Source: Spirogloea muscicola (Eukaryota > Streptophyta > Zygnematophyceae > Spirogloeales > Spirogloeaceae). Taken from it: a stretch of 64,000 nt of DNA. Each line of letters opens with the position of its first letter. Within the stretch, counting starts at the first letter, position 1. The position numbers and the translations under genes are program-made. The notes under the pieces are model-generated. The model made no database searches. It was not told the origin of the DNA and saw only the letters and a list, made by a program, of their open reading frames with translations. Location: positions 172,506 through 236,505 of the forward strand of contig WELB01000044.1 in NCBI GenBank assembly GCA_009602725.1. Reading direction: 5' to 3'. Positions 1 through 64,000 of this stretch are shown piece after piece.

Positions 1-3000
1 TTTGTCACGGGTTAGCTTGGAAATGCTGGCTGAGGTGGCGAAGGTGGGTGACCAAGGGCGGCGAAGTTCTGGAAGCTGCGGCAGAGTGAGGTGGAGCAGT
101 ACACCCAGCAGTATCTACCTCTCAAGATCCGCTATGGCGACCTTACTGATCCCGTCAGTGACTTCACTGATCAAATGTGACCTCTATGTCTTCAGTTCTG
201 AGGTTTCAACAGTGCCGTTTTTACATTTTGACTTTTGGACTTTCAATGACCAATCAGCTGCTGATGATCACCTTACGGTTGAGTAGATATACAAGAACTC
301 TCTAAAGGCTCCTGCCATATCTGTTGCTTGCAGCTGTACTTCGATTTCATAACCTTTTCTCAATTCGCCACCATCTCAAGGGCAATGCAGACAGGCCAGC
401 TTGTGTTTCAGGTCAGGACAGACTTCATGGCTCAAATTATTGTGCCTGATGTGACTCATCCTGGTATTGGTGCAAGTCACACCTGGTATAAGTATCTAGC
501 GACACACTGCCAGGTGTATCTTACCATGCTTATTACATGTTGTGATCACTTGTGGGTGCAGGAGAGAACAGGGTCGACAGGTGAGATGAGAACAGTCATC
601 AGAGACGAGCGCTTCCACGACAATGCCTCCCTGCCAAAGGCCTTTGAGCACCAAGCTGGCTCCAGAATTTATACCTCTCTTGTCGAGGGGTTTGAGGGGA
701 ACGTTTTTGGGGCCCCAATGCCTTGCCCATCTGGGGCAAACATTGACTATGTGAGAATCAATTGTACTTGCTGCAAGTTCCAGCTTGCTGATCAACAAGC
801 TTTGTCTAACACAATCGTGTGTATGCAGAGTCACCTGAAGAAATTCATGTAGCAGCAGTGGTTTTACTTACACAGGATGACATCTTGGATCACCCGCTTG
901 CAGGTTGTGGGATCCATTCGGTCTCTCCTTGATGTTTTGGTATCTCATGGGTATGCACTTGCTGCGACTGTAGCCGATGTGAACATTACCAGTGATGCTG
1001 GGAGCTTCCAGGTACATCAGACAGAGGCTTTCATCTATGAGATTGCAGTTGTGTGAGCTGTCCGTTTGGCAAGGCAATTTACTCTTGGTTGAATAAGGTC
1101 GACACATTATATCTGCAGCTTTTGCTGATGTCTATGAATCCTGCAATTGCTGCAGCTTAACTTGGAGGGACCTGCAACGCTGTGGGGAATGCGGACATTG
1201 TCCAACAGGGGCGCTTTGACAAGGACTGACTTCCATGCTCTCGCCATCGCAGCTCTGCTCAGGGCCAGTCAATTTGGCTGCAAGTGCACGCCTCAATGTA
1301 CTGAAACTTCATGCCTTGAAAGATGGACAATCAGTAGGGAGACGAAAAGATAGGTGCCATTGAGAGCATAGGAATGACTGCAACATTCATTTAAGCCATG
1401 GGTCTGAGCCATGGGTGCCTGGTTGCATGTTGTTGCCCTGACTTCCCGGTAGCTCGTCAATGGGTGTCAGAGGCTATCATATGTGATCATGTGCCAGGAC
1501 TCCGAAGTAATACGCTTTACAGTTTTGACGCGAGAGATCTCAATATCAGAGCTCAAATATATCCCACATTCATTGTCCAGCATGCAGAGAAGCTTGCAAA
1601 CATCCATTGCGCCTCAAATGTCTTATGAGTCCGGTGCAGCCATAGCCCTCAGGAGCTAAGTAAATGTACGTCATGTGCTGCAGACCTGATAGAAATGACG
1701 TGCTGCCAGTAGGAGCAGCATTTGCTGTAAATGCTCGTCCTAGTTAATTGGCAGTCTGTGGCTTCTTATATGCAACCTCAGGCTTTTCCACAAGTCGCTT
1801 CCACTCTCTGCTTTCCTCTGGTGGCACTGCCACTGTGAGAGTGCCTTCCTCAAGACCTAGGACAATGTATGCAGTCTGTTGTAAAGGTAGTCATGCAAAG
1901 CATTTCCAACAACAGCACAATGATGACACTCAAGAAGTCGAAGTGCAAGCTAGTAGTATGCCCATGTTGAATTGTGGAGACTATATTGCATGAAGTCAGA
2001 GTAAGGTTTCAGTTCACTAGTTGCTATTTGTGTGTTCAGGGACGACCTGCAAGATTGCGAGTGTGGACGGTTTTAAGTACCTGCCTCAAGATGACGCTTG
2101 TGCACTGAAGGTCCTATCCAGATCGTCAAGTTGGTATGCTATATACCTTTGTAGAATGCTGTGGTCTCTTGATGGAGATCCACATGATATCTGCGCCACA
2201 ATAGAGCTCCACTGATAGCGACAAGTAGTCCATTGCGTATTTCAGAGAGAAGACTGTATCTCATCCTGCGTGCCTGCAAAGGAAGACAACCTGGATGTCA
2301 TTTCCTGGAGTGATGTGATGTCTCTGAAGGCCCCATAGACTCAGACTGCCAGTTTTGGCCGTCTTGTCCTCAGAAAGGTAGATGTCGAAGTAGCTAGTTG
2401 CGATAATAGTCGTAGTCAGGTGGTCTCGCTGTCAGCAGACCGCCTGACTTTCTGTGATAAGAAAGAAGTGTAAGAAGGCATGATCGCATTTTAGACGGGT
2501 AGCAAACAGAAGCTTGGGCCTGCAGCATGAGTATTTCCGAAAGGCCTGCTGGTGACCTGGTGACCCATGGATGCGGCTGCTGCAAGTCGAGCATGCGCAG
2601 GCGCCATTTCTGCAGAAGCAATGCCGAGTCGGCCTGTGCCTGTCTGTGCATCGCTTGCAGCGCTGGCTCGATACCGAGTGCACTCTGTGCACCAAGAGTG
2701 CACCAAGAGTGCACCAAGAGGCGCACTAAGAGAAAGAATCTTCCAGTAGAGAGCGTTAGCTGTAATTTGCGAGCCCAGCAAAAGAAAGAACAATCTTCGA
2801 AGGTGCCAGAAAAGCGCCGAAGCTCACAGCGACTCAAGTAGAGCCACACGGCTGGAAGGTTGGAGCCACAGGCGCAGTTGCAGCGGCAGCGAGCTTGATG
2901 GCGAGCGCTCAAGCCGGGTCGCCGAGGCCGCGCGCCTTGGCCGGCGGCGGCGGCGGCGGTGAGGAGGGGCCTGCAGGCTGTGCATGGCCGGCGCTCGGGG

Positions 3001-3595
3001 AAGCGGCGGGCTGGCCAATGCCACTGCGGCTTCGTGCCCACCGTGGCTCATCCGGGGCACTGATCGGGTCGGGCTCAAGGAACAGCTCTTCCCTGTGATT
3101 CCTTTTTGTGGGGCGGGCTTTTCACAGCCCTTTCCCCCCCTGGAAACGAAGAAAGGACGCGTCCAGGAGAGGGCGGTGGCTGCGAGAGGCCAGCCCAGAA
3201 AGAAGACCAAGCCAAGCTAAGTGTTGGAAAAGCTTACTTCTTCCACTGTACGGCCATGGTGAGAGGCCAGTCCAAAGGAATGTACAAGGTCTGGTGTATT
3301 CAGTGGACGAGCGCGGCGAGTGTGTCAGCCCAGGGTCCGGCCTGTTGGGAATAAGCTAGCCACGCGCTGTGACCCGCAGCGGACCCCTCAAGCGACGAGC
3401 ATGTGGAGTCTGCTAGACTTGGAGCTTCTCCACTCAACAGCCAGCGCACTTGTACCTTGGCCCTTTCGGCAGTCACCTTGTTATTGTTGACAGCCGCTGA
3501 CAGAGGCTTGTTTTGTCCTCCTTCGCCTCTGCCTGGACAAGCATGCAGAGGACAAGGGATGCTGGGCACACCCAAAATCTTCTGAGGCCTGCTAC
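1..3595. other. Window start: unassigned sequence with possible exons
   Basis: Apart from the candidate exon at 904-1011, no gene can be assembled here. Between 2,685 and 2,725 a 12-bp unit (AAGAGTGCACC-type) is repeated about three times in tandem. At 3,111-3,130 (plus) and 3,178-3,196 (minus) two copies of the dispersed GGGCTG...CAGCCC hairpin repeat face each other, so this segment is an imperfect palindrome. A third, weaker copy lies at about 3,252-3,273 (minus). The 2,880-3,060 part is GC-rich with GGC runs and no convincing coding potential. Confidence 0.5.
904..1011 (+). CDS. Candidate internal exon, protein unknown
   Basis: A 36-codon open segment is bounded by a good acceptor (cttgcag) and a good donor (CAG then gtacatc). 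Read in phase 0 it gives a hydrophobic/polar mix beginning VVGSIRSLLDVLVSHGYALA and including VADVNITSDAGSF, which looks like real protein, while the other two frames are closed. Similar short open pieces lie nearby on the plus strand (about 330-410, 1,780-1,860, 2,030-2,130), so a multi-exon plus-strand gene may run through this end of the window. I considered the nuclear-pore protein NUP210 and could not confirm it. The product is not recognised. Confidence 0.3.
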
Positions 3596-3598
3596 ACC

Positions 3599-4027
3599 AT
3601 GTCTGTTTTGAGAATCTGCTATCTGCTGCTTTTCATGTCACTAGCTCAGGAATGGGCTGTGGGACACCCTGTAGCATCAGCTGCAGCAAGTTCTGCTCTA
3701 GGGGTCATCATTGCACCGGTGCTCAGATTGACAGTGTTGGCAAAGTACCGGCCTAGCACCAACGCTCTTGGCAATTTGGTAGTATACAAAGTGCCTGCAG
3801 CAGTTGGTCATGCTCTTCATGTGATTGCCTATACCAACTCGGCCAGGCTGTGGAAGGTGCTTATTGCTGCCAATGAGCCTTGGATTCGAGAGTACCATGT
3901 ACTCGTTACTTGCCAGTCAAAGAGCCAAAGCTTGGTGCACCATAGACATTTGCCCTGTCAAACCTATTACAGAAATTGCTATGCACGCAGAGAAACAACT
4001 AAAAGCTTCTCATTTGGGCACCATTGA
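3599..4027 (+). CDS. Uncertain 142-codon open frame
   Basis: An open frame with ATG at 3,599 starts with a hydrophobic stretch (ICYLLLFMSLAQEW) that could be a signal peptide, followed by alanine/valine-rich sequence. A second frame over 3,655-3,740 is also open and cysteine-rich, so even the frame is unclear. No family is recognised. It may be an exon of a longer gene, a signal-peptide protein, or chance. It is listed because it is the longest open stretch in an otherwise AT-moderate, non-repetitive part of the window. Confidence 0.2.
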   Translation: MSVLRICYLLLFMSLAQEWAVGHPVASAAASSALGVIIAPVLRLTVLAKYRPSTNALGNLVVYKVPAAVGHALHVIAYTNSARLWKVLIAANEPWIREYHVLVTCQSKSQSLVHHRHLPCQTYYRNCYARRETTKSFSFGHH

Positions 4028-4184
4028 CTTTAATCATGGGCCCCAGACAAGCCCTCAGAAAGACTTCAAGCCTGTGCCAGGTTTCACAAACAATTAGCGC
4101 TATAAGGCAACCTCACAAGTCCCAGAGTCAGGATTGTCTTAAAGTGATGCTACTTGCATAGAGCTGACACTTGACAGCCAGCAT

Positions 4185-4410
4185 TCAACTTCTGACTGCA
4201 AAGTACGTCAAGACAGACCAGTAACATAGACTTAGACTGCTTGCCAGCTTTTCAATGAGTCCCACTTGTTCCTCAAGGGTCTCACCTATTGCTGGCACTG
4301 GCGAAACAACTGCCTGGTGAAATCTGTTGCACACATACTGCTCAAAGGCCTCCCTTCTTGCTTCTGAGGAAATTCTTGCTTGCCCAATCATAAGATTGAG
4401 CATATTTTCT
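4185..4410 (-). CDS. Candidate exon of an unknown protein
   Basis: On the minus strand, after an acceptor-like ctgccag at about 4,420, an open frame reads SIKENMLNLMIGQARIS, then EARREAFEQYVCNRFHQAVV, then ETLEEQVGLIEKLASSLSL. The amphipathic, charged composition is typical of a real alpha-helical protein rather than a chance frame, and no stop occurs until 4,185. Neither the family nor the partner exons are recognised. It could be the last coding exon of a minus-strand gene lying between here and 5.0 kb. Confidence 0.4.
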
Positions 4411-5047
4411 TTGATCGAGGCTGGCAGGTGCATGGAGACTCCGCGTAGTAACAGTAGAGCACAACATTAAGTCGGCCTTTCTGAGCTGCTGAGTAGTAAG
4501 TAATTATGCTCCTTAAAGCTGCAGATAAATAAAAGAGCAAGGGTCAGCTGCATGCAGCATGCTTTTACTGTAATCGACATCACCAATGTCATCTCTATCC
4601 CGCCATCATTATTGATGAAGATGACATTCGTAGATGTACTTTACAATACTTTGTCAGTCTTTCCAGATGATTTTGAATGTTGGTATTCAGAGCAAGTGCT
4701 ACAGCTGCAATGAGAGGTGTGGGGCAAGTACCAATGGCTGCTTGCCAGAGGACAAGCTAGGAATGCAGGTGCCCAGCTTCAGAATTGCCGTCTCATGTAT
4801 GCTGCTGACGCGTTCCTAAGTCAGGACCAACATCCTGTGTATCATAGAAAAGGAAAGGCACTTAGAACCTGGTCTGTCGACCATGATCGGACCAGTTTGG
4901 CTAAAGGCACAACAACTGTCCTCTAGAGTGCTGCATGTTTGGAACCTTGTGACATCGACATCTGCGGAGCCAGAAAAGAGGGATGTGTCACGGGCAGAGA
5001 AAGTGCATTGCTGTTCTATTGACTGCCCACTCCCAGACCTATCTTAC

Positions 5048-5785
5048 GTTCCCATCCGACAGGTTGAGATCCCATATGTCAGTAAGAGCTTGCACTAGCC
5101 TCTTCAGAGCACAACAAGAGATACCAGAGTGGAGGGCCGTTCTACCTTGGATCCAGAGTTCATGTAAGGGCCTCGCTGGACGGCCTGGGAGTTCAGTGGC
5201 TTCTCTACGTCAATGATTGGCTTCTCTTGCCTCGATCTTCCATCACACACAGAAGTATCTGTATCAGCTAAGAGTGCAATGAGGGGGGTGTGAAGTTGAG
5301 TGTAGGTGTGGCGTGTAATACTGCTGAGAGTAGCCAGCTATCTGAATGCCTGACCACCTTGCGTGCAGCAGCAGAAGAGGTGATTCCTGTCCTTTTCTAC
5401 GGCAAGGTTAGCTACTGGGCAGTACGAGCAGCAGGCAGTCAAGCAGTCAGGTGGGCCACTGTTGCCAGTCTGACTGATTTCAGCTTGTACCTAGGGCAAG
5501 CTTTCGAATCTGGAAGTGACTTGGTCTCCTACTCTGAGGAGCCCCTGTTGCTGATGTGCTGCTCGCCCAGCTCTGCCAAGACCTTTGGGCTGGAATTTCT
5601 CACTCACTGTCCCCACAAGGAGCGCTTTCCGCTTGAGTAAATAAGAAGAACAAGACGGGAGCAGCGCCTGCTGGGGCCCGGCAGCTTGGCTTGACTCACC
5701 TGAGCACGAAGGGGAAGACGAGGCCCGCACAGGCGAAAGCGCCGAGGCCGGCGGCCAGGGCGAGATTGGCCCCGCGGCCGGACAT
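5048..5785 (-). CDS. Small single-pass membrane protein, plant-type, unknown function
   Basis: The first exon, 5,785-5,700, begins MSGRGANLALAAGLGAFACA and continues GLVFPFVL, giving one N-terminal membrane segment, and ends at a consensus donor (CAG then gtgagt). A later exon at about 5,226-5,165 encodes KPLNSQAVQRGPYMNSGSK before a gta donor, and another at about 5,095-5,048 encodes DIWDLNLSDGN. From memory, this order (membrane anchor, then a KPLPP.AV.RG.YMNSGS-type motif, then an acidic DxxWDL tail) matches a short uncharacterised plant protein family of roughly 70-90 residues. I recall no proven function. A possible extra exon at 5,589-5,531 (PKVLAELGEQHISNRGSS) would follow in phase after exon 1, but its 3' junction does not fit, so the exon count is uncertain. 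The 3' end is not defined. Confidence 0.5.
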
Positions 5786-6002
5786 GACACCGCGGCAGGG
5801 GGCAACCGCTCCCCACTGATGGAAGCCGGGGACGAGGCGAACCGGCTCGTCGCCGGCAAGCCTGTTGGGCGGAGTTGGTGCCAGGGCTCGTCGCAGGCCT
5901 TCAGGCGCCGGCTTGCTGGGGCGTCGTACTCGCGTGCTTCGTGTGTTGGCTGGACTTGCCTCCCTTTCAAGTACGCGCAACTTCAGGCAGGAGACAAAGG
6001 CG

Positions 6003-6063
6003 CGCGGTGCGCATGAAATTGAAAGGGAGGCCAATTTTGGCCTTATAGATGACCTTTTAACTG
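6003..6063 (-). repeat. Repeat family B, minus orientation
   Basis: Reverse complement of the family-B consensus: a GCCAATTTTGGCC core, GGCCTCCCTTTCAATTTCATG, and a GCGCACCGCGCGCC end. It lies about 220 bp 5' of the start codon of the minus-strand small membrane-protein gene at 5,785, in the same orientation. Confidence 0.7.
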
Positions 6064-6299
6064 GGTAATGAGCTGGCTAAGGGGGACACTAATATCCCCG
6101 AGTGAGCACATGCATATCTGACAAGCTACACTGAGGAGCCAAACCACCACCACGGGAGCCATTAGCTTGGGCTAGTGCACGACCAGCAGGCTGGTGTATC
6201 GCGAGTGCCTGGGAGCGCTGTAGACTCAATTCCGACAGCCGCATTCTTATAGCATTCAACGATGGCTTGCGGGACGCTAGAATACCCTAAGCTACCCGC

Positions 6300-7523
6300 C
6301 CGACTACGTCAGCGGGCATCGACATGCAGTGCCAGGCGATGGAGGAGGGAAGACCACTTCGTTCCGTAGCCGCCGTATATGTCCAAGGCGCATGGGAAGA
6401 AGTGGTCGCCCTGGGGGTGGTCATTGTAGTGCCTCTCCTTCTTCCTCTCCGCATGATGTGTAGCCCAACCTGGCACAGTCAGTGTGGGTACCCCTAGTTG
6501 GAATGCGTCGATGAGAACGACGTCGAGGAGAAGACGAGGCCCACCACTCCGGGGGGTACCACATCCAGGCGCCTGACGTGAGGCCTGCCACGCTTCTGGA
6601 GTACCAGCATGATGCCCGGCAAATCTATGGCCGCATGATAACCTGCCTCGCGCACCAAGCCACACATAGCGTCTCTGAGAAGATTGTGGGAGGCATTACG
6701 TTCACTTCCCTCAAACATCGAAGCATATGAGCTGCCAAAGAGATCTCATCCTCCAAACCATGGCTACATTTATACTGTCGAATGCCAGCCAAACAAAGTG
6801 GAGGGAGGCCGAGATGGTGGTGGACAGCCGTCCGGAAGAGATCGTCGGAGAGCCGGAGGGTTTCGTAGATCGGCAAAGCGTTGAGCCACTCCGACGCCCC
6901 GGAGAGCTGATGGAGTGGAGACGAGAGAGCCCACGCCCATCCTCCTTGAGCAGAGCTTTGAGGTGGCTCATGGCTTGCTCAATGGCTGCGCGTGACAAGC
7001 GAGCTTGAGCCTTCAGGTCAGAGCATCTTGCCCACGCTGCAAATTCGACCTGATCTGCCGCAAGTGATGGGGAAGGAGCGGAGAAGGTTCTGCGAACGTC
7101 AGAGAGGGAGGTTTGAAAGGGCAGGGTCCCATTTGCCACGCCAGCTATTGCTGGTGCCAGTACTGGCTGACCCCTCCTGGTGAAGCGCGTCGAAATTGTG
7201 GAGGCCACTTGGGCCCAACACCCCAGGTGCGCTGCGCGACCCAGGTGAGCCACAGAGCGGCAGCCAAGGCCGCCCTTGCCTATGGGGCAGGGCTGGAGAC
7301 GCCTCCTTCGGCGCTTTGCCCACTTCTGCGCACTAGCTTTTGCCTGAACGGTGTGCTGGCTTAAATGGGCCTCCCTTTCAGTCGATGCACACCGCGCGCC
7401 TTCTCTCGTCGCCAACGATATATACGGCACGTTCCACACCCAGCACCTAGCTGGCTGAGAGATGAAGAAAAAGGCGCGCGGGGCGTATGAAATGAAAAGG
7501 GAGGCCAATTCAAGCCAATACAC
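6300..7523 (-). mobile_element. 3' fragment of a non-LTR retroelement (reverse transcriptase C-terminus), degenerate
   Basis: Minus-strand frames, interrupted by frameshifts, carry the region downstream of a LINE-type reverse transcriptase: a segment ending in SPGASEWLNALPIYETLRL, then LSDDLFRTAVHHHLGLP, then LAAHMLRC, and at the end a KERHYNDHPQGDHFFPCALD-like stretch (about 6,345-6,430). The last part resembles the K-x-KY-x-DHP motif of the better preserved copy at 48.6-49.3 kb, where it follows RADLV...ADVVTT, a pattern compatible with a PD-(D/E)XK nuclease fold. No catalytic reverse-transcriptase core is visible, so the copy is 5'-truncated and dead. Frames shift at least at about 6,710 and 6,490. 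Confidence 0.65.
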
Positions 7524-7541
7524 AGTTCAAGCAGAAAAGAT
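7335..7541. repeat. Family-B foldback element (two copies in inverted orientation)
   Basis: Positions 7,335-7,412 carry the plus-orientation sequence: CTTTTGCCTGAAC, then TGCTGGCTTAAAT, GGCCTCCCTTTCA and CACCGCGCGCCTTCTC. Positions 7,466-7,541 carry its reverse complement with about 80-85% identity by eye. The two arms of about 75 bp are separated by about 55 bp, so the unit is a 207-bp inverted-repeat (MITE-like) element. It sits between the retroelement fragment and the small gene at 7,878. Confidence 0.7.
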
Positions 7542-7877
7542 GAAGGAAGAGAGAGCCACTTTGAGAGAGCCACCTTCTTCTGTAGGAAGAGCTGTTCCTC
7601 GCACCCATTCAGCAGGCCGCCTCGCGCCCCCACGCAGCCGTCCGCTTCGCGCCCTAGAGCCGGCGGCCGTCTCCGCATCGCCGCCGGCTCGTCTGGCACT
7701 TCCCTTGCCGAGCCGCGCCGCTCGCAGCGCACCAACGCACGCCGCGCGCCGGCATCGGCAGCTTCCTCGTCGCTGCACCAAGTTGAGCCAGCCGGAGCCT
7801 TGCTGGGCAGGCCGGGTCATCGCGACATCCACAGCCAGATGCTGTGCCTGCTTTACCTGCCTTGAGCTAGCAGTACT

Positions 7878-8368
7878 ATGGGCGCGGCTTCCGAAGACGG
7901 CGCCGTCATTCAGACGACCGAACCAGCAGGGCAACAGCGACTATCAGCTGCTCAATTTCAGCAGTGGAAGGCTGCCAAGGTAGCAACTCAATCCTGAAGT
8001 GCGATATGAAAATACCGAACAACAAAGCGAGATTCTGTGCAGCTTCCCGAAGCTGCATGAAGGATTGTCCTACACGATCGTCATCTATAATGGCCAACTG
8101 GTTTCACCGAGAGGGAGTGGAAACCTTGTAGACAGAAAAGCGAGTCTGTTCAGCTACCAAACACCTTCATAGCCTTGGGCTGCAGGGGCTCACCCTGATC
8201 GATAGACATGGTTATCATGGTGTGCAGGATTTGAGGGCTCAAGAAGCTGCTGAAGCTGCAGCCAAGCAACGGGCCCTTGACATTGCTGCAGGTCGGATCG
8301 CAAGGAATGGCCGAGAGTTGTTCATTCATGAGCCCTGGGTCTTTGATGATTCTCGATGGTGTGACTGA
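7878..8368 (+). CDS. Small 80-residue protein with a GRELF motif (DFRP/ZC3H15-tail-like)
   Basis: Two exons, 7,878-7,979 and 8,228-8,368, join in phase 0 through consensus sites (AAG then gta; tgtgcag acceptor) to give a complete reading frame of 80 residues ending at TGA. The N-terminal part includes AAQFQQWKAAK. The second exon is an Ala/Glu/Lys/Gln-rich helix (AQEAAEAAAKQRALDIAAG) followed by ARNGRELFIHEPWVFDDSRW. The order 'QFxxWK - charged helix - GRELFxxxPxxFxDD' resembles the C-terminal tail of DRG-family regulatory proteins (ZC3H15/Tma46 type), which bind DRG GTPases. The N-terminal CCCH zinc fingers of that family are absent. It may be a stand-alone tail homologue, or the last exons of a longer gene whose start lies further upstream. 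The identification is an inference from the motif alone. Confidence 0.45.
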
Positions 8369-9600
8369 CAAGGGCCCTAATCAGTGTTGTGAAATGCCAC
8401 CTACTCTGCCTGATGTAGGAGACTATATGGCTCCGTCCTCATGCAGATTTTGTAGAATTGATTATGTATATCAACTCTAGGTCGTCCATTCCTGCATGGC
8501 TTGTCTGGGAAGACTATCTGATATTTGTCCTGTGACCAATATCGAGTCCTTCAAGCCAAATGACCAATATCGAGCCCTTCAAGCCAGTAAGGTGGCAGGC
8601 TGTTACTTTCATATTGCAAGCTTTGAGCAGCCTGCCTTGAAGTGCCGTTCATGAAGATTACACTGCTGGGCAGGGCTTCCAGTCCCTTGTCCTGCCCAAG
8701 CATCCGCAATAATATGGGCACCAACAAGCATAAAGTCAGCCTCACAGGGAAAGGTGTATCTGCATGAAGTTGATATAGCAATTTGTAGCATTCATTTATG
8801 GACTTGGGTACACATAAGAGTGATGCTTCGCATGGGGAAAAGAGTCACATCAGCTAGAAATTGCAAAGCACCACCACTGACATCCGAGGAACAGACTTGT
8901 AGCCAAATTGCAACCAGAAATAAGTAGAATAGATGGCACTTGCTATGCTTTGATGTGGGCGCAGAAGCTTAGCTGCAAGGCTGAGATGATTCAGCGAGCT
9001 GGCCTTCCGGTCACTACACATGAGTAGCACACAGACCACATGTGCATGACAGTGGGCCCTGGCTAGGCAGCGGCTGAGGGCTCAGGGCCAAGAAGAAAGG
9101 GCCTGTCTTTGTATAGGCAGCAAAGCAAGCAATGATGAAGCAGCCCAGGTCATGGAGAAGGGATGAAATCCTTACCTTGAAGGGACTGTGGCCATAAGGG
9201 GCAAGCAAAGAGACAATTGGTACGAAGTTTGCGAGGCAGGCAATAGGTAGAAATGCAACTATATACAAGGGCAGTAGCTGTACTGAAGCAATTATATGGG
9301 GAAAGGGGCCTCATTGGCGGCCTATCATTGAAACTGGAGCATGGATACCAAGCCCATCAAATGTGATAAAATTGCCAGTGGGCGATCAGTCCAATAGTAA
9401 GTGGAGAACATGGTAAACTAGGGCCAGGCGCACCTAATAATAGCCATAGCTCTGTTTGAAGGTCACTCTCTAGATGTGAACTGAGTGCTATTTTGTCAAG
9501 CTTTGAACAGCGGCTGGTTCATCAGGGGTTATTGAGCAGCCTTCCATAGCCACTTGTTTGGATGCGGGTTTGCATGTCCCCCCTTTCCGTTACCAACTAT
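8369..9600. other. No recognisable gene; short tandem duplication
   Basis: A 28-bp unit (GACCAATATCGAG plus CCTTCAAGCCA) is duplicated in tandem at about 8,533-8,586. No coding exon with convincing composition was seen in the rest of the interval. Confidence 0.4.
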
Positions 9601-9688
9601 TGGGCTGGCCTGTCACAGCCATCGCGCCCCGTTTGGAAAACCCAATCTATTTTCGTCCGAAGAGGGCGATGCTGTGAAAGGCCAGCCC
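9601..9688. repeat. Hairpin-repeat (family A) pair in inverted orientation
   Basis: GGGCTGGCCTGTCACAGCC at 9,602-9,620 (plus) and GCTGTGAAAGGCCAGCCC at 9,671-9,688 (minus) with matching flanks (ATCGCGCCCC.TTTGGAAAA against TTTTCGTCCGAAGAGGGCGAT) make an 88-bp foldback. Each arm itself holds the GGGCTG/CAGCCC stem. Confidence 0.75.
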
Positions 9689-9745
9689 AAAGTAACGGAC
9701 AGGCAAAGTAGGCAAAAAGCTAAGAGCTTAGAAGAATATCAATCT

Positions 9746-9830
9746 CGAAGTTCTGCCTGAATAGTTTATTGGCTCAGCTTAGCCTCCCTATCATTTCATG
9801 CGCACAGCACGCCTTCTCTCCTCTCTCGCT
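9746..9830 (+). repeat. Repeat family B, plus orientation
   Basis: Diverged copy: TTCTGCCTGAATAG, TTATTGGCTCAGCTTAGCC, TCCCTATCATTTCATGCGCA, CAGCACGCCTTCTCTC. It is followed 180 bp downstream by the short frame at 10,008. Confidence 0.6.
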
Positions 9831-10007
9831 TCCCCTTCGCCCCCTTTGAGACATGAACGCAATTCTTTCCTTTGAGATAGCTGGTTCTTCACTTTTGTCG
9901 GCTAGCTTTTCACAGCTTCGGAACTCTTCGGAAGATTTATTTCTCTCGCCAGGAACAGGCGGCCTGGTTGGCTAGACGCCCACGGCCGTGGCGGCTCGTC
10001 CTCCGCC

Positions 10008-10172
10008 ATGCATGCTTCGCCGCCAGAGCTTGTTGGGCCGGCCCCGCCACTGCCGCCCTCCTCCTGCATCGCCGCCGCCAACGACGCGCCGCCGGCCGTG
10101 CAACTCTCCTTGTGCAGGCACCTGCTCATCTGTATACTGTACGTCATTGCAGCTACGGCGGCTATCAACTAG
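10008..10172 (+). CDS. Possible 54-residue membrane peptide
   Basis: ATG at 10,008 opens a GC-rich, proline-rich N-terminal half that continues into a hydrophobic segment, HLLICILYVIAATAAIN, before TAG. GC-rich start, CpG context and position 180 bp after a family-B repeat match the first exons of confirmed genes here. However, the acceptor-like gtgcag in the middle and the open antisense frame mean this could equally be non-coding. No family recognised. Confidence 0.2.
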   Translation: MHASPPELVGPAPPLPPSSCIAAANDAPPAVQLSLCRHLLICILYVIAATAAIN

Positions 10173-12960
10173 TGCAGGTTGAGTAGCAGCTGTGCTTAGC
10201 ATGCAGGACAATACGGCTCGTCCTGCCTTGCGCTGCATCGCAACTGCGCGGTCCGTCTTATGCAAGTTGCCTGACATAGAAGTCTGGACTGGAATCAACC
10301 TCCCGAGCCTGGGCACTCAGTGCTGATGCTGTGCATGTGTACAGGCTGTTAGAGGTAGAGCTAGTGGCTTAAGCGAGAGCACTTGCTGAGCTCAAAGAGC
10401 TGCTGTGAAGGGCAGCTACATACATGCACATAGCTACAGCTATGGTGTCAGCTGCGGCGTTTTGCTGCCTAGGCCTGCTGGTCGCCTCAACACCGCAGCT
10501 GACAGCCACGGGAGTGCCACAACCTGCTCAAGTACGATAATTTTTGCAATGAAAATCATCACAAATGATGTAGCACATTTGCATCTCAGCAGACACAGCA
10601 ACGACTGTAGCTTAACAAATGAGGTCCTAATTGGTCACCAGTGCAGATGACGACATGTAGCGAATGCATGCGATGCTGACCTCTGAGAATTTGATGTTGC
10701 AAAGTGCTATGTCAAGTTATGAGACTGCAGAATGTGAAGGACAAGCGTAGTCTTGGCCTACCGTCCTGCAAAATAAGGGGCTGATTTATAGCATCACAAT
10801 TCTTGATTCAATAGATGCCTGTTGATGAGGAAATTGCTTCTGAGCTGTGCAGAGCAGAGGACAGCAGCTGCAAATGAACAGGCACGACTGTACGTTAGTA
10901 ATAAACTCCACATTTTCACAAAGCAGCTGCATTGATGAGTCACAAAGAAGAGCTTGTCTGCACATTCTCCGGCTGGGATGCCCAGACATCAAATGCGCAG
11001 TTATAGCCAATCACACTCTAGAAATAGAAATTGCAGGGTGTTGGCAGCACATGACATGTGCAGCTACCGTACATGCCAGACAATCGCACACAAGAGTGCA
11101 TGTACGAGAAGCATATGTACTGATGTTCAAGAGAGAGTTTGCTCTACTGACACATCATTTAGTGACCTTGCTAACAGATCGATTGACGAGGAGGCACATG
11201 CAACGTACTTCTCCTTCAACAGATTGTCCTGACATCAGCTTCTTGGCTGTATGTAGACACCCTTGACAGACAGACCCTATAGCGAAGGCAGCTACCCTTG
11301 GTCTCAAAGACGCACAGTTTAGGGTCAACACTCTCTTCTTGCGTTTGAAGCCTTGCGTAAGCAGGGTGCGCTGTGATACTAACAAGGTGATCATGGCGGA
11401 CTGGACCTTTGTACTTAATGGGCATCTCATGAGTAGTCACAATTCCATGCAATTACGTGAAGACGCCATGCACTCAGTGCCAGAGATCAACGGCAACAAC
11501 ACAATTTCTTGGGGATACAATACGTCAGTCTCTAGTCATTCACTATCGGGTAGCATATCGTTATTGCTCTCTGCTAAGATGCGTGTTTGAGACTGGTCAT
11601 ATCGCAGGCTCCAAGCTTAAGAGGTGCAATCAATGCATGCAGAGGCCCATCACCAAATTCCACTCGCTGCTGCAGACCATTAGGTGTTGTACAAGAAGAA
11701 CTCTCCATCTTGTACCCAGGTAAATTTGCTCTGACTACAGACAAGATTTCACTTTACAAGACATTTCGGTTGACTTCAGGTCTCAATGATAAGCCAGCCA
11801 GAGATGTACTGAGCAGTTGTGTCCTTGAGTCTCACAATTCCTGTGTCAGGTCACAGACAGCCATAGAGCATAAGGAGCTAAAGATGTAAGGTGAGGTTTG
11901 AGTTGGAGATACAGTTAAGTTGCATTCATCCAAGCCGCTGACTCAATTCTCTGTTTGATTCTTTTGCAGCAACATATGGACAAGCGACTGTAAATATAGC
12001 AGTAAATGCTGCTTGCAATGCGGCTCTACAGGCAGCACTTCAAGTGCGAGGGGTCACTGTCAACGTGCTTGCCCTGTGTCCAGAGGAGCTTGGAGTCCAA
12101 TGTATCAGTCCCGTACGAAATACCTGCCCTGCCAAATCAGTTTTTGAAAGGTGAGAATATGGTGGATAAGGTCGTTATATATAATCTGAGTACGTGTCTA
12201 ATGTGTAGAGGGGCTATTTCAAAACCATCTCAATGCCTGAAAACGAGGCCGGCTGTTGGCTTACATGCAGCGGCCATTGCTTACAAGAAGGTGCCCGCTA
12301 TGCAACATCCACAAGCCATGCTAGTCGTCCAACGTTGGCATACAATGTCTTTTCTTGGCAGGAAGTAGACGTGCTGAAGAGTTGCTGGCGTTTGCTGGCA
12401 GGGTCCTGCGGCCCTTAGTCGTCGCATGCGGCAGCCGAGCGGTGAATGCAACAATAGCATGCAGTATTTGCCTGCTGGAGCTGGCAACAGGAGTCAATTC
12501 ACTAATGCATAGCAGTGGGAGCACGCATCACGTCAATCAGACAGTTGCAAACGATTGTGCAGCGCTGCTCATCGTTAGTGCTCTCGTTGTAGAGCCCTTG
12601 ACAGCTCGCTCATTTGCATACATCCAAAGATGGAATTGCAGAGCCGTTGTGCCTACTGATGACGAGAAGACTTTTGCAATATCCATCCCATGAAGAGAGT
12701 CCGTTCGTGGGAACTTTCGAGCCTTCCTACAGTTTGTTCCGATCTTGTTCTTGCTTCTTCATGCATTCAGATTCACGATCGATCCAAGCTGTACTTGTCC
12801 TTGTAAACTGCTTCTATCATTTTCAATAGCTAATGTAAATGTCCACGTGTCTTTGAAGTTTACAATGTGTGCAGATGCATGACAGCTTGCATAATGACCA
12901 TACATGTACGGCATATGCATCGTGTCCCATTAATACAGGTATATTGCGACGTCAAACCGG
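10173..12960. other. Unassigned AT-moderate sequence with a possible exon
   Basis: The only notable coding-like piece is about 11,970-12,100 (plus) after a tttgcag acceptor. Two frames are open there; one reads ATYGQATVNIAVNAACNAAL and the other is cysteine-rich. No family is recognised and no neighbouring exon could be joined. Nothing else is supportable in this 2.8 kb. Confidence 0.35.
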
Positions 12961-13079
12961 AAATTCAATGTATATGCGATCAACTTTTTTCCCAGAGGCA
13001 TCTGAAGGAATAAGCATGCCACAATGGTTTGGGGTTGCTGCCTCCGGGCCCCCGACACGGCAACGCTTTTGCCGCCCCT

Positions 13080-13520
13080 GATCTGCACTTGCTGTCTTAG
13101 AGGTTATTGGGCGTAAGCACAGGTCTTTCGCATGCGCATTCCAATATCCTCCAGCGGTCCATGGCCCATGCTTTTTTGCGTGCTGACCATGCTCTAGCTT
13201 CAGCCTCTGGCTTTCGTCAAGGGGACTGCTTGCCGGCGGCTAGTCATTCTGACTTGCGGCTACTAACGAGGAGATTACTGAGCGATTACTCCTACATGAT
13301 CCTTGCTTGGTTCTGTCTTTCAGCGCTTTTCGACCCCTTCGGACCTTGTCATTTCCGGCTGGCTTTTCACAGCCCTCGCAGCTTTAGGAGTGCCTTTTCG
13401 CAATTGAACGTCCACTCGCAGAATTCACGGATAGTACTTCCACCTTATCTTCCTTTTTGCGCCGTCCGGCCCCTCCAGACCTTGTCCAATCTTTTGGGCT
13501 GGCCTCTCACAGCCACCAGT
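13080..13520 (+). mobile_element. Retroelement 3' tail with two hairpin repeats
   Basis: The plus strand at about 13,130-13,285 encodes the same C-terminal segment seen in other copies in this window: an LQRSMAHAFLRADHALASAS-like helix, then ASGFRQGD, then SDLRLLTRRLL, ending at a stop near 13,290. About 70-100 bp later come CGACCCCTTCGGACCTTGTC and the hairpin GGCTGGCTTTTCACAGCC (13,356-13,374), then a second unit with CCCTCCAGACCTTGTCCAA and GGGCTGGCCTCTCACAGCC (13,495-13,514). It is 5'-truncated. Confidence 0.65.
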
Positions 13521-13607
13521 CAGTTTGAAAGCGCCGCAATGTATATTTTCACCATCAACGGCTTCTACTGATACGACTTCGCTTTGAGTAGCCCCAACTC
13601 TGCGCTG

Positions 13608-13676
13608 GCTTTTGCCTGAACCGTGTGTGTATTGGGTTAACTCGGCCTCCCCCTCACTCCATCGCACTGCCCGCCA
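13608..13676 (+). repeat. Repeat family B, plus orientation
   Basis: TTTTGCCTGAACCGTGTGTG, TATTGGGTTAACTCGGCC, TCCCCCTCACTCCATCGCAC and TGCCCGCC follow the family order. The copy ends about 76 bp before the ATG of the gene at 13,752. Confidence 0.65.
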
Positions 13677-13751
13677 TAATCTCGTCTTGACATTCTCTCG
13701 ACACGACCGGAAGCAGCAGCGCGCGGGCGGCGCAAGCTGTGGATCATAGGC

Positions 13752-14413
13752 GTGGCTACGCCTGTGACTACTCAGACACTCACACTTCGACCCGCCTTGG
13801 CCTCCATGGCCGCTGCTCTCGCGCGAGCCCCAGCCCTCGCGCCGGGCGCCGCGCCCGCTGCCGTCGCCGCCGCCCTCGGCGTCGCCGCCGGCGGGTGCGG
13901 CCTTGCGCTGGCCGGCGAGGAGGGTCGCTGCTCCGTGCCGAGCCTGGGACTCGCATTGGGCCCACGCTTCTTCGGCGGCCCCGTGGGCGGCGGTGACGAC
14001 GCCGTCACCGGCTGCAGGTGAGAATTGCAGCCGTTGCTGGGACCTGCAGCGCCAGGCCGCCATGGCGCAAAGCATAAGCTGCGGCGTCTCCAACGAAGCC
14101 AGAAAGGGGAGGCTGCTGAGATATCAGCCTGCCCTTGCCAGCACCTTCATATGCCAGTATAGTCCGTCATCATGAGGAGCTCACTTGGCGAGCGGTGCTT
14201 AGTCAAGCTGGAGACACCCAGGCTGCGTCCAACAAGGTGAGAGTGGTCGAGCAGCCAGCTCACTTTGGGTACAGTGCCGCAGCAGTGGGCCTGGTTCATT
14301 GACACTCAGCCTGCGGTTGGATCTCTTGGCTCAGGAGGGAGGGGCGTCGCCGCTACATGATCATCAATGACATCGGGCTGTACGAGGATTTCGAGCACTT
14401 CATGTCGACATGA
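13752..14413 (+). CDS. Small conserved-looking protein of unknown function
   Basis: A GC-rich first exon (ATG 13,752, or an internal Met at 13,806) encodes an alanine/proline-rich leader (for example AAALGVAAGGCGLALAG) with a possible hydrophobic segment, and ends at a CTGCAG/gtgaga donor near 14,018. Downstream, an exon ending at 14,236 encodes RCLVKLETPRLRPTR and joins in phase to the last exon (from about 14,333), which encodes EGRRRYMIINDIGLYEDFEH and ends FMST-stop at 14,413. The phase fit across the last intron and the sharp change to charged, conserved-looking sequence support a real gene. The middle exon(s) are not resolved and I do not recognise the family. Confidence 0.5.
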
Positions 14414-14998
14414 AAACCGCCACTAGATTACAGCATTTGCACAAACCTGCTTATACCAGCTAAACAATTTGTGCTCTGCAGTCGGTTCTACTTGTATAAT
14501 ACAGTGTGCACCTCCTCTTGGCAAGCATGCATCCTTCTCTCACAAGTTTACATGCATCTAGCTGATGCCTGCATTCACGACCAGCATTTCATGTCAGTGT
14601 AGACACTGCTACTTGTACAGTGCAACTACTCTCAATGTAGTAGACTCTCTCTACACATGCTCTGTTATCACAGGCTTTAGTCTTTGCAAAAGCCGCTTAG
14701 CACGCAGCAGCACGTAGCTGCCGACTGCGAAACCTTTTTGCCATCACCAAGGAAGTGTACACTAGCTGCTATCATAGTGGCTAACCCTTAAGAAGATTGC
14801 AGATATAAGCAACTTTATATCCTCAAATGAACAAAATGTGCATGAACCAGATGTACGCACTTTGTAATAATCTGTTCATGCCATGGGCTTCTCTAGGAAT
14901 TGCCACACGCTCTTTTGTCATACAAAGGGAGGGACCAATTCATTCCAGAAAGTGCATTTGCGGCTGAAAGGCATGCTCTGCATCAGTCCAATCGTGAC
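14414..14998. other. Intergenic, no feature seen
   Basis: AT-rich sequence between the small plus-strand gene and the 3' end of the convergent CCCH/G-patch gene. It presumably contains both 3' UTRs; no repeat or coding signal is evident. Confidence 0.5.
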
Positions 14999-17715
14999 TC
15001 AGAATTTCAGCCACTTTTTGTTCTGCTCCTTTTGATAGATTGCATCTCTCTTGCTCGTGTGTGCTCCAACAGCGGCAGAAAGAGACTTTTGCGCCGCATC
15101 CAAGCGTCGTAGAACTGCACTATGCACGGCCTTGTCATTCTTATTCCTCCTCTCCATGTCCTCAAGCCTCGAAACGTGAGCCCTCAGCTCTCTAAGCTCA
15201 TCCTCTCTGGCCAACAGTAGCTGCCGCTCCTCGGTCGAAGCTGCCAGAAGGTAGCAAGCAGAGGCAACAGAAGATGGCCTCTGTAAAATGGCCCAAAATC
15301 AAAGGACTTTAGGTACCAAAGTTGCATCTGCATTTACACTGCAGCATGTGGAGACCTGAAACATATGACCAATGTGTACAGTCGAGCAGTGCACCTCGTG
15401 TACGATCTCCTTGCTGCTGCTGGAGTTTTTTGTTGGTCGAAAGCTTGGCCCTGAGAGCCTCATCACTGATGGGAGCAGCAGTCTTGGGGTTTCCTTTGAG
15501 CCCTTTGTTGATGAATCCAAACATGTCAGACTCGTTACTCTCTCTCAACTTGGACCTCCTGACCTTCTCCTGCTCTGCAAATTTTCTCCTGCGGCTCCTC
15601 TCACCTCCCCTCTTCCGCCTCCTTCCTGGATCAATTGCTTCGCCTGGACCACCACGCCTGCCTGGGGCAGTGCTCTCGCCAACAAAGTCGAGTGCAGTAC
15701 GGGGGGGGAGCACTCGTATATCCAAGGGAGCAGCTATTCCTTGTCCACGGCTCCCAAGGCCGCTGCCTCTAGTGTAACCCATGGCCACCATCATCTTGGA
15801 TGCAACCCCTCGTGTGTACTTCTCCCAGTCGGCAAAGATTGCCGTTTCTGCATCAATGCTTGGCTCTCTATGTAAAGACCAATTTTGATCAGGCAGCACA
15901 ACGTGATGTAGTGAGCCATTCATCTGACCAAGGTCGACTCATGATAAAAGGAGCTGGGAGAAGAGTAATAAGTACAATCAGTGAGATGCTTTTGCACAAG
16001 CTCGCATGCATATGGCCTAAAGCTTGGAAATACACAGAGAAGAGAACGCTACAGTACTGTGTGTTCCAGAATCAACAAGCGTACCTATTTGAGAGCCTCC
16101 ACCCTGTGTTACGTCCACCTTGGCCCATGAAGCAATAGCTGACCTCTCTTCACCGCTGTCTTCGACCTCTGTGTGAAGTAAGAAGACAGTGACATAAGAG
16201 CATGATTGTGCCACACAACAAGACCTATACATTTACTTCCGCACATGTAAAGTAGGCCCTGGATGTGCCCTCTTGAGTACCTTGGTCAGAACCTGAGTCC
16301 TGAGTGCTGGAACTGGCCTCAGCTGATGCAAGAGAGACAATGCTTCTCGATTGCAGCTCTGCCCGCCGACCATCAGCCAGGAACGCAACACCATATCGGT
16401 CTTCTTTGGGTCTGTGCCATTCCAGCTCTGCCTTCTGCCAGACTCCCTGGCCGTCGGGGACAGTGCAAGCCAAAACGATGTCCCCCAATGAAATTGCAGA
16501 GATGTCATCAGGCACATAATCCTCTAGATGATCCTCTGTCACAATCATGCCTGAAAGGGACAACATTCACAACGAAACCGCATATCATTGCAGATCTGCC
16601 GAACTAGAGTCCTAGCTCTTGGATGATATGGTTGACATCTCGAATTCAGGACAGCGTCTGTTGCCGGCTCACTGTTCACAAACATTCACATGTGCGGTAC
16701 TAATTACTAAGAAGCTTGCTACGCACCAGCAATTGAGCTTTAGAGGCAACAGTACCATGCGACTGCCGGCAGCTGTCACCCAAGCGGCACCGCTGCTCCA
16801 AGAAGAACCTGCAGGTCTGCTACTGGAGCTGTGAGTGGCCTGGTTCCGTCCTCCTCGCATCCATGTTGCATACTGCCTGGGAACGGCCTTGCTTGAGGTG
16901 GAGGTCTGCATGCTAACATGTCTCCAAAGGCCCTACCAGCATGGCTTCTGTGGTCGGATGCAAAAAGGTGACGCGCGCCTTCCTCGGCCCCTGCATAGCG
17001 ACCTGGCCTCCTTCATCAATTCTCTGGCCAAAGTACCACCGCCCATCTGTGTGCCGGAACCGGCAATTGGAGCTGAGAGGACGCTGCGAACCCTCCCCAA
17101 CTCGTTCTCCGCTGGTGGAAGTTAGTGCATGTGATGCAATGCGGTCGAGATCACAACGTCTATCATCGTCCGTGGATTGGTGTGACCCTGCAAAGCGTTC
17201 AGCAAGACAAAAAGTCCAAGTCATGACATGTTCTGCTAAGCTCCTCTCAAATCTCCTCAACGAGACACAGGAGGTCTGCCCAAGCTGGTGCAGATGCAAG
17301 CACTTGGTCGGACGCACACACGCGACAGATCATGGGGTATGCGTGTCTTGCCTTCTTGTCCAGCGGGCCTCCGCACTCCCTGCACCTGCCGCAGTTTGCC
17401 AAGCCCTTCCTCGCTTGCCTGCAGTGCGCTCCGCAACTCCTCCAGAACCTGCAGCAGCGCAGGCGCAGGACGTTTTGCCCGGCTTACTGCCACCATCTCT
17501 TTGCACCGCGACAGCATGATCGGGCTGTGCGAGAGCTCAACAGGCCAGTGACGACGACGCGGAAGCCGGGAGAGGGGGTCTGACAGGCGCTCTGACCTCC
17601 TGGAGCTCGGCATCTGCCGCAGGGTCGAGGCCCAGGGAAGCCTCCAGCTCCTGGATGGACGCGCGCTGCTCCGCAACTTGCTCCCCGAGCTCCTGCTCCA
17701 GCGCCGCCGCCTCCT

Positions 17716-17750
<35 letters not shown>

Positions 17751-17764
17751 TGGCCGCCATCCAT
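14999..17764 (-). CDS. CCCH zinc finger and G-patch protein (ZGPAT/plant C3H18-type)
   Basis: A nuclear RNA/DNA-binding protein of the ZGPAT family; G-patch proteins usually activate DEAH helicases, and human ZGPAT is also a transcription repressor. Exons read on the minus strand: 17,764-17,597 (Met, polyalanine, then EQRASIQELEASLGLDP), 17,448-17,386 (VLEELRSALQASEEGLGKL), an unresolved exon, 17,187-17,003 (CRFRHTDGRWYFGQRIDEGG, Tudor-like), 16,990-16,937 (ARVTFLHPTTEAML), 16,816-16,756 carrying the zinc finger CRFFLEQRCRLGDSCRQSH (Cys-Cys-Cys-His), 16,550-16,281 (DYVPDDISAISLGDIVLAC), 16,168-16,085, about 15,867-15,404 with the G-patch (FADWEKYTRG...MMVAMGYTRGSGLGSRGQGI), and 15,240-14,999 with a coiled coil ending KEQNKKWLKF, the plant-family C-terminus. 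Phases fit at most junctions; exon 3 and the 5' edge of the G-patch exon are uncertain. The (GCC)n run encodes the N-terminal polyalanine. Confidence 0.9.
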
Positions 17765-17937
17765 GGCTCGGCGCCACCGGCTGAGGCCGGTTGTTCAGCC
17801 GCAGGCCGCACGTTGCACCGAGACGAGCGAGCAGGGCTCTGGACGCTGAGCTGCTTCTCGCCGCCGCAGGCGGCGGCGGCGGCGGCGGCGGCGCGNGCGA
17901 GCTCTCCCACGAGGACTGTCGGGCGTGGCGGCCTGCT

Positions 17938-17968
<31 letters not shown>

Positions 17969-18140
17969 CGGCGGAGGGACCTGCTGATCATCAGTCTCCA
18001 GGCTCCCTCGAACTCGATCTGGCCATGTGCTTGACTTGTACTCGGCCACTCTGGCCCTCCACCACTCGATACACACTCAACTCCGCTTCACCACAGAGTA
18101 GACCGGCCGCTGGAGCTACGCCAGGCGAGGAGCGGCCGCC
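17765..18140. promoter_or_regulatory. Shared spacer of a head-to-head gene pair, CGG-repeat rich
   Basis: 376 bp separate the ATG of the CCCH/G-patch gene (minus) from the ATG of the FSH hydrolase gene (plus). The spacer contains (CGG)n-type tracts at about 17,870-17,895 and 17,934-17,975 and one ambiguous base (N) at 17,896. No TATA box is evident. It is likely a bidirectional CpG-type promoter plus both 5' UTRs (inference from arrangement). Confidence 0.55.
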
Positions 18141-19845
18141 ATGGCGGCGGCGGTGGCGAGCGGCGGCGTCGGCAGGCTGCGCGTCCTGTGCCTGCACAGC
18201 TTCCGCGCCATCCTCCGGGTCGGCGCTCACCCACGCCGCTGGCTCGCCGGCGCCGTCCCGAGCTCGCCCACGACCGGCTGTGTCCAAGGCTGACCATGCT
18301 CAACGGGGGCTGCGTGGCCTCTGCAGAAGCAGATGAGCATCGCCCGGGGGACGCCGCGGTCGGCGACCTCGTGGACCTGGTGCACCTCCTGTCCTGCTCG
18401 CTGGCCCCAGCATGCAGCTATCCATGCCCTCCAAGACGTCGTTGCAGTTTGGCTGCCCGTCTTGCTAGTCCAGGACGCCACCCCACGGCTGCTCATGACG
18501 GCCTGCCCTGCCCTGATTTGATGGCAGAAGCTAGCACCAGGCCGTCAGGCTGCTCGCTCAGCAGAGTGTTGTTTCCTCGACCGCCGCGGCAGGTGTGCAT
18601 AGATGCGCCGATGCCAGCGAGCGGTGCCTCGGACCTGGAGAAGCACTTCGACCCACTCTACTTCGAGTGGTGGTCCGCGGCAGAGGTCCGACGTCCCATA
18701 TTGTCCAGCCTTTTGATGTTGAGCAGGTCTCCATCATATCACTTGAGAGCCTGCGCATGGTGGCTTCTTGATGTCCTTCATCATACGTCTCGCCAAAGTG
18801 GCCACCATGTGCTCTCGACAAGAGGCACTCTGCTGTCGGCCTACATGACACGCGGCCCTCAAGCCCGTTACTTCGTCCATAGAGCAGCAGGATGGGAAGG
18901 TGTATGTTGGCGCTGACACCAGTATCACATATGTCTATGACAACCAGACTCTCCATGGCCCATTTGACGACCTTTTGGGCTTCTCGCAAGTACAATAAGC
19001 TGATCTGCAACTGGCTCCCACTCGCGAGCTCCGGTAAATCAACCTGAAATCGCCAATCAGGCATAAGACTTCGATACAGGACAAGATGTTTCTAGCATGC
19101 CAAATGACAGGCCTTCCAAGAACCTCACAACCTCAAACACCATCTACTATCCTTTTTCCAGTCACACATCACATGCAGTTCCCACTAGACGCTCCCCCTG
19201 AAGTTGAGCTCATGCCAGCCGCTGATTATCTGCAGGGAGGCATGCTCGCATCATACTTGCTGGCGTTGCTACAGAAGGTAAGGAGCACTTAATGTTCCTG
19301 CACCCTGTGCGGCTAAAGCAGACAAAGTTGTCGCAGACTCTGCCAGCTGGCAGAGAAGTAATTAGATAGCTCTAATTATTTCTCAAGCTTTTCAATCAAT
19401 CGTGCATTGAAGTGACACTTCGGGGTTTGCCAGCTGGCTCTTCTGGCAGGGTTCAGGGTTTAGGTTTAGGGTTTAGACATGAAAGTTCAACCTCGACTCT
19501 GTATACTGATCGGAGCAGGATTGCAAAGAGCAGATGCCCTCGCTGCAGCCTTCAGAAGGCCTATTGCAGTCCCTTCCCTTCATCTGATTGGCGAGCAGGT
19601 TTGTCTGTGCATTGATGCTAGTGATTGTTATGGCTTGCAATATGCACTGCATCAATGGCATAGGAAATTTGTGTGATCAGCTTATAAAAACTGCTGTGGC
19701 TGCAGGAGACAAGGACTTTCTCAAGGCACTATGCGAATTGCTTCAAGACTGCTACCAAGATCCGGTCATCATTCAGCATCCACGTGGCCATGTTTTTCCG
19801 CGCTTAGGTGAATGGACTGTATGGACTGTAATAAGTACGCAGTGA
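18141..19845 (+). CDS. FSH-family serine hydrolase (OVCA2/FSH1-like)
   Basis: An alpha/beta-hydrolase of the small cytosolic FSH family (yeast Fsh1-3, human OVCA2, many plant esterase-like proteins); physiological substrates are mostly unknown. Exon 1 begins MAAAVASGG then LRVLCLHSFR, the family's first strand and oxyanion region. Exon 18,593-18,685 reads VCIDAPMPASGASDLEKHFD then PLYFEWWSAAE. Exon from 18,888 (or 18,891) to 18,989 carries NQTLHGPFDDLLGFSQ, with the nucleophile Ser in GFSQG completed by exon 19,236-19,277 (GGMLASYLLALLQK). Exon 19,470-19,598 reads GLDMKVQPRLCILIGAG and PSLHLIGEQ. The last exon (about 19,708-19,807) has DPVIIQHPRGHVFPRL with the catalytic His. An exon in 18,310-18,381 (GDLVDL) and the exact last junctions are uncertain, including a one-base phase problem before the last exon. 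The intron ending at 19,469 ends in telomere-like repeats. Confidence 0.85.
19447..19477 (+). repeat. Interstitial plant-type telomere repeat at a splice acceptor
   Basis: CAGGGTTCAGGGTTTAGG followed by TTTAGGGTTTAG: about four units of TTTAGGG or close variants. The acceptor of the FSH hydrolase intron (ggtttag, cut after 19,469) lies inside it, and the last unit's GGTTTAGAC is translated Gly-Leu-Asp at the start of the next exon. Confidence 0.85.
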
Positions 19846-19849
19846 TGAA

Positions 19850-20826
19850 AAGCGCTTCACATTGAGGACGAGGCCATGGTTGCTTTGATCACTACACTGA
19901 CAACATAGGGTGCAGACAGTGTCTAGATCTCAGTCAATCCTCTCTCATAATTGGAGACTTGCAAGTTCACATGTTAAATACATTAGTGCATGTCACAGTT
20001 GATGATGGTATTCCTAGCCTACGTCAATTTCTCATTGGACAACCCCTCAGGTGTGACCTGTAGATCACCTGCAACTTGGAGCAGAGGAAGATCTGCCATT
20101 CCTGTTGCAATTTGTTTTCTCCTCCACATGCAAGTTTGCAGGGAACCACTTGCTAACAGTCGAAGCCCGTGTTGCACTGAAGAAGTACGATATGAAAGGT
20201 CATTGCTAGGTTGCTCAGCTTCGCCTCGCAGTACTTGATCCCTCTTGTAGAAGCTGTCAAACAGGCTGAAGTGGCACTCATTTTGTGTAATGAATTCATC
20301 ATATATAGAAGCTATGCAGCAGGTCTGCAGAACAGCCAATTCCATTCACCAATCAGATGAGGACATCGATCAGACCAAAGGCACGAATCAATCTGAACAC
20401 TGTCATAATTTTCTCATGACTCAGGTCACAAATGTTATCTAAATCGTCATATTTGATTTCATAATTCAGGTCACAAATGGCTACTAAAGCTGCTACCTAC
20501 AGGTTAGTGTTGGGCTCTTCAAAAAAATTAAAGTGGCGATAGCTACTGCAGGCCTTGCAAGCTAGCTTCCGGCCACAAAGAATGGTGGCTGAGACAGCTT
20601 CGCTGTTCAGAAAGAATAATGAGGCAGACGCAGAGAGTCAGCAGCGACACCAGCACGATGCACGACTGCCGCTAAGGATAGAGCTGCCAGCTCTCCAACC
20701 TGCCACCTTGACATGTAGCTTTGCTGTCCTGTACAAGGGCCTGCTGTGAACGAACACAAGAATCAGCAACAAAAAGGGTCCACTCCAACCAGCTTGTTTC
20801 CTCTGCGATCGCCATCCTGCATCCCT
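19850..20826. other. Intergenic between two convergent genes
   Basis: AT-rich sequence; a pair of similar segments (CAGGTCACAAATG) recurs at about 20,424 and 20,468. No coding exon or repeat-family member was recognised. Confidence 0.4.
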
Positions 20827-21376
20827 TTAAGTCCGCGACCTCACCATGGTCTCATAGCAGTCAAGGCCGTCAAACTGCGGCGCCAGCGACGTCTTGATGC
20901 TGGCTCTACACAAGCCTGCTGGCGGCGCCGACAAGTGCCTATCCAAGGTGGGCGTGGCAGGTTGGCAGGACGATGCTGGCAGAAGCAGCATCTGCAAGGC
21001 AAAGGCAGAGACAAACAGCCTTCAGCAACCTTGCCAGTTGTCTTGGGTCAAGCTCTGGAAGACATGGAAGAAAGAGCACATGGAGCCCCGATCGAGGCAA
21101 GGTCACTGAGATCTCTACAACCTTGCCGATTGCAACGTCCGCGACCAAGCGGCGGCCCGTCCTGGCGTCGTCCGCACAGGTGCGGCAGGAGGCAGTGGCA
21201 GCGATGCAAGAGGGACCTCAGGCCAGCAAGTGGCACGAGCGCCTCACCTGGACGAGGCTGCTGTAGCCGACGGCGCTGCTGCTGGAGGGCGCGGCGCTCA
21301 TCATGTAGACCTCCGCGCCGTAGGCAACGCCGAGGACGCCGGCGGCCTTGACGATCACGCTGGCGAGGCCCGCCAT
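20827..21376 (-). CDS. Small protein of unknown function with a FDGLDCYETMV tail
   Basis: Exon 1 (21,376-21,248; 43 codons, phase 0) begins MAGLASVIVKAAGVLGVAYG, a likely N-terminal membrane or targeting segment, then AEVYMMSAAPSSSS, and ends at a CAG/gtgagg donor. Further along the minus strand, an exon after an acceptor at about 20,910 reads ASIKTSLAPQFDGLDCYETM and then MVRSRT-stop at 20,827. From memory, short plant proteins ending in 'APKFDGL.CFETLV' exist, and I place this loosely with them; function unknown. Middle exons (candidates 21,167-21,119 and 21,002-20,950) are not resolved. It has a GC-rich first exon like its neighbours. Confidence 0.45.
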
Positions 21377-22850
21377 CGGCACGACGACGCGAGTGATGGC
21401 GAGAGCGAGCGAGCGAGCGAGCGGGAGAGGGCGCGGAAAGGGGCAGAGGCGGCGCCGGGCGGGCGGCGGCGAGGGTCTGCGCCTGCGGCGGAGGGGCGGG
21501 GGAGCGGCAGGGTTGGCGGGGTTGGGACTGCGTCGGCTGGGGGAGGACCNGCCGTCCACGTGGCGGGTTTGCGCGCTCCCGGGCCTTCCGCGGGCGCGGG
21601 GGCCAAAGATCGCGCCACGTGTCGACCGGCGCCGCGCCGGCCTCCGGGTGGTCCCCGGGGCCGGGGGCGCGCCGGCCGGCCGGACGCGGCTCGCACGGCC
21701 TCCCAGGGGGGGGGGGGCCCATTGACTCACCGATTCGATCCTGCATCCCGCGGGGGCACGGCTGTGCCCGTGACCGGGTAGGTGAGATCACCGGAATCTC
21801 TGATGAGGGATTTATGGAGGCCCCCCAGTCCTGCCGCCGCGCGCCGCCGCCCGGCTTTGGACGGTGGAGAGACGGGCGCCGAGAAGGGGGGGAGACGGCG
21901 CGCGGAACGGCACGGCCCGCCGCGCGGAACGGCACGGCCCCGCCCCGCCACGGCCCCGACAAGCCACCTTCTCCGAGGCTCGGTCGCTCGCCTCCTGGCC
22001 GGCGCTGGCGCCACGAACCCGTGGCGCCAGCTCGCTTCTGACGGCTCTTGGACCGCCGCCGCCGTCGGCCCGGTCCAGTCCTGGCGTGCCCCGGCCCCGC
22101 TCGGCGGTGCCTATCACCGTGGCCCGTCAGCACCTTGTGGTCGCTTCCCGGCGGCCCAGGCCGGTCAGGCTCCGGTCACCACCTTCACCTCTGGCGCCGC
22201 GCGCCCCGTCAAGCCACGCTCGGCCCGCCAGAGAGGGCGGCCACCAGAGATTTCCTGCTGCCTTCGCGCTTGCTTCCGCTCGGCTGCTCTGCACGATCAG
22301 CCCTCGCGGCCCGTCACCCGTCACCTCCTGTCGCTGTCTGAGGAGCCGTAGCCCAACATACCCTGGCGCCACGCGCGCGTGCCCGGTCGCCGTCGGGCCG
22401 CTCCTACCCGCGGTCTCCGCAACGCCACTCCCATCGCCTCGGCATTGCCATTTCCATCTCCTCCGTCGTTACCCCCGTCCATGTGCTTGGCACCATATCT
22501 CTGGCATCGCCATTGCTGGGGCGAGCGCCTCCGTCACTGCTACAGTCAGGCCTGCCACCAAGTATCCTGAGCCTGGCGCAGTCGCCCCGGCTTCCACCAC
22601 TGCCGCCGTTGTTGCCACTCCCTCCTGCCACCTTCTCCCCCCCCCAGTGCAAGTACTCTCTGCCATTGCCACCACTACTGCATTACGTACAGCACGGCCA
22701 TTGACTCCAGCATTCACCCGTCGCCTCCACCGTCTGCGCAATCAACATCACTAAAACTGCCTCCATCATTGCAGCCACCACTTGTCGCCTATGTTGCCTC
22801 TGCCGCTTGTGCGACAGAAGCGGCTGTTGTGCTACCTTATCCCCAAGCAG
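21377..22850. other. GC-rich region upstream of the small minus-strand gene
   Basis: It contains a GAGC-type microsatellite (about 21,400-21,425), a single N at 21,550, a run of about 10 G at 21,708-21,718, and a tandem-like CGCGGAACGGCACGGCCC repeat (about 21,900-21,945). Long open frames on both strands are a by-product of GC content. No gene is supported; the proximal part is probably a promoter and 5' UTR. Confidence 0.4.
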
Positions 22851-24780
22851 CAGGTAAAGAGGGGGCCTTCAAGTGCAGCCGAGGCGCTGGGGCAACCCTG
22901 AGGCACCCGATAGGTGAGGCACTACTATCTTAAAGAAGCGGCAGGGCCTGGCCAACAAAATAGAAACAGGCCTGTGTATAGCACGGTAACCATGCAGAGC
23001 GCATGGTTGCCGTGCAGGGCTGTGGCATGTCACAGCATCGGCAGGCCATGCCTTTGGTGGCCTTTGAGGCGCATACCACACCCGAGAGAGACCACCAAAT
23101 CAGTAAGTGGGACACTGGATGTGACCTAAGAGTGGTGTATGAGAATGGCTGCCACTCTTGCGCCACGCCCGTAGTGGGGCACGCACGCTCCAGGCTCTCC
23201 AACCTATGATGCGGCATGTGGCAGCTGATTACGGCTTCAAATATATCAGGAGGTTATTCTTCTGCCACTTCTGCCTGCAGCTGTGGCGCGTGCCACATGC
23301 AAGATGGCAGGCCCTCCTGCAATGCACTCAATTTACCCTTGCAAGGCTTGAAGGTGGAGGAGTTGCTGACAGAGCAGGGTCAGTCGGCAGCACTAGGCCG
23401 ACTACAGTACATCGTGCAAAACCTGCTGGCCCCAGGTAGGAGTCCAGCACCTCTTCAGTGTGGCCACCCTGGCAAGCACTTTCGGTCTGTGCAAGCCATC
23501 CCCATTAGCGCCTGCGGATGAGGTGACAAGGCAGGTGCTGCAGAGAACTCGCAGGCCCCCCACCCCCCCGTCTTTCGCCCTCGCTTGCACTGCGCCTTCC
23601 CATGCCCACCTGGCAGTCCTTCTTCAAAGCCGAGATGGAGTTTGTCAGGCCAAGGGGGAAAGTCAGCAGGTGTCACCCTTCACAGGGTGCACAGTAAGCA
23701 AACAGTAGCCTAAGCCCCAACCATTGTTGAGGAGGTCAGGCAGGCTTTCCAAGGGGAGGAGGACTTAAGGTTCGGTAGCTCAAGCAGGTGTACAGCTCAT
23801 TGCTGAGGACAACGCCCCTAGCAGTGTCTGCCAGGCACTGCGTGGGGAGTGGAGCATGTCTTCAGCGATGGATGGCCTGAGTGGCCACATACATAGGCAA
23901 GCACATTGACAGATGTACATCATCCGCTGCTGAGCTGACCCGCTCAGTAACCACGAGTCAGCACGTAGAAGTTGCTAAATGATGCAGGACTCCGGACGGC
24001 AGAAGACAAGCCCTTCTGCCCCAGCTGAAGCTCGACTAGCTTACAGGTGCAAAGCATGACCGTGAGCTGACTGCAAACAGGCTGACACACAACGTCGCAA
24101 AGACGATTACTATGCTGCTGGTATGTACATCTTTATTGGAGGCACATTCTCATGTCCTTCATATTCCACACTAGCAATGCTCTCAAGTGGGGTTCTTCTG
24201 AAGTAGCGTAGTAGCCAGTCAGCTGGTGCTAACAGGGCATTGCTGGAAAGCTCGCCAGCCTTTGAAGAGGTACTGTAGTGCCTTGTGAAGTTCACCCTTT
24301 GGTAGCAGCACATGGCGTGGGCCCAAAGGTATTGACACCCACACGGAGCCAATTATGGGAGCGCTGAGGATGTCAACTATGGCGTTCAGGCCACCCTGAA
24401 ATGCAAGTAGACTGGCGGCCCTGGCAATGACCGTGCACAATGTAACAAAAGCCTTTGCAGCGAGCAGCCCTTGCTGAGGAGCTGCTGGATACCTTCTGTT
24501 CCTACTACCCTACTTCTGCTTTCGCTATGGAAGACCTCGAGCTGCCCTGGAGGCAGGGCCTCAGATGACGGTCTTGCATGGCCGCGGAAAGCATTTGAAG
24601 GGACTCGCTAGCCGGATGACCTGGCGCTGACCCAATTTCGTACCTTGAAGGCCACTGCCGCTGCTCATTCTGGGGTCATGCTGGCCCACCTTGTGCTGAT
24701 AACATCACATTGGTTGAGAGGCGGACGACGTCGTTGCAGCTTTCAGCACCCTGCAGCGGCAGCTGGCTGCTCTTAGGCTG
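22851..24780. other. Unassigned, probably degenerate repeat-derived sequence
   Basis: No continuous frame and no recognisable protein. A small inverted pair (GTAACCATGCAGAGCGCATG and ATGGTTGCCGTGCAGGG) lies at about 22,985-23,020. Context suggests old transposon remains, but nothing specific could be matched. Confidence 0.3.
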
Positions 24781-24899
24781 TCCTTGATGACAAGTGCTCT
24801 GCGTCGGTCACCACGAAAGGCCTGCATTGGCCCTGCCTTGCCACGAGGATGCCAGACTCCCCGAGAGCCCAACCCCTTGGCTTATTTCTGGCACACCAG

Positions 24900-25110
24900 C
24901 TTGCAGGTAGTGCAGCTGCAGACCTGCCCAATGCGCACAGTAACAGCGTCCTTCCTCAGAGCGTCTGCTTGGCTCATGGTGTGCTTAGGGTGTGATGTGC
25001 TGTGTGGCGTCTGCGAATGCGCTGCTTTCCTGGATGTCATGGTGAAGCTCGCAGCTCACATGCTGCAGTGTGCACATGGCGGAGATCGGACGGCTAGCGT
25101 TACCTCCTCC
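24900..25110 (+). mobile_element. Short degenerate retroelement fragment
   Basis: The plus strand at about 25,037-25,110 reads MVKLAAHMLQCAHGGDRTAS, nearly the same as LAAHMLRCAHGGERTAS in the larger copy at 48.6-49.5 kb. Flanking sequence is too decayed to delimit. Confidence 0.5.
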
Positions 25111-27050
25111 TGGAATTTAGGGGAGTGGGGTGCAGGACTGGGGTGCAAGATGACAAGTCCATGATCTTCTAAAGGCCGTAAAGCAGATGGCCATGGGATA
25201 CTCCTCCATCATGATCAGATGAGGTCTAGTATAATTCACATGCGCCTTACTAATGTCGCCAGACTAACACCTCGTTGACGCCCGAGACTCATCTTGATAG
25301 CTCCTAACAACATTGGCGACGCCACTTAAGCTGTCAAGGCTGACTACGGAGTGGAGCAAGACGCCCAGGCGAAGCCGACCAAGCACGCCAAGCACCGCTT
25401 AGAACTTTCTGAGTCTGCTAGTGGTGTCCATGGGGCCTTTGCTACCAATTCGTATGACTTGCTAGCAAACTTTGCACTACGCAGGGAGGGCAAGGTGACG
25501 GGTGCAAAGCGGTGATCGACCAGTTTCTGTGTAAGAGCTTGTTTACCTAGTTGCACCTCGTGCGCTTGTATGTCGCACCATAGCAAGACAGACATCTGAG
25601 TTGCATTGCATGCGGGCCCTCTTCATATCAGTTTGGGAGTCTGCTCTCTTATCGCTGTGTTTAAGTGGTTGCTCCCTATGAAAATCAATTCCTCCGTAGA
25701 AGCTGCTGATCCTTGGAGTCAGTATCCTTTATGGTTGGCACTTCTACATTTTAAACGCTCCTGGCATCATACTAGCTTGCTATTCACAGTTGCTGCCATT
25801 TGTAGAAGCCATCCATTTTGCCGGCCTCCTCTGCTGGCGCTGTCCTGCTCAAGTCTTTGCACCTGCTTTTCGGGCAGACCGGTCATAGCCATTGCCGCCT
25901 GTGGAGAAGCTCATTTCTCTGGCTTTCACCTCATCGGGCTGGCCATTCACACCTATACCACCTTTGGAGGAGCTCCCAATGTCCACGTCCTGCTATACTG
26001 GAGCGCTCTTAACAAGCCACCACCTTGCACCTACCTGCCGTGAAAACAACTGGCAACAGCCTCTAATTTTGACTAGGATGGCCTGGCCTAAGATGACATT
26101 CTCCCTCTGCTAAGCCATATTAGATTGCCCGATTTTGCTAAGCTGGCCTTTTTGGAGACTGCGCTTCCTGACTTTGCTGCAGCATGACTTGACTTTCATT
26201 CTAAGTATAACAACATCAATATTTACTCAAAGCACGCATGTCCAAGGCCTGCAAGGCGGGGACATGCTGACCATGAGAGACCACAATACTCTGGTATGTG
26301 CACCTTCATAATGTTGCACAAGTACCATTATGTATGGTGTGACTAGAACGTTCTTTGAAACCGGCTCAGGAGTTGATCTGGTCAGGGCTAAGCCATTGTC
26401 ATTCTGCTACTTGGGAGACTTGGTAAGAGCTGGCCTTTGCTTTTGGGCAGATGATTGCTTTCCAAAAGTTGTGTTGCCTAGCAACCAATATCAGAGATCA
26501 GTGGTTCTCAAATTTCGTCACTCGTAAGGTCTCTGGAGTAGATTAGAAGCCAGCCACTGCTGAGCATGAAGCTTGCAACATTGCGGCACAGTGTTCTACC
26601 TGCGTATTATACTCTGGAATGCCTACAAAGAGCAGTCTGCAACACAGCTTTAATTTGTTTGAAGCTGCGATAGTGCAGCTAATGGCTGCATTGTAACACA
26701 TTGCCTTACCTCCTCGCGTCCAGATTTTTGGCTAGACGCCAAGAGTAACTGGAGGTGAAGGTGAAGATGGCATTGATTGTGGTGCACAAGGGGCCACCAA
26801 TGATACATATTTTGGGCATTCCCAGATTAGCGACAGCCCCAGGATTTTAGCAGGGCGCCTCCTCTCCTTCACTTATCCCAGCTTGTTCCAACTCGCAGTT
26901 CCTGTCGAGGCACTACCAAGCTCACCATTGGCCGCCAGCAATTATGAGTTGGGGTTTCCCCTGGACCTTAACTTATTAATTTGAGCTAGCCTTCCTCAGC
27001 CCTTGCTCGTTTTCGACAGACTTCTCACACAGCCACTGCCTCCGTAGCAC
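25111..27050. other. Unassigned sequence with decayed hairpin repeats
   Basis: Weak, diverged copies of the family-A hairpin are visible around 25,870-25,895 and 25,935-25,960 (GGGCTGGCCATTCACACC). No gene was recognised. Confidence 0.35.
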
Positions 27051-27065
27051 TATCCCAGACACCAA

Positions 27066-27520
27066 CGTTTGCCTTAACAGGGCATTGGCTTGACCTGGCC
27101 TCCCAAAACCCTAAATTCCCACGCCTTGCATCTGCGTGCTGGCCGTGCTCTCGCTGCGGCCTCCGGCTTTCGTCAGGGGGATAGTTTACCGGCAGCTAGT
27201 CTGTCGGATGTGAGGCTCCTCACTCGTAACTACTGAGTGGTCCATCCTCCCCCGTTCTGCCATAGCCTCTTCAGGCCCCGCAGTCGCTGCTTAGCTCGTA
27301 GTTTGGCCCCTTCGAACCTTGTCAATTCTTTTCGGGCTGGCTTCTCACAGCCCTTGCCCCCATTGGGAGAGCCACTTCTTCTACATACGCTCCGCGCTCC
27401 TTCACAGGAGCTGCTGTCCACCCTCGACCTCCACTTCAAGCTTCCGCCTGAATCCCTTTCATTTGGCCCTTTCGAACCTTTGTCAATTCTTTTGGGGCTG
27501 GCATTTCACAGCCCTTGCCT
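27066..27520 (+). mobile_element. Retroelement 3' tail with tandem hairpin units
   Basis: A partial family-B sequence (27,066-27,105) abuts a retroelement C-terminus: ALHLRAGRALAAASGFRQG-like coding (27,118-27,180) and SDVRLLTRNY-stop at 27,236. A 3' UTR-like segment follows (TGGTCCATCCTCCCCCGTTC), then two tandem units of about 160 bp, each with CCTTTCGAACCTTGTCAATT and a hairpin at 27,334-27,353 and 27,494-27,513. The sequence 27,118-27,370 is nearly identical to 37,367-37,625, so the two copies are recent. Confidence 0.75.
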
Positions 27521-28145
27521 CCATTGGGAGTGCCACTTCTCCTTTCCAGCTGGAGCCCAGAGAGGGTTCAGCGGCATTCTACAGGACGGTTGCTTGCTGT
27601 TGCAGCTAGCTGACCTTTTGGTCAGACGCTCTGCAAGAGCGACAATCCCGTCACGGACGTATGGAAGTAAGACAACGGACACGTGTCCTCGCCTGTAGCC
27701 GGCCTCGTGCGGCACCTCCCTCGCCACCAGGCTGTCTAGCCTGTGGCTCCGTCATGAACACCTGTATGCATCTGGCTGGCTTTCACAGCCGCTCTTTTAA
27801 TATCAGCAGCCGCTTGAGGATAGGTATATACCACCCGCTGACTGCACAGGGCGGCGAATGCCGTCAATGAGTTCCAATCTGCACCCGTCCGTGTCTGCTT
27901 GAAACAAACCGGGCACTATTATCGACTTACAGGGGGGGACCTTTTTCCTCAATGGGCGAGCCCTTTCGTCTTTTTCTCTCTTCCTCCTTTAAGTGGGAGG
28001 AGCTTTCCTTCCTCAGGGGCACTTCAGGGCGATGCCTAGTGGTGGAAGGCCCCGACAAATATATTCCTTGGGCTGACAACTCGGCGTTTACAACAACTCA
28101 ATAGGTGGTGAGGGTACTGCAGCCCTGACCCGACTTGGCTTTTCC
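27521..28145. other. Intergenic with one hairpin-repeat variant
   Basis: At 27,768-27,815 (plus) a variant, TGCATCTGGCTGGCTTTCAC then AGCCGCTCTTTTAATATCAG, is nearly identical to the minus-strand copy at 37,058-37,105. The remainder shows no gene. Confidence 0.5.
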
Positions 28146-28523
28146 TCAAGCCTTTGCTTGAAGTGGGTCTTTGATTGGTGTCTTCAGCACATAGTATTGA
28201 TCTTGAAGGAGCCTCTCAGCCGCCTTTTCAAAGCTCACTTCTTTTGAAGAGCGTGTCAGCAGTGCCTCTAATCGTCTCTTCTTCACTTTCTTGTCATTAT
28301 CTGTACGTTGTTTCTGCAGATCTTTGGCAGCATCACTTTCTAGTCGCCTAAAAAGGAAGGCAGTTTTCAATCAACCTGCACGTGTAAGGAAGTGGGTAGT
28401 TCCGCGTCCGCTTCACTGCATAGTGAGTCCGGTGGCATAGGTTCGTGCAATGGTTACATGCGTCGGTTTCAATTGAAGCCGCTCTTAAGCAGATTGTGCA
28501 CATGTTCGACCTCCTCCGGAAAT
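28146..28523 (-). CDS. C-terminal exons of an unknown coiled-coil protein
   Basis: Two minus-strand exons. 28,523 to about 28,471 follows a cctag acceptor and reads FPEEVEHVHNLLKSGF. The last exon, from about 28,350, follows a tttttag acceptor and reads LESDAAKDLQKQRTDNDKKV, then KRRLEALLTRSSKEVSFEKA, and ends with a stop at 28,146. The basic, heptad-like helix and absence of stops support real coding sequence. The 5' exons were not found, so length and function are unknown. Confidence 0.45.
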
Positions 28524-28599
28524 CTAGGTAATAATTGCAGACCAACAAGACTAGCAATTATGACTGCTAGGAGGCGGAAACCAAGTGCTCATGCGAAGT

Positions 28600-29360
28600 A
28601 TGAATGAAACCCCAGTGCCATGGGTGGAGGCTATGTGCTAGCAGGCAATTTGACCAGTCCCACCGATTGGTCAGGAGATGGGCAGATCATCTGGCAATTC
28701 TCAGAGTTGTAACACTGAATCCTTCCTCTGCACCGGCAGTTGCCCTCATAGAGAAGAGAAATGAGCAACATCACCCCGATTTAAGGGTATCTCCTACACG
28801 AGAGGGCGGAAAGACCTCTTCGCAGGTGCTTGCAAGTGGGCAGCCACACAATTAGAGCATACCTCCAAGGGGCCAGAGGTTGCGATTGGCCTACCCAAAA
28901 TCTACATTGAGTTCAGATTCTAAGCCGCCATCTTTTGGGGGGTGCAGGAGTGTGCGAGGGGGGGAGAAGCAGGAGCAGAAGTAGGCCATCGCAACCACGC
29001 AAGCAGCTCCTGCTGTGCTCAGCAGTCCACATCAGCAATTTGACTGCAAAAGGCGAAGGAAGAAGCCTCAGCGAAGCCTGAGGCAGCCTGAGGTAACGGG
29101 GGTGCAAGGCATGAGCTTGCGTTCACCAAATAAACACGGACAGAAACAGATGGTGAGGCTGAACTAGTGAGCTGTGCACGAGTGCGTATGACCGGTGTCA
29201 CTTTGTAATAAGTGCGGCTCTGTTCATTGTTTTTTGGGCTGGGCTCTCACAGCCATCGCTGTACTTTGGAAGTGCAATATCCTTGTTCCGGGCTGGCCAG
29301 TGACGGCCATTGCTCCCTCTACAATTCGCCGTCCTCCTATCTGAGCAGGCGAGCTGAAGT
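28600..29360. other. Intergenic with hairpin repeats
   Basis: Hairpin-family copies in plus orientation lie at 29,236-29,254 (GGGCTGGGCTCTCACAGCC) and 29,290-29,308 (GGGCTGGCCAGTGACGGCC). No coding exon is evident. Confidence 0.45.
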
Positions 29361-29361
29361 A

Positions 29362-29391
29362 AGCAAGCGCGGCCAGATCAATTGGTGGCTG
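29362..29391 (+). repeat. Repeat family D copy
   Basis: AGCAAGCGCGGCCAGATCAA then TTGGTGGCTG: 28 of 30 bases match the 30-bp sequences at 48,251-48,280 (plus) and 49,514-49,543 (minus). Confidence 0.7.
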
Positions 29392-30401
29392 TAAACAGTA
29401 CGCTTGCCTCCGTACTCTGCAAGTGATGTCATGTCTTGGCAACGCCATCAGGTGCGCCTTGGTTTCACCGGGCAGGTTGTCCACCAGCTGCTGCCCCGCG
29501 CTTGCGCCGCGTGGAGCCCGCACCCTGCACCAGCCTGTCTAACCGCTCAAGCTGTAGTCCGGCGGACACGGGCTGGCGTAGTCGCCTTGGTCGCTGCTGC
29601 CTCCCTTTGCCGCGCCCGCGCCGCACCGCGCTGCCTTGGTGCGCGGCCTCTGCCCGCTGGCGCCGAGTAACGACGAGCCAGCATATAGAGGTCGCTAGAT
29701 TGATGCCCGAACTCCAGGCAGTACAGTTTGGAATTTATTGGGTGCCACTGTTCGGAGGTAGGTGGGACCCAGGGGACCCCGGACACCCGACCAGCGCGCG
29801 GGTGTCCCCGAGTTAAGCGGACCTGCCGGCGGGGCCGGGGGGCCCGGCTTCGCCTTCCACGTGCGGCCTCGGGCGCGGCGCCGAACTGCGGCCCACGCGC
29901 GCCGCCATCAATGCGCGGCGCCGTGGCGCCCGCACTACGCGCCCGGGCGCGTGGCCGTGCGCACGGGCGCACGGCCAAGCGCACGTGCAGCCGAGCGGGC
30001 ATCCCCGCGCCGGCAGCCATACGGCCTGTTTTTGTCGGGACGTCCCGCCCACGCGCGTGCCGTACACGTGGCGGAGACCCACGGCGTTGGAGAGCGCGCC
30101 ACGCGGCGGGCACGTGGGCCCCGGTCCACTGCCACCCCGGCCTGCCGGCTTTCCTCCCCGCCCCCGCCCCCCAAACCCCGGACTCCGCGAGCCTCTCCGG
30201 CTGCTCCTCCCGAGAGCAGCTGGAGCGAGAGCCTCCTGGCTTTGTGCACCTGGCTGGCTGTCGCAGCCATCACAGCCACCGTACCACTACTGGAAGAGCC
30301 TCTCTCCCGTCACAGCCGCTCGTCTCGTATCAGCAGCCGCGAGCCTCGATTCGCGCTCGCCGCCGCGAGGCCCCACCCCCCCCCAACCCGCCGCGCCCGC
30401 C
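29392..30401. promoter_or_regulatory. GC-rich upstream region of the bZIP gene
   Basis: Very GC-rich from about 29,470 on, with long open frames on both strands that have no recognisable content. A hairpin-family variant (GGCTGGCTGTCGCAGCC) lies at 30,252-30,268, about 140 bp 5' of the start codon. Likely promoter and 5' UTR. Confidence 0.4.
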
Positions 30402-32893
30402 ATGGAGCTGCTGCTGCCGCGCCCGCGCGACCCCCCGCCGCCGCCGCCGCTCCCGCAGCAGCTGCCGCGGCACCTCTACAACTACCATCAGCCCCAGCGC
30501 CTCCCCCAGCAGCTGCACCTGCAGCGGCAGCTCCTGGGCCTCGAGAGCCTCCTGCGCACCGCCGCCGCCGGCGGGCAGGGCTTGGAGGCGGCGCTCCGCC
30601 CCGGCTCCCTGCGGCCCGAGATGCCCGACGCGGCCCACTCCGACGTCTGCTCGGACCGGCACTGGCAAGCCCTCGGCGACGACCGCTGCCCGCTGTCCTC
30701 CGCAAGTTTGGGCTGCCGAGTGATTGCCTGTCGAGCTGACCGACAGCTGCTGGGCGACTTGCGGAGGCCCACATGCTGAGACACAATGCCACTTGATTCT
30801 GCTCTGTAGGGATGTGGTCGAGCACGGCGGCCAAGACAACGTGCTCGCTGCTCAGGGGCTGCAGCTGCCGATGCTCTCGAGATGCCCGCCTGCTCCCATG
30901 CCATATGCTCCTACACAATGCATGTCGGCCAGGTACCACCAGGACGAGGCCAACAATGGCAGCAGCAGGAGTTGCATGGGTGGCGCAAATGTACAAGACA
31001 AGCATGTTGGATGGCGTCAAGACCTCATTGGCAGCGTGGTGGAGCAGCCGAGGCTGGCAGACCCTCTCAGTTTCCCGCCTTTCTCGGCTGGTGGCGCCCA
31101 CTTTGACTACGAGTCCGCCCAATCGGATCCCTTGCAGTCGCGTGCACTAATAGCTGCCGCCATGTCGCCACTGCAGGTGCGCAAAGCCACCAGCAGTCTG
31201 CTCCCACTCATTTATACTCCGCCCTCTTTGCACTTGCCTTGCACTTGCATGCCCTCCAGCTCGCCTCACTGGCCACCACTTGCCTGTCGAGCAGGAGGTC
31301 CTGGGCGCAGCCTGTGCCAGGCGGCCACCCTCCAAGAACGGCGAGTACTGGCAGCCCGACTGGTACTCAGCTTGTTCTACGGCGAGCAACGTCAACAACT
31401 GGATGCAGAATGCCCTGCTCGCTGGCGCGGCTTCCCAGCAAGCTCATTCTGACGAAGCAGCATCGCAACTCAAAGCCAAGTACGTCGCTTGACAGCCCTA
31501 AACTTACAGGCAGATGCTGTAGGAGTCAGCCGGGCAGCCCTGCATGGCAGAGTGTCTGGCCTGGCACACACCTGCTTCCCTTCACCCACTCTCATGGAGC
31601 ACTCACTCAATGCAGCTGCTTCCGGCCTGAAACGGAGCCCGCAACGCCGTCCAGCGTGACACACCTGCAGCCCAATCCCCCTGTTGAGGAGGCTGGCGGT
31701 GGCAGGGCCGGTGGCCACACAGAGAGCGATCACAGCGTCAATAGCTCCGCCGAGGAGGAGGAGGACGTTGAGAAGGATCAAGACCGTGAGGTGTCCAGGG
31801 CGGCAGGCTGCCCACCCGTCCTGCAAGACCGTAGGACCCGGAGGCAAGTGGCATGCACCTACTTCTTGGTGCCCGTCTCATGCAAAATTATGCAGCATGA
31901 CTTAGGCAAGCTGAGGGCCGAAGCTGAGAAATGTGCAGGAATGCAACCCATTGAAGCTCAGACCCTCCACAGCTTTGCTCACTTGCCAAGGACGTGCCTG
32001 GCTGACCATGAGCAGGATGCTGTCAAACCGAGAGTCTGCACGACGGAGCCGATTCAGACGGATGCAGCTACTTGCGGCTCTTGAGAACGAGGTCAGTGCA
32101 CACACTACACTGCACTCAGTGCTTTGTATTCACAAAGGAGCCGGGGCCTGTTTGCAGGCAATCGTGACATGTGCTGCTCTGTAGATAGAGCTCACCATTG
32201 CCATAGCTGTGGGCGGCGTGCCTGCGGCAGGTTAGTCAATTGAGGAGAGAGGTGCAGGCGCTAGCCGGCAAAGCAGAGGAATCGCTGGCCCTGGCGGCCA
32301 CGTACAAGGAGCTGGCAGCAAAATATCTTGTGGAGCTCCAGGTGCTCAAGGGCCTGCGCCCCTCAGGGGCTGTCTCTAACGAGGCGGCAGCTGTGGCCGT
32401 CAGCCACGGCAAGCCGAGCACCTTGGCCACGGGGTAAGCAGCAAGGCTACACTCAACTTCAACTTCTATCGAAGACAATCTGTTTCGTGCTAACCATGCG
32501 CAGCTGCAAGTATGCGGTATTGCACACTGTGTACTTACATGATTTGATGCCACATTGTATCTGTTGACATGTGCCTGAAGGGCGACGGCTGGAGGCCTGT
32601 CAAAGAAGACACTTACGCAGCACCCACGGCAGCAACCTACAGACAACGATAGACGGGTGCTGGAGGCACAGTGCCACAACGGGGAATGTGTTGTGACTTG
32701 CTGCCCAAGCAGGAAGCGTGAGGCACCAGAAGTTGATCCCCTAGCAAGCACCCCGGTGGCGAAGCGGCCTCATCATCAGTGCGTGTCTGGGGTCGTGAAA
32801 CAGGAGCCCCAGTGCATCGACAGGCAGGCATGCAGCCAAGGCCCCACTTGCAGGACACGGGCGAGGGACTCTGCCAGACTCTTGTTGTCATGA
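30402..32893 (+). CDS. bZIP transcription factor
   Basis: A nuclear DNA-binding protein expected to dimerise and bind ACGT-core elements. ATG 30,402 opens a proline/glutamine-rich N-terminus (MELLLPRPRDPPPPPPLPQQ). Low-complexity exons follow (for example about 30,810-31,170 and 31,300-31,490), then an acidic segment (about 31,690-31,843) with SSAEEEEDVEKDQDREVSRA ending RTRR. Exon 32,016-32,091 carries the basic region MLSNRESARRSRFRRMQLLA then ALENE. The key Asn and Arg of N-x7-R are present (N in SNRE, R in SRFR). Exon from 32,231 gives the leucine-zipper region, VSQLRREVQALAGKAEESLA then LAATYKELAAKYLVELQVL. The last exon is basic/Cys-containing and ends at 32,893. The intron between RTRR and MLSNRES begins AG/GCAAGT, a consensus GC-type donor. 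The subgroup was not determined; boundaries of the low-complexity exons are approximate. Confidence 0.85.
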
Positions 32894-34284
32894 CAGTGGC
32901 ATGTAATTGTACACATAAGCAGATGTCGTTGTACAAGGGCAGCCTTACCAAGGATTAGTTGCTCTGGAAGGAACAGAGCCTTCTGCTTTGGAGCTATTAT
33001 GGTCGAGCTTAAGCAGCTGCTGGTCAAGCTTTAGCAGTTGCCTTGGCTTGCACAGGGGGAATTTGCCCGCCCGTATTGCTCATCCAGGTTCTCTCTGTTG
33101 ACAAGGGGGGGTACTGAGCAGCCCCTTTCAGCCTAAGCCGTTTCAGTGGGATGATAGCACCCCTTTGCCCACCTTTCATATGAGAGTGGCTGGCCTTGAC
33201 AGCCGCTCTTGCTTAACAATTTGCCGCTTCGTTGATTTAGCAAGTCAGAGTCGGCAGTGCTCACTTGGCCAAGGCCTCCCTGTCAGACTTGTCCCATTTC
33301 TGGCTTGCAAATGACCGTACTCAGTGCAGCATAATCTCGGCTCTAGTCCCAAATTTATCATCTATAAATCATCTTAGTCATGCAATAGCACTAGTGTCTC
33401 AGAAGGTCGAGTGGGGTACTTCCACGAGGGTAGCTACTGAGAATGCCTTTGCAAGGATTTCTTGTGAAGGAAGAGCAGAATATGTAGGAGTGAGCAAGCA
33501 TTCCATTATGTGATAGTCATCGTACTGAAGTCAAGCGGCACCGCAGACATGTTACTTGCTTGTCTACTACGAATGAGCTCAAAAAGGATAGTGAATTGCT
33601 ATTATGTGGATGCCTGCCACTTCGGCCAATTAACCTATGCCGAGCAACTGCTGCTGGTGAGGGCCATAATGCGTTCCAACATTGCACATATATCGTTAGT
33701 TATTTGCTTATGCCTCAACAATTTGAAAGTGGGCAACCCACAATCTATACCTACCTGACCGAAATTAGCTGATGTTGAGCTACTACTAAGCGACCAGGCT
33801 GAGATGCTGCTTGTGATACTTGCAAACCCAGTCTAAGCAACTGTCAGGAAGTGGGACAACTAGTAGCTATTAGCACAAGTGGGCCAATCGCTTGTGTCAC
33901 GGAGCAAGGAGCCTGTGTTATCAAAAGCCTGGCTTGTTGCTTGAAATGCATGCAACACCAATATGACTTGAACATGCTGTTAGTTGCTCAATTGCTTTGG
34001 TGCATACAGAAGTACCTCATATGGATCTTTGTTTTAGTGCAAGAAGCTGAACCAAATGCTTAGATAACCTGCACTGGTGTAATGCAGCACCCTCGAACAT
34101 CAGTGCAGATCAAGTGCGGCTTCACATTCATCACTAGCAAAGACCCAGCTAATGTCAGACCCAGATATAACATGGAGTACTCAATCTTGGAGGTCTTAGC
34201 TTGGCTGTATGACGGCCAATAGGCTGGTCGTACGTTCCAATTGACTATCAGAAGGCACTACATTTAAGAGAGGCGAAGGAGCCC
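32894..34284. other. Intergenic between convergent genes
   Basis: Hairpin-family variant in plus orientation at 33,188-33,204 (GGCTGGCCTTGACAGCC). Otherwise AT-rich, with no coding exon recognised. Confidence 0.45.
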
Positions 34285-36533
34285 TTATTTGGTGCAAATG
34301 TACACGTAGTGGATGTCGGCATCGTCCCAAGTCATACCATGCCCAAGGCTACCATCCTTTCCAACTATCACAGGTTCAAGAGTGTCTCGCTTACTGTCTT
34401 CCTCCCTTGTAGACCCAGGCCGAGCTGCATGTCAGTGGGCTTTTGAAATGAGAACAATATACTACATATCTCTGCAACGTTTCAATGCACAAACAGTGGC
34501 CTTGGCATTCCTGCAGCAAGATTACGGTTTACATTCGCAGATCTCTCTGATGCACAACAGGTGAGACTACAAGCAGCAAGTCTATGTCAGAAAGGGCATG
34601 TGGTCTCAGAGCTAGAAGATGTTGTGAGCAAATACATTCAGCTGTGATGATAACCTACGCAGGACATATATCTGGGTGCTCCACTGCAGCCCTGGCTGAG
34701 TGAGGTGCGATAATCGTGCTCGAGGATCACCATATGTGACCTGAGCAGCACCACTGCGAATGTCAACCTGTGGGGGGTCTACCCAGGTGAGAACATGGTC
34801 CTCTCACAGAAGCCGAAGTTGACTCTATCCAACAAACACTGCATGAAGATGCATGGTCCACAACAAGCAGAACTGTTGCAAAGTTCGTCTCACAAGAGGT
34901 TGCAATTTAGGAATAGGGAGACACAGAAGAAAATGGGGCATAACGCTCACAGTCATGTATATGCCCCCATCAGCCAGCACCCTGCGCAAGTTCCAGGGAC
35001 ATGGAGGACATGGCGTTGAATCCAAGCGTGATAGCTTTCACAGACGAACACACATTTCTCCTGCTTCTTGCTGACAAGGCATGGCATTTGTCCACTTCCT
35101 AGCCTGGCTTGGCAAGGGTAAGCCAGGTAGTATGGCTTGGCAAGGGTAAGCCAGATAGTATACGGGCCTGAATATCTCCAGCAGCATAGCTTTGGCATTC
35201 TCGTGGGCATTGTCTCCACACTGCGCTTGCCACGTCGCTGCGGCTCAGGCCCACAACAAGCTTCCACGTGTACACTGTGTGCTTCTGCAACTATGACCAG
35301 CCTATTCAGCAGCGAATAACTATGTCGGAGGACTGAGATAATGTTAGACTCAGGGTTTTATGGGTAGCTCTTGTCCAAAGACAAGGGCAACTACTTCAGG
35401 TGCAGTCAAGGCAAGAGAAGAGTGTCTCACATATCTGGCTTACCATTAAAGAATCAAGTGTGCCTGCATTTGCAAAGTGGGGGATTTGAAGCTGATGCAT
35501 GGTCAGTCTCTGACATGGATTCATCGAGAGCTAGACGAGGTTACTGCACTCTGACAGAACTGCATTGACATTCCCGCCTCTCATGTCCCGCTCCCTGTCT
35601 CCCTCCTCTGCCCCACCTCTTTCAGTGCGACTGGCTGTCCATATTGCGGGGAAGAGCATACTCTGCACTTCTATTTGCGGAGTGAGCTAGTCCTCAGTTA
35701 CAGGTAAAGGATGGACACATACCCTTATCAATAACAGCTCCAAATGAGCAATTGCTAAAGACACCCAGGTTGCGTCCATCCAGTTGCATATCTGAGAAGC
35801 AAAAGGACCATGTTACCATGTAGTAACAACAAGAGCAGCATGGTGAAATTTGTCAGACGACTGTCCAGGACTTGTAGTGCTGGTAAGCCTACACGCTTGT
35901 AGGCAGCTGTGATACAAGCCTCTGTTGCATGACATTTCTAAGAACCTAGACAACAAGGTCAAGGTCAAGCTTAAGTGGTTGCCATATTGATCTGCAATAG
36001 GACGTATAAGGAAGCAGCATGGAGTTGTACACTGTAGCTGGAGCATGTCAGCATGCTTCTCCTGCATGATGCGAATACACACTTCCGATACATCAATGTT
36101 CACTATATCCCGATACCCATCTGCAACCATGTCAAACGACAAATCTGCAAGGCGCAAAGTGCAGGTGGTGTCAGACATGGAGACAGGAGTCGAGCATACC
36201 ACTTACTCAAGCAACCTCACTACAAGCTGAGCAACATATTGAACATGCTGATGCTGTGCTGATGCCCCTTTGGCCCAGTCGAAGAGGCGTGAGACCAAAT
36301 TCAAAGTGACCTCAATCCAGACTGTCAAGAGCAAGCAGCAGGAGTACGGCCAAAAGTGTGGGGAAGGTGCACCGGAGATTCCGCAGCCAACCATGAGGAT
36401 GCGTGCGTGGAGCGGGACGAACTTGCGCAGGAGGGGGCTGAGGCCGGCATAGCTCTGGTACCAGTCGAACGCGTCGCTGTTCTTGGCGTACCGCTCGTCC
36501 CAGTACCGCGCCTCCCCATATGCCAGGCCCATG
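34285..36533 (-). CDS. METTL13/EEF1AKNMT-like SAM-dependent methyltransferase
   Basis: A class I methyltransferase of the family that includes the N-terminal half of METTL13; relatives methylate lysines on translation elongation factor 1A. ATG is taken at 36,533 because YGEARYWDERYAKNSDAFDW follows at once, as at the family N-terminus; an upstream in-frame Met at 36,643 would add a basic leader. Exon 1 (36,533-36,373) continues YQSYAGLSPLL and SAM motif I, ILMVGCGIS. Next, about 36,146-36,030, DLSFDMVADGYRDIVNIDVS (acidic loop D of motif II). Then about 35,790-35,720, LDGRNLGVFSNCSFGAVIDK. Then about 35,230-35,180, CGDNAHENAKAMLLEIF. Then about 34,975-34,830, RVLADGGIYMTVSVMPHF. The last exon ends DADIHYVYICTK-stop. 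Intron ends near 35,180 are uncertain (a GC-type donor is possible), and a 28-bp tandem repeat fills part of that intron. Confidence 0.8.
35107..35162 (+). repeat. Two tandem 28-bp units in a METTL-like gene intron
   Basis: CTTGGCAAGGGTAAGCCAGG TAGTATGG is followed directly by CTTGGCAAGGGTAAGCCAGA TAGTATAC. The duplication begins only about 20 bp inside the intron whose donor is non-canonical. Confidence 0.7.
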
Positions 36534-37110
36534 CCGGAGCCCGCCCTCACTTGGGACGGTCGCCCTTTTCCCTCTGGTTGGACTCGCCGCAGCAGGAAAC
36601 GACCTCCCGAGGCGCAACAAGTCTGGAGACGCCCTCGAATCACAAAGCGAGCTCAATGACAGCGCTCGAAGGTCCTGGCTCCAGCTTGCTCGCCGCGGGG
36701 CCGCGGGCGCAGCTCTGACGGCTTGTAAAGGTGACAGCCGCCTAAAGGTGTCAGCTGGGACCAAGAGGGAAGGCGCCGGACCTGCCGGGGAGGGCGAGGA
36801 GAGGGCCGGCCGTCAAGCTCCAGAGGTGGGCCCGCAGCGAAGCGGCGGCGACGGTGGGCGGCGCAGCGGCGCGGCAGCAGCCATTTGGCGCCGCGGAGCG
36901 TGCCGGCGGCGGCNCGAGCCTGCCGGAGGACCGCCCGGGACGGGCGCCTGGCACGCAATGCTGGGTGGCCCGCCCGGCGCCCGGCGGCGGCGGCAGGAGG
37001 AGCTGGAGGCGGGCCGGAGCTGGGGCTGGGGCTGCAGCTGGAACGAGAGAAAGAATGCGGCTGCTGATATTAAAAGAGCGGCTGTGAAAGCCAGCCAGAT
37101 GCATACAAGA
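36534..37110. promoter_or_regulatory. GC-rich upstream region of the METTL-like gene
   Basis: GC-rich sequence with GGC runs and one N at 36,914. A hairpin variant in minus orientation (GGCTGTGAAAGCCAGCC, 37,079-37,096) ends the region. Open frames here on both strands look like composition effects. Confidence 0.4.
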
Positions 37111-38350
37111 GAGAAGGGCTCGCCCATTGAGGATAGGGGCTGCAAAAAGCCAGCCCAAAAAGGAATGAACAAAGTACGAGAAGGGGCCAGGGGACGCACT
37201 AAGAAAGACAAGCACAAAAAGAAACGAAGCAGCTGCCGAAGCACTCAGTAACCCCTGCTAAGCAGCCTCAGGTCAGAGAAACTTGGCTCCAGGAGGAAGC
37301 GGGTCCCCTGGCCAGAGCCTTCTGCCATCGTATGCGCTTGTCCGTCTCCCTCCAGCGGTCCATGGCCCACGCCTTGCATCTGCGTGCTGGCCGTGCTCTC
37401 GCTGCGGCCTCCGGCTTTCGTCAGGGGATAGTTTTCCGGCAGCTAGTCCGTCGGATGTGAGGCTCCTCACTCGTAACAACTGAGTGGTCCATCCTCCCCC
37501 GTTCTGCCATAGCCTCTTCAGGCCCCGCAGTCGCTGCTTAGCTCGTAGTTTGGCCCTTTCGAACCTTGTCAATTCTTTTCGGGCTGGCTTCTCACAGCCC
37601 TTGCCCTTATTGGGAGAGCCACTTCTTCTGCTAGAGCCAGAAGAAGGGCTCGTCCAGTGAGGACAAGAGCTGGAAAAAGCCAGCCCAGAGAAGGACGAGA
37701 AGGGGCCAGGGGAAGCACTAAGTAAAGAGCACAAAACAAGCACAAAAAAACCAAGCAGCTACGAAGCACTTAGTAACCCCTGCTAAGCAGCCTCAGGTCA
37801 GAGATACTTGGTTTCCTGGAAGCGGGTCCCCTTCTTGTTGTACTTGTTTTTCTTAGCGCTTCCCGGAACTCAGTATCCCTGACCTGAGGCTGCTTAGCAG
37901 GGGTTACTGAGTGCTTCGTAGCTGCTTAGGTTCGTTTTGTGCTCCTTTTTCTTAGCGCTTCCCCTGGCCCCCTTCTCGTACTTTGTTCCTTCTTTTTTGG
38001 GCTAGCTTTTTCAGCCCCTATCCTCAATGGGCGAGCCCTTTCTTCCCTTGGCCAGAGCCAGAGGCAGCAGCGAGGGCTCTGCCGGCACGCAGGTGCAGCG
38101 CGCGGGCCATAGACCTCAGCAGCGAGACGGCCAAGCGCATGCCGTACACCTGCGCTAGCGACCCGGCTGCATGGAAGACCACCGGCTCCCCATGGAAGCG
38201 GCGGACAATGGCGTGACGTGAGAGCTGGTTGAGCAGCTCGAGCCACCGAGCGCCCATCGCCCCGTGCGTATCAAAGGCGAGCGGGAAGAACTCGTCTTCC
38301 CGCGGGTGAGCTGGGTATTTGAGCTCCTTGGCCTGAGCGGCGCAGGCTAC
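37110..38350. mobile_element. Nested retroelement 3' tails in alternating orientation
   Basis: At least five retroelement tail segments abut one another: minus 37,110-37,310, plus 37,320-37,640, minus 37,640-37,830, plus 37,850-38,045 and minus 38,045-38,350. Each has the end of the coding region (SDLRLLTRNY-type or GQGTRFQ...SDLRLLSRGY-type), a short 3' UTR and the hairpin. The last one is longer and encodes ELKYPAHPREDEFFPLAFDT, HGAMGARWLELLNQLSRHAI, and then LAQVYGMRLAVSLLRSMARA. The third and fourth segments are inverted copies of each other, so the DNA can fold back on arms of about 190 bp. All are 5'-truncated. Confidence 0.75.
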
Positions 38351-38599
38351 CGCATACCCAGCCTTGGTGGCACACTGGGCTGGGTGTGAGCGTCAGAGGC
38401 AGCAGCGAGGGCTCGTCCGGCCCGCAGGATTGTGGGCCCCGTCCAGCCTTGCTGCTGTCGACGGAGAAGAAACAGCGCAATCATGTTCATTTGCGCCATC
38501 TGGCCCTTCTACACCTTGTACATTAATCTGCGGCTTCTCATCAGGGTATATTGAGCACCCAGTGGCCAATTTGAGTCGCTGTGTGCTCTAGCGCTTTTC

Positions 38600-41500
38600 T
38601 GTTTTAGGCTGGCCCATCACAGCCATCGATCTCTACTGGGAAGTCTCTCTCTTGTCACTCTCTTGTCTCTCTTATCATTCTTCTTGTACGTTCCTTTGGG
38701 CTGGCCAGAAATGCGTGCCAGAACTGTGGGACGATGCTGAGCTCTTGTACGCCTCCGTCAGAACCACATTAACCAAGGCTCGTGGACCTCCACCAGATTG
38801 TACGCCCACAACGTCTAGGTTGCAACGAAGGGGGCGAGGGCTGTGAGATGCCAGCCCGAATAAGAACGGACAGGGTCCGAAGGGGGCCGAAAAGCGCTAA
38901 CTGAGACAGCACCACGAAGCATGCTTTGTTGTTTAGCCCTACTTAGAGCCGCAAGCCGAGCGAGAGAGAGAGCTCTTCCCAATAAGAGGGGCGATACCTT
39001 GTGAAAGGAGAGAAATGCGGTGCCCATGAAAGAAGGGCCGAACCAGGGTACGTACTGTTTGTAAGAGGGACTAAGGTAACAGAGCGAAACAAAAGGAGAG
39101 GTTAGTTTTCCAGACAGGGCGAAGGCTGCGATGGGCCAGCCCACAAAAGAGTGACAAAATCTGTGAAATGGTGAAGAAAAAGCTTCCAAAGCAAGAAACG
39201 GCTCTTAGAATGTAAGGTAGTGGGTGTGAGTGGCCAGCCCGAAGGCATGGACAAAGACGACAATGTAAGGCAATGGCTGTGAGAGGCCAGCCCGAAGGAA
39301 TGTACGAGGTCTTAAGGGAGCAAGGGCTGCAAAGGAGGGAATAGGCTCTTCCAAAGGGGGCGAGGACTGCCAAGGGCCAGCCCACAGAAAAAGTGACAAG
39401 GCCCAGCTGCGCGACAGCATCCGGACGACCCTCCTCGAGGCGCAGGCTGCCGAGCACGGCCCCTGCTCAGCAAGCTCAACGCTGCTGCGTCGCCTGTCAT
39501 CCTGATGGCGACATTGCCATTCTGGGACCACCACGCTCCTTTTACTGTTGCTCGTTGCGAGCCGCCCACTGATTGAACGACCCCTTTAGAGCCAACTGGA
39601 AACGATGCTTGCACTTTCATATGCTGCCTTCTGCACTTCTCTGAGTAGTCGAGTAGTGCTTGCGAAGAGAAGTGAAGGCCCACCGAGGCGTGCGCGTACA
39701 GCAAGAACAAGAGGCAGCGTCCAGATCGCGGGCTCGGTGAGAAGGCCAGAGGAGAGCAGGCCCTCGGACTGGTGCCCCGTGGTCATCACAGTGAAGGCTT
39801 CGGTTAACCTGGGCGACAAGGGGGGTGCGCAAGCAGCAACGCACGTTGGCAAGGGGGTGGCGTAGCAGGGAAAAAGGGGGCCAGGGCGTGGGCCCCGCTG
39901 CCGAGGCCGCCGGAGACGGACTGGGGGCTGTCCGGGCACGGGTGCTGAGCGGGTACAGTGGGCGCGGTGGTTGGGTGGCGGGGATGCGGGGTGCTGAGGC
40001 GGCCCTCTGCGGCACAGGAGAGAGTAAGCGAGAGGGGGGAAGGCGCGGGTCGCGCATGAGATGAAAGGGTGGCCACCTTTAAGCCAACAGAAGCCATTTT
40101 CGAATACATTGGTAAGGCAAGAGAAGGAGAAGGGGCGCAGTGCGCATGGTATGAAACGGTGGCCAACTGAAGCCTTCTATACTGTCTAGGCAACTGGCTG
40201 TACCGCCATTCGGCCCCTCCCGACTCTGTGCATTCTTTTGGGCTGGCCTCTCCAAGCCACCGGTTCATTCTAAAGCGCTTTTCCTCCTATACTGTTCAGG
40301 CAACTGAAGCGTGTACACTGTTCAGGCAAGGCGCGCAGGCGGGTATGCGCTGCGGCGGAGTGAGAGGAGGCGCTCGCGCGGACGTGCGGGGGCTGTCCGC
40401 CCTGGCCGCTTCGGCGGCTCGGGGAGCAGTGGGGCATGGCAGGGGTTTCAGCGGGAGGCAGATGGAGGGCGGGCCTGGCAGCGCGCTCGTGGGGCCGCGC
40501 CGCCGGCGGGAGTGGGGGGCTGTGGGGGCGGCACGCCGGTACAAAAAGGGGCGACGGGGTGCCAGCCCCAGTCAGGGCGCCAGCCGTGGCCGGTGTAGCG
40601 GGCCGGGGCCCGGGGGTCCAGCAGGCCAGCGGCGACGCGGCCGGGCGGGCCCCTAGGGGACGGCCGCGCCACGGCGGGGCGGGCGGGGGCCGGGCCACTG
40701 ACAACACCGGGCTGGGCCGCGCGGCGCGTCAGCCCCGGCAACATCCTGCAGGCCCTTTTTACTTTGGCCTTCGGACATTGTCCATTCTGTTCTGGGCTGG
40801 CTTTGTTAGCCCCTCTTTTGCCCAGTGGGCAAGCAATTTCCTTCTGAGCAAGCAATTTCCTTCTCGGGTTGGCCTCTGGCTTTCTTTCTTGCGGGTTGGC
40901 CAATCACAGCCGGCGCGCTCTACTGGAAGAGTCGTTTGGCAGCCATTGCCCTCTCCTGACGAAACAACAGCGCTGCCGAATCGACTGGTGGCTCCTGAGG
41001 AGCCCTCTTCTTCACACCTTGCCCATAGTACTCTGGAATGTCCTTTCTCAAGAAAAGGTTAGCCTTTCCAAGAGCTTCCAGTAGAGGGCGGCGGCTGTGA
41101 GAAGCCAGCCCCAAAATAAGAATGAACAAATTTCGAGGGGCCAGAGAGCCAGAAAATGGACAATGTCCAAAGCCAAAGAAAGAAGAAGTGGCTCTCCCAA
41201 TGGGGGCAAGGGCTGTGAGAAGCGAGGGCCCAAAGGGAATGAAGTACGTCCAAAAGGCCCAGGAGACAAAGCACATGGAAGAACTATTCGTGACTTCTGC
41301 GCGTGGACGCTCCATGACCGCTAGTCAACCAATGCAGATCGGAGCAAATAGAGGGCGAGGGCTGTGACAAAATCTTGAAGAGCTCTTCTAAAGGTGGCGA
41401 GGGCTGTGAAAGGCAAGCCCCAACAGAAACTCCTTCACGACGTGAGCTCTTCCAAGGGGGCGAAAGAAGGCGGGGGCTGTGAAAAGCCAGCCCAGAAAGA
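38600..41500. repeat. Cluster of hairpin (family A) repeats
   Basis: Plus copies at about 38,606, 40,240, 40,793 and 40,893. Minus copies at about 38,842, 39,124, 39,222, 39,277, 39,365, 41,091, 41,207, 41,358, 41,402 and 41,473. Many come in units of 60-180 bp containing a (C/G)CAATT or AATGGACAATGTCC spacer, a GGGGCCAAA-type segment and an AGAGCTCTTCCAAAGGGGGC segment. The 41.09-41.50 kb part is a tandem minus-orientation run ending about 660 bp before the AP2 gene start. No gene of 300 bp or more is convincing inside. A minus-strand frame at 39,600-39,860 is open in three frames and is left unassigned. Confidence 0.75.
40044..40330 (-). repeat. Repeat family B, two copies plus partial ends, minus orientation
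   Basis: Copies at 40,044-40,095 and 40,135-40,195 (GCGCATG...ATGAAA.GGTGGCCA...AAGCC, ending TACTGTCTAGGCAA), followed by two isolated starts of the element (TACTGTTCAGGCAACTGAAG at about 40,290 and TACACTGTTCAGGCAA at about 40,313). No well-supported gene follows to the left. Confidence 0.65.
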
Positions 41501-42163
41501 AGTAATAAAGTCCCCAAGGGCCATCGGACTCAAAAGCCCCCGACATCATACTATGGAAGGGGGTCGGGAGGGCGGAGCAGCAGCCACGCGCGGGGATGCC
41601 CGCTGCCCGCCCGCGTTCGCACTGGTGCGAACCGATGGCCCCGCGGGAGGCGTACGGCAGGGCATGGGGGGGGGGTGCTTGTCCCGGGGGGCGGGCAGAG
41701 AAGGGTGGACAGCCCCAGGCTGTCCGCACAACGCGGATTGCGGCCCGCAGATGGCGGGCTGCTGGGAGCAGGGGGCCGGGAAGCCCCGGCCGGATCCCGC
41801 CCAGGGCGCCGTCTGCTGGCCGGGCCGCCGCGTGGCGCCACGTCGCGGGAACACCGCAGATGGTGGGGGGGCGCCCCCACCCCCCCTGGCGGCCCAGCCA
41901 ACAGTAGGCGCCACCCTTCCCAACCCCGGCCCTGCCGTGGTCTCCTCCCCCCCACAGCCTTCCCCGCCGCCCCCTCGCCTTCTCCATCCCCCCACATCCT
42001 TCCCCAGCGCCCCGCCGCCCCCTCGCCTGCCCGCCTCCCCGCTCTCGCTTCCCCGCTACAGCCACAGCGCCGGAGAAGCGCCGCTCATCTTCGCCGCGAG
42101 GAGCTCGTCGCTGCGGCGCCGCTGGTGGGCGCCCGAGACTCGAGCTGGGCGGCGCGGCGCCGT

Positions 42164-44036
42164 CATGGGCATCGCCGCGGGCCCAGCGGTCGGCGACTGC
42201 GGCGGCGCTGCGGCCGGCGGCGCGGAGGAGGTGCGCAGGCGCGGGTGGGCGGAGATCTTCCCGCAGTGGGGGTCCATCTTCGCGGTGTCGCGCCCCGTCC
42301 AGATGCCGCAGTTCGACGTCATCCTCCAGGCCGGCGCCAAGAGCAAGGGCCTCCTCGCCCCCGCCGCCGCGCTCCCGCCACCACCGTCGGCGGCGGGCGC
42401 CGGGCGAGCACTGGGCGTTAAGGACGAGACGTGGGAGCGCGCCGAGAAGGACGCCCCGAGGGCCGCCCAAGTCGGCCTGCAAGTCGGGAAGAAGCGCAAG
42501 GCCACAGCGGCGGTGGCCAAGTCGCAGGCCGGCGGCGACGGCGGGAGCGGCGGTGGCTGCGAGGAGGACGAGGACGACGACCTGCCGTTCGACGGGTCGT
42601 GCCGGTACAAGGGCGTGCGGCAGCGCAAGTGGGGCAAGTGGGTGTCAGAGATCAGGGAGCCGCGCAAGCGCTCGCGCATTTGGCTGGGGTCCTTCGACTC
42701 GGACGAGGACGCGGCGCGCGCCTACGACGTCGCCGCGCGCTTCCTACGCGGCGCCAAGGCCTTCCTCAACTTTCCCGACAGGTGCGCTCCTCTGCTCCTC
42801 CCTGCTCCCCTCGTATGCTGGCCCACCTCTCTTCCTCTGCGAGAACAAGGCGCCACAATGTCACGACCATGTGCAGAGGAAGCAGGAGACGTGCAGAGTT
42901 ACAGAGTCACAGAGTTTACAAAACGATGCAGCCCCACTTGCAGCTTTCCTGCATGCTTCGTAAGTACTTGTGTTGCGCGAATCTGCTTGCTGACGCTCTG
43001 CAGCTACCTCCTCGCCCTTTGCAGCTACCGGGAGGTGGAGTTGCCTGCAACCACAATGGAGGCGCTGACGCGGGCAGGCAAAGAGGCGGCGCGTGTTGCG
43101 GGCCTGGGGCCCGGGAAGCCCGTCCCAGGCTCCAAGGAGGCGATGGAGGCCAAGCAAAAGGCCAAGTCGCGCAAGTCCCGCGCGCGCGCCGCTCGGGCAG
43201 CCCAGAGCGGCGCCAGCGCCAACATGCCCAATGTGTCTGCCCTGCTGGCAGCCGCCGTCGAGCGCGCCGGCGACAGCGCCGGCGGGCTCCTGGCACGGAG
43301 TGCCAGTGGCGCGCAGTCGTCGTCGGCAGACACCCAGGATCTGGACAGGGACCAGGACCAGAGCTCGTCGGCCGGCCTCGAGTCCAAGGCCACCAGCGGC
43401 GGCGGAGAGCATGACTCGGCATCGTCCGAGTGCGAGACGAGCGCGCGCCTGGCGCCTCAAGGCACCAGCCTCGCCGTAGGCTGGCGGCTTGGTGGCCACG
43501 GCTCATCAATGCCCGCCGAGGAGGATGCTGTAGCAGGCAGGCTTGCCGGCAAGGAGATCGACAGCCATGAGGCGAAAGCAGGGCCCATGTTGGTTACGGC
43601 GTTGCGGTTGGACGTCCTGGAGGCAGCCCAGCAGGTGGACTCGCCCCTGCTCCAGATCCCCAACTACCTCGCCGACTTGTCGCCGAACGTACTTGGCGCC
43701 TCCGAGCTCCCATTCCCGTCGCCACACTACGGCCATATGGACCTGGGCTTCGCCATGATGTCTCCACACCTCCCTGGAGTGGCCACGCCAGCAGCCGCTG
43801 AGAGAGCAGCCGTGAGCGGCGGCGGTGGCGGCAGCACCGGCCTGATGGTGTCGCCTCGAACGAGCGCGCTGGGCATCGAATTCACTTTGTCGCCGCGCTG
43901 CGGCGGCCTGGGGCCTCTTGACTTTGGCTTTGCATCGTCGCCCCGGTTCCTCGCGCCGACCGGCAACGACTTCCTGCTTTCGCCGCGCTCGCCCGTGCTG
44001 TGGAATGGCTCTCACAATGCCGGCTGGGCATATTGA
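42164..44036 (+). CDS. AP2/ERF-domain transcription factor (DREB-like)
   Basis: A nuclear DNA-binding protein of the plant AP2/ERF superfamily with one AP2 domain. ATG 42,164 starts [20 protein letters not shown]; the open frame extends further upstream but that part is repeat and GC-rich leader. An acidic linker ([13 protein letters not shown]) precedes the AP2 domain: [20 protein letters not shown] (YRG element with the conserved WGKWV.EIR), then [20 protein letters not shown] and [19 protein letters not shown] (RAYD element). A Val follows WGKW and the residue later in the helix is Asp (SDEDAA), hence DREB-like rather than ERF-like; this subgroup call is tentative. One intron, 42,782-43,024 (243 bp, GT-AG), is a multiple of three and has no stop, so it is also readable. 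The C-terminus is Ser/Ala-rich with several short SPR-type motifs ([28 protein letters not shown]). The whole gene is GC-rich. Confidence 0.92.
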
Positions 44037-44816
44037 CGGCTACTACTCCACAACAGCTGTGAAGCCCCTCCTACAACAACAGAATAGCTGAGACTTCGAA
44101 TTGCTAGCTATCACCATGCAACAGTCGAGGGTATGGTTTCTAACAAAGTATTTCGCTGCACCCTCTGCTCAACAAGAGGCACTATACAGTGTGAAGCCCC
44201 TACTAAATTTATGCACCCGGCCATGCTCATGGCCTCCTGCACCCGATCTGCGGTGGAGGGTGGATTAGTGCCATGTATACTGTACACCTGTAAATGAGAG
44301 CTGCAACGGCAGAAATTCTGGACGCACAGTCTCCTTTTCTTGGGCTGCATGCCTATGTGGGCTTCTGCCGTCTCAGTCTGGCTTGCTTTTTGCCATGCCA
44401 TTCACGTGTGAAAGCCAAGACATCTATGCCGATGCACCTTTGAGCGATTCAGGCCTGCAACTTCAAGCATATAGATGCTTGCCTAAACGTGTTTCCCGTT
44501 CTGGTGTGCATGTTGCGAGGCCTCGGTGTAAACCAAAACCACTGCAGGCTGCCTCACACAAATGACACTTACGGCCAGCAAATTGCTGAAGGGCTGACAT
44601 AATAAACACGAATGTTAGCAGACTGCATGCAGAGCTTTGATTGGACAATAATGGCTGGGGCATGAGATCATCCTCGTGAAATAAGTGCTGCACAAAGTGG
44701 TCGTGACACAGCTTCACACAGCCAGGCCGTGACTTGACCGTGTGGCAAAGTGGCATACTAGTTCCATTCTGCGAAGTTACCAAGCCAGGCAAATGACTGC
44801 TGATGATGGTTATGAA
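44037..44816. other. Intergenic between convergent AP2 and fucosyltransferase-like genes
   Basis: AT-rich presumed 3' UTRs. Two short similar segments (TGTGAAGCCCCT(A/C)CTA) occur at about 44,057 and 44,190. No gene seen. Confidence 0.5.
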
Positions 44817-47800
44817 CTACCTGTCGTCATAATTAAGGCTTATGTACCCTCCAGTCAAGCGCCCATTTGTGGACCGCAGCTCGTTGATGAGGCGACTCGA
44901 ATCAGAACCCAGAGCCCCCACAAAGTAGTCGCACTCAGAGGCAATGACCATATTGACCAGTGCGTTTTCCAGCATGATCTTCGCATCTGGAGGAGCCTCC
45001 GTTGCATGAACTCCTGCTTCCGAGCAGTGCCAGTTCCAGTCTGTGTAATTAGAAGTGTCCTGGCGGGCAGCCTGCACAGCAACTGCCAGATAGAGTCAGC
45101 TCACCATCAACAGCTTGTGGTGACAGATACAGCCAAAAATGATATCAGTAACCTGGCCGACCTGAGCAACCTCGTGGTTGGTTGCAAGGAGAATAGCACA
45201 AGTATCCACCCCAAATTCCTGTGTCACTTTCAAACATACCCGTAGCAAGCATGGCGCATGCGCTGGATGTACGATTGCTAAACATACATCCTATCAAAGG
45301 TTGGGGTGTGGGTGTTGCAATGTCAATCTGCAGCAGTGCATACCTCTGCATCAGTGCTCAGCCATACATTCTGCATGTTGGGAATATGCAACAGCACTCT
45401 TTGCGCCATGTACATGTACGAATGGAGGGAGAATTCCAAGCCCTCCTCCGACTTAGCCTTGCTATCCACATGGATGCTCAGAATAGGGCGCGGCATGTGT
45501 GCAGGTTGATGGCGCCAGGCGAACTCGTCCAGGACGTGGAACTTCCGGTTGAAGTTGATGTCTTCAACATCGCCCAGCTCACCTGCAAAGAGTAAATTTC
45601 CGGAACCAACAATCAGATCCTTGTCACAGCAGATGGCAAGAGACTGACAAGCATGTGGCGGTTCAGCCCTACATGGATCAGCAAGCTGTTGTTGGCAACA
45701 CATGCCAAACAATTTCAGCCAGCCATTCAAGTCTTGCAGATTTTGAGCAGATCTGAACCTTACCACTGTTGGAGTCCTCGCTCCACTCTGCAGTCGTGAG
45801 CTGCTCCTCCTCAGCCATAGCAACTTGGACTGCCAACTTTTGACCGAAAAGCTTGTGACGCTCCATGTTCAGAAGCTGACACATGTACTCTGAAGGCCAC
45901 CTCATCATGTACCTGCTTGCACGTCAACAAGCAGTCCATCATCTTCGTAATGCATTTCCTGATTGCAAGCAGGGTATTTACAAGATAATAAGGTTTGCTT
46001 GTACCTGATGCTCTGGGCTCGCCACCACTGCAGCTGGAGCATAGTGCCATTCACAGCTGCACTGTCCTTGTCATGCAGGAACTCAATTGTGGAACGCATC
46101 TCCGTCCAGGGAGTGCCCCAGGTGCTGCAAACAAGCCCGCAGAGGTATAAGCTCACCATCCTCACAGGTGAGACTGACCCGCAAACAAGGTGACCCTTCA
46201 CTTGCATTCCCGGGGAGGAGGCCCAGCGGCTGTGACACAGCCAAGCCCATCTTGAGAGTGTGATTGTGTAAGGCTCTGTCTGCTGTCCTTATACTTTCCA
46301 CAGTTGCATCCGCATCTGCCCCTCGTTAATGAGGTTAGCCCTAAGCCATCGCCTAGGAGGCCAATGCCCAGCAAGGAAAGAGGCAGTCCGTATCCACATG
46401 GACAAGGATGGCAAGTGGGATGGCAAGTGGCAATACGAGCTTCGCACAAAAAGTCTGACAATGTGGCAATACACAGAGCAGGTTATCTCTGATATTATGA
46501 CTGGTGCGTCCTGGAGGGTGAATCTCACCCAGGCGCTCCTGCAGCCAGCTGTCTATCTGCGGACCATATTTCGCCCGGTATGTAAACAGCATTCTCCGTC
46601 CCCGCAAGTCGTTCCTTGAGGTGCTCGAAGCTGTACACCTTCTTCCCCCCCTGGTCCCAGAGCTCGACAGCCCGTCGTATGCACTCTTCAGGTGCCAGCG
46701 GGAAAAAGTAGCAGTCCAAACTCACAGCCGCTCCACCTGGACGACTTACACGACAGAATGACAAGCTGAAGAATCATACAACGCCTCTTGCAGATGTCAG
46801 ATTCCTCTGACATGGTCATCTTGCAGAGCACACACAGCTGTATTGCTGTGTCCTCCTCAGAGTCCAACTTGCAGGTAGTCACCATGCAGGCCTGCTGGTG
46901 CAGCGGGAGCTTGCCTGGGCACCAGTAGCTGCCATTGTCGCCGGGCTTGAAGCTGCCAGGCATGGGGACCAAGATACGGCCGTGCCCCAGCGCCAGGCTC
47001 AGGGCCCTGCTCATGACATGGAGCATCTCTGCGACACCATACCCACTTGCAGCAGTCCATTCGACCAGCGCAAAGCGCAGCTCCGCTGCGCTGCAACTCG
47101 CAGGGTGCTGGTGCACCCATATGTCCCTCTGCACCGCCCTTGTGAACGGCAGGTTGTCTGCATCACCTCCCTCCACCTGCTCCCCAGAGCTTGACCCTTG
47201 CGTCACTGAGGCGGCAACGAGGTCCACACAGAGAGACTTGCCATGTCTTGTAGAAATGTTGACGAGATTGTGAGATTCTGCCACTCTGAGGAAGGTGCAT
47301 GAGAGGCCAGGGAGGCCTTTTTGCTGGTCAAGCCCGCCGCAGCTCACCCAAGGCGTTGCAGGGCCTCGGACGCGCTCATGAGCCTCGTCGGCATCCCACT
47401 CCGGAAGAGACGCGTCGCCGCGTCGCCGGTCCAGCCCCTGGCGCTCGCGCGTGAGCTCCACGCAGCTCTGCAGGTGGGGTGCGAGCGGGACGTGGAAGAA
47501 CTCCTCGCCCTCGGCCACCGTGAGCAGCGGCACGCCAGCGCCGTCACCACCCTTCAGGCTGTGCTTCACTGCAGCGCCGCAGCAGTGCAGCATGTAAGCG
47601 GAGCCGCCAGTGGCTTTGACAGTGCCGTCACCATCTGTGAGCTGCAATGGTGTGTGGGTTCTGAGCCGCCTCGTTTCAGCGGTCCTCGGGACCCAGCATA
47701 TGCCAACGGCCTGCAGCGCGCAGGGCTCACCTGTCCAGAGCTTGTAGAGCATGGTGGCCATCTCGGAGACCTCCGACTTGGCCGTCTCGTCGTCATCGCC

Positions 47801-47890
47801 GCGCGCCGCGGCCGGCCAGCCCAGGGCGAGCAGGAGGGCGCAGAGCCCGGCGGCCGCTGCCAGTAGGAGCCCGCGCGGCGGCCGCCTCAT
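44817..47890 (-). CDS. Fucosyltransferase-like type II membrane protein (plant family)
   Basis: Probably a Golgi glycosyltransferase of the plant group related to alpha-1,6-fucosyltransferase/NodZ; the substrate of this plant branch is unknown to me. ATG 47,890 (MRRPPRG) precedes a signal anchor, LLLAAAAGLCALLLALGWPA, then a stem. Exon 1 ends at 47,731 (MATMLYKLWTG). Middle exons contain RFALVEWTAASGYGVAEMLH, HGRILVPMPGSFKPGDNGSY followed by WCPGKLP, and SLDCYFFPLAPEECI. Later exons contain WLQERLGEI, WPSEYMCQLLN, RPILSIHV followed by an SDKAKSEEGLEF-like segment (the conserved His-Val-Arg nucleotide-sugar-binding region lies at this exon border, about 45,480), and NMQNVWLSTDAE. The last exon has MVIASECDYFVGALGSDSSR, LINELRSTNGRLTGGYISLN and stop at 44,817. 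About 10-12 exons; internal borders approximate. The first exon is GC-rich, the later ones less so. Confidence 0.78.
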
Positions 47891-48224
47891 TCGAACGAGA
47901 CTCCGACCGAGGCGCAAAGACGGCCAGCAACGGGAGCGCCCCGCGCAGAGGGCCGGAGGAGGCCGGCGGTGTGCGCCGGCAGAGGGGGCGGCGCGGCGCC
48001 GCCACGCCGCCTCAGCGCAGAGGCCGACGGGGCCGCGGCGGCGTCGAGGCGCGAGGCGCCGGCGTCGCGGGGCGCCTGGAGAGGCGGGAGGAGAGGAGCA
48101 CGCTGCGGTCGAACGGCGGAACGCAGCTTGTCCAGACGAATGGAGATGATGGAGGGGGCGATGGCTGTAATGTGAAACGGTGGGGGGGGGTGGGGGGGCA
48201 CCGGGGGGCAGTGAGCTATTCTTT

Positions 48225-48245
48225 TGGGCTGGCCTCTCCCAGCGA
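48225..48245 (+). repeat. Hairpin repeat (family A), plus copy
   Basis: TTTTGGGCTGGCCTCTCCCAGC. It precedes the family-D sequence at 48,251 and lies 5' of the fucosyltransferase-like gene, 340 bp from its ATG. A fragment like the middle of family B (GTGAAACGGTGG, minus) is at 48,171-48,183. Confidence 0.5.
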
Positions 48246-48250
48246 GAGAA

Positions 48251-49543
48251 AGCAAGCGCGGCCAGATTAACTGGTGGCTGAGAAGGGCTCGCCCATTGAG
48301 GATAGGGGCTGGAAAAAGCCAGCCCAGAAAAGAATGTACGAAGGACGAGAAGGGGCCACAGGGGAAGTACGAAGAACAACAAGCACAGAAAAGAAGCGAA
48401 GCTAAGCAGCCTCAGGTCAGAGAGACTGGGTTTCTGGAAGCGGGTCCCCTGGCCAGAGCCAGAGGCAGCAGCGAAAAGCGCGCCCATAGAAAAGAGGGGC
48501 TGGCCAAGCCAGCCCAAAAACGAATGGACAATGTCCAAAGCCAAAGCAAGAGGAGCCGGAGAAAGGACTACACTACAACATACTGCAGAACACAGAAACG
48601 ATGCAGAGGAAAGCTCAGTACCCACGAGTGAGCAACATCAGGTCTGAGTAGCTCGCTGCAGGGAAAGAGGCGCTCCGCCGAGACCCAGAGGCGGCGGCCA
48701 TAGCACGGCCTGCGCGTGTATGGACGGCGTGGGCAAGGGAGCGTTGAAGCGATACGGCCAGGCGCATGCGGAAGACTTGTGCGAGCGACCCGGCGGCGTT
48801 GAAGCCGGGCATCGCCCCTGGCAGACCCGGCCGCCGGTCAATGGCCTGGCGAGCAAGCCGCTGAATGAGATCCAGCCAGCGGCTGCCGAAAGCCCCGTGT
48901 ACATCCATCGCCAGGGCCGCTAATTCATCCCCCACCGGGTGATCAGCGTATTTTCGCTCCTTGCCGCGGGCCGCCTGGCCGACCGCGTGCCCTGCAAACG
49001 ACGCCGATCTGGTGGGGTTGGCGGAGTCGATGCAGTCTGTTGTCACCACATCAGCGATGATGCGGGGACCGCCGCCGGGAGGGATGGCGACCAGGTCAGC
49101 GCGTCGCGTATGGGGCTGGCCGTCTGCGCCCAGCTGAATGGGCATGATTGAGGACTTCTCTACCGCAACCTTGAAGCCCGCCTCCGAAAACACCCCCTGC
49201 ATACCGTCGCGCAGGAGGTCATGGGAAGCGGTCCGCTCCCCCCCGTGGGCGCAACGGAGCATGTGGGCGGCCAGCTCGGCAGGATCATCGTGTCGGGCAC
49301 CGCGCTCGCATTGAGGGACTCCCACGAGGCAGGGGGGAAGGAGGCCCAAGAGGGCTCTGCCTGCACGCAGGTGCAGCGCGCGGGCCATAGACCTCTGCAG
49401 CGAGACGGCCAAGCGCATGCGGTACACCCGCGCTAGCGACCCTGCTGCATGGGAGTCCACCGGCTCCCCATGGAAGCGGCGGGCAATGGCGTGACGAGAG
49501 AGCTGGTTGGTCCCAGCCACCAGTTAATCTGGCCGCGCTTGCT
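48251..49543 (-). mobile_element. Retroelement fragments bounded by a 30-bp inverted repeat
   Basis: The 30-bp sequence starting AGCAAGCGCGGCCAGATTAA occurs at 48,251-48,280 and, reverse-complemented and identical, at 49,514-49,543. Inside, minus strand, lie a hairpin-bearing tail (48,285-48,475), another hairpin (48,495-48,513), and then a 301-codon open frame (49,520-48,615). That frame fuses a terminal segment (NQLSRHAIARRFHGEPV, AAGSLARVYRMRLAVSLQRS) to a longer piece of the same protein: AELAAHMLRCAHGGERTASH, RRADLVAIPPGGGPRIIADV followed by VTTD, KERKYADHPVGDELAALAMD, and then the terminal segment again (AAGSLAQVFRMRLAVSLQRS), ending SDLMLLTRGY-stop. D..ADVVTT..K..KY is compatible with a PD-(D/E)XK nuclease-like domain downstream of a reverse transcriptase. 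The reverse transcriptase itself is missing. Confidence 0.7.
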
Positions 49544-49642
49544 CTCTTTCAAACGGTTGGAGTGTGTATCGAACGATGGAGCGGGCCTGAGTGGCCGAGT
49601 ACAAAAGGGGGGCCAGGCGTCCCCCTCGCCGCCGGAGCCGCC

Positions 49643-50844
49643 ATGGCCGCCGGCGGCGCCAGTGGCGGCGGTGCGCCACAGCACGCCGTGGCCGTCGTCG
49701 TCATGGGCGTCTCCGGCGCCGGCAAGAGGTGCTCGCTCCCCATGCCCGCCGCTCGCTCGCTGGCTGCGCCTCGGCTGGTCGGGCGCACTGTGAATCGGTG
49801 CGGCGACGTGCCGCGACGTCCGCCCCATCTCCCGGCGCTTCCACGGGGAAGTGCCGCAGCTGGGTCTTGCTTCGCGCCTGACGGATGGCGCGGGCCGTGG
49901 TGGGCCAGCTCCGTGGGGCGGCTGCTGGCGGACGAGCTCGGCTGCACCTTCCTGGACGCCGACGACTTCCACTCCAAGGACAGCCGAGGTGCGCTACCGG
50001 CGCCGCTGCCGCCTGCGCCGCAGCGTAAAGAGTACAGAGCCATGGTAGCAGGACCTCTCGCATCGAGGGTCCTTTGTTTGGCCCTTCAATAAAGATGCGC
50101 CAAATTGCTCCTTCTGGGCGCAGCACCAGGAAAGGCGCAGCTTTGCACGGTGCAATACGGACCGCGATGCACGAATCGTTTGCAAGGGCTTGATCGCGCC
50201 TGCCACAGCCCCTGGCACGCTGTTAGCTGACTGATTGTGCCTGGATTGCGCACCTCCTTGCAGCCAAGATGCGCAGCGGCATCCCGCTCACCGAGGATGA
50301 CAGGGCGCCGTGGCTGCGGCGCCTGGCCGAGCTGCTGGCCTCCCACGTTGCGCATGGCCGCAGCGTCGTGCTCGCATGCTCCGCTCTGCAGCGCTCGTAT
50401 CGCTGTGTGCTCGATGGAAGCACGGCCCACGTCAGTGGCGGCCCTTATTCACCTGATGTCCCCAGGGCAGGGCCAGGCATTGGACTTGATTACAGTGTGG
50501 AGCACGCAGACACCCACAACCTCCATGTTCTCAGCTGCTCTCCGGCTAGTGTGGCATGCACGCAAGATGCAGAAACTGCAATAGCAGCGAAGCGCCGCAG
50601 CCGGGTGCTCTTTGTATACCTGCGTGGCAGCGCGCAGCTCTTTGCTGGGAGGCTCAAAGCAAGGGCAGCAGAGGGGCTGCACTTCATGCCGCCTGCCCTA
50701 CTGCAGTCGCAGATCGACCTCCTGCAAGTCTGCGATGGCGAGCCCGGGGTTATCACCTTAGATGCAGCACAGCCAGTGTCCACCATCGTGTCCGAGGCTT
50801 TGTTGCAGATTCAGGAGCAAGTGCGCCTGAAGGCTTTCCTGTGA
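49643..50844 (+). CDS. Gluconokinase
   Basis: Phosphorylates D-gluconate to 6-phosphogluconate with ATP, feeding the pentose phosphate pathway. ATG 49,643. Exon 1 (49,643-49,728) reads HAVAVVVMGVSGAGK and is completed by exon 2 (49,909-49,988) to the Walker A motif GVSGAGKS, then SVGRLLADELGCTFLDADDF HSKDSR. Exon 3 (50,264-50,430) reads AKMRSGIPLTEDDRAPWLRR and VVLACSALQRSYRCVLDG. The gluconokinase signatures DADD.H, KM..GIPLTD/EDR.PWL and ACSALK/QR.YR are all present. The last exon (start near 50,560, phase not fully resolved) reads RVLFVYLRGSAQLFAGRLKA and HFMPPALLQSQIDLLQ, a typical lid and C-terminus, and ends at 50,844. Length near the usual 170-200 residues. Introns rule out bacterial contamination. 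Confidence 0.9.
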
Positions 50845-51561
50845 CTTGCAAGCCATGCTATGCTGTGCATTGTAATGCAATAAGAAAGGGAGGCTGGGAA
50901 ATGACAGCTAATGAAAAAGCAGCAGGACATCCTCCCCGGCAGTGAGTGGCGGAGCGCCCCTGCTCTGCCTTGTACCCGTGCTCACAACAAAGCTGCACAG
51001 CAGGACGTCTGTGCTCTCAACTAATCGTCATGAAAGTGCAGAGCAGCTCAGCCCGTCCTAGCTCTTGATGCAGAACAATGCCCAATTGTAGCTGTTAGTC
51101 ACTGAAGTCAGAATGGGCGATGGGAGCATTCGCTTCGCAGACAAACGCCAGCCCGCTCGCTTCTATTGCTGCAGTGCCGCATACCATCTACGCTGATTCG
51201 GTACGACGTTTCGGCTGCCCATGCCGCCGAAGTCATCGGCTGGCCTGGTCAGTAGGTGGCCTAGGCGGTTGCCAGTAGTGTCCTCTGCTGCCTCCCACTC
51301 TAGCAGCTCCAGAAGCGGACGCAGGTCGGGTCGACAAGGCGCCATGGGCTCGGCTCCTAGAGCAGCTGAACGACTACACCTGACTTCCAGCCGCCTGCCT
51401 CAGATGGCCACTTGCGTCTGAGACTGCAGGGGGTCGTGACAGCCCCCCTCCTGCCACCAGAATCTGCACTGTCTCTGGTGACGAGGCGAGGTGGCAGCCC
51501 GAGCGCCGGGCCGCCGTTAAAGGTCCTGGGCCTGGCAACGCAGGGGCAGGAGTTTGCAGCT
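50845..51561. other. Intergenic between gluconokinase and TMEM97-like genes
   Basis: No repeat family member or coding exon recognised. The part nearest the TMEM97-like ATG is GC-rich and is probably its promoter and 5' UTR. Confidence 0.4.
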
Positions 51562-52886
51562 ATGGGGGAGGGTGTGGCCTCGACGGCGGCGAGGCCAGCT
51601 CGACTGCGCGCCCGGCCTTGGGACGCCCTCCTCGTCGCCTTCTTCGCGCTGCACATTCTCACCACAGTCCTCGTCGACGCCCAGCTTGTGCTGCCCGCCG
51701 AGCGCTTCCCAGCCGCCCTCCGGAGCCTGGTCCGCTGGCACGTCGCAACGTACAAGGATTTCCTCGTCGGTCAGCACTCCCTCCTTGGTGCTTTGGTGCT
51801 GCTCAGCCATCCTTGCTTGGCATCTGACAGCCGGCCTAGTCCCTGCCTGCACCGTCTGGCACTAGTGAGCTTGCTTCACGCTTGCTTGAGGCAATGCTTA
51901 CAGTGATTGGCCGAGGAAATGGTGACCTGAACCTTGCTTAGCTAGTGACAACAGCAGTGAATACAAAGTAGCGCGTAAACCTTCCTTTTGACTCGTCCAT
52001 ACTGCTGCCTCTGAGTCATGGATGGTGCTTGAGAGATGGCTCGTGCACCTTCCAGGTGAGAAGCCACTTTGGTTTGTCTCTCTCGTTTGGTGCGAGGTCC
52101 TCTTCCAGCTACCCTTCTATGTGGTTGCCGTGTATGCTTTCCTGTGTGGTAAGTTGCCGCCCATGATCAGCGAAGGCCTGGGTAGCATGCAACATGGCTT
52201 CAGCTGCACTTTCCAATACAACTAGCTGTTGTAAATTGGTGGCGTGCAACGTGCATTGAAGCAGCATCAAAGCAGTGGAGAGCTGTTGCAGGCGCCATGG
52301 TTGCATGAAGGACATTACGAGCGTCAGTCCTTGCTTGAGCAGATAGGCAATGAAGATGGTGATTGTACTCTATGAGGGAATACCATCGTTGTGTGCTGCC
52401 TTTCAGGGAGGAGCTGGATCAGGGTCCCAGCCATTGTCTACGCAGCGCATACTGCAACCACAATGGTAAGTCTTTCAACACATTAGTGTGCTTGTTTTAA
52501 GGAGCCCCTAAGCACTGTCGAGACATTACAACAACTGTTGCTCGAGTGCCTTGTGTACGTGATGCAAGTTGTTCCAGATATCAAGGATAGGAAGTTGCGC
52601 CTCAGCACTCTAAATCTGTTTGATGACCTAGGCACTTGCACAGGGCTAAATGGATCCAAGCCTCTGGCTCTTTAACATGCCATTCGAATTTAGCCTGTGC
52701 CTGCTGCCTATGCAGGTGCCAATATTGACAGTCATCCTCTGCTCCTCCTTGAGCAGGGAGGATCGTTTAGCTTTGTCTGGTGTCTACTTGCCCTTCCTTG
52801 TATTGCCCTTGCTAGTGCTCCTGCGCGTAGCTCCACAGTCTGAACCGTTTGCACAAGCCCTTCGTCCACCAAGAAAGGAGGATTGA
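51562..52886 (+). CDS. TMEM97 / sigma-2 receptor-like EXPERA-domain membrane protein
   Basis: A four-helix membrane protein of the EXPERA family (TMEM97, also called sigma-2 receptor; EBP relatives), located in the ER/endolysosome and linked to sterol handling in animals; the plant role is unclear. Four exons with consistent phases: 51,562-51,769, 52,056-52,148, 52,407-52,465 and 52,716-52,886, giving 176 residues, the same length as human TMEM97. Helix 1 is in RPWDALLVAFFALHILTTVL with VDAQLVLP, the family's acidic residue in the first helix end; helix 2 is WFVSLVWCEVLFQLPFYVVA with the conserved Glu of the pocket; helix 3 lies in VPAIVYAAHTATTM and VPILTVILC; helix 4 is in VYLPFLVLPLLVLLRVA. 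The C-terminus is basic (RPPRKED). Its stop codon is only 74 bp from that of RAD51C on the opposite strand. Confidence 0.9.
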
Positions 52887-52960
52887 AAGAATGAAGTAAT
52901 GGGCAGCTCCCTGCCTTGATCTAACGGGGGTGTTTCTAACCATCACATGACAATGATGCA

Positions 52961-55311
52961 TCACTCAGCACCATCCAGAGCGTCTGGCCGTACACGTTTG
53001 TTTGCATCTGAGGCATCGCGGATACCATCGGCTGATACTGCAAACTGTGCTGTGGCTGCCTTTAAGGATGGCGACTTGTAGATGTGAGCAAACCGCTTGC
53101 CATCTGCCCAGTAAAGAATGATCCGGTTGGTGCAAGCATGCGACCAACTTTCACCTGTGTCATGATAGAGAGACGGTAACTATCAGTACAGGGCGCCAGC
53201 ATAGACCACTGCAGACGTATACTGTGTGTGATTGAAGCTTGCACATCACCTACTACCAACAGACATGTGCCAGCATATGGACAAAAGTCTATGCTGCTGC
53301 CTTGTCTGTGTGCTGGAAGTGAGAGGATATAATTGTTGCAGCCTGGACAAGCTCAGTATGAACACTACTGTCATGACGAGCTACCTACCAAGTGCAGGAA
53401 CCAACTTCGACTTCTCTCCATTGACCTTTGTTGTGACCTGATTGATTAATACGACCTGTTTTCAAGAGATTCACAGTTTAGTCTAAGAGCAACATCAAGC
53501 CTACCAAGAGCAAGTCGGTTAAGGTATAGTCTCCTGTTCAAGAGACTGCAGGACTTGTTGAATGTAGCGGAGCACGCCATGCTGATTAGCAATCGATATG
53601 CGCTCGTCTTGACATTGGCTTAGGAGCTTACAGCCAGGTCATGTTGATCAGAGATTGCCATGAGTTTCTGAGCCATGCTACTAAGAAGTCGGGTCCGTTG
53701 AGCCATGTCATCAAAGTCTTGACGGAAGTGGAATGTGACACTGTCAATTACTACCAACTTGACCTGTCTCCAATCATAAAACTGAATCTGATAAGCACAG
53801 AGAGCTAACTACAATTCGACAAGGATCATGAAAAATCAGCAGACAATTTAGCATGTTTGACATAGTATGGCATCTGTCCACTGCAAAATTGCAGTTCACC
53901 ACCCTCACCTTCACATGCTCAGTAAGAAAATCATGAAGTGCGTTGATCAGGCCCAGCTGCTCGACATAGTCGTATATTCTGAAATAGTATATGCTAGAGA
54001 GTATGTCACTAGGAGTCATTGTTGCGAAGCTTTGCCTCACGCTTTCAAAATCTTGCGATGCAGCCTGCTTGTGCAGATCATTGATCCAAGCCTTTGACAT
54101 TTCCAACGCTCTCTCTACCATGAAACTCCCTTCTGTGTCTGCAAACAACCAGGATAGTTGAGAAAGATTTCTGTACAACAGTCTGTCAGCAACTTCAATT
54201 GTTTGTAACCTGCAGTCAAGTCCTGTCTGTTTGAGCTGGCCTCTTTGCCATTGCCCCTTTAAAAGAGTGCTCTGCTTGTATTATCCATGAGCAAGTGATG
54301 AACAGGAGAAGATACAGTATATACCAATATAGACAGCCTCCCCTGAGAGGCCTCCGACTTCCAATGGCAACTGAACATTGATTGACAGTTGGATGCTGTG
54401 GACACAATGAGGAACATCAGGAATCTACGAATGTATGAGGAGCATCTGTGGCCCTCACGCATTGGTGATATTGCGCAAATGTGCAGCTTAAGCGTTACCC
54501 CAGCTGCGTTTTCCCCACACCAGGAACGCCACCTGGTTGAAGATATGCACTTGTCAGCACTCTTCACAGGGCTTCCAAGTCCCTCATAAATCCACAGCAG
54601 ATTCAAGGAGAGTTCTCTTAGCGACATTCCTTGAATTGCCACCACTTACAAATCTCGGTCACCTCCTGAGGACAAATGCCACCACCCAGAATGCGATCCA
54701 AATCCTGACAGGATGACAATATGCGTTTCCTGCCTTTCTCAAGCTCTAACAACTGCCACGCCGATTTTGCTCCTGCACCAATGAGAGTTGTCGAGGATTG
54801 CGTCTAAGTGGAGTGTCGAGTGCATGATGAAGAAGTGAATATGCGATCCTCTAGATACTGACAGCCAGGGTACATTCAGCGGGCAAGCATTCGGACTGAT
54901 TTGACAGCCAGATCAATATGGAGCAGACATTTTTTTGACTCTGAAGCATGGTCTGTCACTTTGACAGAAGGGAAGGGCATACCTGCCACAGCTGTATCCC
55001 CAGTCGTGGTAGTGGAGGTCCATCTTGCCCTTGGAACAAGCTTAAGTATGCTTAGCGCTTCCTCGTGGGATATTGAGGCATCTGCAGGCAAGTGTGGTAG
55101 AGTAACTCCTCTTGCTGCTGAAAAGGTAGGATCTGGTCCAGCTCCAGTAGATGTCACTTAAAAGAAACAGCGAGCGTGACTTCACTGACGCAAGCGTACC
55201 TTTTGCTAGCTCAATTGGTCCAACGCCCTGCAGGTCGCCAGTCGTGACGAAGCCGGCCGAGAGGAGCTTCGACCGCAGCGTCGGTGGAAGAGCGAGGGAG
55301 ATGACTTCCAT
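52961..55311 (-). CDS. RAD51C: RAD51 paralog RAD51C
   Basis: A recombinase paralog acting in homologous recombination (BCDX2 and CX3 complexes in animals and plants). ATG 55,311; exon 1 (to 55,200) reads ISLALPPTLRSKLLSAGFVT, a helix-hairpin-like N-terminal domain, continuing from 55,081 with DASISHEEALSILKLV. Then QDLDRILGGGICPQEVTEI (about 54,705-54,650) and the Walker A motif GGVPGVGKTQLG (about 54,530-54,490). Then DTEGSFMVERALEMSKAWIN with PSDILSSIYYFRIYDYVEQL (about 54,145-53,900), and Walker B in VKLVVIDSVTFHFRQDFDDM, followed by AQRTRLLSSMAQKLMAI (about 53,765-53,615). NQVTTK is at about 53,455. The last exon reads GESWSHACTNRIILYWADGK and ends DGAE-stop. All RAD51C hallmarks are present; inner borders approximate. 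Confidence 0.93.
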
Positions 55312-56075
55312 AAGTTGCTACTGCGGAGCAAGTCGCTCGCTCGCCGGCGCGTCTAAAGTACATTCAGAAGCAGCATTCTCTCGGTGGATTGGTAGGGAAG
55401 ACTCTATATCACTGATGCACTGCGGGGCAGACCAGAGGAGGCAGAAGTGCTGCGAGCTTGCCACCGCACCGCGGCGGCAAGGCGGCAGCCGTCGGGAGGT
55501 CTGCAATGGGGCAAGCGAGCCGCGCGCACCATGAGGCGCCGGCGACTGCGGCACGGCAGGACTGAAGCCTGCCTGCTGCTGGTGCTGAAGGGAGTCGATG
55601 CTGGTCTAGCGTGTTATAGCATGGAAGCCGCAGGATGCGACGCTATGGAGCCGAAGAAAGGCAACCGAACATCATCGATACACCAGCATGTTTCAAGAGG
55701 CCCAAGGTGGGGGGGTGACGATTGTCGACGGTGGTTGCGGAAGGCCAGCCCAACAAGCGAAGAAGGCTAGTTGGGCTCCCTTGAACGAGGACAGGTCCAC
55801 AGCGGCGAGTGGTCGTTGGTCAGTGGGCGACGGAGCGAGACAGGGGAGCGGACGGGAGACCGCTTCACCGAGGCACCGCCCCAGTAGCCAAGCGCCTGCC
55901 CCACCTCCCTCGCGCCCGGGCCCCCGCCGCGGGGCCTGGCGTGCGCGTCGCCGCCGCGGCCGCTGCTGGCGGGCTCGGCGCCGCTGGAGGACCAGCCTCC
56001 TCGCCTCGTCAGGGCTCGCGGGACCGGCGGGGGGATCGAGAGCGCCTCCTCGCGGCTGCGGCTGCGGCTGCCACG
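55312..56075. promoter_or_regulatory. Spacer of head-to-head RAD51C and beta-adaptin genes
   Basis: 764 bp. A minus-orientation hairpin variant (GGTTGCGGAAGGCCAGCCC, 55,735-55,753) lies 430 bp 5' of RAD51C. The segment 55,900-56,075 is GC-rich and contains the beta-adaptin 5' UTR. Open frames in it are unrecognised. Confidence 0.45.
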
Positions 56076-59000
56076 ATGAGCGGCCATGACTCCAAGTACT
56101 TCACGACGACCAAGAAGGGCGAGATCCACGAGCTCAAGGAGGAGCTCAACTCGCAGTACAAGGTGCACCTCGGGCGAGCCGGCGTGCAGCTCCAGGCTGT
56201 GCAGCATACCTTCAGCCGCCACGAAGGCCCGCAGGCTAGGAATGGCCAGCAGGCATCTGCGCGACACTTGGGTCCTGGCCTGCTTGTCGGGCTCGGCTGG
56301 CATTAGTCCATGAGGTGCTACTGGAGAGCATATGGAGAGCATCCAGAGGAGGTCGACGCCTGGCCTGCACTCATGGGCTTTGAGTGCACGCTGGCTCTTA
56401 TTTTGCAGGACAAGCGGAAGGATGCCGTCAAGAAGGTCATAGCAGCAATGACAGTCGGGAAGGACGTCTCGATGCTCTTCACGGACGTGGTGAATTGCAT
56501 GCAGACAGAGAATCTGGAGCTCAAGAAGCTGGTCTACCTTTACCTCATCAACTACGCTAAGAGCCAGCCAGACCTTGCCATATTGGCGGTGAACACGTTT
56601 GTGAAGGTAGTGAACGGCTGTACAACCTGTCCTCGTTGTTCAGCACTGCAGTAAATTGTCTGCAGACACGCTTACAAGACTATGCTCAAAGAAGGCTTCT
56701 CACTTTGTACCTTACTTCTTATTGCAGGACTCGCAAGACCCCAACCCTCTGATCAGGGCCTTGGCTGTGAGGACGATGGGTTGCATCCGTGTTGACAAGA
56801 TCACAGAGTACCTTTGTGATCCGTTGCAGCGATGCCTCAAGGTTTCACGCCCTCCACCAGCCCATGAAGCCCTTAACCCCTCTAGCTACAGTTGCTGATC
56901 AGCCACCCTGCTGCAGTCAGTGCTGACCTGTGCTTATGGAAGGACAATGCACGGCTCTTCTGCCTTTTGTGTTCAGGACGAAGACCCATATGTGCGCAAG
57001 ACTGCAGCCCTCTGTGTCGCCAAGTTGTACGACATAAATGCAGAGCTGGTGGAGGACCGCGGCTTTTTGGACGCTCTGAAGGAGATGATCTCCGATAGCA
57101 ACCCCATGGTGGTGGCTAATGCTGTTGCTGGCCTTGCAGAGATACAGGAGAGCACCAGCAAGTCGGTCTTTGAGATCACAAGTACCACTCTCTTCAAGCT
57201 CCTTGCTGCCCTCAACGAGTGCACAGAGTACAACGCCATACCCTGTACATCAAAGCGCGATCCATGTTGCAGTGCATATTCTATTCAGGCTTCTCTACTT
57301 GTCCGCAAGCAATTAGACCTGATCAGACTTATGTGTTCAGGTGGGGCCAAGTCTTCATCCTTGATTCGTTAGCCAAGTACAAGGCTAGTGATGTACGGGA
57401 TGCTGAGAGCATTGTTGAGAGAGTGACGCCAAGATTGCAGCATGCCAATTGTGCCGTTGTTCTCTCTGCTGTCAAGGTGAGGTACACAAAGAAGGCCTCC
57501 TAGACTAGCAATAAGGTTGCCCTTAACATCACAATTCAAAGTGACTTTTTGTGAGCGGTTGTGCTTCAGTACGGTACATCATTGTGCACACCATAATATT
57601 GTGGAGTATTGTACTTTGTGTGGGTTATTGCTCAGGTGATATTGCAGCAGATGGAGCTCATCACAAGCATTGACATTATTAGAACACTGACGAAGAAGAT
57701 GGCACCTCCTCTTGTCACACTCCTGTCCTCAGAGCCAGAAATTCAATATGTTGCCCTTCGGAATATCAATCTCATTGTGCAGCGCCGTCCTGGAGTTTTG
57801 GCACATGAGATCAAGGTAGTCTTGTCTTCCAATAAAGTCTGACCTGTTCTTCAACCTTGTATTACCAGCTTCTGGAACTTGAATTACAGGACAAATGCAC
57901 AGCTTGAAGGACATGGCAGTGACTTTCTCATACCTTGGCAGTCAGTCGGACCTACAAAGAGCTTATGGGTTGACTTTGTGCAGGTGTTCTTTTGCAAATA
58001 CAATGATCCTATTTACGTCAAGCTGGAAAAACTGGAAATTATGATCAAGCTGGCTTCTGATAGAAACATAGACCAGGTACAACACACGTCACTGTGATCT
58101 ATAATCTGGTCACAATGATGTGCATGAGTGAAAGAGTTGCCCTATACTGCGGTGCTCAGTAGGCACTCAGCAAAGCCCTTCATGCCCTCCATGAGAAGCT
58201 TACCACGGGCTGGTACTTAGCTCGATGTCTAAAGGTAGAGCATAGGCATTTGGCCACTCACATTCATCAATTCTTATGGTCAGGTTCTCCTAGAATTCAA
58301 GGAGTATGCCACAGAGGTGGATGTAGATTTTGTCAGGAAAGCTGTCAGGGCCATAGGAAGGTGTGCTATCAAGCTGGAGCGGGCAACTGAACGTTGTATC
58401 AACGTTCTCCTAGACTTGATCAAATTGAAAGTCAACTATGTGGTACAAGAGGCGATTATTGTGATCAAAGACATCTTCCGACGATATCCAAATACGTATG
58501 TTGCCAATCATTTGATGCACTTTGACCTTTTCTCAATAGTAAGAGTACTGATTGCATAAATCGAAGTCTACTACAGATTCAACACATGCAGGATTGCTCA
58601 AGTTCAAGAGACATTGTAGGATGAGCGATTGCCATAGCTTGTGCTAGCATTTTTGAGAGCTCCAGTGTTGCTATTTCAGGTATGAGTCCATTATTGCAAC
58701 ATTGTGTGAGAGCCTTGATACCCTTGACGAGCCAGAGGCCAAGGTAGCAAAGTTTCTTACCTTACTACTTCCATGCAGATTATATATTTTTAAAGTATGA
58801 CATCAGCTAGTGGTTTTCCAGTGTCAGCCTGTCGGCTGGGCCCTACAGCTTCCACCTTGAACTCATACTGAGCAGACTGCACCCTCACTTTACATTGAAA
58901 TATTCATGACTGAGCTTCATGTACGTAACTGTGGAATATGTCAGGCTTCCATGATATGGATCATTGGCGAGTATGCTGAGAGGATAGACAATGCCGATGA

Positions 59001-61204
59001 GTTGTTGGAGAGTTTCCTAGAGGGCTTTCCAGAAGAGACCGCACAAGTGCAACTCCAATTGCTCACTGCTGCTGTTAAGCTCTTCCTGAAAAAACCGACT
59101 GAAGGGCCACAGCAGATGATACAGGTAACACAGGTCAAACCCATAAGGACAGCCCATCAGACTGAAGCTTGTCTATTGTAAGAGTACGTTCTTTAGACCG
59201 CCACACAGTACCTCACAAAGCCAGGCTATTGAGAAATCAATGCTGGAACATGTTGTAGGTCGTCCTGAACAACGCCACACAGGAGACAGACAACCCCGAT
59301 CTGCGTGACCGCGCTTTCATTTATTGGCGACTGCTGTCAACAGATCCAGAGGTAGGGAGTACACTCGGTCGCCCACGCTCTTGCAAATGTCATTGCTGCA
59401 GAGTGCAGAATGCCTCCAGCGCTTGGTCGTGAATTGCTTTCAGAGTAGTCACAACGTTCTCATCACAAGTTCATTCTTCAAATTTCAGCATTTCTTAGCT
59501 GCAGGCCCCGTAATGTGATGTTTACTTTATAATTCTTCAGATGGGTAGAAGCTGAGTGGTTGACTTCGCTGACTATTGTGCTACACAGGCTGCAAAGGAT
59601 GTTGTGTTGGCAGAAAAGCCTATTATTAGCGATGAGATTAATGACTTCGAACCCTCATTGTTGGATCTGCTTTTGGCCAACATTGCGACCTTGGCGTCCG
59701 TTTATCACAAGCCCCCCGAAGCATTCGTGTCTCGCGTTCCTGCCTCTGCACAGACCACTCCCGCAGATGCTGAGGCAGACGACCTCTACACTGACGGTCA
59801 GCTTGGTATCAGCGGTGCCGAAGACTCCTCGGCTCCTGTGACAGCATCATCGCTCGATGGTGTAGGGACGAGATCAGTTGCGGCATCAGCTGCTCCTCCC
59901 GTGGCACCGACCAAGACCTTGCCACCACTGCAGCAAGCCCCCCAAGCTGCAGGTCCAGATTTACTGGGAGATTTGGTGGGGCTCGACTCCAATGGCACAG
60001 TGCCTGGGAACGCGCCACCAGCTGCTGAGTAAGGAGGACCCCTGCATGTATGGCTGCACATGATTCTCAAAGAGTAAAGCATCTGCGAGCTCCCCAATCA
60101 ACATTCTTGAACTGAAAATAGTGACCTCTACCTGCAGGGTCGCATTGCCTGTTCTACTGGCTGCCTCAGCAGGGCAGGGGCTGCAAATCAGTGGTACATT
60201 GACAAGACAAAATGCAGCCGTCTTCTACAACCTCCGATTCGACAACAGCAGTCCGGTGCCACTTGATGGCTTCATGATCCAGTTCAACAAGAACACATTC
60301 GGCATAGCACCTGCTGCCCCCCTTCAGGTCGATTTCGCTCTTTTTCATCACACTGGCCCAAGTTTGCCGTCTGAGTTGCAACCTCTTTACATCCAATTCT
60401 CACCTGTGCAGGTCCCACTTTTACAGCCAGGTGGATCAGCCTCAGTCCTGCTCCCGCTGGCACTGTTCCAGAACTTATCTCCTCCTCCTCCTACTTCAGT
60501 CCTTCAGGTGGCCATTAAAAACAATCAGCAGCCTGTTTGGTACTTCACAGACTCTGTTCCTCTGCACGTTTTCTTTTCTGAAGAAGGCCGAGTGGAACGA
60601 GCTGCTTTCTTGGAGGTGAGCCTACATTTGGGAGCACAGTGGCTGCTACAGGTCCACATGCACTTTACTGTCTGGCCTTGTCAATGCCACAGACAAGTGT
60701 ACCTGCAGCTGAATGCCGCATATTCCTCCTACAGACGTGGAAATCGTTACCAGATGCCAATGAGGTTACGAGAGAATTCTCGGAGAGTATCATCAGCAAT
60801 CTCGATGTCACTCTTGAAAGGCTTGCTTCCAACAACGTCTTCTTTGTTGCTAAGCGTCGTCTGAAAGACACAAACAAGGTCAGCTGGCACTTGGCACCTC
60901 GCAGCAAGCTCAATATTGCTTGACGATAGGAACATCGAACGTTGGGCACAAAGTGCTGTTGACATCCTCCCTTGACATGTAGCGGTGGCAGACATGCAGC
61001 AACCTCCTGACATGCATTGTTACTGGTTATGGTGGACGCATGCAGGATGCTATCTATACTTCGGTGAAACTAGTGTCAAATGTGCCCCTTTTGGTGGAGT
61101 TCACTTTCGCTTCTGGCATCCCTGGCGTGACTTGTGCCGTCAAGACGCCTTCAGTAGAGTACACGCCACTCTTCTTCGAGAGTGTTGAGAAATTGCTGCA
61201 ATGA
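56076..61204 (+). CDS. Beta-adaptin of AP-1/AP-2 clathrin adaptor complexes
   Basis: The large beta subunit that bridges cargo adaptors and clathrin at the trans-Golgi and plasma membrane; plants share beta subunits between AP-1 and AP-2. Sixteen exons with consistent phases give 914 residues: 56,076-56,162; 56,409-56,606; 56,728-56,841; 56,977-57,227; 57,341-57,476; 57,636-57,815; 57,984-58,076; 58,284-58,495; 58,680-58,743; 58,945-59,124; 59,259-59,351; 59,589-60,028; 60,138-60,327; 60,412-60,615; 60,735-60,878; 61,046-61,204. N-terminus [20 protein letters not shown] is the family's. The HEAT/armadillo trunk is intact ([40 protein letters not shown]). The hinge (exon 12) is Ala/Pro/Asp-rich with [10 protein letters not shown]. 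The appendage has [19 protein letters not shown] and [11 protein letters not shown]. The C-terminus [13 protein letters not shown] matches the plant and animal ends. Exons in the AT-rich body are typical; only exon 1 is in a GC-rich island. Confidence 0.96.
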
Positions 61205-61640
61205 CAACTCTGTTCCCACTTTTGGCAGCTCACAAGCTCCTGAAGAGCAAGTGAAAATAGAAATTTCATGCTGGCAGTATGCCTCACCATCCATGACGCT
61301 GGACTGATAATGTTGGCTTGACATGTGTCTAAATTGCAAGCCCTCCGCCAATTCCCAACTTCAAGCTCTGTAGGGCGGCCAATGAAAGGTGGCAAGCAGC
61401 CAGACAAGTAGATGTTTTGCTACTTAAGGTCAAATAGTGAGCATGCAGTCAAGATGCAGGAGAGCCACTCCTGCACAGCCCCTCCCCTGCCATTGGAGAC
61501 GGCAGACTTATCACCAAGGCTAGGCTGTAGTGCAGCGAGAAGCGAAGTGCAAGTTGTCCGTCTGGGGGCAGCATTTGTAGGCCAGCAAATGGAGCTTTAC
61601 TGCTTCTCACAGCGATTGCCTTACATTGAGAGAGCTATTT
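61205..61640. other. Intergenic, no feature seen
   Basis: Presumed 3' UTR of beta-adaptin and spacer; no recognisable exon or repeat up to the hairpin copy at 61,657. Confidence 0.45.
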
Positions 61641-61656
61641 CTATTTCTTCTCGTTC

Positions 61657-61676
61657 GGGCTTGGCCTTTCACAGCC
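61657..61676 (+). repeat. Hairpin repeat (family A), plus copy
   Basis: GGGCTTGGCCTTTCACAGCC followed by CTCGCCCCCTTTCCATG, the usual 3' context of the family. Confidence 0.65.
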
Positions 61677-61785
61677 CTCGCCCCCTTTCCATGCTCCCCG
61701 CAGTCCTTCCCAACCTCTCTGCATGGACAGTCTTCCAGCTCCTCGGCTTTGTTTCTTGTAGCCCCGTTTTCCTGCACTGACTTCT

Positions 61786-61852
61786 GCCTGAACAATGTAC
61801 TGGCTTAAATTGGCCACCGTTTCATTTCATGCGCACCGCGCGCGTTCCCCCC
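61786..61852 (+). repeat. Repeat family B, plus orientation, upstream of ALG2
   Basis: One of the best copies: CTTCTGCCTGAACAATGTAC, TGGCTTAAATTGGCCACCG, TTTCATTTCATGCGCACCGC, GCGCG. It ends about 276 bp before the ALG2 start codon and is probably in the promoter or 5' UTR. Confidence 0.75.
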
Positions 61853-62127
61853 CCCTCGCTCGGTGTCGGAAGCCTTCACGGCAACGCGAGCGTGCCCGCC
61901 CTCACCGCCGGCGTTGCGGCCGCCGCTGCTGCCGCCGCCGCCGCCGCCGCCATCACAGGGCAGCCGGCGTCCGATCGGGAGTACCGTCCTACGCGGAAGG
62001 AGCGAGGACGGTGCCGTGGACTCGGAGCGGCAGTCCCCGTGCCGGCCCCGAGCCGCAGTCGCCCGCCGTCGACAGGCGCCGAGCGAGCGCTTTCTGCGGT
62101 GCTGCCGCGGGGCTCCTTGGCGGGGCC

Positions 62128-64000
62128 ATGCTGCCGCCTTCGCCAGCGCCGGCGGCGCGGGGCCCGCTGCGCGTCGCCATCTGCCACCCTGACCTCGGCA
62201 TTGGTAGGCCGACGCACCTTGGCAAACCATGCCCTCTGCTGGTGCAATGGCCTTCTCCCGCGCCACTGCCGTCCACAAACGTAGCAGCGAGCTCATACGT
62301 GCCGTCGGATGTCGAGCAGGTGGCGCCGAGCGCCTCATTGTGGACGCTGCGGTGGAGCTAGCAGCCCGGGGGCACGCCGTCCACGTCTTCACTGCGCACC
62401 ATGACCCGAGCCGCTGCTTTGAGGAGACCGTCACTGGTACGGCTAGTCGGCCGTCACCATCCCTCGGGCCCATCAGCTATCAGCAATCCATTTTCAGACC
62501 TGTGCTGTCAAGCTCGACTGTGTGGGGCGGCAGCCTCAGCCATTTGCTATCCTGCACATTGACATGCCTCCAAACTTCACGCAGGACGTTTTTCTGTGTC
62601 GGTGTATGGCGACTTCCTGCCCCGTCACATCTTCTACCGCTTCCACGCCATTTGCGCATACTTACGCTGCTGTTATGTAGCGCTGGCTATGATCCTCTGG
62701 TGGCCCCATTTTGATGTGGTATTGGCAGATCAAGTGTCCGCTGTAATACCAATCCTCCACCTTGCCAGGAATTCCAAGGTACTGTTTTCTCCATTGGCTG
62801 GTATGCTTATGTCCAGCATAATGCACGTGCAGTAGCTCCAGTGAAGATTCTATAATTGTGGATACTGGTCAACGGACAAGCATGCCTGCCCCAGGTCTCT
62901 CAGAAGTGCTGCATAAGTCACCATGCCCTATTTCCATGTTCTCTATTGCATGCCCTTGCAATTACCTAAACAGAGGCATGACACGACTTGCATCCTACTG
63001 CCCTCCAGTATCAGATGTATTTGAGGTCACACCAAGAGAACCCTTTGCGTGTGAACCTGAAACCCTTTCCGGGCACACTCAAGTGCGTTACAGGTACTGT
63101 TCTATTGCCACTATCCTGATAAGCTGTTGGCAACAAGGACTACAGCAGTCAAGCAACTATACAGGCAGCCAATTGACTGGATTGAGCAAGTCACAACTGG
63201 TGAGGACCGCGAAGCATCCATCCACTCTGCAGCCCAATCCACCTTTGCAATCACTTGGTCTTCTGTTGGATAAATTCAGGACAAGTTGGCTGGCCTTCTG
63301 TAGCCTAACTTTGCAATCATGTGCAGTTTACAGGTCAAGCAGACCAGATAGTTGTGAACAGCACTTTCACGGCTGAGACCTTCTCCCAGGCATTCCGGTC
63401 ACTGTCCTCACGGGGATTGAAGCCTGCAGTGCTGTACCCTGCTGTTGATGTTACACAGTATGACTCCATTGCACCTCCCACGCCACCAAGAAGGAATACG
63501 ACAAGCATCACAAGAGCAGGTGGCAATCTGGCTGACATCCCTGGTTTACCTGCTGACTCGTGAGCCTTCGCACTTGCGGCAATGTCCCATACCCCTTATG
63601 ACTGTGCAAGTCTCTAGATTTGGGCACTGAGGCCCTGTAGAGTGACAAGTGCCAGGTTGCTGCTAAGAACAGCTTCTAGAGAATGCTTGCAGGATTCAGG
63701 CTTGAAAGCAATGGTTCCTGAAGTTCTTGCATCCTTCTGCTGCCACAGGCGAATATTCCTGTCAATAAATAGGTTTGAGAGGAAGAAAGGTGTAGAGCTG
63801 GCTATCTTGGCATATGGCATCTGCAAGCGGCGGGAAATGGCTGCTCGCGAGCAAGAGTCACCTGCAAAACGGTTGGATGCATATGGGGATGTGAAGCTTG
63901 TCATAGCAGGTGTGCTAAACTCACTACCTCCAGACTCTTGAACTCATTGCTGGAGATATACATCAAGCTGCAATTGGGGACCCACGCCCCCCCCCCCGCT
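62128..64000 (+). CDS. ALG2: ALG2 alpha-1,3/1,6-mannosyltransferase, 5' part (runs off the window)
   Basis: A GT4 enzyme on the cytosolic face of the ER that adds the second and third mannose to the dolichol-linked N-glycan precursor. Exons: 62,128-62,203 ([13 protein letters not shown]), 62,320-62,436 ([20 protein letters not shown], then [16 protein letters not shown]), 62,585-62,778 ([20 protein letters not shown], then [14 protein letters not shown]), 63,094-63,199 ([20 protein letters not shown], then [11 protein letters not shown]) and from 63,334 ([20 protein letters not shown], then [11 protein letters not shown]). A further exon from about 63,749 has [20 protein letters not shown], the donor-sugar-binding INRFERKK signature, and DVKLVIAG before a gtg donor at about 63,910. 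The first four junctions fit phase exactly. The 3' edge of the fifth exon is unclear (GTATGA after VDVTQ, or 63,519). The rest of the gene lies beyond the window, which ends in a run of 13 C followed by GCT. Confidence 0.93.

What the first reader, a model, noticed from the sequence alone, without database searches (positions are those of the whole stretch)
3111..61676. About 35 dispersed copies of a short stem-loop, GGGCTG-N7/8-CAGCCC, in both orientations
The sequence shows the same core, typically TTTTGGGCTGGCCTCTCACAGCC followed by (A/C)TCGCCCCC.TTTGGAAGAGC, at for example 3,111, 9,602, 13,356, 13,495, 27,334, 27,494, 29,236, 37,581, 40,240 and 61,657 (plus), and 9,671, 38,842, 39,277, 41,091, 41,473, 48,306 and 55,735 (minus). 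The two halves GGGCTG and CAGCCC are self-complementary, with a loop of 7-8 bases. Loop bases vary (GCCTCTCA, GCTTTTCA, GCATTTCA, GAAAAAGC) while the stem is kept or changed on both sides, which suggests that the structure matters. I know no named plant repeat with this core, so it may be undescribed.
Basis: seen in the sequence. Interest (0 to 1): 0.7.

Follow-up and report, generated by a model that had tools for sequence, protein, structure and literature searches.

The report
Hairpin tails of truncated LINE retrotransposons
The repeated short hairpin is the 3' tail of a family of jumping genes (LINE retrotransposons) in what looks like a green plant or algal genome; most copies are short, truncated insertions, and the hairpin is probably the handle by which the element's copying enzyme grips its own RNA.

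Summary
Genome-wide, GGGCTG-N8-CAGCC occurs 14,046+14,107 times against 38+27 for the reversed pattern.

It is not a stand-alone RNA family but the 3' end of LINE retrotransposons: an ORF with a reverse transcriptase and a restriction-like-endonuclease-type C-terminus. In 16 of 39 ORF ends in held DNA the hairpin starts 86-106 nt after the last sense codon. Copies share a 3' end about 25-39 nt past the stem; 5' ends are ragged. Of ten insertions examined, five, one only 50 nt long, have an empty counterpart elsewhere and 5-9 nt duplications.

The tail is the best-conserved part between LINE lineages (0.67; rest of 3'UTR 0.49), also without the hairpin (0.61). That suggests recognition by the reverse transcriptase, as in stringent-type LINEs; this step is inferred. 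No shared SINE head was found. Known mechanism, apparently unnamed family.

The parts
48615..49391 (-). C-terminal part of the LINE ORF (linker and restriction-like-endonuclease-type region), stop codon at 48615-48617
   Evidence: 84% identity to residues 1156-1413 of the L041 ORF; 135 scored genome matches to the 301-aa frame, its own and some split ones included; ends LMLLTRGY-stop
48472..48614 (-). 3'UTR of that LINE with the tail hairpin GGGCTGGC-TTG-GCCAGCCC at 48515-48497 (lineage B)
   Evidence: (stem starts 103 nt after the last sense codon)
27118..27382 (+). Lineage A LINE 3' end: ORF end (stop about 27234-27236, read by eye), 3'UTR and tail
   Evidence: 97% identical to 37366-37629; tail hits
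37366..37629 (+). Lineage A LINE 3' end, second copy; the match between the two copies ends at ...CACTTCTTCT
37104..37319 (-). Lineage C LINE 3' end with ORF end, 3'UTR and tail
37833..38043 (+). Lineage C insertion of 211 nt (ORF end, stop, 3'UTR, tail), flanked by TCCCCT / TCCCTT
   Evidence: the joined flanks matched only themselves, so the empty site rests (window near 48401)
48281..48352 (-). Lineage C tail copy with hairpin GGGCTGG-CTTTTT-CCAGCCC
27462..27543 (+). Short lineage A tail copy
13466..13536 (+). Tail copy with ...CACAGCCACCAGTCA... downstream (lineage D-like)
13329..13398 (+). Tail copy
29217..29284 (+). Tail copy
39103..39404 (-). Cluster of four tail copies in one orientation
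41070..41521 (-). Cluster of four tail copies in one orientation
37640..37701 (-). Tail copy lying tail-to-tail with the lineage A copy that ends at 37629
40209..40287 (+). Tail copy
40767..40844 (+). Tail copy
38816..38888 (-). Tail copy
38602..38641 (+). Short tail copy
   Evidence: E 7e-4; E 0.04
2739..2809 (-). Tail copy by the nhmmer profile
   Evidence: E 2.5e-6; not listed or 77
3150..3213 (-). Tail copy; degenerate neighbours at 3099-3143 (+) and 3259-3293 (-)
9653..9701 (-). Tail copy, with a further copy at 9587-9643 (+)
49500..49549 (+). Short tail copy
   Evidence: (E 3.8e-4)
61654..61688 (+). Short degenerate tail copy
   Evidence: E 0.012; E 4.3e-5
55722..55757 (-). Short degenerate tail copy
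   Evidence: (E 3.1e-4), not
38093..38386 (-). Relic of the LINE ORF (residues 1280-1379)

Best explanation
Each 'stem-loop' is the 3'-terminal tail of a non-LTR retrotransposon (LINE). The LINE has one long ORF with two zinc-finger-like Cys/His motifs, a reverse transcriptase and a C-terminal restriction-like-endonuclease-type region, followed by a 3'UTR of about 115-150 nt that ends ...CTTCT or similar. At least four lineages (A-D) with different 3'UTRs share the tail: TGTCCATTC or TGTTCATTC (TGTCAATTC in A), a T-rich run, the hairpin GGGCTGG(C)...(G)CCAGCCC (six pairs in A), about 30 nt more. Shown: tail position after the ORF, common 3' end, ragged 5' end, target-site duplications in some insertions, extra conservation of the tail. 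Inferred: the tail RNA is bound by the element's own protein to start target-primed reverse transcription at a nick; synthesis usually stops early, leaving inserts of about 50-200 nt. New insertions often land beside older tails, which gives clusters in both orientations.
For: Full ORF beside the tail: L041 has a 1,413-aa open frame with RVT_1 (E 2.4e-13), TGA at 4838, stem 94 nt after the last sense codon. Of 39 ORF ends in held loci, 27 have a stem-loop within 220 nt, 16 of them at 86-106 nt; two of the 27 are antisense artefacts. Common 3' end, ragged 5' end: 227 copies, upstream match 0 to about 690 nt; the downstream match ends at 25-39 nt in 112 of 227. Insertions whose joined flanks align to an empty site at another locus (80-87% identity) with a duplication: L008:2571-2620, 50 nt, exact 9-bp TCGCCCTGC, empty in L033; L012:140-242, 103 nt, exact 6-bp CTTTTT, empty in L015; and, less exact, L003:2441-2636, 196 nt including ORF end and stop, 8 nt, empty in L015; L042:4069-4180, 112 nt, 5 nt, empty in the window; L030:836-901, 66 nt, 6 nt, empty in L014. 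Constraint: between-lineage identity 0.673 in the tail, 0.488 in the rest of the 3'UTR (shuffled 0.454), 0.565 in the last 90 nt of ORF; tail > UTR in 53 of 55 pairs, > ORF in 47. Leaving out the hairpin, by which the tails were located, the flanks are 0.610 and exceed the UTR in 50 of 55. Clustering: of 55 neighbours under 60 nt apart, same-strand 38, tail-to-tail 14, head-to-head 3. Endonuclease motifs: KX2KY in 8 of 9 aligned copies, the two aspartates and the upstream H in 9 of 9. Recognition of 3' tails by LINE proteins is shown for other LINEs (PMC4176376, abstract and introduction).
Against: Covariation, expected if the helix itself is selected, is not above shuffles in 57 copies and weak in 140 on an alignment fitted to the structure. 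The outer helix pairs in only 73-75% of cells and, by eye, is poor in lineage D. After the stem the tail is less conserved (0.540, shuffled 0.457). The downstream match ends before 25 nt in 72 of 227 copies and beyond 39 in 43, most of these probably the library's own copies. Endonuclease identity rests on motifs: no Pfam match, nothing in PDB sequences better than E 0.88, CCHC spacing CX1CX12HX3C instead of CX2-3CX7-8HX4C, 'GXW' is GSRW, AD for PD; structure prediction never ran. One search gave 38 candidate empty sites, from which I chose ten: one had no duplication (L030:451-645), one was an artefact (L013), and three (L017, L027, window) had no joined-flank alignment to another site. 12 of 39 ORF ends show no tail within 220 nt; at least three belong to a divergent LINE with another 3'UTR, and one (L017:9478) has a degenerate hairpin that the pattern missed.
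Confidence: 0.93

Rival explanations
1. The short copies are a separate SINE family, with its own polymerase III head, that has borrowed the LINE tail.
For: Short copies dominate: 128 of 227 have at most 45 nt of LINE-like sequence upstream of the stem. LINE-SINE tail sharing is common, also in green algae (PMC3747384 passages). Lineages A and D show a modest pile-up of 5' ends near 30 nt upstream.
Against: Of 56 short copies without another copy close upstream, 48 have heads unlike any other head and the largest group is 2; random segments of the same loci, not cleared of tail copies, give groups of up to 5. Read by eye, the five duplicated inserts hold LINE 3'-end sequence and no separate head. 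ARAGORN finds no tRNA gene in the window.
Confidence: 0.08
2. An independent, dispersed structured RNA or cis-regulatory element kept by host selection.
For: High copy number, good complementarity, 94% of inner-stem cells paired.
Against: Position at the 3' end of LINE ORFs, common 3' boundary, 5' truncation and target-site duplications. Covariation not established. No Rfam match in the window.
Confidence: 0.03
3. A MITE-like DNA transposon whose hairpin is its pair of terminal inverted repeats.
For: Palindromic core, short length, target-site duplications.
Against: The hairpin is internal, not terminal: about 30 nt follow it to the common 3' end, and in longer copies the sequence continues upstream into a LINE ORF. 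5' ends are ragged.
Confidence: 0.01

Closest known systems
Restriction-like-endonuclease (RLE) LINEs: R2, R4/Dong, NeSL, HERO, CRE, Utopia
   Same: Single ORF with zinc-finger-like motifs before the RT (by eye), RT, C-terminal knuckle-like motif and RLE-type motifs including KX2KY
   Different: CCHC spacing deviates; clade not assigned; insertions are dispersed rather than at one gene site; host looks like a green plant or alga
Stringent-type LINEs with a 3' stem-loop tail (UnaL2, ZfL2-1/-2; R2 requires its 3'UTR)
   Same: Conserved 3'-terminal hairpin; tail more conserved than the rest of the 3'UTR
   Different: Those LINEs were tested by assays (PMC4176376, abstract and introduction read); here recognition is inferred
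Plant L1 lineage and maize/sorghum SINEs with a conserved 3'-end hairpin (PMC3747384, passages read)
   Same: Green-plant LINEs with a conserved 3'-terminal hairpin of about 50 nt
   Different: Those are L1-clade with SINE partners and reported compensatory changes; here an RLE-type LINE, no SINE head found, compensatory changes not established
Dualen/RandI LINEs of Chlamydomonas (PMC3747384 and PMC8226300, passages read)
   Same: Green-algal LINEs; recalled, not from a call, to carry an RLE-like domain as well as an apurinic-type endonuclease
   Different: No apurinic-endonuclease domain is found by Pfam in the 1,413-aa ORF

Membership tests
Non-LTR retrotransposon (LINE) | Reverse transcriptase ORF | tested here: met
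   Pfam RVT_1 E 2.4e-13, residues 687-913, over the curated cut-off
Non-LTR retrotransposon (LINE) | Common 3' end with variable 5' truncation | tested here: met
   227 copies: 3' match ends 25-39 nt past the stem in 112, 5' extents 0 to about 690 nt
Non-LTR retrotransposon (LINE) | Target-site duplications of variable length | tested here: met
   5 of 10 examined insertions (chosen from 38 candidates) have an empty site at another locus and 5-9 nt duplications, two of them exact
Non-LTR retrotransposon (LINE) | No long terminal repeats | not tested
   The 5' end of a full-length copy was not defined
RLE LINE (R2/R4/NeSL/HERO/CRE/Utopia group) | KX2KY and PD-(D/E) catalytic motifs C-terminal to the RT | tested here: met
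   KX2KY in 8 of 9 copies; RRADLV and the aspartate of RII(T/A)DVV in 9 of 9; motifs as described in PMC5678591 passages; AD instead of PD
RLE LINE (R2/R4/NeSL/HERO/CRE/Utopia group) | CCHC knuckle CX2-3CX7-8HX4C before the endonuclease | tested here: inconclusive
   A C-C-H-C motif is present but spaced CX1CX12HX3C
RLE LINE (R2/R4/NeSL/HERO/CRE/Utopia group) | Restriction-endonuclease-like fold | not tested
Stringent-type LINE (3'-tail recognition) | Conserved 3'-terminal stem-loop shared between lineages | tested here: met
   Tail identity 0.673 against 0.488 for the rest of the 3'UTR, 53 of 55 pairs; without the hairpin 0.610, 50 of 55
Stringent-type LINE (3'-tail recognition) | Retrotransposition depends on the tail | not testable with these tools
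   Needs an assay
SINE | Common non-LINE head, usually with polymerase III boxes | tested here: not met
   48 of 56 isolated short copies have unique heads, largest group 2
Structured RNA under covariation | Compensatory changes above controls | tested here: inconclusive
   Not above shuffles in 57 copies; 1-23 of 500 shuffles reach the observed values in 140 copies, on an alignment fitted to the structure

The most novel reading that the evidence does not exclude
An R2-like RLE LINE group in a green plant or alga, in which several lineages keep one common two-helix tail (outer TGTCCAT/ATGGGCG-type pairing around the GGGCTGGC hairpin). Most of its insertions are little more than the tail, and older tails serve as preferred landing sites, so the genome fills with about 0.6 tail copies per kb (of the order of 90,000 if that density holds), arranged in tail-into-tail clusters.
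Probability: 0.3. Interest if true: 0.5.

Novelty: new member of a known kind. Interest (0 to 1): 0.35.

Why it matters
It turns an apparently new dispersed hairpin into a well-defined LINE tail. The genome should then be annotated for an RLE-type LINE whose tail copies cover about 4% of the sampled DNA (5,518 of 140,576 bases), and it is a natural catalogue of tail variants for studying how such an enzyme recognises its RNA. It also warns that abundance plus a good hairpin does not imply a host RNA gene.

Tried and rejected
Organellar or tRNA explanation: no tRNA, no Rfam match, and the window is one stretch of a 153-Mb assembly. tRNA-derived SINE by eye (GGTTCGA on the reverse strand): dropped. 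MITE: dropped on ragged 5' ends. Consensus folding of the first alignment A1 gave no structure, I think because gap columns split the stem; on A2 it gave five inner-stem pairs and no outer helix; folding by lineage showed an outer helix in B and C. A first test for shared heads was flawed by overlapping copies and by negative slices at locus edges and was replaced. The RVT_1 search of the genome did not bring the LINE first: of its four loci the one I read (L037) looks like a Ty3/gypsy type, so the LINE was reached through the window's own ORF. Eight paper searches listed nothing that names this element; five papers were opened (PMC4176376 abstract and introduction; PMC4640811, PMC3747384, PMC5678591 and PMC8226300 passages). 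Repbase and Dfam were not available.
Full report
WHAT WAS CHECKED. The window is part of a 153.1-Mb assembly in 471 contigs (G000:C44:172506-236505). The repeat is there: all 17 coordinates in the finding are hit by a sequence-only model (41 matches at E<=0.05; three of the 17 were among its 57 training copies); a model with structure gives 28 and an earlier nhmmer search listed 37 at E<0.01 before its output was cut. Exact GGGCTGN8CAGCC occurs 14,046+14,107 times in the genome against 38+27 for the reversed pattern; with a 20-nt spacer it occurs only 136+149 times against 32+24. In the window plus eight 10-kb stretches taken without regard to the repeat (140,576 non-N bases; five mostly-N stretches left out) a tail profile finds 84 copies, 0.6 per kb; the eight stretches alone have 55 in 76,579. 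The reversed DNA of all held loci gives none. The hits cover 3.9% of that DNA.

WHERE IT SITS. Long matches around the repeat run upstream into an open reading frame. The window's frame at 48615-49520 (minus) has 135 scored matches in the genome, its own and some split ones included, many at over 80% identity. One, L041, lies in a 1,413-aa open frame with a reverse transcriptase domain (Pfam RVT_1, E 2.4e-13) and two zinc-finger-like Cys/His motifs before it, read by eye. The first 20 or so codons of that frame lie in another tail copy (L041:603-659), so the true start is further in. I searched the held loci with this ORF. Of 39 places where the match reaches the end of the ORF, 27 have a stem-loop within 220 nt downstream, 16 of them starting 86-106 nt after the last sense codon. 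Two of the 27 are antisense coincidences. The loci were partly chosen by similarity to the window's own copy, so they are not independent.

HOW THE COPIES WERE MADE. Four 3'UTR lineages (A-D) share the tail. Over 227 copies, the match upstream of the stem stops anywhere from 0 to about 690 nt (median 32 by best match). Downstream it ends at 25-39 nt in 112, before 25 in 72 and later in 43, most of the last probably being the library's own copies. These are BLAST boundaries and blur with divergence. The pattern is that of 5' truncation from a common 3' end. I then looked for insertions whose flanks are joined elsewhere: 38 candidates, ten chosen for a closer look. Five of the ten show an empty site at another locus (80-87% identity) with a duplication of 5-9 nt: inserts of 50, 66, 103, 112 and 196 nt, the duplication exact in the 50-nt (9 bp) and 103-nt (6 bp) ones. 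The 196-nt one carries the ORF end, stop codon, 3'UTR and tail. One insertion had no duplication, three lacked a joined-flank alignment to another site, and one was an artefact. Copies cluster: of 55 neighbours under 60 nt apart, 38 are in the same orientation, 14 tail-to-tail and 3 head-to-head; in the window 8 such neighbours are seen against a random mean of 1.5. In 81 of the 227 copies with a recognisable ...CTT end the next five bases are 90% pyrimidine, falling to background after ten; part of this is the element's own end.

WHY THE HAIRPIN IS THERE. I compared twelve hand-picked source copies from five lineages (55 between-lineage pairs). The tail is 0.673 identical on average; the 3'UTR between stop and tail is 0.488, hardly above shuffled sequence (0.454); the last 90 nt of the ORF are 0.565. 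The tails were located by their hairpin, which favours them, so I repeated the count without it: the 22 nt before the stem are 0.699 (shuffled 0.467), the 28 nt after it 0.540 (shuffled 0.457), together 0.610, above the UTR in 50 of 55 pairs. So the tail is specially conserved in the elements that move. The simplest reason is that the element's protein must recognise it to start reverse transcription, as shown for stringent-type LINEs (PMC4176376, abstract and introduction read). This step is inference. Folding by lineage shows the inner hairpin enclosed by a second helix in lineages B and C (TGTCCAT with ATGGGCG; TGTTCATT with AATGGGCG); lineage A pairs in a shifted register and lineage D poorly (my reading of the sequences), and the joint fold of all lineages shows no outer helix. 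Formal covariation tests are negative (57 copies) or weak (140 distinct copies on an alignment fitted to the structure: 1-23 of 500 shuffles reach the observed values; the +3 slide gives nearly the same score). I do not claim compensatory evolution.

WHAT KIND OF LINE. The C-terminus has the KX2KY motif in 8 of 9 copies and in all nine the two aspartates and the upstream histidine described for RLE LINEs (PMC5678591 passages). Its C-C-H-C spacing and the 'GXW' site deviate; Pfam has no match and PDB sequences give nothing better than E 0.88. Structure prediction could not be run. I call it RLE-type with moderate confidence and assign no clade. In the passages I read, green-algal LINE/SINE tail pairs are of the L1 and RandI/Dualen kinds (PMC3747384); Dualen is also noted in PMC8226300.

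SINE OR LINE DEBRIS. Of 131 short copies, 69 were set aside because another copy lies just upstream and 6 for lack of sequence. Of the remaining 56, 48 have heads unlike any other and the largest group is 2; random segments of the same loci, not cleared of tail copies, form groups of up to 5. I therefore read the short copies as truncated LINEs, not as a SINE family.

VERDICT. Observation confirmed; interpretation partly supported. It is ordinary in kind (a LINE 3' tail) and probably a new, unnamed family, notable for its very short insertions and its density. About 90,000 copies genome-wide is an extrapolation of 0.6 per kb, not a count.

Noticed in passing
window 5990-6480 (-) and 6092-7286 (-); L017 near 5466-6007; L022 near 3652-4107: A second, divergent LINE family (about 36-57% identity to the L041 ORF) whose ORF end is followed by a different repeated 3'UTR (TAGTGTCCCCCTTAG...TTGGCCTCCCTTTCAATTTCATGCGCACC) without the hairpin tail.
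   Followed up: partly
window 27763-27813 (+) and 37057-37107 (-); L010 near 5214: A 51-nt element (TGTATGCATCTGGCTGGCTTTCACAGCCGC...), identical in both window copies, with a related GGCTG...CAGCC hairpin; in L010 a similar one follows another LINE ORF end at about +57.
   Followed up: partly
window 23847-24193: A separate dispersed repeat of about 340 bp with up to 14 overlapping matches in the held DNA (the longest at 72-80% identity).
   Followed up: no
L037-L040 (G000:C33, C170, C235): Reverse transcriptase matches in long open frames (1,172-1,237 aa); L037, the only one read, looks like a Ty3/gypsy-type LTR retrotransposon (protease, RT, RNase H and integrase-like stretches, by eye).
   Followed up: no
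window 41394-44036 (+): An 880-aa open frame with an AP2 domain (residues 403-453); its 5' end overlaps LINE tail copies on the minus strand (41377-41427 and 41444-41521).
   Followed up: no
L041 603-659 (+): A tail copy lies immediately upstream of a long LINE ORF, head-to-tail, as if the LINE had inserted at an older tail.
   Followed up: no
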